From: Tannerella serpentiformis
Lineage (GTDB): Bacteria; Bacteroidota; Bacteroidia; Bacteroidales; Tannerellaceae
Direction of reading: 5' to 3'
Assembly (NCBI RefSeq): GCF_003033925.1
Contig: NZ_CP028365.1
Coordinates: 1 to 64,000 of the forward strand
Length of the DNA stretch: 64,000 nt
Position 1 is the stretch's first letter. Each line of letters begins with the position of its first letter. Both the position numbers and the translations under genes were made by a program. The notes under the pieces are model-generated. The model did not search any database. It was given only the letters and a program-made list of their open reading frames with translations, and was not told where the DNA came from. Shown in pieces: positions 1-64,000 of this stretch.

Positions 1-261
1 GCCGGCCGCCTCCCAACTCCACGAAGGGTAGGCACGTCGAAGGGCAGCGGGCGTTTCGCGGCGGGTATGCAGGTCGGATAGGAGCTGGCCCGCATCGCGC
101 AGCACATCCGTGATCGTTCGCTCAGACATGAAAAATTCAGACTCAGAAAGTATGTGCATCACATCATCGAAGCGGCGCCGGCGTACCTCTGTCCAATAAT
201 AGAAACGCGCAGCCATCAGCTGGTTGCGTGCATCGATTCGTTCCTCGCGTGTCATACACAT
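1..261 (-). CDS. Hypothetical prophage protein, C-terminus cut by window edge
   Basis: The reading frame is open from an ATG at 259-261 to the window edge (87 codons). A second ATG lies two codons inside, at 253-255. A purine-rich GGAGGGGG lies just upstream of the first ATG and supports that start. The visible part is charged, rich in Arg, Asp and Glu, and reads as mostly helical, with no signal peptide or membrane segment. It is the last visible gene on the same strand as the Mu-like early operon, so it is probably a middle-region phage gene. I do not recognise the family and assign no function. The true length is unknown. Confidence 0.6.
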   Translation of the reverse strand, partial: MCMTREERIDARNQLMAARFYYWTEVRRRRFDDVMHILSESEFFMSERTITDVLRDAGQLLSDLHTRRETPAALRRAYPSWSWEAAG

Positions 262-480
262 CGGGGTACCCCCTCCGTCTCTTTGGTCTGATGCTGTCCG
301 GCCATTACCTTGATTGCTTGTTCTTGCTTTTGCAAAGAAAGCAAAAGCGTAGGGAAAGAGCGACGATTCAGAGCAGGTGAAAAGATAGACACAATGTCAT
401 CTGCCTATATACAGCAAAGGCGGCCTATCCATCCCGGACTCCGGCCGCCCCTATCAAAAGAAATTTATAGCATCTTACTC

Positions 481-630
481 TTATACCTTGTCTGCTTCTT
501 TCCTGACGTCAGGAAAATGCTCCCCCCGCTCTATCTCTATGATCCCCCGTATAATCTCATAAGCCACTTGCGGGACAATCGCGTTGCCGGCCGCTCTTAG
601 GGCTTCTTCGTTGAATCGTTTATCGGCTCG
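481..630 (-). pseudogene. Remnant of a phage C5-cytosine DNA methyltransferase (C-terminal end)
   Basis: Translated on the minus strand, this stretch ends at a TAA (481-483). It contains RFNEEALRAAGNAIVPQVAY, which matches the last conserved block of Dcm-type cytosine-5 methyltransferases, where a GNAV/IVP motif helps form the target-binding and SAM-binding surface. Nothing upstream resembles the catalytic PCQ motif. Instead the frame runs into a GC-rich interspersed repeat and meets an in-frame stop at 709-711, with no good start codon. I read it as the surviving tail of a methyltransferase gene whose front was lost when repeat DNA arrived. A short expressed fragment cannot be excluded. Confidence 0.55.
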
Positions 631-885
631 GTGGGGCGCCTGCGGGCGCCGGCGAAGTCTGCCGGGTACCAGTGTCTCTACCCTTGAGACAAAAGACTCC
701 CGCGGGATTCATGTACCCGGCCAAACTTCGCAGGCGGCCGCAGCCGCCCCGATATGAATCATCCCCGCTGCCATCCTGTTTTACACCTCGTCGTCCGTTT
801 CCGATGTGTTATTCCCAGCGGCATGCGCCCGGCAAACTTCGCCGGCATGTACCCGGCCAAACTTCGCCGGCGTCCGCAGACGCCC
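630..885. repeat. Interspersed GC-rich repeats (CCGGCCAAACTTCGCCGGCG type)
   Basis: Three related copies of a short element containing CCGGCCAAACTTCGCCGG, or a close variant, occur at about 632-670, 716-745 and 846-885. Each is followed by a small GC-rich hairpin such as GGCGCCTGCGGGCGCC. Related copies recur at 58970-59005 and 63588-63625, so this is a dispersed genomic repeat rather than phage sequence. Here it separates the methyltransferase remnant from the HAD gene and forms the 3' end of the latter. Confidence 0.6.
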
Positions 886-1239
886 CTGGTAAGTCGCTTC
901 CCGGCTTCGGATCCACGCGGCAATATCTTTCCACGGGAGCATCCCGCCTACGTTTTTATCATCCACGTAGCAATGCGCATACACCTTGCGCGCGTCGCTA
1001 CCATAGGCCACCACCTGATCCGGCTGATGATCATTGATGCGATCGAAGCCGATGCCCTTTTCAAGCAGCCAGTTCACCATCTCCGTTTGCTGGCGCCCTT
1101 CGCGGCATGTCCAGATAATGATATAGTGCCCTTCGGCGCGCAGAGCGTTGATCGCCTCACGCGCCCCAGGCATCGCCTCGCCGATCCTCGGCCACTGGCC
1201 GTCGTGGATCGTTCCATCAAAGTCTACTGCGATGATCAT
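781..1239 (-). CDS. HAD-superfamily phosphohydrolase, phage-encoded
   Basis: The N-terminus has the HAD nucleophile motif DFDGT at residues 6-10, which supplies the aspartate for phosphoryl transfer. Later a YVDDKNVGG segment (around residue 92) provides the acidic metal-binding pair. The core resembles the small single-domain HAD proteins typified by Bacteroides BT0820, about 110-120 residues long. This protein has 152 residues: from about residue 118 the sequence is encoded by the interspersed GC-rich repeat, so the tail is probably an acquired extension. The ATG overlaps the stop of the preceding DUF3164 gene as ATGA, which suggests translational coupling. Substrate unknown; nucleotide or nucleic-acid end phosphatase activity is only a guess from phage context. 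Confidence 0.8.
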   Translation of the reverse strand: MIIAVDFDGTIHDGQWPRIGEAMPGAREAINALRAEGHYIIIWTCREGRQQTEMVNWLLEKGIGFDRINDHQPDQVVAYGSDARKVYAHCYVDDKNVGGMLPWKDIAAWIRSREATYQGRLRTPAKFGRVHAGEVCRAHAAGNNTSETDDEV

Positions 1240-1883
1240 ACGTCCGTCATGCTTAAGGGGATGGGCACCCAGGCGCCCGACTCGTCACGTACCGCCGCGC
1301 GGATGTAGTCTTTCGAGGGCGTGGGTTGGTAGCTCTCTTGGATGATGCGCACGCCCTCTATAAAGCGTTCGTCGCCCGTTTCCTCGGCCATCTTTTGCAG
1401 CTGTAGCACGCGGGAGGCCTTCAGATTGCCCGCCTCGTCGCGCGACAGCAGCCGCAGGATGGCCTTGACCAGCGCGCGGCTGGCATCGTCGCGGGCCTGC
1501 GATTCGATGTACGTTTTGACCATCGCGATACCCTCGTTCACCGTGTCGCGGTAATTGTCGAGCATGTAGTGCCCGATGGTGATGCGCATCGTGCCCTCGG
1601 AGTTGGTGAACGTGTGCGACTGCTGATCGTCTTTCACGCCGAACAGCTCCGCCTTCATCTCCAATGCCCCGCGGAAGGCCTCCGCCGCGGCCGTCTTTTT
1701 CTGGGCGATAGCCTCGCTGATATTCGTCAGCTCGGGCATTACGGCCGCGATCGTCTCATCCACCAATTCCGTGTAGGCTTCGCGATCGGACTTCCGTTTG
1801 GCCTCCGCCGCTTTCTTCTCTTTGGCCAGTTTGTAGGCCTCAAACTCTTGGCGCTCCTCGGCCGTCATTTCTACTGTTGTCAT
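1236..1883 (-). CDS. DUF3164 family prophage protein
   Basis: A 215-residue protein with an N-terminal charged, Lys/Glu/Ala-rich coiled-coil-like segment (about residues 8-45). This is followed by a helical domain containing AELFGVKDD and a conserved region around TMRITIGHY. The pattern matches DUF3164, a family carried almost only by Mu-like prophages, usually in the early or semi-essential block after the transposition genes. Its biochemical role is not established. It lies between GemA/Gp16 and the HAD gene in the same direction and overlaps the latter by 4 bp. There is no signal peptide or membrane segment, so it should be cytoplasmic. The family call rests on pattern recognition plus context. 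Confidence 0.7.
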   Translation of the reverse strand: MTTVEMTAEERQEFEAYKLAKEKKAAEAKRKSDREAYTELVDETIAAVMPELTNISEAIAQKKTAAAEAFRGALEMKAELFGVKDDQQSHTFTNSEGTMRITIGHYMLDNYRDTVNEGIAMVKTYIESQARDDASRALVKAILRLLSRDEAGNLKASRVLQLQKMAEETGDERFIEGVRIIQESYQPTPSKDYIRAAVRDESGAWVPIPLSMTDV

Positions 1884-1905
1884 TTCTGTTTATGCGTTTA
1901 GGTGT

Positions 1906-2406
1906 TTATCTGTTTATGCGCCCAGGGATCTCTTTCCGTCCGTCGGGGAACATCACATAGAGGAAGCCCCCGCCGCCCTGGGGTGTATCCGCCATTCGGC
2001 CGACCTTTTCAATGTCTTTTACACGCTGCATAAAGGCGTTGTAAAGGCTGCGTAAACGCTCCAGCGGGATGCGGTTGAAGTTCGTAGCCCCGGCAGCCCG
2101 GCAGGCAATGGCCTTTACCCGATTCACATCCGCCTCATAGTCCATTGCTTGGCAGTAGCCGAACACGGCGGCCATCACCCGCTTGCGCCAGCGGTCTGCC
2201 TCGGACGCCCGCGGGGTCATCGCCACGGCCAGTTTACTACACACGTCGGCCAGCCCCGCGCAATCCATTTCCGAGGAATGCTCTACGCCATACGAGGCGA
2301 GGATTTCGCGCTTACCGTCCTCATCGATCCGCGCCCTGTTTAGCAGCATGTGGAAGCGCTTTAGCAGTTGCCGCTTCCGGTGATCGTTATCTATTGTTTT
2401 CATCAT
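1906..2406 (-). CDS. GemA/Gp16-like regulatory protein (DUF1018)
   Basis: The first 60 residues resemble the Mu GemA/Gp16 fold, with a small helical N-domain in which an early helix is followed by a conserved tyrosine-glycine turn (ASYGVEHSSEMD). A second helical segment follows, and a Gly-rich stretch (PQGGGGF) lies near the C-terminus. In Mu, GemA alters host DNA topology and gene expression and sits in the semi-essential early region, which matches the position here. The start gives 166 residues; an ATG doublet offers a start one codon later. The leader lies in a TAACTAC-type repeat between this gene and the ATPase upstream. Family assignment is good; function by analogy. Confidence 0.7.
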   Translation of the reverse strand: MMKTIDNDHRKRQLLKRFHMLLNRARIDEDGKREILASYGVEHSSEMDCAGLADVCSKLAVAMTPRASEADRWRKRVMAAVFGYCQAMDYEADVNRVKAIACRAAGATNFNRIPLERLRSLYNAFMQRVKDIEKVGRMADTPQGGGGFLYVMFPDGRKEIPGRINR

Positions 2407-2443
2407 TCTCTACTTCTTCTAACTACCCGGGCGAAGCCCGTAA

Positions 2444-3088
2444 CTACCGGGCGGCCTTACCCGCCCCTACTTCTTTTTCTCGCCCCCAGTATTCATCCGC
2501 GCCTTTATCCCAGATCACCACCGGCCGACCGCCGCCGTAACGGCTCGTGGGGAAGGCTTTGAACCCTTCGATGCGGAAAGCCACGTTGGCATCGCGCAGG
2601 ATGCGCAGGGCCGTGGGCGTCGAGGGGCGACGGCCGTCCACGTGACTGATGTAGACGAACAGCTTCGTGGGAAAGCGTCGTTTGAGGTCTTTGTATTCTG
2701 AAAACTTCAGATCCATGAATTGCACGGAATCGATAAAGATGATGTCCGCACTGCGTTGCCGCCGCAGCCTTTCGCAAAGCTCGTCCTTGCTTTCGCGGTC
2801 GAGCAGTATCCAGCGGGCGCCCGCTTCGAGCATTCCAGCGCGGTCGACAGCCATCTGGATCGTTCGCGAATTGCCCTCCTCGACGCTGTTGTAGGCCACG
2901 CGGCCGAAGGCGGTCAGATACTTGGATAGCATCATCGCGAAGGTCGTTTTGCCGTTTTTCGTATCCCCGTAAATGATCCAGCTGCCCGTCAGCTGGGGAT
3001 CACCCACCGCATCGCGCCACACGCCATCAAACCCGAGCGTGTTGAACTTCGTGGCCAACACATTGCGCGCTGTCAGTCCCTTCTTCAT
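2444..3088 (-). CDS. Phage P-loop ATPase (RecA-like fold)
   Basis: A 214-residue single-domain ATPase. A Walker A motif, GDTKNGKTT, lies at residues 41-49 and a Walker B motif, IIFID, at about 116-120, followed by a Ser-Val-Gln sensor-like stretch. This is the layout of small RecA/DnaB-type phage NTPases. It lies 5 bp after the MuB-like gene in the same operon, a place where Bacteroidetes Mu-like phages often carry an extra ATPase. It may assist transposition-replication or DNA handling, but nothing in the sequence fixes the substrate. The last codons and the stop fall in a TAACTAC-type repeat, so the exact C-terminus may not be ancestral. Confidence 0.75.
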   Translation of the reverse strand: MKKGLTARNVLATKFNTLGFDGVWRDAVGDPQLTGSWIIYGDTKNGKTTFAMMLSKYLTAFGRVAYNSVEEGNSRTIQMAVDRAGMLEAGARWILLDRESKDELCERLRRQRSADIIFIDSVQFMDLKFSEYKDLKRRFPTKLFVYISHVDGRRPSTPTALRILRDANVAFRIEGFKAFPTSRYGGGRPVVIWDKGADEYWGREKEVGAGKAAR

Positions 3089-3093
3089 CGTCG

Positions 3094-3981
3094 TTATGCT
3101 CTTTTTGACAGTTCGATGTTTATCCGTCGGAGGGATGGCGTGTTATCCTCACCCATCAGGCGGCGCAGCAGGCGGTTCACGTCCGTATCCGCCCCGGCGT
3201 TGGCTTTGATGATCATCGCGGCCGTCAGTTGCAGGAAGCGCTCGGCCTCTTCGCGGGCCGTGGGCACGACCTTGCCGTAGCGCTTGCCAAAGCGGCCGAA
3301 GATTTCGGCGTAGCCCACCTTCTTATTGTCGATGGCTCGGCGGATCTTTTCGCTGAGACCGTCAGCGCCCATCATGTAATACCCGCAGCAGTGCTCCGTG
3401 GCGTTCCATAGGGCTTTGATCTCGAGGAAAGCCTCATAGCTGAGGTCGCCCGCCTCGTCGAGGATGACCAGCGGCCGATCGAGCGTTTTGAGGTAGAACA
3501 CGAGGTCGTTGTAGACGTCCGCCAGCCGCCCCGTGCTACCCACGCCAAACTCTCGGGCGATGCCCCGCAGCAGCTTTTGCCGCGTTTTGACCTGCGAGCA
3601 ATCCACGTAGACGGCATTGCGGTGCGTTTTGACATATTGCCGGGCGGTGTAGGTCTTTCCGATGTCGGTCAGGTCGCAGAGCATGGCCGAGAGGCCGTTC
3701 TGCTGGCACATTTCGAGCTGCGCCGTGATGTATTTGAAGACGGGCGTTTCGGCCGTCTGCCATGCCGGCGCATCGGTCAGGCCGACGCCCAAGCGGCGGG
3801 CGATGCTGATCCACTTTTCGTCGGCCAGCACCCCGACCGTCTCGCCCCGCTTGATGCGGCTGTATTGCGCGCTGCCTATGCCAAGCGTGGCGGCAAAGCG
3901 GGCGTCCGAGCCGTCGAAATTGGCCCGACGCGCCGCCAGCGCAGCCCGGATTTTCTCTTTGTATTCGTTCGTGAGGCTCAT
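3094..3981 (-). CDS. MuB-like transposition ATPase / target DNA activator
   Basis: I place the start at the ATG at 3979-3981 because upstream codons have no conserved character and overlap an opposing gene. The 295-residue product has an N-terminal helix-turn-helix-like segment (about residues 1-65, including a GSAQYSRIKRGE turn) and then an AAA+ core. The core has a degenerate Walker A ending in GKT (102-110) and Walker B LVILDE (171-176). MuB binds target DNA non-specifically, stimulates the MuA transposase and directs integration away from the phage's own DNA. It sits beside the transposase and ahead of the second ATPase in the early operon. The assignment is firm from domain order and context. 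Confidence 0.85.
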   Translation of the reverse strand: MSLTNEYKEKIRAALAARRANFDGSDARFAATLGIGSAQYSRIKRGETVGVLADEKWISIARRLGVGLTDAPAWQTAETPVFKYITAQLEMCQQNGLSAMLCDLTDIGKTYTARQYVKTHRNAVYVDCSQVKTRQKLLRGIAREFGVGSTGRLADVYNDLVFYLKTLDRPLVILDEAGDLSYEAFLEIKALWNATEHCCGYYMMGADGLSEKIRRAIDNKKVGYAEIFGRFGKRYGKVVPTAREEAERFLQLTAAMIIKANAGADTDVNRLLRRLMGEDNTPSLRRINIELSKRA

Positions 3982-4017
3982 ATATTCGCGTGTTTTTAAC
4001 GTTATTCTTACTTGCTT

Positions 4018-4293
4018 ATGACTGAGTATTATTTGCTTGAATGCATGATCCCTGACGAGCTGCCCGACAAGCAGTTCGTCGAGAGTACCAAAGCTCTTTT
4101 GTCGTTTTCCCGGCTGATGAAATGCCCTTGCCGGCAGGTGCAAGGGGAAAACTATTGGTTAGTTGAATTGCCGGCTGACCCATATGCTTTCTGCGAGGCG
4201 ATAAATGCGTTTGAGGCGTTTTGCCCACTTTATCAGATTGCTCATTCTCTACAATGCTATCCTGTCGAAACATGTCCTATTCGTGTTAAGTAG
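4018..4293 (+). CDS. Small hypothetical protein opposite the transposition operon
   Basis: A 91-residue frame on the opposite strand, filling the gap between the MuA and MuB genes almost exactly. It is a compact, Cys-rich sequence (seven cysteines, including a CPC motif) with many aromatic residues, and its amino-acid make-up looks like a real protein. Base composition is lower in GC than the flanking phage genes. No clear Shine-Dalgarno sequence precedes the ATG, and a third of the transcript would be antisense to the MuB leader. I do not recognise a family. It could be a moron gene or an antisense regulator of the transposition genes; it may also be chance. Confidence 0.45.
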   Translation: MTEYYLLECMIPDELPDKQFVESTKALLSFSRLMKCPCRQVQGENYWLVELPADPYAFCEAINAFEAFCPLYQIAHSLQCYPVETCPIRVK

Positions 4294-4309
4294 TTTCTAT
4301 TTTGTTGGT

Positions 4310-6322
4310 TCATAATTGATCGATCGCGCGGGCGGCCCAATCCTCCATCGAGGCCGTGAGTTCGTCTTCCTCGTAGCCGATCGGCTGACGGGTCTCGACG
4401 ATTTTGACCGGCGCCGCGGCCACAGCCTCAGCCGTCTCCCGATCCACCCGACCCACCTGGGGAATCTCTTCGCGTCGCTCGCGGATCATCCGGTCGAAGC
4501 GCGCCGCCCGCTTGTGTTGCACGAGCATCCGCGCCTCGTCTTCCTCAGTGCGTTCCGCGGCGCATTCGTTGTAGGCCATCTCCGCCCGCGCCGTGGCCTG
4601 ACCGATGTAGACATCGCCCTGATAGAGGTAGACACATGGCACCGAGCCATCCTCGAGGGGCAGCCAGTAGGCCGTGACGCGCCGATCGTTCGGCTGAAGG
4701 CGGCTGAGCATATCGAAGTCCGCAAGGGCGAACTCGGCACTGGCTACCCGCACGTAGTCGTTGTTGCGGATGGTCGTTTCCGTCACGTTGCCGATGTGTT
4801 TATACAGCCTTTCCGGCGCGATCGGCCGCAGCGTCGGGTTGGCGTGCTTCAAAAGCACCTCGCGGCGGGTCAGCCCGGGGAACTCTTTCTGCCGTGGATG
4901 CAAGGCGTTATTATGCAACTCAATGTCTGCTAAATCGTCGGCAATGATCGTTTGCGGTTGAAAGGTGGGATCGATGAAATCGCCGTGCACCTTGTTGCGC
5001 ACGCTTTTGAAGGCCTCCGCCTTGCCGTACCAACGGCCGCGCATGTGCCCTTGCTTCTTCGATGTGCCCCATTTGAGCGACCGGATGTTGTGCTCGGCCC
5101 GTTTCTCGGTGGGCGACGAACAGAATCGGACGAATTGGAAGGCCTCAGGCAGCCAGTCGATGTTTTGCATCAGGTGATGCTCCACTTCCAGCTCGGCCGG
5201 CATGGGCAAACCCAGCTCCGTGAGCTCGCAAAAGACGTTGCGGAAGGCCTCTATCACGGTGTCCAGCGTGGGCGTGCCCACGGTGTAGGCCGGGCGGAAC
5301 CAGTAGCCCGAGACGACGTCCACGCAGAGGTATTTGGCCACCCAGCCGCGGGTGCTTTTTCGGGACAGGACGGCGTCGTCCATCGAGATTTTGGAGAGGG
5401 CAAATCGGCCATTGTGTCGCACATGCTTCGGGCGTTGCGAGTTGGCGTAGTCGAACTGGCCGTTGCGGTCGGCATAGACAGCCGTCTCGTTGACCACGTT
5501 TTTCAGGTACCGCCGGATGGTCGAGCAGCTCACCGCCTGCGGGCGGCCTTTGTAACGGTAATCCTCGGGGCGGAACACTTCGCCCGTCTCCCGGTCGAAC
5601 AGCTCCGTATCGCCCGCCGCGAACTCCATGTAGAGCTCGTGCACGCGGGCTGCAAACGGCTTGTCGTTCGTTCGCCAAAGCGCCACGATCAGGTTTTCAG
5701 CCCGGCGGGACACCTTCCGCGCCGCGTCGTTGCCCATGTTGCGGGGCAGCAGCGCGGCGTACCCCTCAGCCACATAGGCGCGGAAGGCGCGCTCGAGGCT
5801 GCGTGCGTTGGTGTACTCCGGTACGGCCACGCCGTACGTTTCGGCCGACCGCCGGCACTCGTCAGTGTGCCAACGGAGCATCGTCTGCCAGTAGGCACCT
5901 TTCCGAAGTTTGGAGCCACTGGCCGCGCGACGTTCCGTCTGCCGGGCGAGTCCCTCGCGGAGGGCGTTGAAGATTGAGGCTTTGGCCGTGAGCTGCCGGA
6001 CGGTCTCTTCCGAGAGGCGCCCGCCGTCCGCCTTTTCGTAAGCGGCGAAGAAGGCCTCCGCCTCCCGATCCATGTCCACGGTGTAGAGCGGCCGGTGTTC
6101 CTCACGCGGCACACGCCCCATCACCCGTTCGATCACCCGCAGCCGGTCGGCCCGGCGGATCGAACGCGCGTCGATCACCGTCTCACCTCCTTTGCGTTGG
6201 CTGATGATGGATACATCGCCGTTTTGTCTGTCATAACAAAACTGCCGATACGTCAGCCCCGACTCACACCAGTCGTTCACCGTCAGGGCGGGCACACCAT
6301 CTATATATGCGTAAGCGGGCAT
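4310..6322 (-). CDS. MuA-like DDE transposase
   Basis: At 670 residues this is close to Mu transposase A (663). The N-terminal part has DNA-binding helices, including a tyrosine-rich YRQFCYDRQNGD segment that resembles the winged or homeo-type end-binding domains. The RNase H-like catalytic core follows: an SMDDAV segment near residue 315 likely gives the first aspartate, ELEVEHHLM near 380 the second acidic position, and KRAEHNIRSLKWG near 410 the catalytic glutamate. A beta-barrel and basic C-terminal region end the protein. It cuts and joins the prophage ends during replicative transposition. The start has AAAGGAGAT upstream, and a tRNA-like fold occupies the leader immediately before that. 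Confidence 0.9.
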   Translation of the reverse strand: MPAYAYIDGVPALTVNDWCESGLTYRQFCYDRQNGDVSIISQRKGGETVIDARSIRRADRLRVIERVMGRVPREEHRPLYTVDMDREAEAFFAAYEKADGGRLSEETVRQLTAKASIFNALREGLARQTERRAASGSKLRKGAYWQTMLRWHTDECRRSAETYGVAVPEYTNARSLERAFRAYVAEGYAALLPRNMGNDAARKVSRRAENLIVALWRTNDKPFAARVHELYMEFAAGDTELFDRETGEVFRPEDYRYKGRPQAVSCSTIRRYLKNVVNETAVYADRNGQFDYANSQRPKHVRHNGRFALSKISMDDAVLSRKSTRGWVAKYLCVDVVSGYWFRPAYTVGTPTLDTVIEAFRNVFCELTELGLPMPAELEVEHHLMQNIDWLPEAFQFVRFCSSPTEKRAEHNIRSLKWGTSKKQGHMRGRWYGKAEAFKSVRNKVHGDFIDPTFQPQTIIADDLADIELHNNALHPRQKEFPGLTRREVLLKHANPTLRPIAPERLYKHIGNVTETTIRNNDYVRVASAEFALADFDMLSRLQPNDRRVTAYWLPLEDGSVPCVYLYQGDVYIGQATARAEMAYNECAAERTEEDEARMLVQHKRAARFDRMIRERREEIPQVGRVDRETAEAVAAAPVKIVETRQPIGYEEDELTASMEDWAARAIDQL

Positions 6323-6344
6323 CGTTCTTTTTATCTCCTTTCAA

Positions 6345-6405
6345 TGTCCGGTTCGGGGGAGTCGAACCCCCGCGGCCACTTTCGGCCGTCAAAACCCTGA
6401 ACCGG
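6345..6405 (-). ncRNA. tRNA/tmRNA-like structure in the transposase leader
   Basis: On the minus strand the sequence folds into a tRNA-like shape. A 7 bp acceptor stem pairs CCGGTTC (6405-6399) with GAACCGG (6354-6348), followed by an unpaired ACA. A perfect T arm has a 5 bp GGGGG/CCCCC stem and the canonical loop TTCGACT (6366-6360). Between acceptor and T arm there is no D stem, only AGGGTTTTGACGG, which resembles the D-loop of tmRNA (GGNTTCGACGG). A single short hairpin (CGGCC, loop GAAAGT, GGCCG) replaces the anticodon arm. At about 59 nt it is too short for a normal tRNA and lacks a reading frame for tagging. It ends about 8 nt before the transposase ribosome-binding site. Confidence 0.6.
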
Positions 6406-6450
6406 CGCCCCCTTAGGGATCAGGCACCCCCTTGGGGACTCACGTCAAAC
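6406..6450 (-). repeat. Tandem 18-19 bp element preceding the tRNA-like fold
   Basis: Read on the minus strand, CCCCAAGGGGGTGCC is followed four bases later by CCCTAAGGGGGCGCC, and the second copy runs into the acceptor stem of the tRNA-like element. Each copy can form a tiny CCC/GGG hairpin. It may be a protein-binding or processing signal upstream of the structured RNA; nothing more can be said. Confidence 0.4.
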
Positions 6451-6494
6451 AGTTCTAAGAAATAAGCATCTATGTCGAGCAAAAAAGTATTCTT

Positions 6495-6602
6495 CTAATC
6501 CTCGCCGAAGTGGTCGGCTATGCGTTTCATCCGTTCCCGGTCGAGCCACCAAATCAGCCCCACCATAACACCTGCAACCAGGTACAGGGCAATGTCTGTC
6601 AT
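6495..6602 (-). CDS. Small single-span membrane protein of the prophage early operon
   Basis: A 35-residue protein with one hydrophobic segment near the N-terminus (about residues 5-19, LYLVAGVMVGLIWW) followed by a charged cytoplasmic-type tail (DRERMKRIADHFGED). The start at 6600-6602 is supported by GGAG five bases upstream. A longer in-frame alternative starts 13-25 codons earlier and would add a stretch resembling a lipoprotein signal (FGCLGVLLSC), but it overlaps repeat-like DNA and lacks a good ribosome site. The gene directly precedes the tRNA-like element. Function unknown; small membrane proteins in phage early regions sometimes act in exclusion or host takeover, but nothing here proves it. 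Confidence 0.5.
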   Translation of the reverse strand: MTDIALYLVAGVMVGLIWWLDRERMKRIADHFGED

Positions 6603-6808
6603 CGTCTCCGATCCTTCCGTCGGGCTGCACGAGAGCAACACCCCAAGGCATCCGAACCGAAGCCACATCCCCACGCTTGTCATTCTGAGCGCGCCCAAAA
6701 ACATGCGTAGGGGCGCACACGCATACGCCTCCGGGCATCCCGTGAGGGATGAATGCCCGCTCTTGTATCTTCCGTTTTCCATTTTTCACTTTTCGTTTTT
6801 CGTTGCAC
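6603..6808. other. Non-coding spacer with hairpin inside the early operon
   Basis: I see no convincing gene. The stretch holds a GC hairpin (GGGCAT pairing with ATGCCC around 6728-6755) and a simple TTTTTCACTTTTCG-type leader motif that recurs near 7290-7310 and 46750. It looks like inserted intergenic repeat DNA within the phage operon. Confidence 0.4.
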
Positions 6809-6985
6809 TTACGCCCTCCCTTGGATATATCGTTCCACCCGTTCGGCCGTCAGTCTGACCGACTGCCCATCGTCCGAATCGAACAAGTAGACATCCAACT
6901 CCCGGTATCGGTATCGCAGCATTTCGCGCCGCCCCCGACCCGTGTACCAATAGCACGCGCCGGGCCTCAAATCACTTGTTTTCAT
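6809..6985 (-). CDS. Small hypothetical prophage protein
   Basis: A 58-residue frame missed by size cut-offs. The ATG at 6983-6985 lies inside the last codons of the upstream gene (14 bp overlap), a typical compact phage arrangement. The product begins MKTSDLRPGACYWYTGRGRR and continues with alternating hydrophobic and charged residues that look like a small beta-barrel (RYRYRELDVYLFDSDDG), ending in a basic helix. This resembles short KOW/SH3-like phage proteins, but I do not recognise a named family. The composition and overlap make it likely to be real. Confidence 0.55.
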   Translation of the reverse strand: MKTSDLRPGACYWYTGRGRREMLRYRYRELDVYLFDSDDGQSVRLTAERVERYIQGRA

Positions 6986-7289
6986 CGCTCAGCTTGATTT
7001 TCTCGATTTCACTCATCAAAAACACCCGCAGCGCCACTCCGATCCGCGGATCGTTCCACATCAGCCGGCACAGCTCTATCAGCATGTAGCCCCGGCCGCA
7101 CACCGCCAGCATAGCCTCTGACTCTTCCTCGCCGTCCATCTGATCCATCGTAACCAACACCGCCGCACGATCTTCGGATTTCTCCTTGACCAACTTCCGC
7201 AGCTCATTTCCTATCTCATCAGCCCGCAGAATCAGCGTGCTATTCACCTCCGAGACATCCGCTGGTCTCATATCCTTATCCGTATTCAT
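6972..7289 (-). CDS. Hypothetical prophage early protein
   Basis: About 105 residues, predicted helical and acidic, with no signal or membrane segment. I prefer the ATG at 7287-7289 over an in-frame GTG four codons earlier. The leader is AT-rich and lacks a clear Shine-Dalgarno sequence, as is common in Bacteroidetes. A Gly-rich turn (CGRGYM) sits in the middle, and the C-terminus is Lys/Glu rich. It lies between two other small early genes and overlaps the next by 14 bp, so it is surely part of the same transcript. I do not recognise the family. Confidence 0.55.
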   Translation of the reverse strand: MNTDKDMRPADVSEVNSTLILRADEIGNELRKLVKEKSEDRAAVLVTMDQMDGEEESEAMLAVCGRGYMLIELCRLMWNDPRIGVALRVFLMSEIEKIKLSDENK

Positions 7290-7310
7290 TTCGTTTTTCA
7301 CTTTTCGTTT

Positions 7311-7532
7311 TTAGCTCTTAATGATCAATTCTATCGCATCACTCAGCGCGTCGATGCGTGCCTGCGCACGCAGCAACTCCACATATAGCGGGTGCGCCAC
7401 TTGGACGATCTGTTCGTCCATCAGTTCCTCTTCCAGTCGTTCCGCGTCCGCCTGCGCCAACTCCACCCGCTGGCCCAGCTCGCCGATTACAGATTCATAC
7501 TTCGTTTCCATCGCGTCGTTTTTCGTTGCCAT
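7311..7532 (-). CDS. Small coiled-coil prophage protein
   Basis: A 73-residue protein starting at ATG 7530-7532, which overlaps the stop codon of the antirepressor gene upstream (TGATG). Almost the whole length is a predicted helix with heptad-like spacing of Leu, Val and Ile (ELGQRVELAQADAERLEEEL), so it should form a coiled coil. A longer open frame continues upstream but only in the shadow of the antirepressor gene. No family recognised. The overlap suggests that it is translated together with the antirepressor and may act with it, which is an inference. Confidence 0.55.
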   Translation of the reverse strand: MATKNDAMETKYESVIGELGQRVELAQADAERLEEELMDEQIVQVAHPLYVELLRAQARIDALSDAIELIIKS

Positions 7533-8131
7533 CAGCTCAGTTGTTCGATGACGGACGTCATCCGCGCCTCCGACAGCGGATTCACATACTCCTGACAGTT
7601 CTTCAGCGCCCGTTCCTGCAAAGCCAGCATCACGCTCCCGGCATGCCCACCGGCCTGACCAGCCACTACCCGCTGCACGAACCACACCGGGTAACCCGTC
7701 GAGCGCGCCACCTGTATGTAGTCCCGCCGCGACAGGTAGCGCCTCATCCGCCCCATCATCACCCGTTCCAGCTCTTCCCGTTGCTCGTCGGTCAGCTGAG
7801 CCCCCGGCGCCACGTAGTAGCCATATTTCCGAAGGCTCGGCAGCACTTCGCCCGTCACCCATTTCCGGAACGCCCGTGCCTGCGGCTTCCTGCTTTGAAA
7901 GATCAGCGCATACATTCCGGACTCGTTGACGAACGTAAGCTCCTGCTTTCCACCAAGGGTGTCACTATTAATGACACCCTTTTCGTCATCGTCGAGCCGG
8001 CTCACTGCTTGGCGGCTGTTATCAAGTCCAAGCAGCTCGCACACATCTTTGGCCGCAAACCACGGCTCATCCTTAATCATCTGCATCCGTACGGATGCCC
8101 CTTCTTTCCATTGTAAAATGCTCGTTTCCAT
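7532..8131 (-). CDS. BRO-N domain antirepressor
   Basis: A 199-residue protein whose first ~105 residues are a BRO-N domain. It has the typical WFAAKDVCELLGL start, a Ser-Arg-Leu-Asp-Asp-Asp-Glu-Lys turn, the NESGMYALIFQSRKPQA block and the FRKWVTGEVLPSLRKYG end. BRO-N proteins are phage DNA-binding antirepressors or regulators. The C-terminal ~90 residues are helical and charged and probably make the specific contact. It is the second gene of the early operon, next to the repressor, where an antirepressor would counter lysogeny. The family call is strong; antirepressor activity is inferred from the family and position. Confidence 0.85.
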   Translation of the reverse strand: METSILQWKEGASVRMQMIKDEPWFAAKDVCELLGLDNSRQAVSRLDDDEKGVINSDTLGGKQELTFVNESGMYALIFQSRKPQARAFRKWVTGEVLPSLRKYGYYVAPGAQLTDEQREELERVMMGRMRRYLSRRDYIQVARSTGYPVWFVQRVVAGQAGGHAGSVMLALQERALKNCQEYVNPLSEARMTSVIEQLS

Positions 8132-8144
8132 TCTTCTTACTCCT

Positions 8145-8333
8145 TCATTTTAATACAGTTACTTGTTCCTTTCCTTTCTCTTTCAGACCCATATCCAGCG
8201 CCCGTTTCCGGATACGCTTAGCCAGGTCGCTTTGCGAGGCATCATTTAATGCCGCTCTTACCATTTGAGTACTCACTCGGAAGGCCTTTGCCAACTCCTT
8301 TACCGACTCGGGGTCTCTTAGAATCTTTCCCAT
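8145..8333 (-). CDS. Small helix-turn-helix protein, first gene of the early operon
   Basis: A 62-residue basic protein with a helix-turn-helix pattern (SVKELAKAFRVSTQMVRAAL). It is the first gene transcribed leftward from the early promoter facing the repressor, the position that Ner occupies in phage Mu. A Ner-like role, shutting down early and repressor transcription, would fit the size and place but is inference. No signal or membrane segment. The start is the only good ATG before the promoter region. Confidence 0.6.
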   Translation of the reverse strand: MGKILRDPESVKELAKAFRVSTQMVRAALNDASQSDLAKRIRKRALDMGLKEKGKEQVTVLK

Positions 8334-8371
8334 CTCTCTGTTCGTTTACTTAATCCATAATTTTAGCGCGC

Positions 8372-8386
8372 CTTTCATTTTGAAAG
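8372..8386. promoter_or_regulatory. Inverted repeat in the repressor/early-operon control region
   Basis: CTTTCATTTTGAAAG is an imperfect dyad (CTTTCA/TGAAAG) located between the divergent repressor and early genes, just downstream of the early -7 element. It is a candidate operator for the repressor or the Ner-like protein. Confidence 0.45.
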
Positions 8387-8392
8387 ACGTCG

Positions 8393-8400
8393 CAAACGTA
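8393..8400 (-). promoter_or_regulatory. Early operon promoter, -7 element TACGTTTG
   Basis: On the minus strand TACGTTTG fits the Bacteroidetes -7 consensus TAnnTTTG. A TTG lies about 21 bp upstream as a possible -33 element. The start of the first early gene is some 60 bp downstream. The dyad at 8404-8415 lies between the two promoter elements, where repressor binding would block transcription. Confidence 0.5.
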
Positions 8401-8403
8401 TAA

Positions 8404-8415
8404 TCATTTGATGAT
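8404..8415. promoter_or_regulatory. Operator-like dyad (TCATTTGATGA)
   Basis: The dyad TCAtttGATGA sits inside the early promoter spacer. A longer and perfect version, TCATCATTTGATGA, recurs at 8602-8615 within the repressor gene. The shared core suggests that both are sites for the same dimeric regulator. Confidence 0.45.
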
Positions 8416-8430
8416 ATAGAGCAACAAAAG

Positions 8431-9051
8431 ATGAAGAATTTTCTAGGTGTAAATGATAGAATCCTGTATTTGATTGATAGTCAGCTTGGTGGCAACAAGA
8501 AAAAATTTGCAGAAAGAATCGGATTCGCCCCTCAAGTCGTATTCAATATTGTTTCCGGGAGGAAAAGCAAGCCGAGTTTCGACGTGTTAGAAGCGATCAT
8601 ATCATCATTTGATGAAATATCTCCCGAATGGCTACTTACTGGCAAGGGGGCTATGCTGCGCGGGCAATCGGCGCCGGAAGTGGCTCCCCCACCATCAGAA
8701 CCGGCCTTCCCCGGCTTTATCGAGAAAATACAGGAACTGTCTGTCAAAGTCGGCCGCTTAGAAGCTGAAAATGAGCACTTGCGCGCCGCCATCGAGGCCA
8801 AACAAAAAGAGATCGAAGCCCAACAAAGAGAGATCGAAGCCCAGCGAAGGGAGATTGAGGCCAGACAAAAAGAGATTGAGGATAAGGAACGACAGATCAA
8901 GCTGATGCGCATTGATCACCTGAAAAAAGAGGAACCCGATATTCATACTCAATATCTCGAACCTGCCCACGCACCTCTACCCCCCGAAAACCCCGTAGAA
9001 TCCGCCGAACTGTTAAAATCTCAGCCCCAAGAAGCCCTCTTTACCCCCTGA
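8431..9051 (+). CDS. Phage repressor, HTH plus coiled coil
   Basis: A 206-residue protein divergent from the early operon, as expected for a Mu-like c repressor. Residues 1-75 form an XRE-type helix-turn-helix (KKKFAERIGFAPQVVFNIVSG) followed by a WLLTGKGAML segment typical of Bacteroidetes phage repressors. The middle (about residues 92-165) is a long coiled coil with near-identical heptads of the EAQQREI kind, encoded by imperfect 21 bp repeats. There is no peptidase domain, so RecA-triggered self-cleavage is not expected; a partner antirepressor could relieve repression instead. Lower GC than neighbours. It likely controls the palindromic sites upstream and inside its own gene. Confidence 0.8.
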   Translation: MKNFLGVNDRILYLIDSQLGGNKKKFAERIGFAPQVVFNIVSGRKSKPSFDVLEAIISSFDEISPEWLLTGKGAMLRGQSAPEVAPPPSEPAFPGFIEKIQELSVKVGRLEAENEHLRAAIEAKQKEIEAQQREIEAQRREIEARQKEIEDKERQIKLMRIDHLKKEEPDIHTQYLEPAHAPLPPENPVESAELLKSQPQEALFTP

Positions 9052-9206
9052 AAACGGCCTAAAACGCTGGTTTTAAGCCCCCTTTGTTGTGTCCCACCCG
9101 TCGCAACTCGCGCTCCTACGCCGTAATAGGGGGCAAAACTCACCTCAAAAAGTCCACAACTTAACACATTCTTAACCCGTAAGCGGGGGGCACTCACCCC
9201 CCTTCG

Positions 9207-9263
9207 TTGTCAATATTTTGTCATTATTCGGCGCCAGGATTGTCATTATCGCGTCATTATTCG
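9207..9263. repeat. Cluster of TTGTCATTAT repeats, putative transposase sites at the prophage end
   Basis: Four copies of a 10-12 bp motif lie in tandem: TTGTCAATAT (9207), TTGTCATTATT (about 9219), TTGTCATTATC (9240) and CGTCATTATT (9252). The spacing is 12, 21 and 12 bp. They are non-coding and lie outside the repressor gene, where Mu carries the MuA-binding sites of its left end. The exact prophage terminus and target duplication could not be located by eye. Confidence 0.45.
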
Positions 9264-9282
9264 ATTTTGAGGGGTAAAAAAG

Positions 9283-9318
9283 AGGGGTGCCCGAACCCAC
9301 GTCCGAACACCCCTTTTT
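9283..9318 (+). terminator. Rho-independent terminator after the repressor gene
   Basis: A stem AGGGGTG (9283-9289) pairs with CACCCCT (9308-9314) and is followed by a run of five Ts. It lies about 230 bp past the repressor stop and would end rightward transcription near the prophage edge. Confidence 0.6.
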
Positions 9319-9559
9319 AGGCCCTTTTTAAGGCCTCTGAGCGCCTTTGTTTATCCCCTCAGATCATCAGTATTCATGCGCCTTTTCGCGCGTTTTTGGC
9401 CCTTTGGGTGGCCTCAATCCAACCCGCCCGTTGTAGGCCCCCAATTCCATCCCCTCGAATCCAACCGAAATCCAAGCAAAATGTACTGAATGTTTGGCGC
9501 CCCTTTTTCTCACATCCCTGTCTATCAGTGTTTTCCGTTTTCCCCGTTGTACTTAATGA

Positions 9560-9701
9560 TTTGTGGGGCATACGTACCTTGCAGGACTATCGCGACCGAA
9601 AGATTATCCCCTACACGCAGTTTGCCGGAAAGATCCTTTACAAGGCCTCAGATCTCGAAAGGATACTGGAAGAGAATTACAAGGGAGGCGGGAAACGGTA
9701 A
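9560..9701 (+). pseudogene. Truncated excisionase-type HTH protein (C-terminal part)
   Basis: The frame encodes DLWGIRTLQDYRDRKIIPYT and continues with a Lys-Ile-Tyr-Lys-Ala-Ser-Asp-Leu segment. This is the recognition helix and wing of the short MerR/excisionase-like HTH proteins common in Bacteroidales mobile elements. The conserved first helices are missing: upstream sequence in frame is low-complexity and unlike the family. The gene is therefore cut at its 5' end, plausibly by prophage insertion just to the left. It is followed by a strong terminator. Confidence 0.6.
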
Positions 9702-9732
9702 GACGCGAAAGGCGCATAATTGAATTGAAAAC

Positions 9733-9777
9733 GGCACTTGGCAGCAGAGGAAGATCTGCACCAAGTGCCATTTTTTT
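9733..9777 (+). terminator. Strong rho-independent terminator
   Basis: GGCACTTGG (9733-9741) pairs perfectly with CCAAGTGCC (9761-9769), and an inner GCAG/CTGC extends the stem. A run of seven Ts follows. It would terminate the truncated HTH gene. Confidence 0.75.
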
Positions 9778-9784
9778 AGAATAT

Positions 9785-10085
9785 CTACATAGTGTTTTGA
9801 GAAGCAGTTCTGAATTTGTCTGTGGACTTTTTAAGGAGAATATGACAGAAAGTGAGGTACAGCATGGCTTCTGCGGACTCACTACATCGTTCTTAATTGA
9901 TCGTCATTCTCCTGTAGTTTTCTATCCAAGAGAACGTTCTTTCTACGATCCATCTTAAGAGGAGAACAACAATCTTATGTGTGTCCTCTTTCGGGCGAAG
10001 TATAACTTTAAAATGCCAACCAAGTTCTTTGTGTAACAATGGCAATGTGCTCTTTTCGGCCTTTGATTTTCTTTCCTCTGCGAAT
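9785..10085 (-). pseudogene. IS4/IS5-type transposase fragment
   Basis: The minus strand encodes WHFKVILRPKED, then RWIVERTFSWIENYRR, the signature of the C-terminal DDE region of IS5-like (IS427-type) transposases, whose catalytic glutamate lies in the WxVERTFxW motif. An in-frame TAA interrupts the frame where a Tyr codon is expected. The homology then continues (ERCSESAEAMLYLTFCHILL) to a stop at 9785. The N-terminal two thirds, with the first catalytic aspartates, are gone. It is a dead insertion-sequence remnant in a region already rich in broken mobile genes. Confidence 0.65.
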
Positions 10086-10239
10086 TCCACATTCTCTACT
10101 GTCTATATGGGAAAGTATGGGAGTCGGGAGCAAGGGAAAGCGAGAAAGGGCGAGAGGGCCGATGGGTAGTGACTTTTGCCGCATCCTGCCGAGGCTTACG
10201 CCAGAGGGAAAAGGCAAAAAAAGGGGCTTCAAAGAGGGA

Positions 10240-10305
10240 GTTCAGTTACCTAATCGTTCCCCTTTTTGCCTTTCGGCAAGAGAACGCAATATGAGGTAAC
10301 TAAAC
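10240..10305. repeat. Spaced inverted repeat upstream of the truncated integrase
   Basis: GTTCAGTTACC (10240-10250) and GGTAACTAAAC (10295-10305) form an 11 bp inverted repeat with 44 bp between arms. A small TTGCC/GGCAA hairpin sits in the gap. The same arms with a 45 bp gap lie upstream of the homologous intact integrase at 17438-17504. They may be a core recombination site or a regulatory site of the integrase. Confidence 0.55.
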
Positions 10306-10386
10306 CGAGTCTTTTTCTCTTGCATTCAGTGTTTTGCGTAGCGACAAGTATCTCTTTTAAGGTTCCACTTTGTAAGCAACAAAACG

Positions 10387-11559
10387 ATGAAAGAAAAAAC
10401 GTTGAAGCTGCTCTTTTACCTCAAACGGGGCACAAAGAGCAAGGCGGGCAAAAGCCCGATTATGGCGCGCCTCAGTGTGGGGCGAACGATGGTACAATTC
10501 AGTTGTAAGACGGCCTGCTCCCCGTCGCTTTGGGACAGCCGCAAGCACAGGCTCGTCGGGAAAAGCGCCGAAGCCGTGGCCGTAAACGCCGAGCTGGACA
10601 GCCTGCAGGTCAGTGTCTGCCGCGCCTATGAGGACTTACGGAAGAAGGAAGGCGAGGCCGTGACCGCCGAGGAGGTCAAGGCCCTCGTCTTCGGACTTCG
10701 GAGTGACTGCCAAGGCTTGCTCTATCATTTGGAGGAATATCTCGCTTGTTTTCAGGAGCGGGTGGGGGTGGATCGCAGCGAACGCAGGTACAAGTTCCTC
10801 CGGGTTTTTCGGGGGCTTCTCGCAGCCTTCCTTCGGCATCGCTACCGAGTGAGCGACTTCCCCGTGCACAAGGTGGACAAGGCCTTTATCGAGGAGCTCG
10901 AGGCCTACTTCGCGCAGGAGAAAGCCTTCAAGCTCAACACCACCGCCGGCTATCTCACCGTGCTGGCGTCGCTCCTCAAAGACTTGTACAAAAGGCGTGT
11001 CATCGACACCTATCCCTTCATGGGCTACTCCATCCGATGGGACGTCGGCACACCGCGCTACATCACCAAGGACGAGCTGCGGCGTATCATCGATTTGGAC
11101 GACTCGCAGCTGGGGAGTTACGAGCTTGTATCCCGAGATATGTTCCTCTTTTCGTGCTTCACGGGCCTCTCTTACACGGACATCTACCACTTGACGGCGG
11201 AACATCTGATCGAGGAAGGCGGAATGACTTGGATCCGCAAGCCGCGTGTAAAGACGGCCCGGATGTGCCACATCCCCCTGCTGCCCGAAGCGTCAGCGAT
11301 CATCGAGCAGTACAGGGGCATCCACACACGCGCCTTTCGTCACGAACCGCCCCGGGGCTACCTCCTTCCGATCCCCGGCTGCGACACCGTCAATATCCAT
11401 CTCAAGAAGATCGCTGCGCTTTGTCACATCCCTAAACGGTTGACTTTCCACATGGCCCGCCACACCTTCGCCTCGCAAATGACCCTCGCCGAAGGGATGT
11501 CAATTGAGAGCGTGTCCAAGATGTTAGGGCATAGTGAGATCAAGATGTTGTTAACGTAA
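10387..11559 (+). pseudogene. Tyrosine integrase truncated before its catalytic tyrosine
   Basis: The product begins with the arm-binding-like domain typical of Bacteroidales integrases (KLLFYLKRG, then PIMARLSVGR). A SAM-like core-binding domain and a catalytic domain follow. Box I reads FTGLSYTDI, with Ser where most tyrosine recombinases have Arg, as in IntDOT. The HxxR motif is intact (FHMARHTF) and the LGH motif is present. Right after LGHSEIKM the frame reads LLT and stops at 11559, so the RYAKV-type segment with the nucleophilic Tyr is missing. The junction coincides with the end of an AT-rich foreign segment carrying the transporter. It should be inactive. It is closely similar to the integrase at 16111-17340. 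Confidence 0.75.
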
Positions 11560-12759
11560 CTTATACCCCTTGAATGCATAAAGCGAAATATAACCAAAGC
11601 ATATAAAGCAAAGGCCATAGGCGTATCGAGTGTTTGTGACATCTTTTAAAAGTCCAAAGAGTACTGTTATCGCAGCTCCACCAATAAGCCCCATCGTCAG
11701 AATCGATGAGCCTTTTTTGGTAAACTTCCCCAAATCCATCAAAGCTAAAGGCCAAAATGCCGGCCACATAAGCGAACATCCCAAAGCCATTACGCCAATG
11801 CAGTAAATGCTATAGGTTCCAGGAAGAACTACAACAAGGGATGTACCCACCAAAGCCACAAAAGAACAAATCTGCAGAGCGCGTGTCTGTGAGAGATATT
11901 TAGGAATAAGTATGATTCCCGTTATATAACCAATACTAATACAGATAGGTGTAATCCAAGAATAGTTTTCAGGATGATCCAATCCTAACTCATTTGCATA
12001 ATCTATAAGCGTTCCCAAAACAATCGTCTCAGAACCTACATAAAAGAAAATAGCAATAGCACCCAACACCAAATGTGGAAATTGGAATATAGAATTCTTA
12101 CTATTGGCATAGGCTGAAACCTCTTGGTCATCTTCATCACTATTATCACTATCTTCACCAGCTGCCTTCACTTCTGGTAATGGCGACAAAAGAGCCACAA
12201 CACCCAAAATAATGAAAAGACAAATAATAACAGCAAAGGGCTTTCCTAAATCATCAATACCAACACTACCCGAAGCACCTGCAAAAAGAGCAATAAATAA
12301 TGGTGATACTGGCCAAGCCAACTTATTAATCATACCCATCATAGAAATTCGCTTTGCTGCACTTTCCGTAGGTCCTAATATCGTGACATAAGGATTAATA
12401 GCTGCTTGCAAAAAAGTGTTAGCCGTTCCGCAGGTAAAAGAAGCTATCAAAAACAAGGGAAAACTCTTTTCTGATGCCGAAAAGATAAAAGCTCCAAAAG
12501 CTACCGCAAACATTCCAAACGATATTGCCATCGTGCGCTTGTAGCCAATCTTACTGATTAATATTCCCGCAGGATAACCAAAAAGAAGGAAAGGTAAGAA
12601 TGTTGCACCAATAAGCATATATGCTTCCATTGAAGAAACACTTAATGAAACCTTCAATACTGGAACCAACAATGAATTAATACCCAATGCAAAACCACAA
12701 GTGAAAAACATAAGCCCTAAGAATGCCATAGGGACAAGAAAATTCTTTTGTTCTTTCAT
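11551..12759 (-). CDS. MFS sugar transporter, FucP/GluP type
   Basis: A 402-residue protein with about twelve hydrophobic segments. Features fit the fucose/glucose-galactose permease branch of the major facilitator superfamily: FFTCGFALGINSLLVP in the first helix, GYPAGILISKIGYKRT in the loop between helices 2 and 3, and an acidic central loop (GEDSDNSDEDDQE). It should be a sugar-proton symporter in the inner membrane. I prefer the ATG at 12757-12759, five codons after the first. The gene is strikingly AT-rich against the surrounding DNA, and its stop codon touches the junction with the truncated integrase. Both point to recent transfer. No sugar catabolic genes accompany it. Confidence 0.8.
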   Translation of the reverse strand: MKEQKNFLVPMAFLGLMFFTCGFALGINSLLVPVLKVSLSVSSMEAYMLIGATFLPFLLFGYPAGILISKIGYKRTMAISFGMFAVAFGAFIFSASEKSFPLFLIASFTCGTANTFLQAAINPYVTILGPTESAAKRISMMGMINKLAWPVSPLFIALFAGASGSVGIDDLGKPFAVIICLFIILGVVALLSPLPEVKAAGEDSDNSDEDDQEVSAYANSKNSIFQFPHLVLGAIAIFFYVGSETIVLGTLIDYANELGLDHPENYSWITPICISIGYITGIILIPKYLSQTRALQICSFVALVGTSLVVVLPGTYSIYCIGVMALGCSLMWPAFWPLALMDLGKFTKKGSSILTMGLIGGAAITVLFGLLKDVTNTRYAYGLCFICFGYISLYAFKGYKLR

Positions 12760-13071
12760 AAACTCATAACACAATAATATTAATTAGTATTTCGATCAAA
12801 CGATGCGGAGGAAATTAAATTTTTCTATTGGAGTAATACATAGTCAACCAGCAATCACAAAGCTCTTTTTAAAGAACTCTACTTTTAGCGTAAAAAAACA
12901 ACATTATTATCACATAGAGGATTGCAATCCTTGTTGATGAAGACTGCCGCAAAGCTTCATTAGCTTTACGTTAAATATCTCTAGCCTAATCTTTCTCCCA
13001 AGTGTTCCCTATTTTTATTCTTACTGTTGGACATTATCCCAAAACTCATAATATCGACTTGGGAACCATTT
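12760..13071. other. AT-rich intergenic stretch, nothing recognised
   Basis: The low GC of the transporter continues here. I see no gene, strong hairpin or repeat. The change back to host composition occurs towards 13300. Confidence 0.5.
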
Positions 13072-13269
13072 TCAAAGTAAAAAGGTAGGGGCAACTAACC
13101 CAGTTGGCAAGTCCTGGTATAACGTAAGATTAGGTTGCTTGCAATTGTGAACGTAGGCGTTGGTGATACTGAAACTCATACCCAACTCTTTGGCGAGCCA
13201 TGTTTGGGTGAAACCTCGCTTCTTCAAATGCTCTTTGATGAGGTTGCTATGCTCTTTCTTCTGTCCCAT
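13072..13269 (-). pseudogene. Truncated XRE-family HTH regulator
   Basis: Residues 7-50 match the helix-turn-helix of short Bacteroidetes XRE regulators (IKEHLKKRGFTQTWLAKELG, then a Ser-Phe-Ser-Ile turn and the CKQPNLTLYQ segment). Family members continue with a conserved IADILDVDVKELL-like helix, but here the frame runs into unrelated residues (DLPTGLVAPTFLL) and stops. It looks cut at the 3' end. A -7 element TAGTTTTG on the minus strand at 13298-13305 is in the right place to drive it. Possibly still expressed as a short DNA-binding peptide. Confidence 0.55.
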
Positions 13270-13297
13270 CGGATGATATTTATCTTGATATTGTCTG

Positions 13298-13305
13298 CAA
13301 AACTA
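13298..13305 (-). promoter_or_regulatory. -7 element TAGTTTTG upstream of the HTH remnant
   Basis: Matches TAnnTTTG on the minus strand, about 30 bp before the start codon at 13269. Confidence 0.4.
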
Positions 13306-13377
13306 TAAACTTATAGCCAAACGGAAAAGGATTGCGAACAGAAACGGTAAAACAAAAACATCTTCTTTGTGGCAGAT

Positions 13378-14418
13378 ATGTCATTCAAACTACCGGAACA
13401 AGAAATAGAGGAACTGCGCAAACTTCAGCGTAACGTTATCGGTCTTAGATACTATGCTCGGGTTACGTGCATATTGATGCTTGCCTTGGACTTTAGCCCT
13501 GACTTGGTTGCCCAAAGTTTGAGCATAGACGTCGCTACCGTCTATCGGTACAAGGATCTTTACGTTCGAGGAAAAACGGACATTTTTTTGGAAGATCACT
13601 ATAAGGGTTATTGGGGACGTCTTGAGAGTGGGCAAATCAGCCTGCTTTGCGAAGAGTTGGAGCGACATCTTTCTACCGATGCCAAGAGCGTGTCCGAATG
13701 GGTAAAGGATACCTTCGGAATAGCATATACGCCAGCCGGAATGATGGATCTTTTGAACCCAAATCGGCTTTACTTACAAGAAGACTACAGAGGTTTCTTG
13801 TGAGGCGGATGCAGAGGAGCAAAAGGCATCGTTCAAATGATAAAGGAGCGCTTCAGAGCTAAGAAAGAAAGCGATATCTACTATTACGCAGACGGCACAC
13901 ATCCGACTCACAACACACGTTTCACTTATGCATGGATCAAGAAGGGCAAACGTTTGGAGCAGCCCACTCTGTGAGCGGTCGGCGCCCAAGTCAATATTAA
14001 CGGACTACTTAATGCGCATGATGTGACAGAGGTCATAGCCCATGAGTGTCCGAGTGTCGATACCGATTCCGCCATCGCCCTTTACAAGGTAGCTTTGGAG
14101 AAGCTCCCTGAGGCTGAAAGTATCTACATCATCACAGATAATGCACGCTATTACCTGAGTAAAAAGCTTCGAGAGTGGGTGAAAGGCACGAAAATCAAGT
14201 AGATCTTCCTACCGTCCTATTCTCTGAATTTAAACCTGATCGAGCGACTGTGGAAATTCCTCCGAAAGGAGATCATCAACACGAAGTTCTATCGGACAAA
14301 ACATGAATTTCGAGACGCGGTGCTCAAATCCTTTGACAACATCGCGTCTTATCGGACGCGAGTTGGAGTCGCTTCTAACTCTGAACTTCCGCGTACTCAA
14401 TTCGCTATCCATTTTTGA
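13378..14418 (+). pseudogene. IS630-family transposase, decayed
   Basis: The N-terminal 140 residues encode two helix-turn-helix domains typical of IS630/Tc1-like transposases (ARVTCILMLALDFSPDLVAQ and a second HTH around AKSVSEWVKDTF). The frame then shifts near 13800. Downstream in other frames the DDE core can be read: DGTHPTHNTRFTYAW (first Asp), then IITDNARYYLSKK (second Asp) and LNLIERLWKFLRKE (Glu). At least two in-frame stops occur (TGA near 13973, TAG near 14200). The element is therefore inactive. Its ends are not clearly definable, and I could not identify target duplications. Confidence 0.75.
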
Positions 14419-14890
14419 TTGACTATACAAGGGAGGTGGAAGCGGTAATCCGACAAGAAGGGGGGGGAAAAATAGGACCTCTTCGCATAAACAAATGCAC
14501 AGATGCCTGAATGTACTTTCGCACACCCCATTCCTCCTCTTAGCTTTTCTACCTATTCGGTTAACTCATACGATTCATTATAGTGCTGAAAACTTCCCCC
14601 TTCCGAGCCCCAAGTGAGGCTCGGAAGGGAGAAAGGAAACCCCTCAAAGGGCTCTCAACTCACCTTATCGACACTCAAAAAAATGACTCCGAAAAGGAAT
14701 GAGGAGGATATGTAGATTGTGCAGATCCCTCTCAAATCGTGTTATGTAGTTAGGAAGGTAGCATGAAGGATTTCGAGCTTCTACGACATTCTAACTCCTA
14801 TTTTCTCAATCTGTTACGTCCTGTTGTAGTTATGTAGTAAGATCTAATCGGTGAAGGGAAAAAAGGCATGTTAAGACAGCCGTACAGGGA
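14419..14890. other. Intergenic stretch with one inverted repeat
   Basis: No gene is visible. CTTCCGAGCC (14600-14609) and GGCTCGGAAG (14618-14627) form a 10 bp stem, extended by CCC/GGG outside. No T run follows, so it is not a classical terminator. The rest shows no recognisable feature. Confidence 0.5.
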
Positions 14891-16099
14891 TCACGCTGAA
14901 GCCGCTTGTTGCTTTTGGATCAGCTTGTCCATATCCTCCGAGATCTTTTTGTCCGTCACCTGCGCATAGATCTGCGTGCTGGATATGGACGCGTGCCCCA
15001 TCATCTTGGCGATGCTCTCTATCGGGATGCCTGCGCTGAGCGACAGGGTTCCGAACGTGTGGCGCGCCATATGAAAAGACAGTCGTTGCCTGACGCCACA
15101 GGCTTTACCCACGGTACTCAGTTTGTTATTCATCACACTACGACTGCAATCGCGTGGAAAGACAAGGTCGTCGCCTTCTTCTTTCACCGTCTGCTCCTCT
15201 TGGCTTTTATTGAGGATCTCCTCCGCGATCGGATGTAGCGGCACGACAGACTCCACTTTCGTCTTCTGTCGTTCCTTACGGATATATCTCCGGCCATCGG
15301 CTGACGTTTGGATATGCGAGAACTTCAATCGCTCCATGTCTACAATGGCCAGTCCGGTGAAGCAAGAGAAGAGAAACATCTGTCGGGCCTGTTCTGCTTC
15401 CCTGTCGTTCACTTTCAGCGCCATGAGCTTGGCCACATCGCTCTTTTGCAAGAAGCGAATCTTCCGTTCCTCCTTTTCGTAGGCAACATCCTCAAATGGA
15501 TGGCAGCGGATGACTTTCAAGTCTACCGCACGATACATCAACCGACTCAATCGGCAGAGGTGATTGTTCATGGTCGATGCCGCCAAACCGCGTTTTTTGA
15601 GAAAGAAGCGGAAGTCCTCAAACAGATCTTCCGTAATGCCTGCGAGGGGGATGTCTCGCCCTCCGTTTTCCTTCATGAACGCCCGAAGCAGCTTGTCCGA
15701 ATAGATCAGGTTTTGGTAGGTACTTTCAGCCTTTGACTTGCCCACGCATGCCTTCACAGATTGCAGTTCCGCCTCGCTCATGGCTAAAAGAGTGGTTGGT
15801 GTGGCAACGGCACCCTGCAAGCAGTTCTTGAGCAGTTCTGGACTGACCACGCCATCTTTCGTGAGTATTTCCGCGTAAGTCTTTTCCACAAGCTCCCTGA
15901 ATGTAGCGAGGCGTTGATTGATTTTCTTTTCGCCGGTTATACCCTGCCTGCTGTTCCATTCATCTGGCAGACATTCCTCGCCGGTTGTCATCACCGCACT
16001 TCTGCCATCGATGGTGACGCGGCAAAATATGGCCGTCTTGCCGTCTGCTTTTGTCTTCTGTCTGTTGATATAGAACAGGATCTTGAACGTACTTCTCAT
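14891..16099 (-). CDS. Tyrosine recombinase (integrase), second of a tandem pair
   Basis: A 402-residue protein with the Bacteroidales integrase layout: N-terminal arm-binding domain (about 1-90), SAM-like core-binding domain (105-205) and catalytic domain (215-395). Box I reads FTGLAIVDM, with Ala in the Arg I position, as known for IntDOT relatives. HMARHTFG supplies His and Arg, MGH supplies the next His, and STQIYAQV contains the nucleophilic Tyr. All essential residues other than Arg I are present, so it should be active. It lies 11 bp after another integrase on the same strand. Tandem integrase pairs are typical of some Bacteroidales mobilizable elements, but no mobilization genes are visible here. 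Confidence 0.85.
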   Translation of the reverse strand: MRSTFKILFYINRQKTKADGKTAIFCRVTIDGRSAVMTTGEECLPDEWNSRQGITGEKKINQRLATFRELVEKTYAEILTKDGVVSPELLKNCLQGAVATPTTLLAMSEAELQSVKACVGKSKAESTYQNLIYSDKLLRAFMKENGGRDIPLAGITEDLFEDFRFFLKKRGLAASTMNNHLCRLSRLMYRAVDLKVIRCHPFEDVAYEKEERKIRFLQKSDVAKLMALKVNDREAEQARQMFLFSCFTGLAIVDMERLKFSHIQTSADGRRYIRKERQKTKVESVVPLHPIAEEILNKSQEEQTVKEEGDDLVFPRDCSRSVMNNKLSTVGKACGVRQRLSFHMARHTFGTLSLSAGIPIESIAKMMGHASISSTQIYAQVTDKKISEDMDKLIQKQQAASA

Positions 16100-16110
16100 A
16101 TCGGTTTCGG

Positions 16111-17340
16111 CTAAATGGTTAGGTGCAAATCTTCAGTGAAGGCGATCAAGCGATCGAACTCTTCAAATAGCTTTTGGGGAGTGACTTTCGCATATCGCTC
16201 GGTCATGCGCACCGTGCTATGCCCAAGCATCTTGCTGACGGTCTCGATGGGCACGCCTTGTTCTAAGGTAACGAGCGTAGCGAAGGTGTGTCGGGCGGTG
16301 TGCGAAGTGAAGGGTAGCGCGATACCGGCCCGCAGCCTGAGAACCTTCAGATGCGATTGATAGGTCAGGTAATTGATGTGAGGAAGCAACGTGTTCCTTC
16401 CTTCATCGGACAGTCTGTTCATCAATCGAAGCGCTTCGGGCAAGAGCTTTACACGGCAGAGAACGCCTGTTTTCTGTCGGTTAAACTTCAGCCAAAGGGC
16501 GCCCTCGTCGTCGCAGACAAGATGCCCACGGTTCAGTGCCATTAGATCGCAATAGGCGGCGCCGGTGTAACAGGCGAAAAGAAACACATCGCGCGCTATC
16601 TCCAGGTCGATCTCCCAGCCGTCAAAACAGAGCGCCTTTAACTTGTCCAACGCTTCTCTATCGAGCGCTTTGGGTAATCGGCTATCTCCCTTGCCCACGT
16701 GCACATTGTCAAATAACAAGGAGTCTGCCACTCCTTCGCGATAAGCCAGTTTGCAGACCTTCTTGATAAGGACGATCATGTTGTAGCAAGTGCTCTGTTT
16801 CAGACCCATCTCTCCGATTACATACTGCTCGAATTGTTTGATGAAGTCTTCCGTGGGCTGCGAAAAGGTTAAGTCGGAAGCGTTATGCTTCGCTCGAATG
16901 AACTGTTGCAATCGCGCTCTCGTCTGACGATACAAGACCAAAGACTCTCTTTTGATGTCTACTCCGACGTGCTCCTCCATGTCCTCGATCAGGCCGTCGA
17001 ACCGTTCCAATAGCATGGTTCGACTTTGCACGCAGCCTTGGAAATGCTCCTTGATGTCGGTTGCGTCAAACGGAGATCCCTTGGCAAGCAAGGACTGATA
17101 GGAAGACTGAACGGCGAGAAGGAGGTTATCCAACTTGGCATTGACCTCAACGGCCTCACGACTCTTCCCGTTCATCCGACTTTCGCGCGGGTTCCACAAG
17201 TCAGGATTGCAGAACAGCTTACAACTGAACTGTGCAATGGAACGCCCCAGCGTGATGCGTCCCATGATCGGCGCCTTGCCTGACCTATCGAGAGAGCTCT
17301 TTTTGAGGTAGAGCAACACCTTCATTTTCTTGTCATCCAT
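16111..17340 (-). CDS. Tyrosine recombinase (integrase), first of a tandem pair
   Basis: A 409-residue protein closely similar in its N-terminus to the truncated integrase at 10387 (VLLYLKK, then PIMGRITLGR). The catalytic domain has YTGAAYCDL at box I (Ala for Arg), SHTARHTFA, LGHSTVRM and ERYAKV with the catalytic Tyr. Complete, so probably active. A Bacteroidetes -7 element, TAATTTTG, is at 17360-17367 and a spaced inverted repeat at 17438-17504. It is the promoter-proximal gene of the pair; its partner follows after 11 bp. The element they once moved may have been lost or may include the 10.2-17.5 kb segment. Confidence 0.85.
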   Translation of the reverse strand: MDDKKMKVLLYLKKSSLDRSGKAPIMGRITLGRSIAQFSCKLFCNPDLWNPRESRMNGKSREAVEVNAKLDNLLLAVQSSYQSLLAKGSPFDATDIKEHFQGCVQSRTMLLERFDGLIEDMEEHVGVDIKRESLVLYRQTRARLQQFIRAKHNASDLTFSQPTEDFIKQFEQYVIGEMGLKQSTCYNMIVLIKKVCKLAYREGVADSLLFDNVHVGKGDSRLPKALDREALDKLKALCFDGWEIDLEIARDVFLFACYTGAAYCDLMALNRGHLVCDDEGALWLKFNRQKTGVLCRVKLLPEALRLMNRLSDEGRNTLLPHINYLTYQSHLKVLRLRAGIALPFTSHTARHTFATLVTLEQGVPIETVSKMLGHSTVRMTERYAKVTPQKLFEEFDRLIAFTEDLHLTI

Positions 17341-17359
17341 ACGCTTTGAAAGCTGTGGG

Positions 17360-17367
17360 CAAAATTA
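17360..17367 (-). promoter_or_regulatory. -7 element TAATTTTG for the integrase pair
   Basis: Fits TAnnTTTG on the minus strand, 20 bp before the start codon of the first integrase. The short leader is typical for Bacteroidetes. Confidence 0.45.
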
Positions 17368-17437
17368 CCCGGTTCAAAGCGCCCGTTACCTGTGCAGATC
17401 CCTGTATATCAATGCAAAAGAACCATGTGCGAGAAAG

Positions 17438-17504
17438 GTTCAGTTACCTGCTTTTGCACCATCGTTACCTACCACCAGACAGGGTAATGGTTTGGTAACT
17501 GAAC
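17438..17504. repeat. Spaced inverted repeat upstream of the intact integrase
   Basis: GTTCAGTTACC (17438-17448) and GGTAACTGAAC (17494-17504) are perfect inverted arms with 45 bp between them. A further GTTACC lies inside the gap. The arms match those at 10240-10305 and lie at the same relative position upstream of a homologous integrase. Confidence 0.6.
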
Positions 17505-17631
17505 TCTTGCTCGGATCCGCACTTTTCTGCCTCTTACGCTCGACGCAATCGGAAGCATATCTACCCCTTTCCACCTAATTATCAGCCTACTTACTCTGAC
17601 ATCGTGGCTTCTGCTTTTGAGGGGAATAGTT

Positions 17632-18018
17632 GGTTCGGAACGTATTCTAATAGGTTCCGAGGTGGTTGTAATACGTTCCGGACGTGGTCTTGATACGTTC
17701 CGAACGTGGTTGTGATACGTCCAGAACGTGGTCTTGAGTACCTCGGAACGTGGTCTTGATACGTTCTGGACGTGGTCTTGATACGTTCCGGACGTGGTCT
17801 TGATACGTTCCGGACGTGGTGAAATACCCTTCGGAGGTGGTCATAACCACGTTCCGAACCGTATTAAATACCCCTCGGAACGGTATTAAATACCCCTCGG
17901 AACCATATTAAATACCCCTCAGGACGGTATTAAATACCTCTCGGAACCATATTAAATACCCCTCGGAACGTGGTTAAATAACGTCCGAAACGTGGTTGTG
18001 ACCACCTCGGAACGGTAT
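17632..18018. repeat. Intergenic array A: about 17 units of 22 bp
   Basis: Degenerate tandem units of about 22 bp, each starting with CGTTCCGGACG, CGTTCCGAACG or CCCCTCGGAAC and ending in a GGTCTTGATA or GGTATTAAATA tail. Two sub-types occupy the left and right halves. CGTTCCGAACG is a perfect 5-1-5 palindrome. The array ends exactly at the stop codon of the SDR gene. No reading frame here looks like protein. Confidence 0.75.
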
Positions 18019-18019
18019 T

Positions 18020-18790
18020 TCAGCCCTTCGGCGTGCGATGGATGGTGCGGGCGTCGGCCTGAGCGGTGGGCATGACGAGGATGTCCTGGAGGTCGACGTG
18101 CGCGGGGGCGGTGAGGGCGAAGCGGATGGTGCGGGCGATGTCGTCGGCCGAAAGCGGCGTGTAGCCGTCATAGACGCTGGCGGCGCGTTGGTTGTCGCCC
18201 TTGAAGCGGACGATGGAGAACTCCGTCTCCACGGCGCCGGGGCAGATGAGGCTCACGCGGATGCCGTAGGGCAGGAGGTCCTGACGCATGCCTTGGCTGA
18301 GGGCGCGCACGGCGTGCTTCGTGGCGCAGTAGACGGCGCCGCCGGGGTAGACCTCGCGGCCGGCGATGGAGCCGAGGTTGACGATGTGTCCAGCGCGGCG
18401 GGCGACCATGCCGGGGGTAACGGCGCGGGTGACGTAAAGCAGGCCTTTGATGTTGGTGTCGATCATGCGTTCCCAGTCGTCGGGGTCGCCCTCGTGGAGC
18501 GGCTCAAGCCCGACGGCCAGTCCGGCGTTATTGATGAGCGTGTCGATGGCCTGCCATTCGTCGGGCAGGCTGGCGATGGCCTCCTCGACGGACTCACGGC
18601 GACGGACGTCGAAGGTGAGCGTCAGGAAGCGGCTCTTGGGGTAGGTACGGGCCAGCTCGTCGCGGAGGGCTTCGAGGCGTTCGCGGCGTCGGCCGGTGAG
18701 GATCAGTTGGTGGCCATCTTGGGCCAATACGTGGGCCGTAGCCCGACCGATGCCTGCGGTGGCACCGGTGATCATTGTGATGGGTTGCAT
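18020..18790 (-). CDS. Short-chain dehydrogenase/reductase, YdfG-like
   Basis: A 256-residue classical SDR. The Rossmann motif is GATAGIG (residues 9-15), NNAG is at 87-90, and the catalytic triad appears as Ser141, Tyr154 and Lys158 (YCATK). Basic residues after the second strand (TGRRRERLE) indicate NADP preference. The sequence resembles YdfG, a 3-hydroxy acid (serine/threonine-type) dehydrogenase, but the true substrate is uncertain. Cytoplasmic. The start codon overlaps a TAGAGGG heptanucleotide tract, and the stop abuts array A, so both ends are bordered by repeats. No obvious operon partner. Confidence 0.85.
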   Translation of the reverse strand: MQPITMITGATAGIGRATAHVLAQDGHQLILTGRRRERLEALRDELARTYPKSRFLTLTFDVRRRESVEEAIASLPDEWQAIDTLINNAGLAVGLEPLHEGDPDDWERMIDTNIKGLLYVTRAVTPGMVARRAGHIVNLGSIAGREVYPGGAVYCATKHAVRALSQGMRQDLLPYGIRVSLICPGAVETEFSIVRFKGDNQRAASVYDGYTPLSADDIARTIRFALTAPAHVDLQDILVMPTAQADARTIHRTPKG

Positions 18791-18996
18791 AGAGGGTAGA
18801 GGGTAGAGGGTAGAGGGTGGAGGGTAGAGGGTGGAGGGTAGAGAGTAGAGTTTAGAGGGTAGAGAGTAGAGGGTAGAGGGTAGAGAGTGGAGGGGCGGGG
18901 GAAGGGTAGGAATAGGAGCCTGAGTCTTTCAAGTACCCGGCTCTACCCTCTACCCTCTACTCTCTACCCTCTACCCTCTATCTTCTATCTTCTGAC
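18789..18996. repeat. Two opposed TAGAGGG heptanucleotide tracts
   Basis: From 18789 to about 18892 the plus strand reads repeats of TAGAGGG with a few TGGAGGG and TAGAGAG variants. From about 18942 to 18996 the complementary CTACCCT repeats occur. The two tracts could pair into a long hairpin. The left one touches the SDR start codon; the right one encodes the C-terminus of the PAS protein. Confidence 0.8.
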
Positions 18997-19324
18997 CCCG
19001 GATCTTGTGATCCATCTCGAAGGGGATGACCATGGATAGCTCCATGAATCCCATGTATTGGCCGTCCTCGTACCAGGGGATCTGGTAGATGAGCTTCTTG
19101 CGACCGTTCTTTTCGATCGTGTAGACGTGTTTGCGTTCGTTGCGCATCATGTCTTCGAGCATCGTGCGGGCGGGCTCGGGGTGACAGTCGAGCACATTGC
19201 TGTCGATCAGCTCCTGTCCGGGCTTGAGGTTCACCTCGCGCGATTGGTTGTTCATATCGATGATCCGCCCCTCGCGGTCGCAAACCGTGACAGCGATGTC
19301 GGCTTCTTGGAAATACTTCATCAT
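18971..19324 (-). CDS. Small stand-alone PAS-domain protein
   Basis: About 117 residues forming a single PAS-like fold. It opens with a strand pattern ADIAVTVCDREGRIIDMNNQ, typical of the PAS start, and has a conserved central DSNVLDCHPEPA loop and late strands (KKLIYQIPWY, YMGFMELSMVIPF). Stand-alone PAS proteins bind small ligands or partners; no output domain follows. The last residues (about RGQKIEDRG) and the stop come from the neighbouring heptanucleotide repeat, so the C-terminus is probably not conserved. An ATG doublet leaves the start uncertain by one codon. Confidence 0.65.
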   Translation of the reverse strand: MMKYFQEADIAVTVCDREGRIIDMNNQSREVNLKPGQELIDSNVLDCHPEPARTMLEDMMRNERKHVYTIEKNGRKKLIYQIPWYEDGQYMGFMELSMVIPFEMDHKIRGQKIEDRG

Positions 19325-19352
19325 AAGGGGATCTAAAATCTAAAAGTGAAAG

Positions 19353-19390
19353 AAGCCCGGCCGCTCTCTACGAAAGGAGTGACCGGGCTT
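19353..19390 (-). terminator. Terminator downstream of gcvP
   Basis: AAGCCCGG (minus strand, from 19390) pairs with CCGGGCTT (ending 19353), with additional GC pairs inside. A T-rich CTTTCACTTTT follows on the minus strand. It lies about 50 bp after the gcvP stop. Confidence 0.6.
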
Positions 19391-19442
19391 ACCTGTTACA
19401 CTATATATAGGCGTACATTATATATAACGTACACATGGGGGA

Positions 19443-22304
<2,862 letters not shown>

Positions 22305-22326
22305 GTCTCTTTTGATTGTATGATGA

Positions 22327-22971
22327 TTATAAGTAAGGATTCTCGTTTTTCTCTATGCCAACGGTCGTCGCAGGGCCGTGGCCCGAATAGACGACTGTAG
22401 CGTCAGGCAGCGTCAGCAACTTCTCGCGGATGGCCGTGATGAGCGTCCGTAAGTCGCCGCCCCATAGGTCCGTCCGACCGATGCTGCCTTCAAACAACGC
22501 GTCGCCGGACAGCACGAAGCCATCCTGCGACGCATAAAAGGAGAGGCTACCCGGCGAATGGCCCGGTGTAGCCAGCACTTGTAATTCTGACTGCCCGAAG
22601 CGCACCGTGTCGCCCTCGGACAGGTATTTTGTCACCGGCACCGTCTCGAACGCTTTGCTCGGCGGCAAACCCAGTCCCGCCATCTGCTCCTCAAGCGACG
22701 GCAACGCTTCCACATCCTTTTGCGAAGCCTCGGGCAGCAACCCGTATGTGTCGCGGATGAAGGCGTTACCGATGATGTGGTCGAAATGCAGATGCGTGCA
22801 GAGCAGCCTGACCGGAGTCAGACCGTGCTCCGTGATGTAATCTGAGAGCGCACTCCGTTCGCGCGCCATCATGCAGCCGCAGTCCACGACGACGGCCTCC
22901 CGTGTCTCATCGCTGAGCACATAGGTATTCTCCCCGAAGGGATTGAATTCAAACTGTTTGATCGTAATCAT
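22327..22971 (-). CDS. Metallo-beta-lactamase-fold hydrolase, YcbL/glyoxalase II-like
   Basis: A 214-residue MBL-fold protein with the metal-binding motif THLHFDH (residues 59-65) and the later histidine in a TPGHSPGS segment. An aspartate follows in SGDALFEGS and a final SGHGPATT histidine closes the site. The short length without the C-terminal helical domain matches YcbL-type hydrolases rather than classical glyoxalase II. It hydrolyses thioesters or related substrates; the natural substrate is uncertain. It overlaps the rsmG stop by 4 bp and is co-transcribed with it. Confidence 0.85.
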   Translation of the reverse strand: MITIKQFEFNPFGENTYVLSDETREAVVVDCGCMMARERSALSDYITEHGLTPVRLLCTHLHFDHIIGNAFIRDTYGLLPEASQKDVEALPSLEEQMAGLGLPPSKAFETVPVTKYLSEGDTVRFGQSELQVLATPGHSPGSLSFYASQDGFVLSGDALFEGSIGRTDLWGGDLRTLITAIREKLLTLPDATVVYSGHGPATTVGIEKNENPYL

Positions 22972-23588
22972 AGGGGGATATAGACGATTTGCTTGGTCTT
23001 GAAATAAGGTTCCCGGAAATAGGCATCGATATCGAGGCGCACGGCCTGCTTCTTGAACGGCGCAATCTCGTGTTGCAGCTCCCCGCCCTTGAGGCAGATC
23101 AATCCGTTGGGCAGCGCGTTTTGTTGTTCCTCGCGGATGTTCTTCCGCACCGCTGCGGCCAAGTCGCGCAGTGGCATCACTGCCCGACTCACCACGAAGT
23201 CAAATCGGCCTCGTTCGTCCTCCACGCGCTCGTGGCACGTCGTCACATTCCGTAGCTCCAGCGCCTCCGCCACGGCCTGCGCCACGCGGATCTTCTTCCC
23301 CACGCTGTCCACCAAATGGAACGTCACTTCGGGAAAAAGGATGGCCAGCGGAATGCCCGGAAACCCTCCGCCCGTACCCACGTCCATCACCGCCGATCCC
23401 GCCCGAAAACGAATCATCCGCTCGATACTCAGCGAGTGTAGCACGTGATGCAAATACAGATTTTCGATGTCCCGACGCGAGATCACATTGATCTTCGCAT
23501 TCCAGTCGGTGTAAAGCGCACCCAGCGCTTCAAATTGCCGACGTTGCGTCTCGTTCAGGTCGGGATAATAACGGTTGACAGCCTCCAT
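22968..23588 (-). CDS. rsmG: 16S rRNA (guanine-527-N7)-methyltransferase
   Basis: A Rossmann-type SAM methyltransferase. The SAM site MDVGTGGGFPGIPLA and the VSRAV motif are typical of RsmG (GidB), which methylates G527 of 16S rRNA near the streptomycin site. I chose the ATG at 23586-23588 (about 206 residues). An in-frame TTG four codons earlier overlaps the end of the lipoprotein gene and gives a length of 210. The gene overlaps the MBL gene downstream, and all three genes here run in the same direction, probably as one operon. Length and motifs are standard for the family. Confidence 0.92.
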   Translation of the reverse strand: MEAVNRYYPDLNETQRRQFEALGALYTDWNAKINVISRRDIENLYLHHVLHSLSIERMIRFRAGSAVMDVGTGGGFPGIPLAILFPEVTFHLVDSVGKKIRVAQAVAEALELRNVTTCHERVEDERGRFDFVVSRAVMPLRDLAAAVRKNIREEQQNALPNGLICLKGGELQHEIAPFKKQAVRLDIDAYFREPYFKTKQIVYIPL

Positions 23589-23596
23589 TCCGTGCG

Positions 23597-24481
23597 TCAA
23601 AAGACCAGATGTGCGATCGGACTGTCATGGCGCATCAGATGGCGGACTTTCTCGTAGGGGATACGCACCGAAGTGGCTCCCAGCGCGCCCGCGGCGATGT
23701 CGCTTTCGTTGAAAGTATAGGTGATCCCGATGTCGTCCACATAGAAATTGCGGTTCGGGTAAATCTCATTGATGTTGTAGAAGCCGATGTTCTCCAGATC
23801 GGCCACCTTGTCTACATTGTTATATAGCGCAATGGCGTCCACGATGATCTTCGCCAGATCGTCCTTGTAGTCCTCATTGAAAATCTCGCTTTCCGTCACG
23901 CGGTTGCCCGTCTTCAGGTCGATCACCCAATTGGTGTACGTGCGGACTGGCGAGGGTGTCCCAGCGTTGTATTCCCGATAGACGGAGTAACACAGCACGT
24001 CTTTTTGGTTAAACAGAATGCTATCGTTCAGCAGCTCATATTCCGGTAGCGACGGCCGGTCAGAGGTGTCGAATTCTTCGCCCTCGAAGTCCATCACCGC
24101 CGTGCGGTCCTCCGTGTCCTGCTCAAAGTCCGAAACGTCCTTGTCCTTCAGGTGCAAGCCGTAATCCTCGACATACTTATTCACCGCCTCCTTGATTGGC
24201 AGTTGCGCATACGTATCGCCCAGCATGCTCCGGACGAATTGCTGTTGCACAGCCTCAAGCACGCCCTGGTTGGCATACTCCGTCGGATACGTGAAGTGGA
24301 TCTTCAGCACACGCCCCTCGGTCGTAGTGTCCTTCTTGTTTTCCACGGGATAAGTCTTTTCAACCACCACCGACTCGAAACGAATTGCATTCTCTTCGAT
24401 CTCTTTCCCCTCCGAATGGCACGCTGAGAGCATTCGGACAAGCAGAAGAAGGGTCAACCCCTTTGTGTAACCAATATTCAT
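23597..24481 (-). CDS. Lipoprotein with DUF3298/RsiV-like domain
   Basis: I set the start at the ATG at 24479-24481. It yields a short basic N-terminus, a hydrophobic stretch (LTLLLLVRML) and a lipobox ending in LSAC at residue 21, so the protein should be lipidated. The body (about 294 residues total) ends with YTFNESDIAAGALGATSVRI, the typical end of DUF3298 proteins. RsiV, another member, binds lysozyme. The first domain resembles DUF4163. It is probably anchored to the outer or inner membrane and facing the periplasm. A -7 element TACATTTG lies 24 bp upstream. Role unknown. Confidence 0.8.
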   Translation of the reverse strand: MNIGYTKGLTLLLLVRMLSACHSEGKEIEENAIRFESVVVEKTYPVENKKDTTTEGRVLKIHFTYPTEYANQGVLEAVQQQFVRSMLGDTYAQLPIKEAVNKYVEDYGLHLKDKDVSDFEQDTEDRTAVMDFEGEEFDTSDRPSLPEYELLNDSILFNQKDVLCYSVYREYNAGTPSPVRTYTNWVIDLKTGNRVTESEIFNEDYKDDLAKIIVDAIALYNNVDKVADLENIGFYNINEIYPNRNFYVDDIGITYTFNESDIAAGALGATSVRIPYEKVRHLMRHDSPIAHLVF

Positions 24482-24504
24482 ACTTCTTGCGTGTAAATAC
24501 GTGG

Positions 24505-24512
24505 CAAATGTA
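24505..24512 (-). promoter_or_regulatory. -7 element TACATTTG for the lipoprotein-rsmG operon
   Basis: Fits TAnnTTTG on the minus strand, 24 bp before the lipoprotein ATG. This supports the chosen start. Confidence 0.5.
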
Positions 24513-24593
24513 AGACGCTGTTCGAAATCCCTACTATTTCGGCCCATTCTGCCTCCCCGAAGGCTCCGCACGCCACCTCGCGCCCCTTCTTCG

Positions 24594-24735
24594 CCACCTC
24601 GAAGCCCTTATGAAGTACGAAAACAGTCTCGCTCCACCTCGTTAAACCCTTACGGAGTACGAAAACAAGCCCGCTCCGCCCCGTTAAGCCCTCATGAAGT
24701 ACGAGAACAAGCTCACTCAGCCCTGTTAAGCCCTC
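24594..24735. repeat. Intergenic array B0: about 3.4 units of 42 bp
   Basis: Tandem units that start GTTAAGCCCT and contain a conserved GAAGTACGAAAACA segment. Successive copies are 42 bp apart. The sequence is unrelated to the adjacent array B but has the same period. Confidence 0.65.
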
Positions 24736-24756
24736 ATAGACCGTATTTTCAATCGA

Positions 24757-25181
24757 TCGGAACTACCCGAACGATAGTTGCATTCTGCACCTCTATTTCG
24801 GGAAGTTCCGAAAGCATGTACATATCTATATCATACTCTCGGAATTATCCGAAAGGAATAAACTCCTCGTATATATTCTTCGGATCTTCCCGATAAGCCC
24901 ATACTCTATTTTTAAGGCTTTCGGATCTTCCCGAAATTCTTTAATATGCATATCCAATCTTTCGGAAGTATCCGAATGGTCTTAAATTTCAATTTCAATT
25001 GATCGGAAACTCCCGAATGGATTTATACATGATGTTTATCCTGTTCGGGAATATCCGGAGCTTTCTATATATGATGCGAATAGCTTCGGAAGTTCCCGAA
25101 AGACTGTATCAGGATCTGAATTTGGTTCGGGAAGTTCCGATTGATCTATAAACTATGGAATAGGCTTTCGGGAAGTTCCGA
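24757..25181. repeat. Intergenic array B: 11 phased palindromes, 41 bp period, divergent spacers
   Basis: Eleven imperfect palindromes of the type TCGGGAAGTTCCGA or its reverse complement have centres at about 24763.5, 24804.5, 24845.5, 24886.5, 24927.5, 24968.5, 25009.5, 25051.5, 25092.5, 25133.5 and 25174.5. The step is 41 bp throughout, with one 42. The 27 bp between them is AT-rich and not conserved. The array occupies the divergent gap between the lipoprotein operon and gyrA. Confidence 0.9.
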
Positions 25182-25361
25182 ACGATTGGAAATATGCTCC
25201 GTAAGGCCTTATTCGGGGAGTATAAGCCTCTCGGAGACAGGTTTTAGGCCTTATCTCGTCCGTTACGTCAGGAAAACGATCTCCGCAGGCACGTCGCACG
25301 GACGAGCAAGCCCGTTGAAGTTCGTTTTAGGAGGTCTTCTTGCCCGTTATCCGAAAACCTG

Positions 25362-25369
25362 TACTTTAG
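25362..25369 (+). promoter_or_regulatory. Near-consensus -7 element TACTTTAG upstream of gyrA
   Basis: Differs from TAnnTTTG at one position. It lies 38 bp before the gyrA ATG. A 7 bp hairpin (AGCGTTG/CAACGCT, 25368-25390) sits in the leader. Confidence 0.35.
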
Positions 25370-25406
25370 CGTTGTTTTTTCACGCAACGCTATACATTAG
25401 TAATAG

Positions 25407-27926
25407 ATGGCAGAGGATAGAATTATCAAGATCGACATCAATCAAGAGATGAAATCGGCTTACATCGACTACTCGATGTCGGTCATCGTCTCCCGGGCGC
25501 TACCGGACGTTAGAGACGGATTCAAACCCGTGCATCGGCGCATCCTTTTCGGGATGAACGAGCTAGGAAATACTTCAGACAAACCCTATAAAAAGGCAGC
25601 CAGAATCGTCGGTGAAGTGCTGGGTAAATATCACCCGCACGGCGATTCTTCGGTCTACTTTGCGTTAGTTCGACTGGCCCAGAATTGGTCCATGCGGTAC
25701 ACGCTGGTCGATGGGCAGGGCAACTTCGGCTCTGTGGACGGCGACAGCCCGGCCGCTATGCGATACACCGAGGCGCGCATGAGCCGATTGGCTGAGGAAA
25801 TGTTGCGGGATATAGATAAGGATACGGTTGACTTCCAGCTCAACTTCGACGATACGCTGCAAGAGCCTACGGTGTTACCAACGCGCATCCCGAACCTGCT
25901 TATCAATGGGGCATCGGGCATCGCCGTGGGTATGGCGACGAACATGCCACCGCACAACATGACGGAGGTGCTTCACGCCTGTCAGGCTTATGTGGATGCA
26001 CGCGGTGAGATCGATGTCGAAGGACTGATGCAGCACGTCAAAGCGCCCGACTTCCCGACCGGGGCCACGATCTACGGTTACGCCGGTATCAAGGAGGCGT
26101 TCGAGACAGGGCGCGGGCGCATCGTCATCCGCGGTAAGGCGGAGATCGAGAGCGGCGCGGCGCACGATAAAATCGTCATCAGCGAAATCCCCTACATGGT
26201 GAACAAGGCGGAGCTGATCCGCGCCATCGCTGATCTGGTGAACGAGAAGCGGCTCGACGGCGTGTCGAACGTGAACGACGAGTCGGACCGCAGCGGTATG
26301 CGTATCGTGGTGGACGTGAAGCGTGAGGCGAACGCCAACATCGTGCTGAACAAGCTGTATAAGATGACGGCCTTACAGTCGTCCTTCAGCGTGAACAACA
26401 TCGCGCTCGTGAACGGTCGGCCGAAGCTGATGAACCTGAAAGATCTGATCGGCAACTTCGTCGATCATCGCCGCGATGTTGTCCTGCGCCGCACACGCTT
26501 CGAGCTGAAAAAAGCCGAGGAGCGCGCCCATATCCTCCAAGGGCTGATCATCGCCTCGGATCACATCGACGAGGTCATCGCCATCATCCGCTCCTCCAGC
26601 AGTCCGCAGCAAGCCATTGATCGCCTCCGCGAACGTTTCGAACTATCCGAAGTCCAGGCGCGCGCCATCGTTGAAATGCGCCTGCGCCAACTCACCGGGC
26701 TGGAGCAGGAGAAGCTCCGCGCCGAATACGAGGAGATCGAAAAGCTAATCGCTCGTCTCAAGGAGATCCTCGAAAACGAAGACCGACTGCTGCAGGTCAT
26801 CCGCGATGAATTCCAAGAAATCATCGACAAATACGGTGATGAGCGCAAGACGGACATCGTCTACGCCTCCGAAGAGCTGAACCCGGAAGACTTCTACGCC
26901 GACGACGAAATGATCATCACCATCTCACATATGGGTTACATCAAGCGCACGCCGCTCAGTGAGTTCCGTGCGCAGACCCGCGGTGGGGTGGGTTCGAAGG
27001 GTTCCGAAACGCGCGAAGAGGATTTTGTCGAGCACATCTATCCGGCCTCGATGCACGCCACAATCCTGTTCTTTACCGCCAAAGGGCGCTGCTTCTGGAA
27101 GAAGGTCTACGAGATTCCCGAAGGCGCGAAGAACACCAAAGGGCGCGCCATCCAAAACTTCCTCAACATCGACTCGGACGACCGCGTGAATGCCTTTATC
27201 CGCATCAAGAACCTGACGGGCGACGTGGACTTCATCAATTCGCACTACCTGCTCTTCTGCACCAAGCGCGGACTGATCAAAAAGACATTGCTCGAGGCCT
27301 ATTCCCGTCCGCGTCAGAACGGCGTGAATGCCATCGCACTGCGCGAGGGCGACGGTGTGATCCAAGTGCGCCTCACGAACGGAAACAACGAAGTGATCAT
27401 CGCCAATCGGAATGGTCGCGCGATCCGATTCCATGAGAGCAAAGTGCGCGTGATGGGACGTGTGGCCGCCGGTGTGCGTGGCATGACGCTCGATGGCGAC
27501 GACGACGAGGTAGTCGGCATGATCTGCATCAAGCATCCTGAGCAAGAGACGGTGCTCGTCGTCTCTGAACAGGGATACGGCAAGCGCTCCGCCATCGATG
27601 ATTATCGCGTCACGAACCGCGGAGGTAAGGGCATTAAGACAATCCAAGTGACCGAAAAGACGGGCAAGCTGGTCGGCATCAAAAACGTTACCGAGGACAA
27701 TGACCTGATGATCATCAATAAGTCCGGTATCACGATTCGCATGAAGGTGGCCGACTTGAACGTGATCGGTCGCGCCACGCAGGGCGTTCGCCTGATCAAC
27801 TTGGAGAAACGTAACGACGAGATCGCATCCGTCTGCAAAGTGGTCTCCGAATCGGAAGAGGATCGGATTGGCGGCGTGGAAGAGTCGGCTGACGAGGCGC
27901 CGAACACACCGACCGACAACGCGTGA
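25407..27926 (+). CDS. gyrA: DNA gyrase subunit A
   Basis: An 839-residue type IIA topoisomerase subunit. The catalytic tyrosine lies in AAMRYTEAR (Tyr120). The quinolone-resistance region reads [17 protein letters not shown]: the Ser equivalent to E. coli Ser83 is retained (Ser81), while the Asp87 position is Phe, a substitution I believe is usual in Bacteroidales rather than acquired. A GyrA box of the [10 protein letters not shown] type is present, followed by the six-bladed C-terminal propeller that wraps DNA. It introduces negative supercoils with GyrB. The gene stands alone on the plus strand, with palindromic array B directly upstream. C-terminus acidic. Confidence 0.97.
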
Positions 27927-27977
27927 TCCCTCGAAGCTATCAATCATCCATTCATACACAATTAAAAATTAGAGAAC

Positions 27978-29198
27978 ATGAAGCGAGTATTAGTAACCAT
28001 CGGCTTGTGTCTGATGACGACCGTCGTCTTTGGTCAGAAGAAGGCCGTATCCGATGCAGAACGCATTGCGAAAGATTCCAAACCGGATTTCAACGAAGCC
28101 CGGACCCTGATCAAAGGGGCCATGGAAAACGCTGAGACAAAGGACGACGCAAAGACCTGGTATGTGGCCGGCCTCATTGAAGACACGCAATTCAGTACCG
28201 AAAACATGAAGCAGATCCTCGGACAGAAGCCCGACGAAGCCGTCATGTATGAGGCGCTGGGAAACATCCTGCCGTACTTCAAGGAGTCCTATCGGCTTGA
28301 CCAACTGCCCAACGAGAAGGGCAAGGTGAAGCCCAAATACACGAAGAACATCAAGGGCACGCTCAACGCAAACATCCTCTACTACTTGAACGGAGGCGCG
28401 TACTTCTTCGACCAGAGGAATTACAAGAGAGCCCACGATTTCTTTGAGCAATATCTCGAGATCGCCGACCTGCCCTTTATGAAAGGCGAAAAAGCGGCCG
28501 CAAGAGATTCCAACTTTATGATCGTGCAATTCTACGCGGCCATTGCCGCCATGCAAATGGACGATCCTCAGCAGGCTATCAAGGACTTGAACCGGGCAAA
28601 AGGAACGGACTACCGTCGTTTTGATGTCTATCAGTCGCTCTGTTACGTATACGATCAGGTACTCAAGGACACAGTCGGCTTGGAGAAGACCTTGGAGGAG
28701 GGCATGAAGCTCTTCCCCGACTCGAGCTACTTCCTGAACAACATGATCAATGTCTACATCAGCACCAAGCGCAATGAGCAGGCTATGCAGCTGCTGAACA
28801 CGGCCATTTCCAAGAGCCCCAACAACCCGCAGCTCTATTTCGCCCTCGGCAGCCTCTATGAGGTCGGTCTGAAGGACGAAGCCAAGGCAGAAGAGGCTTA
28901 CAAGAAAGCGCTCGACTTGGATCCTGAGAATCCATCGAACATCTTCAGCGTGGGGCGTCTCTATTTCAACCAAGGCGTGAGCTTGCTGGACAAGGCCAAT
29001 TCGCTGAACGACCAGAATCAGTATAAGGCGGAGAAGGCCAAGGCTGAAGCGATGCTTCGCAAAGCGCTGCCGTTCTTTGAGAAGGCACACAAGCTGAAAC
29101 CAGAGGAAAGAGAATACATGATCGGACTCAGAGGCATTTATTACAATCTGAGTATGAACAAGGAGTTCGACGCGATCAACGCAGAAATGTCGAAGTAA
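27978..29198 (+). CDS. Periplasmic tetratricopeptide repeat protein
   Basis: A 406-residue protein with a signal peptide (MKRVLVTIGLCLMTTVVFGQ, cleavage near residue 19-20). The rest is helical. Clear TPR units occur in the second half, for instance NPQLYFALGSLYEVG and AEEAYKKALDLDPENPSNIF. An Asp/Asn-rich Lys linker follows. TPR proteins scaffold complexes; this one is probably periplasmic or outer-membrane-associated. It follows gyrA by 51 bp on the same strand and may share its transcript; a strong terminator closes the unit. No specific function can be assigned. Confidence 0.8.
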   Translation: MKRVLVTIGLCLMTTVVFGQKKAVSDAERIAKDSKPDFNEARTLIKGAMENAETKDDAKTWYVAGLIEDTQFSTENMKQILGQKPDEAVMYEALGNILPYFKESYRLDQLPNEKGKVKPKYTKNIKGTLNANILYYLNGGAYFFDQRNYKRAHDFFEQYLEIADLPFMKGEKAAARDSNFMIVQFYAAIAAMQMDDPQQAIKDLNRAKGTDYRRFDVYQSLCYVYDQVLKDTVGLEKTLEEGMKLFPDSSYFLNNMINVYISTKRNEQAMQLLNTAISKSPNNPQLYFALGSLYEVGLKDEAKAEEAYKKALDLDPENPSNIFSVGRLYFNQGVSLLDKANSLNDQNQYKAEKAKAEAMLRKALPFFEKAHKLKPEEREYMIGLRGIYYNLSMNKEFDAINAEMSK

Positions 29199-29221
29199 AT
29201 CCGTCCAATATTTTTGGCTGT

Positions 29222-29268
29222 CCGCGCGGCCCCTCCATGGATCCGGAGGGTGTCGCGCGGATTTTTTT
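29222..29268 (+). terminator. Rho-independent terminator after the TPR gene
   Basis: CCGCGCG and CCCTCC (from 29222) pair with GGAGGG and CGCGCGG (to 29260). A run of seven Ts follows. Confidence 0.8.
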
Positions 29269-29599
29269 ATGCCCTCTCCCCTATGATTACAGGTTAACAT
29301 AATTGTTATTATCGATCATACGGAAGTAGGAGGGGAGGGGCTGTTTTTGGACCTAATCAGCCGCCACGATGGCTTATCGTGGATTGTCTGGAATTCATCC
29401 CGATACCGCGGTGCATTTTGGGGCGCAAATGGGAGAGTCACACAGGAATCGCACAGAAAAATGGGCGAGATGCACGGTCGGAAGTAGGTCTTGAATCCGC
29501 TTTTCGGGAAAAAGGACGATCCGAATACCGTCTCGGAGGTGTTTCGTCGCGTTTGATGTTCAGCGCAATCTGTGCGACCGGGAAATGGATCTGAGATAT
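29269..29599. other. Intergenic stretch before array C, nothing recognised
   Basis: I see no gene, hairpin or promoter that stands out between the terminator and the beginning of array C. Confidence 0.4.
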
Positions 29600-30100
29600 A
29601 ATCTCGACGAACGTTCCCGCCTAACCCTTGCCTCAAAATGCTATCCCCAAAAACGTATCCGCCTAAACCTTACCTCAAAATACATCTCCCCAAAACGTAC
29701 CTCACGAAAACCTGACCCTAAACACATTCTCGACCAACGTCCCCGCCTAACCCTTAACCCAAAACACACCTCCCCAAAACATACCCCACGAATCTTTGCC
29801 CCCAAAAGCGATCTCGACAAACGTTACCGCCCAATCCTTGCCTCAAAAAGCTATCTCGACCAACGTCCCCGCCTAATTCTTAACCCAAAATGCACTTCCC
29901 CAAAACATACCTCACGAATCTTTGCCCCTAAACACATTCCCGACAAATGCCCCCGCCTAACCCTTACCTCAAAACACACCCCCTCAAAACGTACCCCACG
30001 AATCTTTGCCCTAAAACACTATCCCCAAAAACGTACCCGCCAAACCCTTACCCTAAAATGCTATCCCAACGAACGCACCCGCCTAAACCTTGACAAAAAG
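29600..30100. repeat. Intergenic array C: about 12 units of 42 bp
   Basis: C-rich tandem units, for example CCTCAAAATGCTATCCCC followed by AAAAACGTATCCGCCTAA, repeat every 42 bp with two alternating sub-types (CGACCAACGTCCCCGCC and CCAAAACATACCCCACG). Because 42 is a multiple of 3, frames stay open and a 14-residue periodic pseudo-protein of over 200 residues appears; it is not a gene. No strong palindrome was seen in this unit. Confidence 0.8.
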
Positions 30101-30154
30101 GGGAATCGTCGGGTGAGAGTGCCTGAACTTTTCAGGGAGTTTCGGGCGGCGTCT

Positions 30155-30162
30155 ATCTTTGC
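30155..30162 (+). promoter_or_regulatory. -7 element TATCTTTG upstream of the RDD gene
   Basis: Perfect TAnnTTTG match located just after array C and about 150 bp before the RDD start codon, implying a long leader. Confidence 0.45.
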
Positions 30163-30312
30163 GCATTCAACGCTTGGGCGGAGAGCCTTTCCGTCGTTTG
30201 TGGTGTGCCTGAAATGGGCCGAGGTCTACGGACTGAGGCGCGGGAGGGCTGCCTAACCCGACGCTCCGCACCTTGCGACGCATAACATCCACCTGTAACT
30301 ACTCCGATTTTT

Positions 30313-31056
30313 ATGTCTGATTCTACCATCGTCACCGGCCAATACGTACAGATCGACCAGACACCGGCGAGCTTAGGCGCGCGCGTCCTGGGGCGGCTGA
30401 TCGACACCGTGCTGCTACTCGTTTACTGCGCGGCCGTGTTTGGGCTCTGGATCGCCTACATGCAAATGACTGGGGGCGAGCAAGGTGCGTTTGGCTCCTT
30501 CCTGATACTCTCCGTCTTTTACCTTCCCGCGCTCGGTTACACCTTCTTTTGGGAGACGTTCAACAATGGGCAGACGCCCGGCAAGCGTTTCCTGGGCATG
30601 CGCGTAGTCATGAAAAACGGAGACAGGCCCACCGTGGCGGCTTACCTGTTCCGATGGCTGTTTCTGCTCATCGACATGCACACCTCGTACGTCGGCATAC
30701 TGTGTATTGCCCTGACTAAGAACAATCAGCGGGTCGGCGACTTGGCGGCTGGAACGCTCGTCATCAAGGAGAAAGACTATAAGAAGATCCACGTCACACT
30801 CGACGAGTTCAGCCATCTGAACCACGACTACCAGCCCGTCTTCCCACAGGCCGAACGGCTCTCGCTGGCACAAGTCGACCTCATCAATCGCACGCTCACG
30901 GGCGGTGACCGGCAGACGCGCCCCGAGCGTATCCGCCAGTTGGCCAACGAGGTGCGCCGCTTTCTCGGGCTTGCGAACAATGGCACGGCCGACGAGGCCC
31001 TGCTCCGCACCCTCGTTCGCGATTATCAGCATTACGCCCTCGAGGCGGCCGTCTAA
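30313..31056 (+). CDS. RDD family membrane protein
   Basis: A 247-residue protein. It has the RDD signature in its first third, with Arg in LGARVLGRLIDTVLLL and the Asp pair further on, followed by membrane spans (LLLVYCAAVFGLWIAYM, FLILSVFYLPALGYTFF and FRWLFLLIDMH). A conserved GQTPGKRFLGMRVV loop lies between. The C-terminal 85 residues are soluble, helical and charged. RDD proteins are thought to be membrane transport or ion-homeostasis components, but roles are poorly known. Its gene stands alone between arrays C and D. Confidence 0.85.
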   Translation: MSDSTIVTGQYVQIDQTPASLGARVLGRLIDTVLLLVYCAAVFGLWIAYMQMTGGEQGAFGSFLILSVFYLPALGYTFFWETFNNGQTPGKRFLGMRVVMKNGDRPTVAAYLFRWLFLLIDMHTSYVGILCIALTKNNQRVGDLAAGTLVIKEKDYKKIHVTLDEFSHLNHDYQPVFPQAERLSLAQVDLINRTLTGGDRQTRPERIRQLANEVRRFLGLANNGTADEALLRTLVRDYQHYALEAAV

Positions 31057-31075
31057 ATCGGGATTCAGGCCCTTG

Positions 31076-31490
31076 TATCGCCCCCGCAACCCGTCCATTT
31101 GTTCTTAGATTTCAGTGTTCCACCCCGTAACCCACTCATTTGTTCTTGGATTTTGGCGTTCAGCCTGTCCACACGGCGCGTAAGCCATTCGGACGACAAG
31201 CTCCACCCCGTAACCCACTCATTTGTTCTTAGACTTTGGCGTTCAGCCTGTCCACGCGGCGCGTAAGCCATTCGGACGACAGGCTCCACCCCACAATCCG
31301 CCCATTTGTTTTTAGATTTCAGTATTTCACCCCGTAACCCACTCATTTGTTCTTAGATTTTGGCGTTCAGCCTGTCCACGCGGCGCGTAAGCCATTCGGA
31401 CGACAGGCTCCACCCCATAACCCACCCATTTGTTCTTAGATTTCAGTGTTTCACCCCATAACCCAACAAGTAATTCTTAGATTTTAGTTT
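31076..31490. repeat. Intergenic array D: 41 bp units with embedded 83 bp double units
   Basis: Units with the core CCACTCATTTGTTCTTAGAT repeat every 41 bp. Some are replaced by an 83 bp form that adds AGCCTGTC...GACAGGCT inverted arms. The array fills the whole gap between the RDD gene and the oxidoreductase gene. Confidence 0.75.
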
Positions 31491-31497
31491 TTAGCTT

Positions 31498-32013
31498 ATG
31501 AAGACCCTGATTTTATTGACGCACGAGAACTACCCGGTGTCAAAAGCCAACCGAGCGCTGCTCGAATCCCTGCCCGAAGGGGCACCCGTTGTCATTCGCA
31601 ACCTCTACGAAATGTACCCCGACGGACGCATCGATGTTGCCGCTGAGCAAAGCCTCGCAGAGCAATTCGACCGGATTATCTTTCAGTACCCCATGTATTG
31701 GTACGACGTCCCGGCCTTTTTCAAAAAGTGGATCGACGAGGTACTCGCTTTTGGCTGGGCTTTCGGGACGCGCGAGGCGCTCAAGGGCAAATCCATCGGC
31801 ATCGTGATCACGGCCGGCTGCCCCCGCGAGACATTCACCCGCGAAGAGATCGGGTTCACCATCGAGGAGTCCGCCCTGCCCGTCATCGCCACCATCCGTT
31901 ACGTGCAAGCCCAATACATCGGCCTCGTTGCCCTCTGCAATGGCGACAATCTCGACCCCGCCGAGGTGGCCGAGTCGCGCGCGGCCTACCAGCGTTTGGT
32001 GCTGGGAAAGTGA
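31498..32013 (+). CDS. NAD(P)H-dependent flavin oxidoreductase, KefF/MdaB-like
   Basis: A 171-residue flavodoxin-like fold protein. The N-terminal strand and loop (TLILLTHENYPVSKANRALL) form the FMN phosphate site. Near residue 66 lies the FQYPMYWYDVPAFFKKWID motif typical of the KefF/YwrO/MdaB quinone reductases. These enzymes reduce quinones with NAD(P)H, and some regulate potassium efflux pumps. No Kef transporter is adjacent. The start codon directly follows array D. The downstream RHH gene begins 50 bp after the stop, perhaps in a separate unit with a CATCTTTG -7-like element at 32030-32037. Confidence 0.85.
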   Translation: MKTLILLTHENYPVSKANRALLESLPEGAPVVIRNLYEMYPDGRIDVAAEQSLAEQFDRIIFQYPMYWYDVPAFFKKWIDEVLAFGWAFGTREALKGKSIGIVITAGCPRETFTREEIGFTIEESALPVIATIRYVQAQYIGLVALCNGDNLDPAEVAESRAAYQRLVLGK

Positions 32014-32063
32014 AGGGTACGTATCATCCCATCTTTGTACAACCCCCAAAAACGAGACATCCA

Positions 32064-32330
32064 ATGGAAACGATTGCACAAACACCCAAAAAACGGGCTG
32101 CATTCAATCTGAGCGTAGGGCTCCTTGACCGCCTGAAGAAAAAAGCCACAGAGGAGCACCAAAGCGTGGATGACTTTGTAGAGAGCATCCTGCTGGACGC
32201 CATTTATTACAAGCCGAACGAAGCGACCCTTGAGGCCATCGAGGAAGCGCGCTCAGGTCGGTATGCGGGCACACTGGATGCAAGCAGTTTTGAAGCGTTT
32301 ATGAAGTCCATCGAGGCGATCGAAGACTAA
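32064..32330 (+). CDS. Orphan ribbon-helix-helix protein, antitoxin-like
   Basis: An 88-residue protein with an RHH DNA-binding region (RAAFNLSVGLLDRLKKKATE followed by EHQSVDDFVESILLDAI). A short RelB/ParD-like C-terminal tail (EATLEAIEEARSGRYAGTLD) that would wrap a toxin follows. No toxin gene is adjacent: only repeats lie downstream. A very similar protein is encoded at 34252-34494, also alone. They may be solitary antitoxins, addiction remnants or simple regulators. The start ATG at 32064 has no strong ribosome site. Confidence 0.7.
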   Translation: METIAQTPKKRAAFNLSVGLLDRLKKKATEEHQSVDDFVESILLDAIYYKPNEATLEAIEEARSGRYAGTLDASSFEAFMKSIEAIED

Positions 32331-32357
32331 AATCGCCTGTTCTTGTTTTTGGACATC

Positions 32358-32395
32358 AATGGCCGGTATCTTCCTCAGGACGGATGCCGGCCATT
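32358..32395 (+). terminator. Inverted repeat after the RHH gene
   Basis: AATGGCCGG (32358-32366) pairs with CCGGCCATT (32387-32395), a 9 bp stem 28 bp past the stop. No clear T run, so termination is likely but not certain. Confidence 0.45.
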
Positions 32396-32704
32396 GCTAT
32401 ATATATAATGTACGCGCACGCGCGTTTCCTTATTATATGCGGGGGTAGGAGAGGAGACGTGGCGAGGATCGCACTTCAGATGGGCGCCGCGATCCCTCAG
32501 AGGCCACGAAAAGCACTCCCACCGGTCTGTTGAAAAATAATTCTGACCCCCTACCCTATTCGCTTTTCTAAATGTTTGTACATTCGCCCCCGTTCCTACA
32601 GCGGTAGGGCGCTTGAATGCTTTTTGAGGTCAGAGAGGCGTTGAGTCGCACGTGTGGGGCGCCATCCTTGGCAAGTTTTGAAGTCCGCCAAACGATGCGG
32701 TGCG

Positions 32705-33045
32705 AAACCCGCCGGGTTTTGGGCTTTGCCACTCGACATGAAGCAAAACCCGCCGGGTTTTGGGCTCTGCCACTTGACATGGAGCGAAACCCGCCGGGTT
32801 TTGGGCTCTGCCACTCGACATGGAGCGAAACCCGCCGGGTTTTGGGCTCTGCCACTCGACATGGAGCGAAACCCGCCGGGTTTTGGGCTCTGCCACTCGA
32901 CATGGAGCGAAACCCGCCGGGTTTTGGGCTTTGCCACTCGACATGGGGCGAAACCCGCCGGGTTTTGGGCTTTGCCACTCGACATGGAGCGAAACCCGCC
33001 GGGTTTTGGGCTTTGCCACAAGTTTGAATGAAACCCGGCGGGTTT
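32705..33045. repeat. Intergenic array E: nine 41 bp units with a 7-1-7 palindrome
   Basis: AAACCCGCCGGGTTT, a perfect palindrome around one central C, is centred at 32712, 32753, 32794, 32835, 32876, 32917, 32958 and 32999. A ninth copy at 33038 is in the opposite orientation (central G). Spacers of the kind TTGGGCTCTGCCACTCGACA are nearly identical. The step is exactly 41 bp except the last (39). The array lies just upstream of a DUF6261 gene. Confidence 0.9.
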
Positions 33046-33196
33046 TGCTCAGATCTGTGGCAAACGCAGACCGTTCGCCGATCGGTCGTGGGGCGCAGCG
33101 CACGTCTCGGATCCGAAAAGTGACGCGTATTTCTTGCATCTATCTGATCTATGCTTATTTTTGATCGTTTTTATACCCATTCAAATTAATGACACA

Positions 33197-34159
33197 ATGG
33201 ACGAAATCATTGAAATTGATCCCATAGGGATGAAAAAGCTCGACAACGGGCAACACGTACATTTTCACGGCAGGGCTTACGATTTAGTCAACGAATACGA
33301 GCCTGCAAAAATCGGTCTCCCGGAACCGCTCAAAACGGAGTGGAAAGGCAATATCGATACCGAAGAAGACATCGGTAAGGAGGTGGTCGCAGAGACGCTA
33401 ACCAAAACGATGAACAAAAAGAACGAGGAGCGTGATCGCATTCTTACTTACATCTTCCGGCTGATTCGTGCTTGCGTCTTCTCACCGGAAGAGGCCGAGG
33501 AGAAGGCTGCGTCGGAGTTGGCACTGGTAATCAACAGCTACGGACGGGTGCAGCGCGAGTCGTTCGACCGCCAATCGTCGCATATCGATGGCCTGCTGGT
33601 CGACCTGAAGAAAACCGAGAACGCTGCGCACGTGACCACGTTGCGCCTCACGTCTGCCCTCGCGAAATTGGAGGCGGCCAACGGGGAATGCAAAAAGCTC
33701 TATCTGCAGAGTGTCAAGAACCCGCACCGAAGCAATTTGCCGACGGCGGCTGAAGTGCGACCGAAGACGGATGCCGTTTATAACCGCGTGATCTTCATGC
33801 TCAAAGCGGCCTATGTCTCCGGCGTCGCGTCGGTCGATAAAGCAGCGCTCAAGAAGCTCGCCGAGCATCTGAACAGCCTCGTCGACCGGACCGATAAGGC
33901 TTACCACCAGAGTCTGGCTCAGAAAAAATCGGCGGCAGACAAAAAGAAGAAGAAACCGGATACCCCGCCCCAACCGAAAGAGCCGAAGCCCAAGAAACCG
34001 AAGGAGGGCGACAAGCCGGATATCCATCTCCCCGAGCCGGAGGCGCCGAAGAAGCCCGAGGGTGGCGGCGAAGGCAAGAAACCGGACACGGGCAGTGGCG
34101 GCGGCGGTGGCGCGCCGGGTGGCGGAAGCAGTCCGGAGATCACTTTGCCGGAAGAGTAA
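33197..34159 (+). CDS. DUF6261 family protein, proline/lysine-rich tail
   Basis: I take the ATG at 33197 (MDEIIEIDPIGMKKLDNGQH), which aligns with the start of the paralogue at 49696-50469. The first 250 residues are helical, with a conserved RPKTD motif and a final helix. The last ~75 residues are low-complexity, Pro/Lys/Gly-rich and disordered, ending in ITLPEE, and are missing in the paralogue. DUF6261 is a Bacteroidetes family of unknown function. The gene lies directly downstream of array E, just as the paralogue lies directly downstream of array G. Confidence 0.75.
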   Translation: MDEIIEIDPIGMKKLDNGQHVHFHGRAYDLVNEYEPAKIGLPEPLKTEWKGNIDTEEDIGKEVVAETLTKTMNKKNEERDRILTYIFRLIRACVFSPEEAEEKAASELALVINSYGRVQRESFDRQSSHIDGLLVDLKKTENAAHVTTLRLTSALAKLEAANGECKKLYLQSVKNPHRSNLPTAAEVRPKTDAVYNRVIFMLKAAYVSGVASVDKAALKKLAEHLNSLVDRTDKAYHQSLAQKKSAADKKKKKPDTPPQPKEPKPKKPKEGDKPDIHLPEPEAPKKPEGGGEGKKPDTGSGGGGGAPGGGSSPEITLPEE

Positions 34160-34251
34160 AGAAACGGAAGGTGAACCCCTAAAAAGGCCCGGTACCCGGC
34201 GGGTTTTCCCCCTGGTATCGGGCGCTAATTTTTAGATTGATTGAGATCATC

Positions 34252-34494
34252 ATGGGAACGACAGGGAAAGTGGAAATTGCCCTTCATCTGGATAAAGGTC
34301 TGATCGACCAACTGGAAAAAGAGGCGAAGAGGGAGAACAAAAGCCTGAACGGCTATGTAGAAAAGATGCTTCGGAAGCTAATCCGTCGTCAGCCTAATCC
34401 CGAGACGATGGAAGCCATTCGTGAAGCCCGCGAGAACGACAATTTGGAGGTGCTCGATGTCGATCATTTCAAAGAATTCGTCGCCTCGCTGTAG
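34252..34494 (+). CDS. Orphan ribbon-helix-helix protein, antitoxin-like
   Basis: An 80-residue protein with an RHH segment (VEIALHLDKGLIDQLEKEAK, then NKSLNGYVEKMLRKLI) and a short acidic tail (METMEAIREARENDNLEVLD-like). It is similar to the protein at 32064-32330. I chose the ATG at 34252 over one five codons earlier. No toxin gene follows: the next gene, on the same strand, is an MBL hydrolase. Role unknown; probably binds DNA as a dimer. Confidence 0.65.
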   Translation: MGTTGKVEIALHLDKGLIDQLEKEAKRENKSLNGYVEKMLRKLIRRQPNPETMEAIREARENDNLEVLDVDHFKEFVASL

Positions 34495-34589
34495 ATCTTA
34501 AAGTGTCGGCAGTTCCCATTTCATTTCTCACCGAATGACGCACCCACGCAGCGAAATCATTGACCATCCCTCATCAATCATCCCACGCC

Positions 34590-35455
34590 ATGACTATCCA
34601 ACTTTTTAACGCAGGACTTTTTTATGCCGACGGGGGTGCCATGTTCGGCGCCGTGCCACGTACGGCTTGGGGACGACGTTACGAGGCGGATCACCTGAAC
34701 CGTTGCGTGCTAGCCATGCAGATCGGTCTGGTCCGTGTCGAGGATCGCATCCTGCTGATTGACACAGGCGTCGGCACGAAACATCTGGAACGGCTCAGCC
34801 GATCGTATTACGCTTTTCATCAATTGACGGACCCCGCCGTTACGCTGGCTCGCCTCGGCATCCAGCCTGACGACGTGACGGACGTCATCCTCACCCACCT
34901 GCACTTTGATCACTGCGGCGGCACGACCCGAATGGACGACTTGGGGCGCATTGTAGCCACCTACCCGCGCGCCCGCGTTCACGTCAGCCGTGCCCAGCTC
35001 GACGCCTGCGCCGCTCCAAACGCCCTCGAGAAGGACTCCTTTTCCACCGAACATATCGACGCCATCCGCCACGCCGGCCTCCTCTCCCCCATTGACACGT
35101 CCGAGACGCTCATCCATCCACTCGTCCGCCTGACCCTGCACGACGGCCACACGGATGGGCAGATCGCCGTCCGCATCCAACGCCCCGACGGCAGGCCGGG
35201 CGTGCTCTTCCCCGGCGACATCGTCCCCACGGCGGCCCACCTATCCCCCACGTGGATCTCGGCCTACGACATCCGCCCCTGGACTCCTACCGCGAGCGCT
35301 GCCTCCTGCTCGACGAGGCCGCCAGAGATCACCTCCGCGTAGTTTTCTGTCATGACGCCTATCGCCCCTCCGCCTTCGTTCGCAAAACGAACGACTTCTA
35401 TACCGCCTCCCCCACCCCATCGCCGACAGCGCAACCCGAGATTTTTTCCATCTGA
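34590..35455 (+). pseudogene. Metallo-beta-lactamase-fold hydrolase with a frameshift
   Basis: The first frame encodes an MBL fold with THLHFDHCGG near residue 110, a later HDGHTDGQIAV histidine and PGDIVPTAAHL. This is similar to AHL-lactonase/YtnP-like hydrolases. After AYDIRP at about 35275 the reading continues correctly only in another frame (LDSYRERCLLLDEAARDHLR, then VVFCHDAYRPSAF) to a stop at 35455. The shift lies in a run of four Cs; one additional base would restore the whole protein (about 288 residues). It could be a sequencing error, a phase-variable tract or a true mutation. Confidence 0.7.
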
Positions 35456-35701
35456 CACGCATGGAGGAATCCGTTTCCTTTCAATAGATCCCCGTCGACC
35501 CTTAGGTAGGTGCCGGCGTAGGGGCGTATTGAATACGTCCCTTGGGACGCTTCGCAAGAGGCGTAGATTAGGCGTTAGGTGCATACGGAGCGTCTGTTTT
35601 TCCCTCCCAACGAGGCTTCCCCACCCTATCATCGACAGCACTTCCCGCCACGTTAGGGCCGTTCCACGCATGGACGTATTCCAATAAACACAAAACAGAA
35701 C

Positions 35702-35709
35702 TACCTTTG
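35702..35709 (+). promoter_or_regulatory. -7 element TACCTTTG upstream of parA
   Basis: Perfect TAnnTTTG match 69 bp before the parA ATG. Confidence 0.5.
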
Positions 35710-35777
35710 CGCCGAACAAAGGCCGACGCAGAACGTGGAACAAGCCGACCTTTGACTTGTCTCAAAGCCAATATTCA

Positions 35778-36548
35778 ATGGGAAAAGTTATCGCATTAGC
35801 CAATCAAAAAGGCGGCGTGGGAAAGACCACGACAACGATCAATCTGGCTGCCTCGCTGGCTGCGCTGGAGAAGCGCGTGCTCGTCATCGACGCCGATCCG
35901 CAGGCCAACGCCTCCTCCGGATTGGGTGTCGACATTAAGAATTTACCCACCTCGCTCTACGAATGCCTTATCAATGGCGACGAGCCGCAGGAGGCCATCG
36001 TGCGCACCGAACTCGATGGACTCGAGGTGCTCCCCTCGCACATCGATCTGGTCGGCGCCGAGATAGAAATGCTCAACATGGAGCGGCGGGAACAGATTTT
36101 GAAGCGCGTCGTCCAGCCCCTCCGCGACAGCTACGACTTCATCCTCATCGATTGCTCGCCCTCACTCGGACTGATCACCGTCAACGCCCTCACGGCCGCA
36201 GACGCAGTCATCATCCCCGTGCAATGCGAATATTTTGCCCTTGAGGGTATTAGCAAGCTGCTGAACACGATCAAAATCATCAAGTCGAAGCTCAACCCAT
36301 CCCTCGAGATCGAAGGTTTTTTGATCACCATGTATGACGCACGCCTCCGCGTGGCCAATCAGATCTACGAAGAGGTCAAGCGCCCCTTCCAAGACTTGGT
36401 TTTCAAGACCGTCATCCGCCGCAACGTCAAACTGGTCGAGGCCTCCAGCTTCGGCCGACCCATCCTCCTCTACGACGCCGAGTCGCAGGGCTCGACGAAC
36501 CACATGCAGCTCGCCCAGGAGATTATCGAAAAGAACACCACCGCATAA
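35778..36548 (+). CDS. parA: Chromosome-partitioning ATPase ParA/Soj
   Basis: I start at the ATG at 35778 (MGKVIALANQKGGVGKTT), where the family usually begins. It encodes the deviant Walker A motif KGGVGKTTT at residues 11-19, a Walker A' VLVIDADPQ, and a Walker B region FILIDCSPSLG. The 256-residue size and absence of an N-terminal HTH indicate a chromosomal ParA/Soj. The ATPase forms a gradient on DNA and moves the ParB-bound origin region. parB follows after 13 bp. Promoter element TACCTTTG lies 69 bp upstream. Nothing unusual. Confidence 0.95.
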   Translation: MGKVIALANQKGGVGKTTTTINLAASLAALEKRVLVIDADPQANASSGLGVDIKNLPTSLYECLINGDEPQEAIVRTELDGLEVLPSHIDLVGAEIEMLNMERREQILKRVVQPLRDSYDFILIDCSPSLGLITVNALTAADAVIIPVQCEYFALEGISKLLNTIKIIKSKLNPSLEIEGFLITMYDARLRVANQIYEEVKRPFQDLVFKTVIRRNVKLVEASSFGRPILLYDAESQGSTNHMQLAQEIIEKNTTA

Positions 36549-36561
36549 ATACGCACCTCTT

Positions 36562-37464
36562 ATGGCCAAAGCCACACGCAACAGATTAGGTCGCGGACTC
36601 GACGCACTGCTCGCCCCGCCAGACGAAATTGTGACGAGCGGATCGTCGTCCATTAACGAAATAGAGCTTGATCGCATCGAGCCCAACCCCGGACAGCCAC
36701 GCTCCATTTTCGAAGAAGAATCACTCGAGGAATTGGCCCAGTCCCTCCGCACATACGGCGTCATACAGCCGATCATACTCAAAGAAAAAGGCGATGGCCA
36801 TTACTTGATCATCGCGGGCGAGCGCCGCTATCGGGCTGCCGAAAGGATCGGGTTAGACAAGATCCCCGCCTACATCAAGACCGCCGAAGACGAGAATATC
36901 GCTGAGCTGGCCCTCATTGAGAACATCCAGCGCGAAGATCTGAACGCCATCGAAACGGCCCTCGCTTATCAGCGGCTAATCGACGCCAACGGATTTACGC
37001 AAGAGCAACTCAGCGAGCGCGTGGGCAAGAAGCGCGCTACGGTGGCTAACTACCTGCGTTTGCTCAAGCTCCCGGCGGAGATTCAGGTCGGACTCAAGGA
37101 TAAGCGCATCGACATGGGGCACGCTCGTGCCCTGCTCTCGGTGGAGGATCCGGAGGTGCAATTGGCCCTCTACGAGCAGATTTTGACGCAGGGACTCTCG
37201 GTGCGCACCGTCGAAGAGCTGGCTCGCAACGCCTCCGCCGAGGTCAAGCACCAACAGGCCGAGGCCGACCCTGAGCGCCGTCCCCACAAGCTCCTCCCGG
37301 ATGAATTTAAGATCCTCAAGGAGCATCTGGCCGCTTTTTTTCAGACGAAAGTGCGCCTCACTTACGACGAACGAAACGGCAAGGGGAAGATCACCATCCC
37401 CTTTGCCTCAGAGCAAGAATTGGAAGGCATCATGCGCCTACTGGACGGCATGAAGCAGAGTTAA
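36562..37464 (+). CDS. parB: Chromosome-partitioning protein ParB/Spo0J
   Basis: A 300-residue ParB. An N-terminal segment with GRGLDALL is followed by the CTP-binding ParB/Srx domain (PNPGQPRSIF, then the GERRYRAAE motif). The central HTH for parS (TQEQLSERVGKKRATVANYL) and a C-terminal dimerisation domain follow. ParB loads onto parS sites as a CTP-dependent clamp and recruits SMC. It is 13 bp downstream of parA in the same operon. I did not find parS with certainty in the window. Confidence 0.95.
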   Translation: MAKATRNRLGRGLDALLAPPDEIVTSGSSSINEIELDRIEPNPGQPRSIFEEESLEELAQSLRTYGVIQPIILKEKGDGHYLIIAGERRYRAAERIGLDKIPAYIKTAEDENIAELALIENIQREDLNAIETALAYQRLIDANGFTQEQLSERVGKKRATVANYLRLLKLPAEIQVGLKDKRIDMGHARALLSVEDPEVQLALYEQILTQGLSVRTVEELARNASAEVKHQQAEADPERRPHKLLPDEFKILKEHLAAFFQTKVRLTYDERNGKGKITIPFASEQELEGIMRLLDGMKQS

Positions 37465-37471
37465 ACGAGAT

Positions 37472-38236
37472 GTGCACCGCGTGAGTAAGGTCAGTCAAAC
37501 CCTCAGCCGACTTTTGGTCTGCGCCGCCGTCTGGACCGCGCTACCCGCCGTAGTGCGGGCCCAGCAGCCAGACACACTCGGCACAACCCTACCCGATCCG
37601 GCCGATACCCTGCTCCGAGTCGACGGCCTGCTCGTCGACAGCCTCACCGCCCGCGAGCTTTGGCACCGCGCCGATTCGGCCACCGCGCCCATCGGACGCA
37701 CCGCCTCCTCGCCACTCCCCGCCCCCTTCCGCCCGAACCCTACACGCGCCGTGATCTATTCGGCCGTCTTCCCCGGGCTGGGTCAGATCTACAACCGGAA
37801 ATACTGGAAATTGCCCATCGTCTACGGCGGCTTCATGGGTTTCGTCTACGCCATTACGTGGAATAACAAAAACTACCGCGATTATTCTGAGGCCTATCTG
37901 CACATTATGACGGACGACGTGAATTCGCCCTCCACCTGGCATCAGAGTTGGCAAAACTTCGTGCCTCGCAACCGCGACCCGAAGGACTATATTTCCAACG
38001 CCAATTTTCGAAGCAATCTAAAGAGTGGCAAGGATTACTACAGGCGTTATCGAGACCTCAGCGTGATCCTGACCGTCGCTTGGTACTTTCTCTGCATGGC
38101 CGATGCGTACGTCGACGCGCAGCTCTTCGATTTCGACATCTCCCCCGATCTGTCTCTGCACCTCACCCCGACCGTCACCCCGCTAACGAACCGATCGTCC
38201 GCCGCGTTTGGTTTAGCGTGCAGTATCCATTTCTGA
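37472..38236 (+). CDS. DUF5683 domain secreted/membrane protein
   Basis: A 254-residue protein with a signal-like N-terminus (LLVCAAVWTALPAVVRAQ). The start is a GTG, either at 37472 or three codons later. The domain contains a conserved AVIYSAVFPGLGQIYNRKYW segment, typical of DUF5683, then hydrophobic stretches (IVYGGFMGFVYAITW, SVILTVAWYFLCMADAYVDA) and an AQLFDFDIS region. It follows parB by 7 bp, so is part of the par operon, an order conserved in Bacteroidales. Function unknown; likely envelope-associated. Confidence 0.8.
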   Translation: MHRVSKVSQTLSRLLVCAAVWTALPAVVRAQQPDTLGTTLPDPADTLLRVDGLLVDSLTARELWHRADSATAPIGRTASSPLPAPFRPNPTRAVIYSAVFPGLGQIYNRKYWKLPIVYGGFMGFVYAITWNNKNYRDYSEAYLHIMTDDVNSPSTWHQSWQNFVPRNRDPKDYISNANFRSNLKSGKDYYRRYRDLSVILTVAWYFLCMADAYVDAQLFDFDISPDLSLHLTPTVTPLTNRSSAAFGLACSIHF

Positions 38237-38294
38237 TAGCCGTATGCTCCACTTTTTCCACCCGAACACATAGACTATTTATTCAACGCACGAT

Positions 38295-39851
38295 ATGAAG
38301 AAGCTCTTTTTTACAGTCCTCGGCGCGGCGTCCCTCATCGCCCCGTCAACCCTTTTTGCGCAGGACGATGACGACCATAACACGCAGATAATCGGTGAAG
38401 ACTATTCGATCCTCTCCACCGATTCGACCTATGAGGACGTCGGACTTATCCCCGAAGTGCTCGATGAGAATGTGCGCGCACTCCTCCAAAGCTGGCACGC
38501 CAAGTATTTCTCTCAGTCGGACCCCTACTGTATCGACCACGACGAGAATGCCCCTGTATCGGACGATGTATACCGCGACCGGCTCTCGCGCATGGCCACC
38601 ATTATACCGATGGACTATAACCCGATTGTTCGCAACTGTATCAGTATTTATGCAGACCGACGCCGCGAGCTGGTGCGTTATGTCATGGCGATGGCTGATC
38701 TCTATTTCCCACTTTTCGAGCAGGTGCTCGACCAATACGATCTCCCGCTGGAATTGAAGTACCTCGCCATCATCGAAAGCAATCTCAACCCCCGAGCGTA
38801 TTCGCGCGCAGGTGCCGCGGGCATTTGGCAGTTCATGTTGCCCACCGGCAAGTTGTTCGGTCTCGAGATCAACAGTTTGATCGATCAACGCCTCGACCCG
38901 ATCGCCTCCACACACGCGGCTTGCAAGTACTTCAAGCAGATGTATGCCACGTTTGGCGACTGGTACCTTGTGCTGGCCTCCTACAACTGCGGCCCGGGCA
39001 ACGTGAATAAGGCCATTCGGCGCGCAGGCGGACGCACGAGCTTTTGGGAGATCTACCCCTATCTGCCCCGCGAAACTCGCTCGTATGTGCCTTTCTTCAT
39101 CGCGGCGACTTACATCATGACCTACCATTGCGAGCATAATATTTGCCCCATGCGCACCAGCCTTTCGGTGGCTACGGATACGGTGATGGTGGACAGATTG
39201 ATGCACCTCCGACAGGTGGCCGACGTGCTGAATGTGGACATTGAGATGCTGCGCACCTTCAACCCGCAGTACAAACGCGAAATCATCCCCGGACACATCA
39301 AGCCCTGCGTACTGAAGCTGCCCGTGGCCGCTACGTACGCCTATATCGATAAGAAGGATACCATCAGCGCCTATCGGGCCGACGAACTGCTGGCCGCCTA
39401 CCTGCCGAAGCGCTATACAGAGCCTTCTTCCGACGATCAGGAGGACAAACCTTCCGAGCCAAAGACCGAGATGATTCGCTACACCGTCAAATCAGGCGAG
39501 AATCTCTATACGATCGCCAACAAATACGGCGTCACGGCGCAGAACATTCGCAAATGGAACAACCTGCGCACGAACCGGGTGCCGCGTGGCAAGCGCCTGA
39601 CGATCTACGTGGATACCGGTGGCGTAACGTATGACGGTAAGCGCGCCGATGGATCCGAGGCCGGCGAAAACACCTACACCGCCCGCCCAGCTTCAAGACG
39701 CACCGCCATGTCCACCCGCGCACGCACCGCAGCTGCCCGCAAGGCCGCAGCTCGCAAGAAGGCCACCGCACAAAAGAAATCCAAGAAGGGTGCGACGACC
39801 AAGAAGGCCGCCGCAGGCAAAAAGACGACCAAGGCACGCAAGCGCCGCTAA
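38295..39851 (+). CDS. mltD: Lytic transglycosylase MltD with LysM and basic tail
   Basis: A 518-residue envelope enzyme. A signal peptide of about 22 residues (ending STLFAQ) leads to a lytic transglycosylase domain. The catalytic Glu is in LAIIESNLNPRAYS (Glu161), followed by GAAGIWQFM and the ASYNCGPGNVNKAI motif. A LysM peptidoglycan-binding domain lies at about 395-440. The last ~50 residues are an unusual Lys/Ala/Arg-rich tail (AARKAAARKKATAQKKSKKG), like eukaryotic histone H1 tails, unusual for a secreted enzyme. It cleaves glycan strands to 1,6-anhydro ends in cell-wall remodelling. Same strand as the parAB block. Confidence 0.92.
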   Translation: MKKLFFTVLGAASLIAPSTLFAQDDDDHNTQIIGEDYSILSTDSTYEDVGLIPEVLDENVRALLQSWHAKYFSQSDPYCIDHDENAPVSDDVYRDRLSRMATIIPMDYNPIVRNCISIYADRRRELVRYVMAMADLYFPLFEQVLDQYDLPLELKYLAIIESNLNPRAYSRAGAAGIWQFMLPTGKLFGLEINSLIDQRLDPIASTHAACKYFKQMYATFGDWYLVLASYNCGPGNVNKAIRRAGGRTSFWEIYPYLPRETRSYVPFFIAATYIMTYHCEHNICPMRTSLSVATDTVMVDRLMHLRQVADVLNVDIEMLRTFNPQYKREIIPGHIKPCVLKLPVAATYAYIDKKDTISAYRADELLAAYLPKRYTEPSSDDQEDKPSEPKTEMIRYTVKSGENLYTIANKYGVTAQNIRKWNNLRTNRVPRGKRLTIYVDTGGVTYDGKRADGSEAGENTYTARPASRRTAMSTRARTAAARKAAARKKATAQKKSKKGATTKKAAAGKKTTKARKRR

Positions 39852-39910
39852 TCACCTATGGGCGGGCCATCGGCTCGCCCATTCCACCTCACTACCTCAT
39901 ATTCCCCGTT

Positions 39911-42172
39911 ATGAATGCACAGGATGATCGGCCCGAGTCCGAAAACCAAATGATCCAGGACGAATTCAATCGCCTGATCGATGACTATTGCCACTCTAAC
40001 CACCGACGCAAAATCGAGCGTATCACGAAGGCCTTCAACTTCGCCAACCAAGCCCACAAGGGTGTACGCCGTCGGTCCGGGGAGCCCTACATCATGCACC
40101 CGCTGGCTGTCGCCCGTATCGTCTGCAACGAGATGGGCCTCGGCTCGACCTCCATCTGCTGCGCTTTGCTGCACGATGTGGTGGAGGACACCGAGTACAC
40201 GGTGGAGAACATCCGCGACATGTTCGACGATAAGATCGCCCAGATCGTCGACGGCCTGACCAAGATCAGCGGTGTCGTTTTCGACGAACATGCCTCAGCG
40301 CAGGCGGAGAACTTCCGCAAACTGCTCCTAACCATGAGCAGCGATATCCGCGTGATCCTCATTAAGCTGGCTGACCGTCTGCACAACATGCGCACGCTCA
40401 GCTCCATGCTCCCCGCCAAGCAATACAAGATAGCCGGCGAGACGCTCTACCTCTACGCGCCGCTGGCCCACCGTCTGGGCCTCTTTGCCATCAAAACGGA
40501 GTTAGAGAACCTCAGCTTCAAGTACGAACACCCCCGCGAATACGAGCTGATCAACCAAAAGCTCGCCGCCACTGAGGGCGCTCGCAACCGCCTCTTCGAG
40601 CACTTCGCTAAACCCGTCGACGAGAAGTTGCAGGCCATGGGGCTGCATTACGAAATGCGCGCCCGGGTCAAATCGGCCTTCTCCATCTGGAACAAGATGA
40701 ACGCCAAGAGTGTCCCCTTCGAAGACATCTACGACATCTTCGCCGTGCGCATCGTCTTCGAGCCGAAGGAGGGTATCGACGAGAAGAACCTCTGTTGGGA
40801 CATCTACTCCGCCATCACCGACATCTACCGCATCCGCCCCGACCGTCTGCGCGACTGGGTGAGCCGCCCCAAATCGAACGGCTACCAGGCGCTCCACCTC
40901 ACCGTCATGGGGCCCGACGGCCAATGGATAGAGATCCAGATCCGTAGCCGCCGCATGGACGAGATCGCCGAGAAGGGCTTCGCCGCGCACTGGAAATACA
41001 AGGAGAAGCACGTGGAGGAGGATACGGAATTAGACAAGTGGCTGGCTACGATCACCGAGATTCTCGAAAACCCGAACCCCGATTCGCTCGACTTCCTCGA
41101 CACGGTGAAGATGAACCTCTTCTCGTCTGAGATCTTCGTCTTCACCCCCAAAGGCGAGCTCAAAACCTTGCCCCAAGGTGCCACGGCGCTCGACTTTGCC
41201 TATGCCCTCCACTCCGACGTGGGCGACACCTGCATCGGCGCCAAGGTGAACCATCGCCTCGTGCCTCTGAGCCACAAACTCTCCAGCGGCGACCAGGTGG
41301 AGGTGCTCACCTCCCGCTCGCAGAAGCCATCGGCCGACTGGCTCGCCTTCGTGGTAACGGCCAAGGCCCGCAGCAAGGTGGAGGCCTACCTGAAGCGTGT
41401 CCGCCGCGAGGCCTCCAAGGCCGGCGAAGCGAAGCTGTTGGCCGCCCTCCACAAGTCTGGCTTCGAGGCGCCCGCCTCGTCGCTGCTCGACAAGATCGCC
41501 GTCTACTACGGTTTCCCCACCCGTGATGGCCTCTTTTACGCCATCGAAAAGGGCGAAGTCACCCTGCCCGATAACCTCAAAAAGATCGTGCAAGAGAAGA
41601 CGGACAACGTACTCTTCAAGTACCTCAAACAGGCGCTGCGCATGGGTAAGAAGCGCGAGATGATGACCATCCTGCCCACCCCGGCCGGCCCCAAAAAGGA
41701 GCTGCCGAAGTTCGACCGCAAGAAGCCCTACTACCTCTGCGAGGACGAGTTCAACCGCAACTACGTCATCGCCGGCTGCTGCAAACCGATCCCCGGCGAC
41801 GAGGCCTTAGGCTTCATCAACGACGACGGCAACGTGGTCGTCCATAAGATCTCCTGCCCCATTGCCCTCAGACTGAAGAGCAGCTTCGGCGAGCGCATCC
41901 TCTCCACCGTCTGGAGCAACCACATCAACACCTCCTTCGAGGCCACACTCGAGGTGAAGGGTATCGACTCCATCGGCCTGCTCAACACCATCACGCGCAC
42001 CATTTCCGAGAGCTTCAACGTGAACATCACCAAGCTCACGATCGAGGCTAAGGATGGCGTCTTCGAAGGCAAAATCAAGATGATGGTGCACAACGTGGAG
42101 GATATCCAAAACATCTGTGTCACACTGGCTAAGAACACCCACATCAAGTCCGTGGCACGCGTGGCGGACTGA
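39911..42172 (+). CDS. Bifunctional (p)ppGpp synthetase/hydrolase, Rel/SpoT
   Basis: A 753-residue full-length Rel protein. The HD hydrolase domain includes the LLHDVVED motif (residues 87-93). The synthetase domain has YDIFAVRIVFE and the GTP-binding SRPKSNGYQALH block. TGS (near residue 410) and C-terminal ACT domains follow. Both the hydrolase and synthetase residues look intact, so it should make and degrade the alarmone (p)ppGpp, mediating the stringent response. It is the last gene on the plus strand before a terminator and array F. Gene symbol rel, relA or spoT all fit. Confidence 0.95.
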   Translation: MNAQDDRPESENQMIQDEFNRLIDDYCHSNHRRKIERITKAFNFANQAHKGVRRRSGEPYIMHPLAVARIVCNEMGLGSTSICCALLHDVVEDTEYTVENIRDMFDDKIAQIVDGLTKISGVVFDEHASAQAENFRKLLLTMSSDIRVILIKLADRLHNMRTLSSMLPAKQYKIAGETLYLYAPLAHRLGLFAIKTELENLSFKYEHPREYELINQKLAATEGARNRLFEHFAKPVDEKLQAMGLHYEMRARVKSAFSIWNKMNAKSVPFEDIYDIFAVRIVFEPKEGIDEKNLCWDIYSAITDIYRIRPDRLRDWVSRPKSNGYQALHLTVMGPDGQWIEIQIRSRRMDEIAEKGFAAHWKYKEKHVEEDTELDKWLATITEILENPNPDSLDFLDTVKMNLFSSEIFVFTPKGELKTLPQGATALDFAYALHSDVGDTCIGAKVNHRLVPLSHKLSSGDQVEVLTSRSQKPSADWLAFVVTAKARSKVEAYLKRVRREASKAGEAKLLAALHKSGFEAPASSLLDKIAVYYGFPTRDGLFYAIEKGEVTLPDNLKKIVQEKTDNVLFKYLKQALRMGKKREMMTILPTPAGPKKELPKFDRKKPYYLCEDEFNRNYVIAGCCKPIPGDEALGFINDDGNVVVHKISCPIALRLKSSFGERILSTVWSNHINTSFEATLEVKGIDSIGLLNTITRTISESFNVNITKLTIEAKDGVFEGKIKMMVHNVEDIQNICVTLAKNTHIKSVARVAD

Positions 42173-42191
42173 CCCAGAGATCGCAAACAAC

Positions 42192-42229
42192 CAGACAGCC
42201 CCACCGATAGGTATCGATGGGGCTGTCTG
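42192..42229 (+). terminator. Terminator after rel
   Basis: CAGACAGCCCCA (42192-42203) pairs perfectly with TGGGGCTGTCTG (42218-42229), a 12 bp stem 19 bp past the stop. No long T run, so it may act with Rho or as a convergent barrier. Confidence 0.6.
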
Positions 42230-42310
42230 CTGTATACCCATGAGCCTGGCGTGATCATTCGTCGGCCTGTTGCTCGGGGGGACGCTTCGGAATACCCGGG
42301 TGAAAGCGCT

Positions 42311-42535
42311 GGCAGGCGGCCTGCCAAAGTCGTCGGAGTGTTCGGTGACTCTGGCAGGCCGCCTGCCAGGACTATCGGAGACTCTGGTAACGGTGTCAGG
42401 CCGCCTGCCAGGACTATCGGAGACTCCGGTGACGGTGGCAGGCCACCTGCCAGGACTATCGAACACTCCGGTAACGCTGTCAGGCCGCCTGCCAGAGTCA
42501 CCGAACACTCCGACGATGTTGGCAGGCGGCCTGCC
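42311..42535. repeat. Intergenic array F: six palindromes exactly 42 bp apart
   Basis: GGCAGGCCGCCTGCC, a 7-1-7 palindrome, or one-base variants, is centred at 42318, 42360, 42402, 42444, 42486 and 42528. The first spacer (AAAGTCGTCGGAGTGTTCGG onward) is the reverse complement of the last, whereas the three inner spacers share one orientation. The array lies between convergent genes rel and murF. Confidence 0.9.
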
Positions 42536-42610
42536 AACGTCACCAAGTCAAAATAAGCCGCCCATTCGCGCACCGGGGTCGCCGCAAGCCCATTCCAATA
42601 AAGAGGCCCG

Positions 42611-43909
42611 TCACAACGCTGCGATGAGGCGCTCGAGGTGCATGCCGTGAGAGCCTTTGATGAGGATGTGGTAGCCGCTCAAGGGGCTTTCGGTGAGGGC
42701 GGCCGTGAGAGCCTCGACGGTGGGGTAACACGTGAACGGACCACCGACGGCGGTGAAGCGTGGGCCGCAGAGGATGACGCGATCGAAGCGACAGACCTCG
42801 AGCCGACGCACCACTTCGGCGTGTAGCGACGGGCTCTCTTCGCCGAGCTCATACATGTCGCCGAGGATGACGGCCTTCGGGGCGACCGTCCAAGCGGAGA
42901 AGTTGTCGATGGCCGCGCGCATGCTGCTTGGGTTGGCGTTGTAGGCATCGATGAGCAGGCGGTTGCGACTCGTCTCCATCCACTGCGAACGGTTGTTCGT
43001 CGGCGTATAGTCGGCGATGGCGCGGCAGATGTCGTCGGCCGGGACGCCGAACGTGCGCCCCACAGCCACGGCCGCCAGCGCGTTCTTCAGGTTATACCCG
43101 CCGACGAGTCGCGTAGTTACCGTGTGCTGTCGGTCGTCGCCGCGCTCCTGCCAAGCGAAGACGAGGAAGGGCGGCGGGCCGTCCACGGTCTGTCCGGCGA
43201 TGCGCGTCGTGGGGCGCATGGTGCAGCCGTAGCCTACGCTGTCTGCGCCGCCTGCGATGGCTGTGAGGTGCTCGTTGTCTTCGTCGATAAAGATGCGGCC
43301 ACCCGTGGAGCGGAGGAAGTCGTAGAGCTCACCCTTGGTGCGGACGACACCCTCGAACGATCCGAAGCCTTCGAGATGCGCTCGGCCGACGTTGGTGATC
43401 AGGCCGCAGTCCGGTCGGGCGATGGCGCAGAGGTCGCGTATCTCGCCGGGGTGATTCGCGCCCATTTCGACAACGGCTACCTCGTGTGCCTTCGTGAGGC
43501 GAAGCAGCGTGAGGGGCACGCCGATATGGTTGTTGAAGTTGCCCTCCGTGCAGAGCGTGCGGAGGCGTCGGGCGAGGACAGCGGCCATGAGCTCCTTTGT
43601 CGTCGTCTTGCCGTTCGTGCCGGTGATGCCGACGATGGGCGTGCGGAGCGTCTCGCGATGCAGTCGGGCGAGGCCTTGCAGGGCATCGAGGACGCTGTCG
43701 ACGCGGAGGAGTCGGGGATCGTCAGGCAGCGCGGGATCATCTACGATGGCGTAAGCGCAGCCATCGCGGAGCGCTTGCAGGGCAAAGGCGTTACCGTCGA
43801 AGGTGTCGCCTTTGAGTGCGAAGAAAAGGCTGCCGGACGTCACGCGTCGGCTGTCGGTCGTGACGGCTGGGTGACGCAAAAAGAGGGGGTAAAGGTCTTG
43901 AGGGGTCAT
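42611..43909 (-). CDS. murF: UDP-MurNAc-tripeptide:D-Ala-D-Ala ligase
   Basis: A 432-residue Mur ligase. The ATP-binding motif GITGTNGKTTTKE lies near residue 95, and the conserved NNRSQWMET plus DAYNANPSSM segments follow, as in MurF. It adds D-Ala-D-Ala to UDP-MurNAc-tripeptide in the cytoplasm, completing the peptidoglycan precursor. It is convergent with rel. The MutS-like gene upstream on the same strand ends about 85 bp before its start. Length and motifs are ordinary. Confidence 0.95.
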   Translation of the reverse strand: MTPQDLYPLFLRHPAVTTDSRRVTSGSLFFALKGDTFDGNAFALQALRDGCAYAIVDDPALPDDPRLLRVDSVLDALQGLARLHRETLRTPIVGITGTNGKTTTKELMAAVLARRLRTLCTEGNFNNHIGVPLTLLRLTKAHEVAVVEMGANHPGEIRDLCAIARPDCGLITNVGRAHLEGFGSFEGVVRTKGELYDFLRSTGGRIFIDEDNEHLTAIAGGADSVGYGCTMRPTTRIAGQTVDGPPPFLVFAWQERGDDRQHTVTTRLVGGYNLKNALAAVAVGRTFGVPADDICRAIADYTPTNNRSQWMETSRNRLLIDAYNANPSSMRAAIDNFSAWTVAPKAVILGDMYELGEESPSLHAEVVRRLEVCRFDRVILCGPRFTAVGGPFTCYPTVEALTAALTESPLSGYHILIKGSHGMHLERLIAAL

Positions 43910-43994
43910 ATCTGGAACGGAATAACTAAAAGTGAAAAGAGCAAAGGATTACTTCTGACTACCGGACGGCTCTTGCGACCGCCCCAACTACCCA

Positions 43995-45791
43995 CTAACT
44001 ACCCATGATGATACCCATCCGCTTCATCAGGAAGCAGGCGTTCATGTTTTGGGCCACGCCGGGGCGCAGGCGGTAGGAGAAGGTGAGCGTGTCGGCCGTC
44101 ATATCGGCCTCGAAGCAACCGTTCTCGACGGCATCGGGGAACTCGTCGGCCAAGGCACCGAGTTGCAAGTCGTGCGTGGCGATGATGCCGCACGCTCCAC
44201 GGCCAACGAGCTGCTTCATCAGTGCCAGCGAGCCTTTCCGCTTGTCCTCCGAGTTAGTTCCCTTGAGGATCTCGTCGAGGATGATGAAGAGCTGCTCACC
44301 CGCTTGCAGTCGGTCGATGATATGCTTCAGGCGCTTTAGCTCGGCAAAGAAGTACGATTCCCCAGCCGCGAGCGAGTCGGCCGTGCGCAGGCTGGTAAAG
44401 AGCGGCGCGGGCGACACCGTCAGCTGTTCGGCGCACACAGGAAGTCCCATACACGCCAAGAGGAAGTTCACGCCCACGGTGCGCAGGTAGGTACTCTTGC
44501 CGGCCATGTTCGCCCCGGTGATGACGACGAAGTGCGGCGGCTGGGCGATGTGCAAATCGTTACGCACGCAACGGTCGCGGTGGATCAACGGATGACCCAA
44601 CCCGCGCCCGTCCATACAGAAGTACGCGTCGGTGAGGTCGGGATAAGGATAGTCCGGGTGATTGAAGGCGAAGCCGCCGAGTGAGCACAGCGCATCCACC
44701 TCGGCCAGCGCCTCGAACCAGTCGGCCGCTTGACGCGCGTGACGCGCCATCCATCGCTCTACGCGACCGGCCAACCACACGTCGCGCAACAGGAACAAGT
44801 TGAGGAGCAGCCCCGCCATGCTGTAGCGTTGATCGAGCGCCCCGATGAGGCGCGACAACCTGCGGATGGCCAGCGAAGCACTCGCGCCCTCCGCCGGGAC
44901 AAAGCGACGCCGCAGCACGACGAGCGACTCGGCGCGGAACGTCTCCGCCTCCACCCGAGCGATCAGTGCGGCATACGACTTGAGCACGCCCTCCATCCGG
45001 TCGGCCGACTTGCACAGCGCGTGGATACGCCGGGCCGGTAGATTGGCCACACCAAAGCTCACGGCGAGCATCCCTCCGGCCGCCCACGTGGGGAAGGTAC
45101 CGACGGCACAGCCCACCGCCACGACGATCCACAACGCGGGCACAAGCACCTTCAGCACCCGCCACACAGCGCGGTCTGCAAAGCGCGGCAAGCCCTTCAT
45201 CCATTGGTCCGACGCCCCCGCGCGCTGCCCCTTGCTCGCGATACCCGTGGCATAGAAATGCTGACGGAAGTCGGGCCGGTCGGCCAGCTCGCGGATCGCC
45301 TCCCGACGGCGCAGCACGGAGGCGCGCTCCGTCAGCGGACGCATGAACCACTGGGCCAAGAGCGATTGCCCGGCCGACGTCACCGTGCGATTGAGGCTGC
45401 GGAAGAGCGACTGCTCGCCGAAGACGTCCAAGTCGAGCGCAAAGGGGTGCGCGGCATCGGCGTACTCCCCTCCCCCATCGAATGCGCTGAAATCGTAATC
45501 GATCGCCCGCCGTTCGGCCTCGTTGAGGCGCATCAGCTCCGTGGCGAAATCCCTCTGCACCGCGAGTCGATTGTGGTAAACCATCAGCGCCACGAACGGC
45601 ACGGCGCACGCCGCCACGATGCCCGTCAGCACGTCCCACCCCGCGCCACGAGCGACCCACACGGCCACCAAAGCAGCCACCACGATCAGCAGGCGGAGCG
45701 TGCCGGCATGATAGATCTTTCGCTTCAGCGCCTCGAGTGTGGCCCGATGTTGCGCGATGCGTTCGTCGTAAAAACGGATCAGTGCCTCCAT
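43995..45791 (-). CDS. Membrane-anchored MutS-like ATPase
   Basis: I use the ATG at 45789-45791; the upstream open frame is the shadow of the cvfB gene. About 598 residues. The C-terminal half is a MutS core/ATPase domain with Walker A TGANMAGKSTYLRTVG, LDEILKGTNSEDK and a final helical clamp. Unlike MutS1, there is no mismatch-reading domain I. The N-terminal half has two pairs of hydrophobic segments (LRLLIVVAALVAVWVA and IVAACAVPFVALMVY, later ALWIVVAVGCAVGTF and GGMLAVSFGVANLP), so it should be membrane-bound. Bacteroidetes commonly carry such MutS-family proteins; function unknown. It ends where the murF leader begins. Confidence 0.8.
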   Translation of the reverse strand: MEALIRFYDERIAQHRATLEALKRKIYHAGTLRLLIVVAALVAVWVARGAGWDVLTGIVAACAVPFVALMVYHNRLAVQRDFATELMRLNEAERRAIDYDFSAFDGGGEYADAAHPFALDLDVFGEQSLFRSLNRTVTSAGQSLLAQWFMRPLTERASVLRRREAIRELADRPDFRQHFYATGIASKGQRAGASDQWMKGLPRFADRAVWRVLKVLVPALWIVVAVGCAVGTFPTWAAGGMLAVSFGVANLPARRIHALCKSADRMEGVLKSYAALIARVEAETFRAESLVVLRRRFVPAEGASASLAIRRLSRLIGALDQRYSMAGLLLNLFLLRDVWLAGRVERWMARHARQAADWFEALAEVDALCSLGGFAFNHPDYPYPDLTDAYFCMDGRGLGHPLIHRDRCVRNDLHIAQPPHFVVITGANMAGKSTYLRTVGVNFLLACMGLPVCAEQLTVSPAPLFTSLRTADSLAAGESYFFAELKRLKHIIDRLQAGEQLFIILDEILKGTNSEDKRKGSLALMKQLVGRGACGIIATHDLQLGALADEFPDAVENGCFEADMTADTLTFSYRLRPGVAQNMNACFLMKRMGIIMGS

Positions 45792-45793
45792 CC

Positions 45794-46630
45794 TTAATCC
45801 TCGCCGACGAGGCGGAGGCCTGTGGGTTCGATGGTGATCAGGTGGCGTTTGTAGAGCGCGCCGACGGCCTGCTTGAAGCTCTTCTTGCTGCACCCGAAGA
45901 GGGCGCGAATCTCGTCCGCGTCGCTCTTGTCATGCATGGACAGGGCGCCGCCATTCTGCCGCAGCGCTTCGAGGATGCGGTCGGCGATGCCGTCGATCTT
46001 ATCGTAGCCGAGGGGATAGAGGCTGACGTCGATCTTGTCGTCCTCGCGCACCTCCTTGATGTAACCCGTGGCGCGATCGCCGGTGCGGAGGGGGCGGAAG
46101 ACTTCGTTGCGGTAGAGGAGGCCGGAGTGCAGGTGGTTGATGATGACCTTATATCCGAGCTCGGTCTCGCCGGTGACGAAGAGGTCGACGGCTTGGCCAC
46201 GGGTGTAGCGGGGCGGGGTGTTGTCGAGGTACTTATCGATGCGTGCGGAGCCGACGACGCGGTGGGTGATGTGGTCGAGGTAGACGTAGACGATGTGCCA
46301 CTGGCCCGCCTGCATGGGGATTTTCTGCTCGCGGAAGGGCACGAGAAGGTCCTTCATCAGTCCCCACTCGAGGAAGGCGCCGGCGGCGGCCACCTGACGG
46401 ACTCTCATGCGTGCGAACTCGCCAACGGTGGCCGCAGGCCGGTCGGTGGTGGCGATGGGGCGGCCTTCGTTGTCGTGATAGACGAAGACGGTCAGCTCGT
46501 CGCCTTCCTGGGCCGCGTCGGGGACGTAGCGCGTGGGCAGCAGCACTTCGTTGCCGTCGGCGTCGGCCAGATAAAGCCCGAAATCAACGCGCCGGGCTAT
46601 GCGCAGGGTGTTGTATTTGCCTATTTCCAT
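45794..46630 (-). CDS. S1 RNA-binding protein, CvfB/YitL-like
   Basis: Starting at the ATG 46628-46630 (MEIGKYNTLRIARRVDFGLY), the 278-residue protein consists of three S1-type OB folds and a C-terminal winged helix (FGCSKKSFKQAVGALYKRHL). This is the layout of CvfB, a translation/virulence-gene regulator that binds RNA. The upstream codons only read a TAGAGGG tract, so the leader consists of that heptanucleotide repeat directly against the start codon. It is followed after 2 bp by the MutS-like gene, presumably in one transcript. Confidence 0.85.
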   Translation of the reverse strand: MEIGKYNTLRIARRVDFGLYLADADGNEVLLPTRYVPDAAQEGDELTVFVYHDNEGRPIATTDRPAATVGEFARMRVRQVAAAGAFLEWGLMKDLLVPFREQKIPMQAGQWHIVYVYLDHITHRVVGSARIDKYLDNTPPRYTRGQAVDLFVTGETELGYKVIINHLHSGLLYRNEVFRPLRTGDRATGYIKEVREDDKIDVSLYPLGYDKIDGIADRILEALRQNGGALSMHDKSDADEIRALFGCSKKSFKQAVGALYKRHLITIEPTGLRLVGED

Positions 46631-46690
46631 TTTAGAGGGTAGAGAGTAGAGAGTAGAGGGTAGAGGGTAGAGGGGGGGGAGAATAGAGGG
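46631..46690. repeat. TAGAGGG tract at the cvfB start
   Basis: Heptanucleotide repeats (TAGAGGG, with TAGAGAG variants) run immediately upstream of the ATG, in the leader or promoter region. On the coding strand they read CCCTCTA. Confidence 0.75.
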
Positions 46691-46749
46691 TAGGAACACA
46701 CCTATGCCCGGTAGTTAGAGGGTCAGAGGTAGTGCCCCCCTCGGGGTTT

Positions 46750-49554
46750 TCACTTTTCGTTTTTAGCTGTTAGCTCTTTGTACAGGTTCATCAGGTGGGC
46801 CACGATGGTAGGCTCCGGGGCGTCGGCGGGGAGGCCGTAGAGGCGGAGCACGGCGGCGTCGTTCAGCGAGTGGGCGCGGCGCAGGTCGGGCGGCATGGCC
46901 GCGGCGTCGTAGAGGTCGGCCAGCGAGCTGTCCGGATACTTGGCGCGGGCGTCAAGGATGGCCTCGGCCGTGGCTTCGATCTTCGCCCGGTCAGCGTCCG
47001 TGGCCGTGGGCCAGGGGAAATTGTTGTAGACAATCGTGTTGGAATAGAGATAATCGCTTTTCAGACGTCCACAAACAACGCGCATCCAAGCATTATGTAG
47101 CAGAGAAGTGAGTATGCCAAAGTGGTAGAGCGTAGCCGAAGGAATCAGAGAGACACGATCGGAGCAGATTACATCTGGCGTCATATAACCGATGGGCACA
47201 TACTGTCTGCGCTCCGAAGAAACTCGCGGTACAAGTAAATAATTCGAGTCAGGCATATTCTCCACTTGAAAACGGGTCGGCTTGTCAGCCAATTTCAGTG
47301 TAGCCCCCCTTTTGCTGTTCAGACGAAATTGCCTGACGGCCTCTACGCGTTTATAGGCATGCGGCATGCGACGCAGTTCGGCGGGAGAGCAGTCTCCCAA
47401 CCAAAGGCAGTAGCGGGGTTTGTTATTAATAAACTCTTGCGCTCCGTAAAATGGGCGGAAATATTTAGCAGCCTCCGGTTCGAGTTTGATAAAAGCGTCG
47501 CGCTCCTCCGCCGTAAAGAGGTAGTTCCCATCGTCGATCGGCTGATTTCCAATTCCCATTTCAGGCACTTCGCAAAGGGGCTTTGTCCGGCTTTCTACAA
47601 ACACATCGTCCGCGTCCATCAGATAGGCGTTGATATGCTTGACTTCGATATACTTTCCCTTGCCGATATAGATCCGAGGCGGGAAGTCGTTCGGGGTCAT
47701 GCTGAAGCCGATAATCACACAGTGCACATGGGCCTTTTCGGCCATCTCGCTATCCCAGCGAAAGGTGCGGTAGGCAAAGTCGAAATGCATACCGTCGGCG
47801 AAGAGTGGTTTCCAAAGTATACTGATACTCTCTCCTTGTACGATGGAATTAGTCGACACAAAGGCGGCGCGGATAGATGTGTCTTTCATTACATCTACAG
47901 CTTTCTTAAACCAGCATGAGACATAATCCAAATCTCCCACGTTCTTCCAATCCGTCCCAAAGACCCCAATCAGATCCTCTTTCTGCGCCTTACTCATCCA
48001 TCGCGCTCCCACAAACGGCGGGTTGCCGATGATGTAGTCCGGCGCGGGGCAGACGGTACGCCAGTCGAGGCGCAGGGCGTTGTCTTCGGCGATATGCGCC
48101 TCGGAGCGGAGGGGGAAGAAGTCGAGATCGTGGTGGACAATCGATGCTGTCTCGCGCTTCATGCCCGTCTCGGCGATCCACATCGCGGTGCGCGCCACCA
48201 CGACGGCAAAGTCGTTGATCTCGATCCCGTAAAAGCGATCGATCGAGACGCGGATCGGCGTGAAGGCCTCGCCCAGGACGGCCATGTCGGCCGTGTCGAC
48301 AGCCGCGGCGCGCACCACCTCGTTCTCGAGGCGGCGCAGCGAGAGGTAGGTCTCGGTCAGGAAGTTGCCCGATCCGCAGGCCGGGTCGAAGAAGGTCATA
48401 GCGGCTATGCGCTCCTGAAAGGCCAGCAGCTCCCGACGGCGGTGACGCGGTTCGGCGATGGCTTTGAGGTTGTCAAACTCGTCGCGCAGGCGGTCGAGGA
48501 AGAGCGGGTCGATGACGCGGTGAATGTTCTCCACCGAGGTGTAGTGCATGCCGCCCGTGCGACGCGTTTCGGGGTTGAGGGTGCTCTCAAAAACGGCGCC
48601 GAAGATGGTGGGCGAGATGCCGCTCCAGTCGAATCCCTCCGAGGCGTCGATCATCAGCGCATGAATGACTTCGGGACTGAACTCGGGCACCTCCCAGGCG
48701 TAGGCCTCCACGGACTTATCGGCGAAGAGCCCGCCGTTAACATAGGGCAGCGGCGCAAACTTGCGCTCATACGGGTCACGCTCGTCGTGCGGCGTGTTGA
48801 GGACACGGAAGAAGCGAATCAGCTCGAGGCGGAAGAGGTCGGGAGATTTGATGAGCGGTTCGAAATGGCGAAAGAAGAAGTTTCGCTTGCCGAAGAGCCC
48901 CGCGTCGTCTGCATAGAGGCAGAAGACGATGCGCACGCAGAGCAGGTTGAGGCTGCGCAGGGTCTCGGGCGACTTGGGGTCGATGTATTTCTCTAAGAGC
49001 AGGTCGTAAACCTTACTAATGCGTTCGCCCGCTTCCACTGAGAGCGCTTCCTCCTGCCGGCGGATGCTCTCCACCTTGGGATTGACGAGGAAGTCGAGGC
49101 GGTCGAGCTCCTCGGCGAGGTTGGCCAGGGTGACGACGCGTGGCGGTGCCTCGGGCGTCTCCATGTCGTAGACGCGGATACGAGCAAAGTCGCTGATGAC
49201 GATCCATCGGGCCCGCTCGGAGTAGGGCAGCATGGAGTTGTAGCGCGCCGCTTGGCGGAAGGGGGTCAGCAGCGTGCCGTCGCTCTGACGTTGCGGCGTG
49301 TCGAGGTCTACGCCGAGGCTCTTCTGCTCGATCAGTACGTGAGTCGACGAGATGAAGGCGTCCATAAAAGACTTGTGTCCGAGCTTGACGGAGCGCTCGA
49401 AGCGGATCAACTCAAAGGGGTTGGGTGCACCGAGCACCTGGCCAAGCATTTCGAGCCAGAAGGTCTGCGTGTCGCTCTTCTCGTCGCCCCTTCCGGCCCA
49501 TCGCTGGGCGAAGGCGCGGGCGGCGTCTGGGTTGTATAGGGGTTGCATAGTCAT
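46750..49554 (-). CDS. MmeI-like type IIL restriction-modification enzyme
   Basis: A single-chain enzyme of about 934 residues. N-terminally, a nuclease-like motif MDAFISSTHVLIEQKS gives Asp65, Glu76 and Lys78 (D-X10-EXK), close to the D-X9-EXK spacing of MmeI. A helical spacer follows, then the adenine methyltransferase with FFDPACGSGNFLTETYL (near 386) and IIGNPPFVG (near 508). A target-recognition domain and a helical C-terminus complete it. One protein would cut and methylate one specific site. The recognition domain region (about 47040-47960) is visibly more AT-rich than the rest, suggesting exchange of specificity by recombination. I chose the first ATG; a TTG precedes it. Host self-protection is by its own methyltransferase. 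Confidence 0.85.
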   Translation of the reverse strand: MTMQPLYNPDAARAFAQRWAGRGDEKSDTQTFWLEMLGQVLGAPNPFELIRFERSVKLGHKSFMDAFISSTHVLIEQKSLGVDLDTPQRQSDGTLLTPFRQAARYNSMLPYSERARWIVISDFARIRVYDMETPEAPPRVVTLANLAEELDRLDFLVNPKVESIRRQEEALSVEAGERISKVYDLLLEKYIDPKSPETLRSLNLLCVRIVFCLYADDAGLFGKRNFFFRHFEPLIKSPDLFRLELIRFFRVLNTPHDERDPYERKFAPLPYVNGGLFADKSVEAYAWEVPEFSPEVIHALMIDASEGFDWSGISPTIFGAVFESTLNPETRRTGGMHYTSVENIHRVIDPLFLDRLRDEFDNLKAIAEPRHRRRELLAFQERIAAMTFFDPACGSGNFLTETYLSLRRLENEVVRAAAVDTADMAVLGEAFTPIRVSIDRFYGIEINDFAVVVARTAMWIAETGMKRETASIVHHDLDFFPLRSEAHIAEDNALRLDWRTVCPAPDYIIGNPPFVGARWMSKAQKEDLIGVFGTDWKNVGDLDYVSCWFKKAVDVMKDTSIRAAFVSTNSIVQGESISILWKPLFADGMHFDFAYRTFRWDSEMAEKAHVHCVIIGFSMTPNDFPPRIYIGKGKYIEVKHINAYLMDADDVFVESRTKPLCEVPEMGIGNQPIDDGNYLFTAEERDAFIKLEPEAAKYFRPFYGAQEFINNKPRYCLWLGDCSPAELRRMPHAYKRVEAVRQFRLNSKRGATLKLADKPTRFQVENMPDSNYLLVPRVSSERRQYVPIGYMTPDVICSDRVSLIPSATLYHFGILTSLLHNAWMRVVCGRLKSDYLYSNTIVYNNFPWPTATDADRAKIEATAEAILDARAKYPDSSLADLYDAAAMPPDLRRAHSLNDAAVLRLYGLPADAPEPTIVAHLMNLYKELTAKNEK

Positions 49555-49695
49555 CAAGTAGTTATGCGCCTTGCGGCGCGGGAGTCAGGGGCTATGCCCC
49601 GGTAGTTATGCGCCTGCGGCGCGGTAGTCAGAGGTAGTTATGCGCCTGCGGCGCGGTAGTGGAGGCTGCGCCCCAGTGGTTATGTGGCCGGGGAG
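49555..49695. repeat. Dispersed repeats (TAGTTATGCGCC with small hairpins)
   Basis: Several copies of GTAGTTATGCGCCTGCGGCG occur in a row, with GCGCC/GGCGC hairpins. Related TAACTAC-type copies lie at 2407-2465, 43945-44005, 60478-60570 and 63690-63750, always in short gaps between genes and often just before a start codon. Confidence 0.65.
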
Positions 49696-50469
49696 TTAGG
49701 GGGTGGGTGTTGGCGCGGCCTTGGGCTTGCGGAGGGCCATGCGATGGGATTGGCGCTGCTTGTGCGTCATGCGGGTCTGGCTCACGCGTTCGTTGATATA
49801 GCTGGCGAATTGGGCGATCGCCTCCCGATCGACGGGCGGCTTGCCGACGAAGTGCGACATCTGTAGGTGCTGGACGATGCGGCCGTAGACCTCGTCCGTC
49901 TTCGGGCGGAGCTGGGTGAGCGACGGCCGCTTTTTCTCGATCCGCTCCTCCGACCGCTCGTTCATCAGCGCGCGCACCTCCTCTTTGACCTTATCCAGCA
50001 GCCCGACGGCTTCTTCGAGGCCCAGTCGGGTGATGTGCACCGCGTGTTCCGGCTTCCTCAGGTCGTGCAGTAGCGCTTCGATACGCGCGGGCTTGACGCC
50101 GATCCCTTCGGCCTGGATGCGCTTGCCGACGCGCAGCTGGAGGTACAGATCTTCGGCCGACTCCACCGCCTCTGCCCGGGGCGAGAGGCGCATGGCGCGC
50201 ACCACGGCCAGGATGAACGACACCAGGCGGTCGCATTCGGCGTCTTTCTGCTGGAGCGCCTTCGTCCGGCGACTCGTGCGCGTCTCCTTGATCATCTCGA
50301 TCGCCTCCTGAATGCATTGCTGGTACTCCGCAGCCAACGCCGCCGGTATCCCGAGCTTTTCCGCGCCCACCTCCGCGATGCGACCGCCGATCGTGGTGTG
50401 GAAATCGGTATGCGAGGCGTTGTCCAGCCTGTACAGACTGAGTTTTTGTATTTGGATAATCTCTTCCAT
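49696..50469 (-). CDS. DUF6261 family protein
   Basis: Starting at the ATG 50467-50469 (MEEIIQIQKLSLYRLDNASH). The 257-residue protein is helical throughout, with the RPKTDEVY motif shared with the paralogue at 33197-34159 and a basic C-terminal helix (RMTHKQRQSHRMALRKPKAA). It lacks the long Pro/Gly-rich tail of the paralogue. A -7 element TACCTTTG at 50549-50556 and array G lie directly upstream. Function unknown. The recurrence of an array upstream of each DUF6261 gene is notable. Confidence 0.75.
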   Translation of the reverse strand: MEEIIQIQKLSLYRLDNASHTDFHTTIGGRIAEVGAEKLGIPAALAAEYQQCIQEAIEMIKETRTSRRTKALQQKDAECDRLVSFILAVVRAMRLSPRAEAVESAEDLYLQLRVGKRIQAEGIGVKPARIEALLHDLRKPEHAVHITRLGLEEAVGLLDKVKEEVRALMNERSEERIEKKRPSLTQLRPKTDEVYGRIVQHLQMSHFVGKPPVDREAIAQFASYINERVSQTRMTHKQRQSHRMALRKPKAAPTPTP

Positions 50470-50548
50470 GACAGTGCTTATCTCATTTGAATGTAATCCG
50501 GTGAAGTCGGCGCCCTTTCGAGTCTCTCCTACCCCACCCCAGTGCGCG

Positions 50549-50556
50549 CAAAGGTA
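50549..50556 (-). promoter_or_regulatory. -7 element TACCTTTG for the DUF6261 gene
   Basis: Perfect TAnnTTTG match on the minus strand, 80 bp before the start codon and 22 bp from the first palindrome of array G. Confidence 0.45.
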
Positions 50557-50577
50557 AAAATCGATTGTATATGGCAT

Positions 50578-50932
50578 GCTTTTACATTGAAAGCATCCGA
50601 CTTGCATGTCCGGTTATATGCTTTTAGCATAAAAGGAACCTTCGTCTCATGTATATACCTTGCTTTTACAGTAAAAGCATCGCATGTCACCTGACTAAGC
50701 CTTGCTTTTATAGTAAAAGGACGCAATCATTCATCGACTACTCCCGTGTTTCACATCAAAAGCATGGAATATACCATGCAAGTTCTATCCTTTTACACGA
50801 AAAGCATCGGATATACGTGTTATATACTATCCTTTTACTTCAAAAGCATACAACTTGCATGTGCTATCAAATCCTCTCATATTAAAAGCATAAAAACATG
50901 CACTGCATATTGGATCCTTTTACATTAACACG
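50578..50932. repeat. Intergenic array G: nine 17 bp palindromes at 42 bp, divergent spacers
   Basis: GCTTTTACAGTAAAAGC is a perfect 8-1-8 palindrome. Versions of it, some degenerate, are centred at 50586, 50628, 50670, 50712, 50755, 50797, 50839, 50881 and 50924: steps of 42 bp (twice 43). The 25 bp between them is not conserved. The array occupies the gap between the DUF6261 gene and nspC. Confidence 0.9.
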
Positions 50933-51042
50933 ATCCGACCTACTTCCGTTTTTCCTTGTCACCGGCAGACGAAGGGCTGCGCGGAACACGTTTCGGGGCT
51001 GGCCGGGTGTACTGAAGGCTGCGCTGGCCGATTTTCCACGGC

Positions 51043-52200
51043 CTACGACATGCGGCTACGGTAATCCTCGTAGGTGAACGTGCGGAAAACCTCCGGGCGA
51101 TCGGCGCCGAGGGGCACGATGGCCAGCGACGGGTGGCGGATGCCGTTGAACATGGTCGTTTTGACGGTCGTGTAGTGGATCATGTCCTCGAAGATGATCG
51201 GATCGCCAACGCGGAGCGGCTGCTCGAACGACCAGTCGCCCATGAAGTCGCCGCTCAGGCAGCTGCAGCCGCCGATGCGGTACGTGGGGCGCCCCTCGAT
51301 CGGCTCCGTGGCGCCGCGGACAGTGGGTTTGTAGGGCATTTCGAGGCAGTCGGGCATGTGGCACGTGAAGGAGGCGTCGATGATGGCCGTGGTGATGCCG
51401 CCGTTCTCGACGATGTCCACGACGGTCGTTTGCAGGTAGCCCGTCTGCCAGAAGAAGGCCGAGCCGGGCTCGAGGATGAGCGAGAGATTCGGGTGGGCGG
51501 CGCGGAAACGGCGGAGGGTGTCGACGAGCAGGTCGACGTCGTATCCGGCGCGCGTCATCAGGTGGCCGCCGCCCATGTTGAGCCAACGCACCTGAGGCAG
51601 CCAGCGCCCGAAGCGCTCCTCGACAGCGCGGAGTGTCTGCACAAGATCCTCGGCCGACGATTCGCAGAGGGTGTGGAAGTGCAGCCCCTCGACACCCGCG
51701 GGCAGTCGGTCGGGCAACTTGTCGGCGGTGATGCCCATGCGCGATCCGGGGGCGCAGGGGTTGTAGAGCGCCGTGCCGACCTCGGAATACTCGGGGTTGA
51801 TGCGCAGGCCGCACGAGACCCTTGCGCCGTCGGCTTCGACCATCGGGCGGAAGCGTTCGTACTGGGTGAGGGAGTTGAAGGTGATGTGGCTGCTGCAGCG
51901 GAGTAGCTCGGGGAAGTCGGCCTCGGTGTAGGCGGGCGAATAGGTGTGGGCGGGGGTGCCCATCTCGTCGAGGACGAGGCGCGCCTCCCAGACGGAGCTG
52001 GCCGTGGCGCACGGGATGTATTCGCGGACGATGGGGAAGACGTGCCACAGGGCGGAGGCTTTCAAGGCGAGGATGATCTCCACGCCGGCGCGCTCCTTGA
52101 CCTCACGGATAAGCGAGAGGTTGCGGCGGAGCAGGGCTTCTTCAATGACGTAACAGGGGGAGGGGTAGAGGGTAGAGGGTAGAGGGTAGAGGGTAGACAT
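51043..52200 (-). CDS. nspC: Carboxynorspermidine decarboxylase
   Basis: A 385-residue alanine-racemase-fold PLP decarboxylase. The PLP lysine is in EIILALKASALWHVF (Lys47 from the chosen start). CESS and GGGHLMT motifs and the FEDMIHYTTVKTTMFNG block near the C-terminus are typical of NspC, which makes norspermidine/spermidine in the alternative polyamine pathway of Bacteroidetes. Homologues begin only a few residues before PSPCYV. Here the codons before it are a CCCTCTA heptanucleotide tract, and the only nearby ATG lies in the tract (MSTLYPLPST). Changes in repeat number would shift the frame. Confidence 0.85.
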   Translation of the reverse strand: MSTLYPLPSTLYPSPCYVIEEALLRRNLSLIREVKERAGVEIILALKASALWHVFPIVREYIPCATASSVWEARLVLDEMGTPAHTYSPAYTEADFPELLRCSSHITFNSLTQYERFRPMVEADGARVSCGLRINPEYSEVGTALYNPCAPGSRMGITADKLPDRLPAGVEGLHFHTLCESSAEDLVQTLRAVEERFGRWLPQVRWLNMGGGHLMTRAGYDVDLLVDTLRRFRAAHPNLSLILEPGSAFFWQTGYLQTTVVDIVENGGITTAIIDASFTCHMPDCLEMPYKPTVRGATEPIEGRPTYRIGGCSCLSGDFMGDWSFEQPLRVGDPIIFEDMIHYTTVKTTMFNGIRHPSLAIVPLGADRPEVFRTFTYEDYRSRMS

Positions 52201-52275
52201 AATAGAGGGTAGAGGGTAGACATAATAGAGGGTAGAGGGTAGACATAATAGAGGGTAGAGGGTAGAGGGTAGAGC
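52152..52275. repeat. TAGAGGG tract overlapping the nspC start
   Basis: Heptanucleotide TAGAGGG repeats interrupted by three TAGACATAA segments. The start of nspC lies inside it. The tract also fills the gap to the helicase gene upstream. Confidence 0.8.
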
Positions 52276-52292
52276 CTCCAGCACGTACCGGG

Positions 52293-54587
52293 TTAATCCT
52301 TGACTGGCGTGAGTCGTGCGTATTTGAGGAGTAGCGAGCGGCGGCCGGAGTATTCAAAGTCGACGGTGACTTTGGCGTTGCCGCCTTCGCCCTCGAGGGT
52401 GACGATGGTGCCGGTGCCGAAGAGGTCGTGACGGACGGTGTCGCCCGTGTGTAAGTCGCCGATGGCGTCCACCTGCTGCGGTGCAGGCTGATGGACGTCC
52501 GTGGGTAGTCGCCGGAAGCGCGCCGAGGGACGGTCGGAGGTGGCCGAGGTGGCGGTGGTGACTAACGGACGCGTGGCAGCGGGACGCGACGGCGTGGCCG
52601 GTCGGGCCATCAGCGAGGGATCGTCCGGGCGGATGAGGAGCGTGGGGTCGATGTCGTCGAGGAAGTGGCTCGGCGTGCAGGAGTGATTCATGCCGTTGCG
52701 GAAGCGCGTCTTGGCGTAGGTGATGAGGCAGTGGCGGCGGGCGCGGGTGAGGGCCACGTAGAAGAGTCGCCGCTCCTCCTCGATGGCGCGCGGGCTATCC
52801 ATCGCCATCTGTGAGGGGAAGAGGTTCTCCTCCATGCCGGCGATGATGACGTTGTCGAACTCCAGTCCCTTGGCCGCGTGGACGGTCATGAGCGTGACGC
52901 GGTCGGCGGACTCGTCTTGCTTCTCGTCCTGATCGGTGAGGAGCGACACCTCGCGGAGAAAGTCGGAGAGCAGCAGCTCGTCGGCGCCTTCTTCACGGTT
53001 TCTTTCGACGAAAATGCGGACGGCCTTGAGCACCTCCTGCATGTTCTCCTGCCGTGCGACACCCTCCACGGAGCGGTCTTGGAAGAGTTCTGCGGCGATA
53101 CCGCTGCGCTTGACGATCAGCTCGGCCATCTCCACGGCTTGCAGGTTGTCGTTCTCAGTGCGTAGCTCCTGAATCAGGCCGTGGAAGGCGCTGAGCTTGC
53201 GCAGTGTGCCTTGGTTGACCGACAGCGCATAGGCCGCAGGGTCGCTCACGACGGCCCAGAGGCTGACGCCGTGTTCGGTGGCGGCGCGCATGAGCTTCGC
53301 GACGGTCGTCTCGCCGATGCCGCGCGCGGGATAGTTGATGATGCGCTTGAGCGCCTCCTCGTCGTCGGGGTTGACGATGACGCGGAAGTAGGCGATGATG
53401 TCCTTCACCTCCTTGCGCTGGTAGAACGACTGTCCGCCATAGACGCGATAGGCGATCCCCTTCTTCCGCAACGCCTCCTCAAGGACGCGCGACTGGGCGT
53501 TGGTGCGATAGAGCACGGCGAACTCCGACAGCGGACTATCGCCAGCCCGCTGCAGCTCCGTGATCTGCGAGGCGATGAGGTAGGCCTCCTCGTAGTCGGT
53601 GTATGACGACAGTACGCGGATCTTGCTGCCGGCCTCGTTCTCGGAATAGACGTTCTTGGGGATCCGTCCCTTGTTTTTATCGATGAGGCTGTTGGCCGCC
53701 TCAACGATGTTGCGCGTAGAGCGGTAGTTGCGTTCGAGCTTGAAGAGGCGATACTCCGGATAGGTGTCTTTGAAGCGCAGCATGTTGTCGATGTTGGCGC
53801 CGCGGAAGGAGTAGATGCTCTGCGCGTCGTCGCCCACGACGCAGATGTGGCGGTGCTTCTCGCAGAGGCGATTGACGATCATATGCTGCGCCAGGTTCGT
53901 GTCCTGATACTCGTCCACAAGCACGAACCGGAAGTGCCGTTGATAACGATCCAGCACCTCGGCGTGGTCGCGAAAGAGAATGTTCGTCTGGAGCAGCAGC
54001 TCGTCGAAATCCATCGCCTCGGCCTGCCGGCAACGGTTCTGATAGCGGGCGTAGATCTCGCGGATGAGAGGCACGCGGCACCGGGCGTCGTACTCCACCT
54101 GCTCCCTATTCCGACCGTAGGCCTCGGCCGTGACGAGGGCGTTCTTGGCGTTCGAGATGCGGCTTTGCACAAGCCCCGGGCGATACGTTTTCTCATCCAG
54201 CTGCATTTCGCGGAGGATGCTGCGGATCAGGTTGCGCGAGTCGGCGGCGTCGTAGATGGTGAAGTCCGGGTTGTAGTCCACATACTCCGCCTCTTCGCGC
54301 AGGATGCGGTAGAAGATGGAGTGGAACGTGCCGGCCCAAAGCTGACGCACGGTGCGTTCGTTTGTCAGGGCGGCGATGCGGTCCTTCATCTCGCGTGCGG
54401 CCTTGTTCGTAAAGGTCAGGGCCAGGATGCGGTGCGGCTCGTAGCCACGGCTGAGTAGGTAGGTGATCTTGTACGTCAGCACGCGCGTCTTGCCCGACCC
54501 CGCGCCGGCCACAACCATCGACGGGCCGTCGTTGTAGAGCACCACTTCGCGCTGTGCATCGTTAAGTTCATCGAGTATAGAAAGCAT
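52293..54587 (-). CDS. ATP-dependent DNA helicase, PcrA/UvrD type
   Basis: A 764-residue superfamily 1A helicase. Motif Ia-VI are easily seen: Walker A AGAGSGKT at 27-34, VDEYQDTN, GDDAQSIYSFRGA, YRSTRNI, VTLMTVHAAKGLEF and VALTRAR. The C-terminal ~90 residues are Pro/Thr/Ser-rich and end with a KYARLTPVKD segment resembling the RNA polymerase-binding tudor-like module of PcrA. It unwinds DNA in repair and replication-transcription conflicts. A -7 element TACCTTTG is 39 bp upstream, with array H just behind it. Confidence 0.95.
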   Translation of the reverse strand: MLSILDELNDAQREVVLYNDGPSMVVAGAGSGKTRVLTYKITYLLSRGYEPHRILALTFTNKAAREMKDRIAALTNERTVRQLWAGTFHSIFYRILREEAEYVDYNPDFTIYDAADSRNLIRSILREMQLDEKTYRPGLVQSRISNAKNALVTAEAYGRNREQVEYDARCRVPLIREIYARYQNRCRQAEAMDFDELLLQTNILFRDHAEVLDRYQRHFRFVLVDEYQDTNLAQHMIVNRLCEKHRHICVVGDDAQSIYSFRGANIDNMLRFKDTYPEYRLFKLERNYRSTRNIVEAANSLIDKNKGRIPKNVYSENEAGSKIRVLSSYTDYEEAYLIASQITELQRAGDSPLSEFAVLYRTNAQSRVLEEALRKKGIAYRVYGGQSFYQRKEVKDIIAYFRVIVNPDDEEALKRIINYPARGIGETTVAKLMRAATEHGVSLWAVVSDPAAYALSVNQGTLRKLSAFHGLIQELRTENDNLQAVEMAELIVKRSGIAAELFQDRSVEGVARQENMQEVLKAVRIFVERNREEGADELLLSDFLREVSLLTDQDEKQDESADRVTLMTVHAAKGLEFDNVIIAGMEENLFPSQMAMDSPRAIEEERRLFYVALTRARRHCLITYAKTRFRNGMNHSCTPSHFLDDIDPTLLIRPDDPSLMARPATPSRPAATRPLVTTATSATSDRPSARFRRLPTDVHQPAPQQVDAIGDLHTGDTVRHDLFGTGTIVTLEGEGGNAKVTVDFEYSGRRSLLLKYARLTPVKD

Positions 54588-54625
54588 TGTTGGCTATATG
54601 TTATACCTGTTTTATTGTCGGCCGG

Positions 54626-54633
54626 CAAAGGTA
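54626..54633 (-). promoter_or_regulatory. -7 element TACCTTTG for the helicase gene
   Basis: Perfect TAnnTTTG match on the minus strand, 39 bp before the start codon and directly beside array H. Confidence 0.5.
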
Positions 54634-54660
54634 GAAGAGGGATGAATATGCGTATTCCGG

Positions 54661-55062
54661 CCAACACCCCGTCGGGGGCTAAAACGCGCCGCCTTTTGCA
54701 GGCCAACACCCCGTCGAGGTCAAAAACACGCCGCCTTTTGCACACCAACACCCCGTCGGGGCCCAAAACGTGCCGCCTTTTGCAGGCCAACACCCCGTCG
54801 GGGTCAAAAACACGGCCCGTTTTGCAGGCCAACACCCCGTCGGGCACTAAAACGCGCCGCCTTTTGCACACCAACACCCCGTCGGACACTAAAACGCGCC
54901 GCCTTTTGCACACCAACACCCCGTCGGGGTCAAAAACACGCCGCCTTTTGCACACCAACACCCCGTCGGACACTAAAACACGCCGCCTTTTGCACACCAA
55001 CACCCCGTCGGGCACTAAAACACGCCGCCTTTTGCACACCAACACCCCGTCGGGCACAAAAA
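54661..55062. repeat. Intergenic array H: about 9.6 units of 42 bp
   Basis: Units CCAACACCCCGTCGGGGTCA followed by AAAACACGCCGCCTTTTGCA repeat every 42 bp. ACCCCGTCGGGGT is a 6-1-6 palindrome. Units are well conserved. Because 42 is divisible by three, both strands carry open 14-residue-period frames that are not genes. Confidence 0.9.
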
Positions 55063-55117
55063 CGGATTGTCTCAGGTATCCGCCCCGTCCCACAGGGTAT
55101 CCATCCGCGAAACACAA

Positions 55118-55165
55118 AGCCGCCGAACGAATGGGGGATTGCTCCCCACAGTCCGTCCGGCGGCC
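55118..55165 (-). terminator. Inverted repeat between array H and mazF
   Basis: GCCGCCG (55119-55125) pairs with CGGCGGC (55158-55164); an inner GGGGA/TCCCC adds a second stem. On the minus strand a TTTGTGTTT follows, so it may terminate the mazEF transcript. Confidence 0.5.
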
Positions 55166-55208
55166 TTCAGTGCTTACCTGTTTCGCGAAGCGGGGGGTAC
55201 ACCTCGCT

Positions 55209-55535
55209 CTATACGCAAAACATCTGATTGAACACGCTTCGCAGATCGCTTATTTCCGATTCATCCAACATGCCAATCTTCTCTTTCAATCGGCTTTTAT
55301 CAATGGCTCGCAACTGGTCCGTTGCAATCTCTCCGTCACGCTCTGCAATGAAGCAGTGGACGCGGTACGGATACTCCCTGATCGTTGAAGTCACGGGGGC
55401 GATGATGACTGTCGCTAAATGGGCATTCAGCTCCTCTGGGCTGACCACGACGCACGGACGAGTCTTATTCATCTCGCCCCCGCGCGTTGGATCAAGTTCG
55501 ACCCAATAAACGCTGAACTGTTCTACCACGTCCAT
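55209..55535 (-). CDS. mazF: MazF/PemK-type toxin endoribonuclease
   Basis: A 108-residue PemK-like protein. It has the conserved FSVYWVELDPTRGGEMNKTR start, where the Arg contacts RNA, then PCVVVSPEELN, a catalytic-type Thr/Ser in APVTSTIREYPYRV, and ATDQLRAIDKSRL near the end. MazF cleaves mRNA at short sites and arrests growth unless bound by antitoxin. Its start overlaps the end of the antitoxin gene by 13 bp, a typical translationally coupled arrangement. All functional residues appear intact. Confidence 0.88.
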   Translation of the reverse strand: MDVVEQFSVYWVELDPTRGGEMNKTRPCVVVSPEELNAHLATVIIAPVTSTIREYPYRVHCFIAERDGEIATDQLRAIDKSRLKEKIGMLDESEISDLRSVFNQMFCV

Positions 55536-55771
55536 TCTGGTACGGTCTCCTCGCTAAGCGTGTCCTGAAAAAACAACTTGTCGTCACCGCGTGCATGCGC
55601 CTTTCGCGCTGCATCGGCCCAACCCTGTCTGGGGGAGGCCTCGATCACAATGCGCCTATCTACAATGCGCATCTTGACAGCGTCTCGAATAGACAGGTTC
55701 ATCTCACGCAAAATCTCTGCAGGAAGAATAATTCCCCCACGGTCTCCGATCTGAATGATATTCGCTTCCAT
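55523..55771 (-). CDS. mazE: MazE/AbrB-type antitoxin
   Basis: An 82-residue protein. The N-terminal swapped-hairpin AbrB domain (ANIIQIGDRGGIILPAEILR) binds DNA, and an acidic, Trp-containing tail (about FFQDTLSEETVPEW) would wrap MazF. The GDRGGI variant is unlike the usual GNSQGIR/GNSRGIR. It is the first gene of the two-gene operon and probably autoregulated. A free-standing system next to lpdA, with array H beyond. Confidence 0.85.
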   Translation of the reverse strand: MEANIIQIGDRGGIILPAEILREMNLSIRDAVKMRIVDRRIVIEASPRQGWADAARKAHARGDDKLFFQDTLSEETVPEWTW

Positions 55772-55861
55772 CTGTTATCGTAGTTAATGATGCATGATTC
55801 GCCGGTTGCCCGGATTCATAATTCCCAATCGACCATTGACAAGTCTCGAGTCAGCGATCGT

Positions 55862-57226
55862 TCAATGGATCGTAAACAGCGTCTCCTTGAAGATCTCGGA
55901 CACCGTGGGGTGCGGGAAGATGACGCGTTGCAACTCGGCGATCGTCATGCCCTGGGTGATGGCCATCGATGCGCCGAAGATCATCTCACTGCACGGGTTG
56001 CCCAGCATGTGCACGCCCAGCACGGTGCGCTTCTCCGGATCATAGATCACCTTGCAGAGCCCGTTGGCACCTTCGTTTTCGGCGACAAATCGGCCAGAAA
56101 AGGCCATCGGCAACTTTGCCACAGCGTAGCGCTTGCCACTCTTCTCGGCCTGCTCTTCGGTCAGGCCCACGCCAGCCACCTCGGGGTTGGTGTAGACCAC
56201 GCCCGGAACGGCGTCGTAACGCATCTCGTCCGGCGTGCCGGTCAGGTTGTTCACCACCACTTCGCCCTCGCGGCTGGCGGTGTGTGCCAGCATGGAGAAG
56301 CCGTTGATGTCGCCCGCGGCGAAGACATTCGGCACATTCGTGCGCAGCTGCGCGTCCGTCTTGACGGCGCCGCGCACCGTCTCCACGCCGATCGTCTCCA
56401 GTCCGAGATTGGCCGTCACGGCGCGGCGGCCTACGCTCATGAGGATCTTCTCGCCCGTGACCGAGGCCGTGTTGCCCTCTGCGTCGACATAGATCACCTC
56501 ATTACCGCGCACCTCCGTCACCTTGCAAGAGAGTCGGAATTGGATGCCACGCTTGGCGTACACCTCGCGCAGCATGACGCTCACTTCACCGTCCAGTCCA
56601 CCGAGGATCTCGGGCAGCATCTCCACGACGGTCACCTCCGTGCCGAGGCTATTGTAGAAGCTGGCGAACTCCATGCCGATCACGCCGCCGCCGATGATGA
56701 CGATCGACTGGGGGCGCTCCTTGAGTGCCAGTATTTCGCGGTTGGTTACGATCACGTCACCCGCCTCGGGTACGCCGGGAATGGGCGGCACGAAGGCCTC
56801 GGAACCGGTGCAGAGCAAGAGGTTCTTCGCCTCGTACGCCTCGCCGTTGCACGCGATGGTCAGCGTGCCGTCTTCCTTCCGGCCTGTGATGCGCGCCTCG
56901 CCCTTGACGACATTCACGCCGTGCGCCTTCATCGAGGCACCGATACCAGCCACGAGTTTGCGCACGACCTTGTTCTTGCGGGCCACGATCTTGCCGTAGT
57001 CAAACGCAGCGCCCTCGGTCGTGACGCCATACTTGTCGCCGTGGCGGGCGTAGTCGTACACCTTGGCGCTGTAGAGCAGCGTCTTCGTGGGCACGCAGCC
57101 CTCGTTGAGGCAGACGCCGCCGAGGTTGTTCTTCTCAAAGAGCGTTACGCTCAATCCTTTCGCTCCGGCGCGCTCGGCAGCCACATAGCCGGCCGGCCCG
57201 CCTCCAATGATTGCTAAATCAGTCAT
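55862..57226 (-). CDS. lpdA: Dihydrolipoyl dehydrogenase
   Basis: A 454-residue FAD-dependent disulfide oxidoreductase. FAD-binding GGGPAGYVAA at the start, redox cysteines in GGVCLNEGCVPTK (residues 36-48), the NAD-binding IIGGGVIGMEFASF and the C-terminal His-Glu in FPHPTVSE. It reoxidises lipoyl groups and likely serves as L-protein for the glycine cleavage system (gcvP at 19443) and 2-oxoacid dehydrogenases. It follows metY by 28 bp on the same strand and may be co-transcribed with it. No anomaly. Confidence 0.95.
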   Translation of the reverse strand: MTDLAIIGGGPAGYVAAERAGAKGLSVTLFEKNNLGGVCLNEGCVPTKTLLYSAKVYDYARHGDKYGVTTEGAAFDYGKIVARKNKVVRKLVAGIGASMKAHGVNVVKGEARITGRKEDGTLTIACNGEAYEAKNLLLCTGSEAFVPPIPGVPEAGDVIVTNREILALKERPQSIVIIGGGVIGMEFASFYNSLGTEVTVVEMLPEILGGLDGEVSVMLREVYAKRGIQFRLSCKVTEVRGNEVIYVDAEGNTASVTGEKILMSVGRRAVTANLGLETIGVETVRGAVKTDAQLRTNVPNVFAAGDINGFSMLAHTASREGEVVVNNLTGTPDEMRYDAVPGVVYTNPEVAGVGLTEEQAEKSGKRYAVAKLPMAFSGRFVAENEGANGLCKVIYDPEKRTVLGVHMLGNPCSEMIFGASMAITQGMTIAELQRVIFPHPTVSEIFKETLFTIH

Positions 57227-57254
57227 GATTCTTTTCTATTGTAGTTATAAGTGG

Positions 57255-58538
57255 TTATGCGTGTTCAAGCGCCTGCTCCACGTCGGCCAGGATGTCCTCG
57301 ATGTCTTCGATACCGACGGAGAAGCGGATCAGATCCGGAGCCACACCGGCGGCCTTCAGTTGCTCGTCGGTCAACTGGCGATGCGTGTGGCTCGCGGGAT
57401 GGAGCACCGACGAACGCGCGTCGGCTACGTGGGTAACGATGGCCACCATCCGCAGGGCATCCATGAACCGGACAGCCTGCTCGCGTCCGCCCTTCAAGCC
57501 GAGCGTCAGCACGCCACACGTGCCGTTGGGCAGGTACTTCTGCGCCGCCGCGTAATGCTTATCGCCCTTCAGGCCGGGGTAATGCACCCATGCCACCTTC
57601 GGGTGTTGGCTGAGGTATTCGGCTACGGACAACGCATTGGCGCAGTGGCGCGGCACACGCAGGTGCAGCGTTTCGAGGCCGAGGTTCAGCAGGAAGGCGT
57701 TCATCGGCGCAGGGATGGCGCCGAGGTCGCGCATGAGCTGTACCACCGCCTTGGTGATGTAGGCTGCGCTGCCGAACCGTTGCGTGTAGACGATGCCGTG
57801 GTAGGAGGCGTCAGGGGTGGTGAGGCCGGGAAACTTCTCCGCGTGCGCCTCCCAGTCGAAGCGGCCGCTGTCGACGATAGCGCCGCCCACAGACGTCGCG
57901 TGGCCGTCCATGTACTTCGTCGTGGAGTGGATCACGATGTCGGCACCCCATTCGAAGGGTCGGCAGTTGATGGGCGTGGCGAAAGTGTTGTCCACGATGA
58001 GCGGCACGCCGTGGCGGTGGGCTATGCGGGCAAACTTCTCGATGTCCAACACCGCGCAGGCAGGGTTAGCGATGGTCTCGCCGAAGACGGCCTTCGTGTT
58101 CGGTCGGAAGGCGCGGTCGATCTCCTCCTCTGGTGCGTCTTGGTCGACGAAGGTGAAGTCGATCTGCATGCGCTTCATCGTCACGGCGAAGAGGTTGAAC
58201 GTGCCGCCGTAGATCTCCGAGGCGCAGACGACATGGTCGCCCGCGCTGCAGAGGTTCAGTATGGCGTAAAACGAAGCCGTCTGGCCCGATGCGGTGAGCA
58301 GGGCTGCTACGCCGCCTTCGAGTGCGGCGATCTTGGCCGCCACGGTGTCGTTCGTCGGGTTTTGCAGCCGGGTGTAGAAGTATCCGGACGCCTCGAGGTC
58401 GAAGAGTCGCCCCATCTCGTCGCTTGATTCGTACTTGAACGTGGTGCTCTGATAGATCGGCATCACACGCGGCTCACCGTTCTTCGGCTGCCAGCCGCCT
58501 TGCACACACAGTGTGCCTCGCTTCATTGATTGCTTCAT
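57255..58538 (-). CDS. metY: O-acetylhomoserine sulfhydrylase
   Basis: A 427-residue PLP enzyme of the Cys/Met metabolism family. A GVAALLTASGQTASFYAI segment binds the cofactor phosphate, and the PLP lysine sits in HSTTKYMDGHATSVGG (about residue 207). The length and YQSTTFKYESSDEMG start fit O-acetylhomoserine/O-acetylserine sulfhydrylases, which make homocysteine from sulfide. A -7 element TACTTTTG lies 39 bp upstream. Array I begins about 110 bp upstream of the start. lpdA follows. Confidence 0.93.
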   Translation of the reverse strand: MKQSMKRGTLCVQGGWQPKNGEPRVMPIYQSTTFKYESSDEMGRLFDLEASGYFYTRLQNPTNDTVAAKIAALEGGVAALLTASGQTASFYAILNLCSAGDHVVCASEIYGGTFNLFAVTMKRMQIDFTFVDQDAPEEEIDRAFRPNTKAVFGETIANPACAVLDIEKFARIAHRHGVPLIVDNTFATPINCRPFEWGADIVIHSTTKYMDGHATSVGGAIVDSGRFDWEAHAEKFPGLTTPDASYHGIVYTQRFGSAAYITKAVVQLMRDLGAIPAPMNAFLLNLGLETLHLRVPRHCANALSVAEYLSQHPKVAWVHYPGLKGDKHYAAAQKYLPNGTCGVLTLGLKGGREQAVRFMDALRMVAIVTHVADARSSVLHPASHTHRQLTDEQLKAAGVAPDLIRFSVGIEDIEDILADVEQALEHA

Positions 58539-58576
58539 GTGTTATTGTAGTGTACTGTTTTTACTTATCGCGGCGG

Positions 58577-58584
58577 CAAAAGTA
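58577..58584 (-). promoter_or_regulatory. -7 element TACTTTTG for metY
   Basis: Perfect TAnnTTTG match on the minus strand, 39 bp before the start codon. Confidence 0.5.
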
Positions 58585-58646
58585 GACCGATAAAGAGGCT
58601 GCACAACCGCCGGGCGTGGCAGGCGTCATGTAGGCCCGACCCCACC

Positions 58647-58946
58647 CGTGCGACACGATGACACTTCTCTGAACTTTTAGGCCTTATCGTGCGACACGAT
58701 AGCACTTCTCGGAACTTTTAGGCCTCATCGTGCGACACGATAGCGTCTCAATGGCCATTTAGGTCCCGTCGTGTGACACGATGGCACCTCTCGGAACTTT
58801 TAGGCCCCACCCGTGCGACACGATAGCACTTCTCTGAACTTTTAGGCCCTATTGTGCGACACGATGGCACTTCTCTGAACTTTTAGGCCCTATCGTGCGA
58901 CACGATGGCAGCTCTCTGAACTTTTAGGCCCTACCCGTGCGACACA
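58647..58946. repeat. Intergenic array I: about 7 units of 41-42 bp
   Basis: Units CGTGCGACACGATAGCACTT followed by CTCGGAACTTTTAGGCCTCAT recur every 41-42 bp. ATCGTGCGACACGAT is a 6-3-6 palindrome crossing the unit boundary. One variant reads CGTGTGACACGAT. The array lies between metY and creD; a copy of the GC-rich dispersed repeat follows at 58970-59005. Confidence 0.85.
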
Positions 58947-59007
58947 ACAGGTCGCCCTCCCCTGTGAGTCCGGCCAAACTTTGCCGGGGGCCGTAGCCCC
59001 CTCCCTG

Positions 59008-60345
59008 TTATGCTGCGTCTCGCCCGCTCCAGTCGATCTTTTGCGACACATACATGATCACCGCCAGGATGACGAACAGCCCCACGCTGCCGGCCAAGAG
59101 GGCGTACGACTCCATGCCGATCAGCACGTAGACATAGACGTAAAGCCCTGCCAGCAGTCCACCGATGGCCATCGCCGTACGCCGGAGCTTGAGCACACCG
59201 GCCATGTAGCACGTGATCAGACTGACGGTCATCACCGCGGCAATGAGGTAGGCGAGGCCGAAGCTGGTATGCTCCGAGATGGAGAGCAGCAGCGAATAGA
59301 AGAGGCTCAGGGCAAGCCCGACGAGCAGGTATTGAAGCGGGTGGATGTGGCGCCGCTGCAACACCTCCACGAAGAAGCAGACGACGAACGTGAGCACGAT
59401 GATGAGGATGGCGTACTTCACCGAACGCATCGACTGCTGGTAGCGCTTCACGGGTTGCAGCACATCGACGCCGAACACGGACTCCTCGATCGCCTCCTGA
59501 CGATCGCTGCCCGTGAGCACCTGCGGATAGTTGCGGTTGAGGTGCATCACCTTCCAGTCGCAGACGAAGCCGCTGTCCGTCACCTGACGATTGGCGGGCA
59601 GGAAGGCGCCCGTGAAGCTCGGCGTGCGACAGTTCGACCGCAGGGCGATCGTCGTCGTCTTGCCCACGGGCGCGAAGTAGAGCGATCCGGAGCCTTTCAG
59701 CGCGAGTCGGATGCGGAACGACACCGTGCGACCCCCGGCCAACGGCAGCGCGTTCACACGACACGACACGCCCGAGGTGAGCAGTTGGTAGTGCAGTATG
59801 CCGGGGTCGAGCGTCTTCTGTGTCGAGCCCCACTCCACGGCCACGGGCTCGCTGATGCCGCGCAGGTCGGAGAGGCCAAGGTTCAGCATGGCACCTTCCA
59901 GCGGAAAGTCCGGATCGCCCGGGCGCAGCGGCACATCGGGCGGAAGGACGAAGGTGCCGCGTAGCTCCATCGTGGATCGATAGACGACGGCCTCGTAGAT
60001 ACCGCGCCGCAGCTCCTCCGTGCGCACGTCGCCGATGATATCGAGCGAATCGGGCAGGATGTTCACCAACTGCACCACGCGCTCCGTGCGCCCCGACTTC
60101 TCGGAGTGTTGCGTGGTATAGTACGGGATGGTCAGCGTCGGGCCGAGGACGGTCTGCGCCCCGCTCCACTTCTGCCCCACCTCTTCGACGGCATTGCCGG
60201 CCGTCCGTTCGCGCTCGTTCATCAGACTTTCGATCAGCATCATCGGGATCATCAGCAGCAGCGTCAGGAAGCCGATCGTAACCACCTTCGCCGCCATCAT
60301 CCGGCGCGGTGTCCACCAAGGTCTATTTTCATTTTTCCAGTTCAT
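59008..60345 (-). CDS. creD: Cell envelope integrity protein CreD
   Basis: A 445-residue inner-membrane protein. An N-terminal membrane helix (VVTIGFLTLLLMIPMMLIES) and an LNERER turn characteristic of CreD are followed by a large periplasmic domain (about 60-300). Six or so C-terminal helices follow (for example ILIIVLTFVVCFFVEVLQRR and YLLVGLALSLFYSLLLSISE). In E. coli, CreD belongs to the CreBC regulon and affects envelope properties. No creBC lies beside it. Standard length. Confidence 0.92.
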   Translation of the reverse strand: MNWKNENRPWWTPRRMMAAKVVTIGFLTLLLMIPMMLIESLMNERERTAGNAVEEVGQKWSGAQTVLGPTLTIPYYTTQHSEKSGRTERVVQLVNILPDSLDIIGDVRTEELRRGIYEAVVYRSTMELRGTFVLPPDVPLRPGDPDFPLEGAMLNLGLSDLRGISEPVAVEWGSTQKTLDPGILHYQLLTSGVSCRVNALPLAGGRTVSFRIRLALKGSGSLYFAPVGKTTTIALRSNCRTPSFTGAFLPANRQVTDSGFVCDWKVMHLNRNYPQVLTGSDRQEAIEESVFGVDVLQPVKRYQQSMRSVKYAILIIVLTFVVCFFVEVLQRRHIHPLQYLLVGLALSLFYSLLLSISEHTSFGLAYLIAAVMTVSLITCYMAGVLKLRRTAMAIGGLLAGLYVYVYVLIGMESYALLAGSVGLFVILAVIMYVSQKIDWSGRDAA

Positions 60346-60477
60346 GTCTATTGTTCCTTCTATTGTATGAATGTGTACGGCATGGAAACGTAATTCGAGG
60401 GCGAATAGTTTACTACCGACAATATGTCAGCCGGATGGGCGTTTGGCAGGGCGTATGCTGTGTGCCTCCACCGTGCC

Positions 60478-60570
60478 GAAGGCGCATAACTACTTCTGAC
60501 TACTTATAACTACCGCGCCGAAGGCGCATAACTACCCGGCCAAAGGCCGATAACTACCGCGCCAAAGGCG
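60478..60570. repeat. Dispersed TAACTAC repeats just before the dxs-like gene
   Basis: Four copies of AAGGCGCATAACTAC or CAAAGGCCGATAACTAC-type elements end 10 bp before the ATG. These must form most of the leader of the gene. Confidence 0.65.
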
Positions 60571-60580
60571 CATAAAAAAT

Positions 60581-62350
60581 ATGTACATAGAAAAGATCCA
60601 CTCCCCTGCTGACCTGCGTAAACTGGAGGTCAGCGAGCTGAAAATCGTCGCCGACGAAGTGCGCGACGCCGTACTGAACCGCGTCAGCCGCCACGGCGGA
60701 CACGTCGGCCCGAACCTGGGCTTCACCGAGGCCACCGTGGCCCTGCATTACGTCTTCGACACGCCTACGGACAAGCTCGTCTTCGACGTCTCCCATCAGA
60801 CGTATCCACACAAGATCCTCACCGGCCGCGCCCACGGCTTCCTCGACGATGCCGACACGCGCGCCATCTCGGGCTACAGCTCCCCGATCGAATCGCCGGA
60901 GTACGACTACTTCGAGATCGGACACACCTCCACCGCCATCTCGCTGGCCACCGGACTGCAGAAGGGCCGCGATGTGTTGGGCGGCACGGAGAACATCGTC
61001 GCCATCGTCGGCGACGGCAGCCTCAGCGGCGGCGAGGCGTTCGAGGGGCTCAACACGGCCGCCGCACTGGGCACGAACATCATCATCGTCGTTAACGACA
61101 ACGAGATGAGCATCGCCGAGAATCACGGCGGACTCTACGCCAACCTGCGCCTGCTGCGTGAGACGTACGGACAGGCCGAACTGAACTTCTTCAAGACCTT
61201 CGGCTTCGACTATTACTACCTCGAAAACGGCCACAACCTGGCCTCGCTGGTCGACATCTTCCGCCGCGTCAAAGACACGCCCCGCCCCACCGTCGTACAC
61301 ATCCACACGGAGAAGGGCCACGGCTACGCGCCGGCCGTAGAGAAGCAGGAGGCTTGGCATTACCGTTCACCTTTCGACCGTGAGACGGGTAAGTCGACCG
61401 GCCCACGCGACAAGAGCGAATACATGCCCAGCCTGCTTGGCGACTTCCTCCGCGAGGAGATGAAGCGCGACCCGAAGCTCGTCGTCGTAGCGTCCGCCGT
61501 GCCGATGGGCCTCGGCTTCACCGCCGACCGCCGTCGGGAGGCCGGCGCGCAATACATCGACGTCGGCATCGCCGAAGAGGAGGCCGTGGCCCTAGCCTCG
61601 GGCATGGCCAAACGCGGCGCACGGCCGGTCTACTTCACCTACGCCACCTTCCTGCAGCGCACCTACGACCAGATCGCGCAAGACCTCTGCGTGAACAGTA
61701 ACCCGGCCGTCATCAACGTGCTCGGCGCCTCGATCTTCGGCATGAACGACTTCACGCACATCTGCTTCTTCGACATCGCCATGCTCAGCCACATCCCCAA
61801 CCTCGTCTACCTTGCCCCCACCACCTACGAGGAGCTCGTGGCCATGCAGACCTGGGCCATCCGGCAGGACAAGCACTCGGTGGCCATCCGCGTGCCCGAG
61901 GGTGAGGTTTACCACACCTCTGAGCCGGTCGACACGGATTACTCCGCGCTCAACACCTTCCGCGTCGGTCACCGCGGCAGCCGCGTGGCCCTCATCGCCG
62001 CCGGCAACTTCTACCAGAAGGGCGACCGCGTCCGCCAGCTGCTGGCCGGGCAAGGCATCGATGCCACGCTGATCAATCCGCGCTACCTCACGGGCGTCGA
62101 CACGGCGCTCCTCGACGAGCTGAAGAAGGATCACGCCGTCGTGGCCACGCTCGAGGACGGCACGCTCGACGGCGGCTTCGGCGAACGCATCGCGCGCCAC
62201 TACGGCCCGTCCGCCATGCGCGTCCTCAACTTCGGCGTCAAGAAGCAGCTTTACGACCGCTACGACGTCGACGAGCTGCTCCGTGAGAACCACCTCACCG
62301 ACGAGCAAATCGCCGAGGACGTCCTCGCCACGCTCGCCGCAATCGGGTAA
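60581..62350 (+). CDS. 1-deoxy-D-xylulose-5-phosphate synthase-like transketolase
   Basis: A 589-residue thiamine-diphosphate enzyme. The N-terminal pyrophosphate-binding half has GGHVGPNLGFTEATVALHY, DVSHQTYPHKILTGR and GDGSLSGGEAFEGLN, all DXS-type. The pyrimidine-binding half has the DVGIAEEEAVALASG glutamate and the C-terminal domain follows. At about 590 it is shorter than usual DXS (about 620-640), and the consensus DxGHQ motif has Ser for Gly. It may be a second, divergent DXS or a transketolase-like paralogue. It would join pyruvate and glyceraldehyde-3-phosphate for isoprenoid synthesis. A strong terminator follows. Confidence 0.8.
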   Translation: MYIEKIHSPADLRKLEVSELKIVADEVRDAVLNRVSRHGGHVGPNLGFTEATVALHYVFDTPTDKLVFDVSHQTYPHKILTGRAHGFLDDADTRAISGYSSPIESPEYDYFEIGHTSTAISLATGLQKGRDVLGGTENIVAIVGDGSLSGGEAFEGLNTAAALGTNIIIVVNDNEMSIAENHGGLYANLRLLRETYGQAELNFFKTFGFDYYYLENGHNLASLVDIFRRVKDTPRPTVVHIHTEKGHGYAPAVEKQEAWHYRSPFDRETGKSTGPRDKSEYMPSLLGDFLREEMKRDPKLVVVASAVPMGLGFTADRRREAGAQYIDVGIAEEEAVALASGMAKRGARPVYFTYATFLQRTYDQIAQDLCVNSNPAVINVLGASIFGMNDFTHICFFDIAMLSHIPNLVYLAPTTYEELVAMQTWAIRQDKHSVAIRVPEGEVYHTSEPVDTDYSALNTFRVGHRGSRVALIAAGNFYQKGDRVRQLLAGQGIDATLINPRYLTGVDTALLDELKKDHAVVATLEDGTLDGGFGERIARHYGPSAMRVLNFGVKKQLYDRYDVDELLRENHLTDEQIAEDVLATLAAIG

Positions 62351-62379
62351 CCCATCCGCATACTTCTTTTTGCTTCACA

Positions 62380-62430
62380 CGGAGGGAAGGTTTCGACTCA
62401 TCGCAGTCGGCGCCTTCCCTCCGCTTTTTT
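62380..62430 (+). terminator. Rho-independent terminator after the dxs-like gene
   Basis: CGGAGGGAAGG (62380-62390) pairs with CCTTCCCTCCG (62413-62423), and a run of six Ts follows. Confidence 0.85.
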
Positions 62431-62553
62431 GTACCCTTTATTCCAGCAGAGAGACCGGGGCTTTGTTTTTCTACATGACCCTGAAATCGCTGATTTCAGC
62501 CTTGTTTTTTACAATGCACCAAGGTGCCTTTCGTTTCTTTAGTTCCTCTCTAT

Positions 62554-62561
62554 CTACTTTT
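62554..62561 (+). promoter_or_regulatory. -7 element TACTTTTG for phoH
   Basis: Perfect TAnnTTTG match, 43 bp before the phoH start codon. Confidence 0.5.
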
Positions 62562-62603
62562 GCCGCTCCCAAAGCCGGATCCCATTCCGCTTACCTATTA
62601 TAT

Positions 62604-63566
62604 ATGATAGAACAAACCTATATCCTCGAGGGCGTCGACCCGGTCGTCTTTTACGGTGTCAACAACGGTCACCTGCAACTCCTGCGCACGCTCTACCCGA
62701 AGTTGCGCATCGTGGCGCGTGGCAACGTGGTGAAGGTCATCGGCGAGGAGGACGAGTTAGCGGTCTTCCTACGTAAGCTGCGCGAGGTTGAGCGCTACTG
62801 CGCCGAGCGTAACGCACTCACCGAGGAGGTGATTATCGACTTAGTCAAGGGCAACGAGCTGCCGCCCGTAGCACAAGATCACTTGATCATCTATGGCGTC
62901 AATGGTCGCGCCATCACCGCCCGCTCGGCCAATCAGCAGTTGCTCGTCGATCGCTTCGAGGAGAACGACCTCACCTTCGCCATCGGGCCCGCCGGATCGG
63001 GCAAGACCTTCGTCGCCATCGCCCTGGCCGTGCGCGCCCTGAAGAACAAGCAGGTGCGCAAGATTATCCTCAGCCGACCCGCCGTAGAGGCCGGCGAGAA
63101 ACTCGGCTTCCTGCCCGGCGAGATGAAAGACAAGCTCGACCCCTATCTCCAGCCCCTCTACGACGCGCTCCAAGAGATGATCCCCTCGGCCCGCCTGCGC
63201 GAATACATGGAGAACAACGTGATCCAGATCGCCCCGCTGGCCTTCATGCGCGGCCGCACGCTGAGCGATGCCGTCATCATCCTCGACGAGGCGCAAAACA
63301 CCACCAAGCATCAGATTAAAATGTTCCTCACCCGCCTCGGCATCAACGCCAAGATGATCGTCACGGGCGACGTGACCCAGATCGATCTGCCGCCGCAAGC
63401 CACCTCCGGACTTATTCACGCCATGCACGTCCTGCGCCGCGTGCCAGGCATCGGGCACGTCGAGTTCGACTGTAAAGACATCGTCCGCCACCGGCTCGTG
63501 CAACGCATCGTCGAGGCGTACGAAAAAGAGAAAGAAAAAACAGAGGAGGAATCCTCCAATCAATAG
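62604..63566 (+). CDS. phoH: PhoH-family ATPase
   Basis: Starts at the ATG at 62604 (320 residues). An N-terminal KH-like or RNA-binding domain is followed by the PhoH NTPase core: Walker A GPAGSGKT (residues 128-135), LSRPAVEAGE and Walker B VIILDEAQNTT. The GDVTQIDLP signature and a charged C-terminal tail (EKEKEKTEEESS) close it. PhoH proteins are phosphate-starvation-inducible, RNA-associated ATPases, often fused to or neighbouring YbeY. The next gene is purC, a conserved Bacteroidetes order. Cytoplasmic. Confidence 0.92.
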   Translation: MIEQTYILEGVDPVVFYGVNNGHLQLLRTLYPKLRIVARGNVVKVIGEEDELAVFLRKLREVERYCAERNALTEEVIIDLVKGNELPPVAQDHLIIYGVNGRAITARSANQQLLVDRFEENDLTFAIGPAGSGKTFVAIALAVRALKNKQVRKIILSRPAVEAGEKLGFLPGEMKDKLDPYLQPLYDALQEMIPSARLREYMENNVIQIAPLAFMRGRTLSDAVIILDEAQNTTKHQIKMFLTRLGINAKMIVTGDVTQIDLPPQATSGLIHAMHVLRRVPGIGHVEFDCKDIVRHRLVQRIVEAYEKEKEKTEEESSNQ

Positions 63567-63587
63567 ATCATGTCCCCCGAGATAATG

Positions 63588-63750
63588 TACCCGGCCAACT
63601 TGGCTGGCGTCCCTGACGCCTTGATCTTCTTTTGCTTCTTTTCTTTCATCAAGGGAAGAAAAGAAGAGATGAGCTCGGCGTCCACCCCAACCCATAACTA
63701 CCCCAGACTACTTATAACCACTGCGACCGAAAGGCGCATAACTACTTCAA
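63588..63750. repeat. Dispersed repeats between phoH and purC
   Basis: A copy of the GC-rich repeat (TACCCGGCCAACTTGGCTGG at about 63588-63625) is followed by TAACTAC-type copies to 63750, five bases before the purC ATG. Confidence 0.6.
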
Positions 63751-63754
63751 GAAT

Positions 63755-64000
63755 ATGAAAGCATTAACCCACACCGATTATCAATTCCCCGACCAGGTGA
63801 GCGTGTACCACGGCAAAGTGCGCGACGTGTACGACATCGCCGGCCGCACACTCGTCATGGTCGCTACCGACCGCATCTCAGCCTTCGACGTCATCCTGCC
63901 CGAAGGCATCCCCTACAAAGGACAAGTCTTGAACCAGATCGCCGCCAAGTTCCTCGACGCTACGACCGACATCTGCCCCAACTGGAAGCAGGCCGCCCCC
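63755..64000 (+). CDS. purC: Phosphoribosylaminoimidazole-succinocarboxamide synthase, cut by window edge
   Basis: The first 82 residues of SAICAR synthetase. [20 protein letters not shown] and [17 protein letters not shown] are the family's opening motifs for ATP and CAIR binding. It joins aspartate to CAIR in purine synthesis. The frame is open to the window edge. The start codon at 63755 follows the dispersed repeats by five bases. Standard, no anomalies visible. Confidence 0.95.

Follow-up and report, generated by a model that had tools for sequence, protein, structure and literature searches.

The window examined here, a 64,000-nucleotide stretch of Tannerella serpentiformis DNA, raises the question of why tandem arrays of differing sequence, lying in separate gaps between genes, should repeat at one and the same step. 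A preliminary description had listed nine intergenic arrays with a period of 41 or 42 bp; all nine are real and lie within about 50 bp of the positions given there (Table 1). Those at 24756-25182 and 50578-50932 are too diverged to be recognised by TRF as whole arrays, and only 50829-50928 (period 43) was called.

Table 1. Repeat arrays and associated features of the window.
Feature	Position	Strand	Period and description	Called by
Two arrays, two-turn class	17648..17970	.	period 22/44	TRF
Left X arm of the apparent composite, mirror-symmetric element	24594..24755	+	42-bp units pointing inward	
Array (24594-24735 in the preliminary description)	24602-24737		period 42	TRF
Y array	24756..25182	.	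11 dyads TTCGGRANNTYCCGAA; 25-26-bp linkers, nearly unrelated	
Right X arm	25183..25309	-	inverted, inward-pointing; lies upstream of gyrA, with an approximate end (three rows of 42 bp)	
Array	29601..30091	.	period 42, higher-order 84/126/210; no strong palindrome	TRF
Array	31119..31492	.	period 41-42 (41/83/124)	TRF
Array	32702..33019	.	period 41; dyad AAACCCG-C-CGGGTTT	TRF
Array	42307..42536	.	period 42; dyad TGGCAGGC-N-GCCTGCCA	TRF
Diverged array	50578..50932	.	9 GCTTTTACATTAAAAGC-like dyads at 42-43 bp	
Array	54661..55063	.	period 42; short dyad CCCCGTCGGGG	TRF
Array	58647..58945	.	period 41 (124); dyad CGTGCGACACG	TRF

The genome was sampled by combining the window with 20 evenly spaced 20-kb stretches, giving 464 kb or 15% of the 3.01-Mb genome. 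Array counts depend on the threshold used (match 0.62 over 84 bp), and heptamer arrays (5 segments) as well as arrays of shorter primitive period were dropped before counting arrays at 40-43 bp, the dyad excess and the half-period signal. Among the 64 tandem arrays with primitive periods of 28-75 bp, 62 showed a period of 40-43 bp (three at 40, 26 at 41, 30 at 42 and three at 43), the other two repeating at 48 and 63 bp. In a lag scan of the same 464 kb, lag 41 accounted for 30 segments and lag 42 for 44, five of the array segments being heptamer repeats, while the neighbouring lags 38, 39 and 40 gave 0, 1 and 4 segments and the lags 43, 44 and 45 gave 3, 3 and 0. The k-mer lags peaked at 41, 42, 82, 84, 123 and 126 and were scarce at 83 (211 vs 2071 and 2337), which indicates that an array as a rule keeps to a single step, either 41 or 42. 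Chance periods were rejected based on the 41/42 excess in both the lag scan and the primitive-period counts; the broad spread that would speak against a family is not seen in this 15% sample, where 41 and 42 dominate. Overall, the sample contains 62 arrays per 464 kb, which cover 4.2% of the bases.

This step is not confined to one genome. At the gyrA loci of 80 relatives, picked without regard to arrays, 11 of 14 arrays had a period of 41-43 bp, and in a second set of stretches, which were selected for an array at the gyrA locus and are therefore biased in array density, 31 of 33 arrays fell at 40-43 bp. The same step was also found in genomes labelled Tannerellaceae, Parabacteroides and Dysgonomonadaceae. 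The central idea of a shared spacing thus holds both in the sample and in relatives. The accompanying idea of unshared sequence holds in part: the step is constant across differing families, but families recur at several loci, as illustrated by the array at 32702-33019, which has 14 matches at 9 genome loci including its own, two other loci showing 84% identity. Of 70 array segments, a crude, home-made gene finder assigned 48 to the gaps between genes, 16 to open frames and 6 to edges. Coding repeats were rejected as a general account because 41 is no multiple of 3 and 48/70 segments are intergenic. The 16 segments in open frames include heptamer arrays and four arrays of the GGCGACA family, which the same crude gene finder places inside open frames at 4/4 loci and which may be coding there.

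The palindromic constant parts pointed out earlier are reflected in an excess of dyads across arrays: 44 of 62 arrays carry a dyad with a pair fraction of at least 0.6, compared to a mean of 11.0/62 after permutation of unit columns; 18/62 have no such dyad, and 32/62 exceed the 95th percentile of the column-permutation null. At the half-period position, the pair fraction in the genome's own arrays was 0.34 vs 0.243 (sd 0.024) for a period of 41 and 0.35 vs 0.247 (sd 0.020) for 42, and in relatives it was 0.37 vs 0.252 (0.022) and 0.34 vs 0.239 (0.026), respectively. In three diverged arrays, linker-midpoint dyads reached z values of 2.5, 3.9 and 4.2, and global mirror pairing of their linkers was not found. 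Within the frame TTGC-N9-GCAA, 31 distinct inner 9-mers, from sites of which some lie outside arrays, pair at 0.69 vs 0.40 ± 0.04 when re-paired (maximum of 1000: 0.53); for TTGC/GCAA frames with inner lengths of 8 and 10, the excess of pairing was not significant. Hairpin compensation inside arrays, initially counted at 154/252, was rejected as a general rule, as a proper null supports it for one family at most: when the GGCGACA family (four loci) is omitted, compensation amounts to 0.46 vs 0.45 ± 0.10 under a null repeating the column selection, and in relatives it is not above the null (0.49 vs 0.46 ± 0.14).

The clearest separation of spacing from sequence is seen in the five arrays of the Y class, one of which lies upstream of gyrA. 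At that locus, a single composite element seems to include both of the arrays listed separately before (24594-24735 and 24757-25181). Successive dyads of the Y array in its centre are 41, 41, 41, 41, 41, 41, 42, 41, 41 and 41 bp apart. The whole Y class comprises 55 TTCGGRANNTYCCGAA dyads at five loci with 50 spacings, of which 46 measure 41 bp and 4 measure 42 bp; runs were assembled with permitted steps of 38-45 bp, and a dyad-match search gives the positions independently. All 22 genome-wide matches to TTCGGGAAGTTCCGAA with at most 2 mismatches lie inside the five Y arrays. The linkers, on the other hand, are nearly unrelated (identity 0.41-0.43 vs 0.36 ± 0.07 shuffled), and those of the diverged array at 50578-50932 are weakly related (0.43 vs 0.37 shuffled). 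Across the 55 Y dyads, which were collected by the CGG...CCG pattern with up to 4 mismatches, these bases are 98-100% conserved, and positions 6/11 pair below expectation (0.33 vs 0.50, z -2.9). The halves of the Y linkers show no co-variation beyond column composition (z -1.8 to 1.8), so that their symmetry represents a weak shared consensus.

Phase and orientation of the X arms are common to the five loci, with a mean identity of 0.384 at phase 0 compared to 0.256 ± 0.017 at other phases. Taken alone, the locus upstream of gyrA scores 15 for inverted repeats and does not reach 18, the value of the random null at its 99th percentile; of the five Y loci, only three have inverted flanks above that percentile. 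Comparison of the same locus in relatives, as suggested in the preliminary description, showed the array to be absent from this gap in 3/3 near relatives, where it measures 300-301 bp without dyads vs 836 bp here; this comparison is unpolarised.

Together, the fixed step, the many families and the short dyads suggest that spacing and mirror symmetry, rather than a fixed sequence, are read by something. The data show a class of helically phased dyad arrays that comprises many families and is mobile in part. That the register of these arrays is held at the DNA level by a putative dimeric protein is the reading we tentatively prefer, as possible rather than probable. On this view, small repeat elements belonging to many families form one large class, spreading and turning over in each genome, and the arrays are their bodies. 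Most bodies are chains of short dyad sites whose centres follow one another at 41-42 bp, or about four helical turns, with a weaker dyad on average half-way between the main ones (about two turns); some are enclosed by MITE shells that have terminal inverted repeats and target duplications, and in one composite type the body is flanked on either side by arms that point inward. Successive dyads along one face of the helix could be the assembly site of a putative dimeric protein, or of a small group of related ones, that acts in DNA binding or recombination, and through such assembly the constant spacing would be kept by selection at the DNA level. Acquisition of a different dyad by a shell may give rise to a new family, and recombination between units could homogenise the copies. 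The co-evolving protein proposed in the preliminary description gains indirectly from the fixed spacing with nearly unrelated linkers and from the symmetry kept across sequences in TTGC-N9-GCAA, the protein itself being putative. Since four turns of 10.5 bp amount to 42 bp, an array with a pure 41-bp step falls progressively out of phase; helical register can therefore be maintained from one dyad to the next, but not along an entire array. A bolder version, which we consider doubtful, would be a chromatin-like code, in which a putative protein family reads dyads and four-turn spacing (with a two-turn sub-step) in hundreds of arrays, a number extrapolated from the sample, and the base sequence, being unconstrained, could diverge into dozens of families.

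A purely mutational origin would require no selection: the replication or recombination geometry of the clade would set duplications of 41-42 bp, template switching in quasi-palindromes would perfect the dyads, and the arrays would be functionless. This is rather unlikely in our view, even if many arrays are homogeneous within their locus, arrays are context-neutral, compensation within arrays is not above the null outside one family, and the one family tested (32660-33060) is genome-specific, with 14 matches in its own genome vs 0/60 relatives. What it explains poorly are 50 steps held at 41-42 bp over five loci despite nearly unrelated linkers, as neutral divergence that deep would be expected to bring indels, unless the linkers were never homologous; the conservation of Y-dyad bases in the pattern of a protein site and the common phase and orientation of the X arms speak against it as well. 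That the arrays instead act as RNA, as hairpin arrays in transcripts affecting mRNA stability or termination, is very unlikely. Single strands of two arrays fold better than shuffles (DNA parameters, z -8.6 and -4.5), but hairpins need no spacing precision of 1 bp, and Rfam gave 0 matches at gathering scores in 17000-60600, by which known RNA families were rejected there. The conserved CGG...CCG bases, the under-paired positions 6/11, gene orientation without clear preference (home-made gene finder, compared without a statistical test) and dyad mismatches without a strand-specific wobble signature (76 G.T vs 94 A.C) argue for the DNA rather than the RNA level. A CRISPR-like capture of 25-bp spacers between short repeats is scarcely credible: the Y arrays do combine a 16-bp repeat with fixed-length, nearly unrelated linkers, but units are homologous in most other arrays, and viral contigs contained no exact match to the one linker (1/50) or the one repeat-pair pattern searched.

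Mobility is evident for a subset. The shell end AACGTGAGTTCGA occurs in 26 exact copies vs 0 for a reversed control, and shells bearing it enclose different arrays. Eight bounded elements of 129-392 bp were defined, leaving out L182, L183, L187 and L188 (lax rule, up to 4 mismatches) and an inner second start in L176; exact target duplications were present in 5/8, with 4 bp in L172, L173 and L177, 5 bp in L176 and L178, and none clear in L175, L184 and L186. L184 and L186 are shells free of arrays, and a 1026-bp element combines the same ends (the left one differing by one base) with a DDE transposase fragment. All these features would suit arrays that, as in BOX or BrickBuilt, are passive interiors of non-autonomous transposons, with dyads serving transposition only and a period inherited from a few ancestral units that have since diverged. 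As an account of the whole class, this is quite unlikely: 29 of 55 array clusters show no match on either flank when compared against roughly 0.5 Mb of DNA, inverted flanks exceed the 95% null in just 17/85 clusters (about 4 expected), and the same period occurs in different shells while one end type bounds different dyads. Terminal inverted repeats common to shells and IS of the same genome were demonstrated for the AACGTGAGTTCGA subset only, by our reading 5/55 of the genome's own array clusters lie inside such a shell, and the array upstream of gyrA is not a member of the AACGTGAG subset. The mobile-element option raised earlier is therefore borne out for a minority of the arrays by inverted ends and target duplications.

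Among known repeats, boxB modules have a length of about 45 bp, and REP/BIME elements with RAYT are dispersed intergenic palindromes. The arrays resemble the latter in this respect and differ from them in that RAYT (PF01797) is found in only 2/9 array-bearing genomes, which led us to reject it as a driver. BOX of Streptococcus pneumoniae consists of two end modules and a variable number of tandem boxB, and its mobilisation by an IS has been proposed (PMC3049150); unlike the arrays described here, boxB is one module type, and a sequence-free period is not described in the passages compared.

The parallel with Porphyromonas drawn in the preliminary description is apt. Klein et al. cite tandem repeats of 41, 23 and 22 nt in P. 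gingivalis W83, and MITE464/PgRS carries 41-nt repeats between segments that are themselves repetitive (PMC4596501), much as X arms flank Y here when averaged over five loci. Its name-giving length of 464 is also comparable to the 385-470 bp covered by 10-12 dyads. In contrast to our arrays, it is one element type, and the passages compared do not describe a fixed spacing with free sequence; for its ends GAGACTGTTGCA/TGCAACGGTCTC, the 464-kb sample held 0 exact GAGACYRTTGCA matches. The end ACGTGAGTTCGAT of MITE239 (P. gingivalis, ISPg3-type ends) shares 13 identical bases with the AACGTGAGTTCGAT form of the shells. According to the same source, elements of the 236(sic)- and 700-type seem never to have encompassed mini- or microsatellites (PMC4596501), whereas in the present genome arrays of 40-42 bp are enclosed by this end.

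Previously, the 41- and 23-nt repeats of P. gingivalis were known as separate families, whereas here one step extends across unrelated sequences; no description of a period shared by unrelated arrays was found in the titles and abstract openings of the open-licence papers listed. If the spacing is selected, the arrays offer a rare case to test helical geometry apart from sequence and a handle on a candidate protein of Bacteroidales with a nucleoid or recombination role; should it be mutational, they reveal a process that duplicates DNA in steps of constant length.

BrickBuilt, reported from P. gingivalis and P. gulae only, is likewise an intergenic minisatellite within a MITE-like element, which has a leader and a tail, and differs in its 23-nt unit and in being one family with 19 copies (PMC4596501). 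By period, the 21-23-bp arrays of the present genome are its nearer relatives. A 22-bp unit resembling that of 17648..17970 is present in a near relative (L123).

All nine intergenic arrays claimed in the preliminary description were found in these first 64 kb of the single-contig 3.01-Mb genome; ordinary genes adjoin arrays (gyrA and those for a RelA/SpoT protein, a Mur ligase, a UvrD helicase and creD). Across a 464-kb sample comprising the window and 20 further 20-kb stretches taken at even steps, the claimed common step of 41-42 bp was dominant by three measures. The smallest period of TRF array groups (score ≥80) was 41 bp in 30 cases and 42 bp in 22, k-mer lag maxima lay at 41, 42, 82, 84, 123, 126 and higher multiples with a low value at 83, and primitive periods in the range of 28-75 bp, rather than showing the broad spread that would have spoken against a family, clustered at 40-43 bp (40:3, 41:26, 42:30, 43:3, 48:1, 63:1). 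Of the TRF arrays listed for this sample, the longest extends over 1.5 kb and is built of 82-bp units (stretch L013, 4730-6274).

The accompanying claim that the arrays differ in sequence holds between families, which have no sequence in common, and fails within families, which recur at several loci. The array at 32702-33019 gave 14 matches at nine loci of its own genome (itself counted), two of the other loci being 84% identical, and none across 60 relatives; several other dyads (short palindrome-like sites) were present at two to four loci each in the 464-kb sample.

The 41-42-bp step extends beyond one species. Among the matches listed in the genome collection, where own-genome records are perhaps absent, the closest GyrA, at 89%, comes from a Tannerella sp. 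MAG. At 80 gyrA loci of named relatives, taken regardless of array content, 11 of 14 arrays had a period of 41-43 bp, the array-bearing loci belonging to genomes labelled Tannerellaceae, Parabacteroides or Dysgonomonadaceae. Further sampling of seven array-bearing genomes yielded at least one array of the 41-43-bp class in every one, and 31/33 arrays in this set, which was chosen for arrays, had periods of 40-43 bp. When 20 stretches of genomes in the order's other families were scanned, four arrays appeared, one at 42 bp and three, all in one genome, at 52 bp; 20 other stretches, the three nearest genomes among them, held a single array, at 36 bp. A second, shorter period class of 21-23 bp is likewise common.

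The clearest case of fixed spacing is the dyad TTCGGRANNTYCCGAA. Genome-wide, TTCGGGAAGTTCCGAA with at most two mismatches gave 22 matches, every one inside five arrays (the TTCGG arrays), where 46 of the 50 dyad-to-dyad steps measure 41 bp and four 42 bp. The linkers between successive dyads are 25-26 bp long, AT-rich and nearly unrelated, except for three adjacent ones in the last array (near 2586 kb); their mean identity is 0.43 within and 0.41 between arrays (shuffled, 0.36 ± 0.07). They carry a weak inverted consensus, approximately TTGWWACA-N3-TGTWWCAA, and no co-variation above column composition. A second family, at 50578-50932, comes near to fixed spacing with free linkers. In G014, a near relative, the TTCGGRANNTYCCGAA dyad family is represented by a homogeneous array of 17 units set at 41-42 bp, within which TTCAGAA..TTCTGAA is replaced by TTCGGAA..TTCCGAA. 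CGG...CCG is kept in 98-100% of the 55 dyads of the five TTCGG arrays, which were found by that pattern (≤4 mismatches), but positions 6 and 11 are paired less than expected (0.33 vs 0.50), so the dyad looks, from its sequence, like a protein site rather than a hairpin.

Dyads with a pair fraction of at least 0.6 were found in 44/62 arrays, against a mean of 11.0 under a null in which unit columns were permuted and the best centre was picked afresh each time. Half a period from the main dyad, own arrays and those of relatives show, on average, a weaker second dyad, and three diverged arrays hold such a weaker dyad in the middle of their linkers (z 2.5, 3.9 and 4.2); these half-period dyads suggest that strong sites may alternate with weak ones at a basic step of roughly two turns of the helix. 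The frame TTGC-N9-GCAA encloses 31 distinct 9-mers, whose halves pair at 0.69 vs 0.40 ± 0.04 when re-paired (maximum among 1000, 0.53), and TTGC...GCAA with inner lengths of 8 (0.23 vs 0.24) or 10 (0.33 vs 0.26 ± 0.06) showed no significant pairing excess. Two further frames fit many unrelated sites; GGC-N9-GCC had no excess (0.25 vs 0.24, 440 distinct) and TTC-N10-GAA a small one (0.30 vs 0.25 ± 0.02, 122 distinct). Within-array compensation as a general rule, positive at first in a broader test, failed a null repeating the column selection; values were 0.46 vs 0.45 ± 0.10 for own arrays minus one four-locus family and 0.49 vs 0.46 ± 0.14 for relatives' arrays (null with the same column selection). 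Arm mismatches were balanced (G.T 76, A.C 94), and Rfam gave no match in window 17000-60600.

We favour the interpretation that the arrays are read at the DNA level by a putative dimeric protein, whose dimers would sit on successive dyads on one face of the helix, with helical phasing and selection on spacing perhaps involved; the arrays would belong to elements spreading by transposition or recombination. The main rival explanation invokes mutation, by a process whose step is fixed. Neutral divergence as deep as that of the TTCGG linkers would be expected to leave many linker indels; another possibility is that these linkers were never copies of one another.

All five TTCGG arrays have 42-bp units on both flanks, pointing inward. 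Averaged over loci, flank identity is 0.384 at phase 0 and 0.256 ± 0.017 at other phases (maximum 0.288), and with the flanks in opposite orientation the best phase reaches 0.318 (mean 0.246); on average, the loci agree in how their flanks are phased and oriented against the central array. Arm inverted-repeat scores were 99, 29, 22, 15 and 11, of which the first three exceed the 99th percentile of 400 random pairs (18; maximum 24) and the last two lie under it. Upstream of gyrA, the two arrays that had been described as separate are both present, but look like the left arm and centre of one such element. This gap measures 836 bp here vs 300-301 bp in 3/3 near relatives (measured from one aligned end to the other, one neighbour having 26 unaligned residues), and none of the three has a TTCGG-type dyad in the orthologous gap.

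Coordinates of array-related features (L-numbers, stretches of own or relatives' DNA)
Feature	Location	Detail
Composite upstream of gyrA	window, left arm 24594-24735, centre 24757-25181, right arm ~25183-25309	
Five TTCGG arrays	near 24.8, 753, 1502, 2160, 2586 kb	11, 11, 10, 11, 12 dyads, respectively
Inverted pair, 68 bp	L010 6719-6786 and 7235-7302	around 41-bp array
Inverted pair, 37 bp, AATAATCCCGGATTTGTCATTAGG...	L071 6203-6239 and 6672-6708	around 41-bp array, another genome
Dispersed 21-22-bp repeat GTAGTTATGCGCCTTCGGCGC	window 49558-49628, 60506-60575; L020 12500-12520, 12917-12938	
52-bp arrays	L228 1-273, 15434-15770, 17053-17585	~five helical turns; order-level relative G044, another family
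Heptamer arrays TAGAGGG / CTCTACC	window 18790-18894, 18941-18980, 46633-46674, 52163-52274; L009, L010, L014, L016, L018, L024	

Demonstrable shells, i.e. MITE-like elements with inverted ends, house a minority of arrays only. The end AACGTGAGTTCGA has 26 genome copies vs 0 for the reversed control. Eight bounded elements (129-392 bp) were examined; five show exact target duplications (AAGG, ACTC and AAGT, 4 bp; ACGGA and AAGCA, 5 bp) and three no clear duplication. Arrays of different dyads lie inside this one end type (ATTTCCTGAGGAAAT; TTGCAACACTGTTGCAA; TTGCGGGACTCCCGCAA), and two shells lack an array. A 1026-bp element with the same ends (one base differs at the left) contains a 212-codon frame that matches DDE_Tnp_1_3 (E 2e-27) and scores 128.1 against the IS982 model, slightly under the cut-off of 130, covering the model only in part; no exact target duplication was found for this element. 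The 68-bp inverted pair, whose flanks gave 37 and 43 BLAST pieces elsewhere in the sample, is perhaps a second kind of shell. No exact target duplication was seen for the 37-bp pair, and copies of the dispersed repeat also flank one 41-bp array in inverted orientation.

The nearest known systems are PgRS/MITE464 (41-nt repeats with repetitive flanks) and BrickBuilt (23-nt repeats) of P. gingivalis (PMC4596501); Table 2 of that paper gives for MITE239 of this species a 13-base end identical to that of the shells. BOX elements (PMC3049150) are a looser parallel. Over these systems, the present arrays add one step for many unrelated sequences in several genera, a spacing kept although linkers have almost no sequence in common, and a mirrored composite element.

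The 48 intergenic array segments lie between tandem (34), divergent (8) or convergent (6) genes, a split resembling the 81/29/16 of background gaps (≥200 bp), so the arrays do not clearly favour any gene orientation. Based on a crude gene finder, open frames contain 16/70 array segments, including the four arrays of the GGCGACA family. The heptamer arrays look telomere-like, with one facing inverted pair at 18790-18980, and another lies just beyond one end of an MmeI-like restriction-modification gene (46750-49557). A 41-42-bp array adjoins each of two DUF6261 genes (33134-34159 and 49696-50607), and a parA/parB pair (35757-37464) has array-bearing gaps to both sides.
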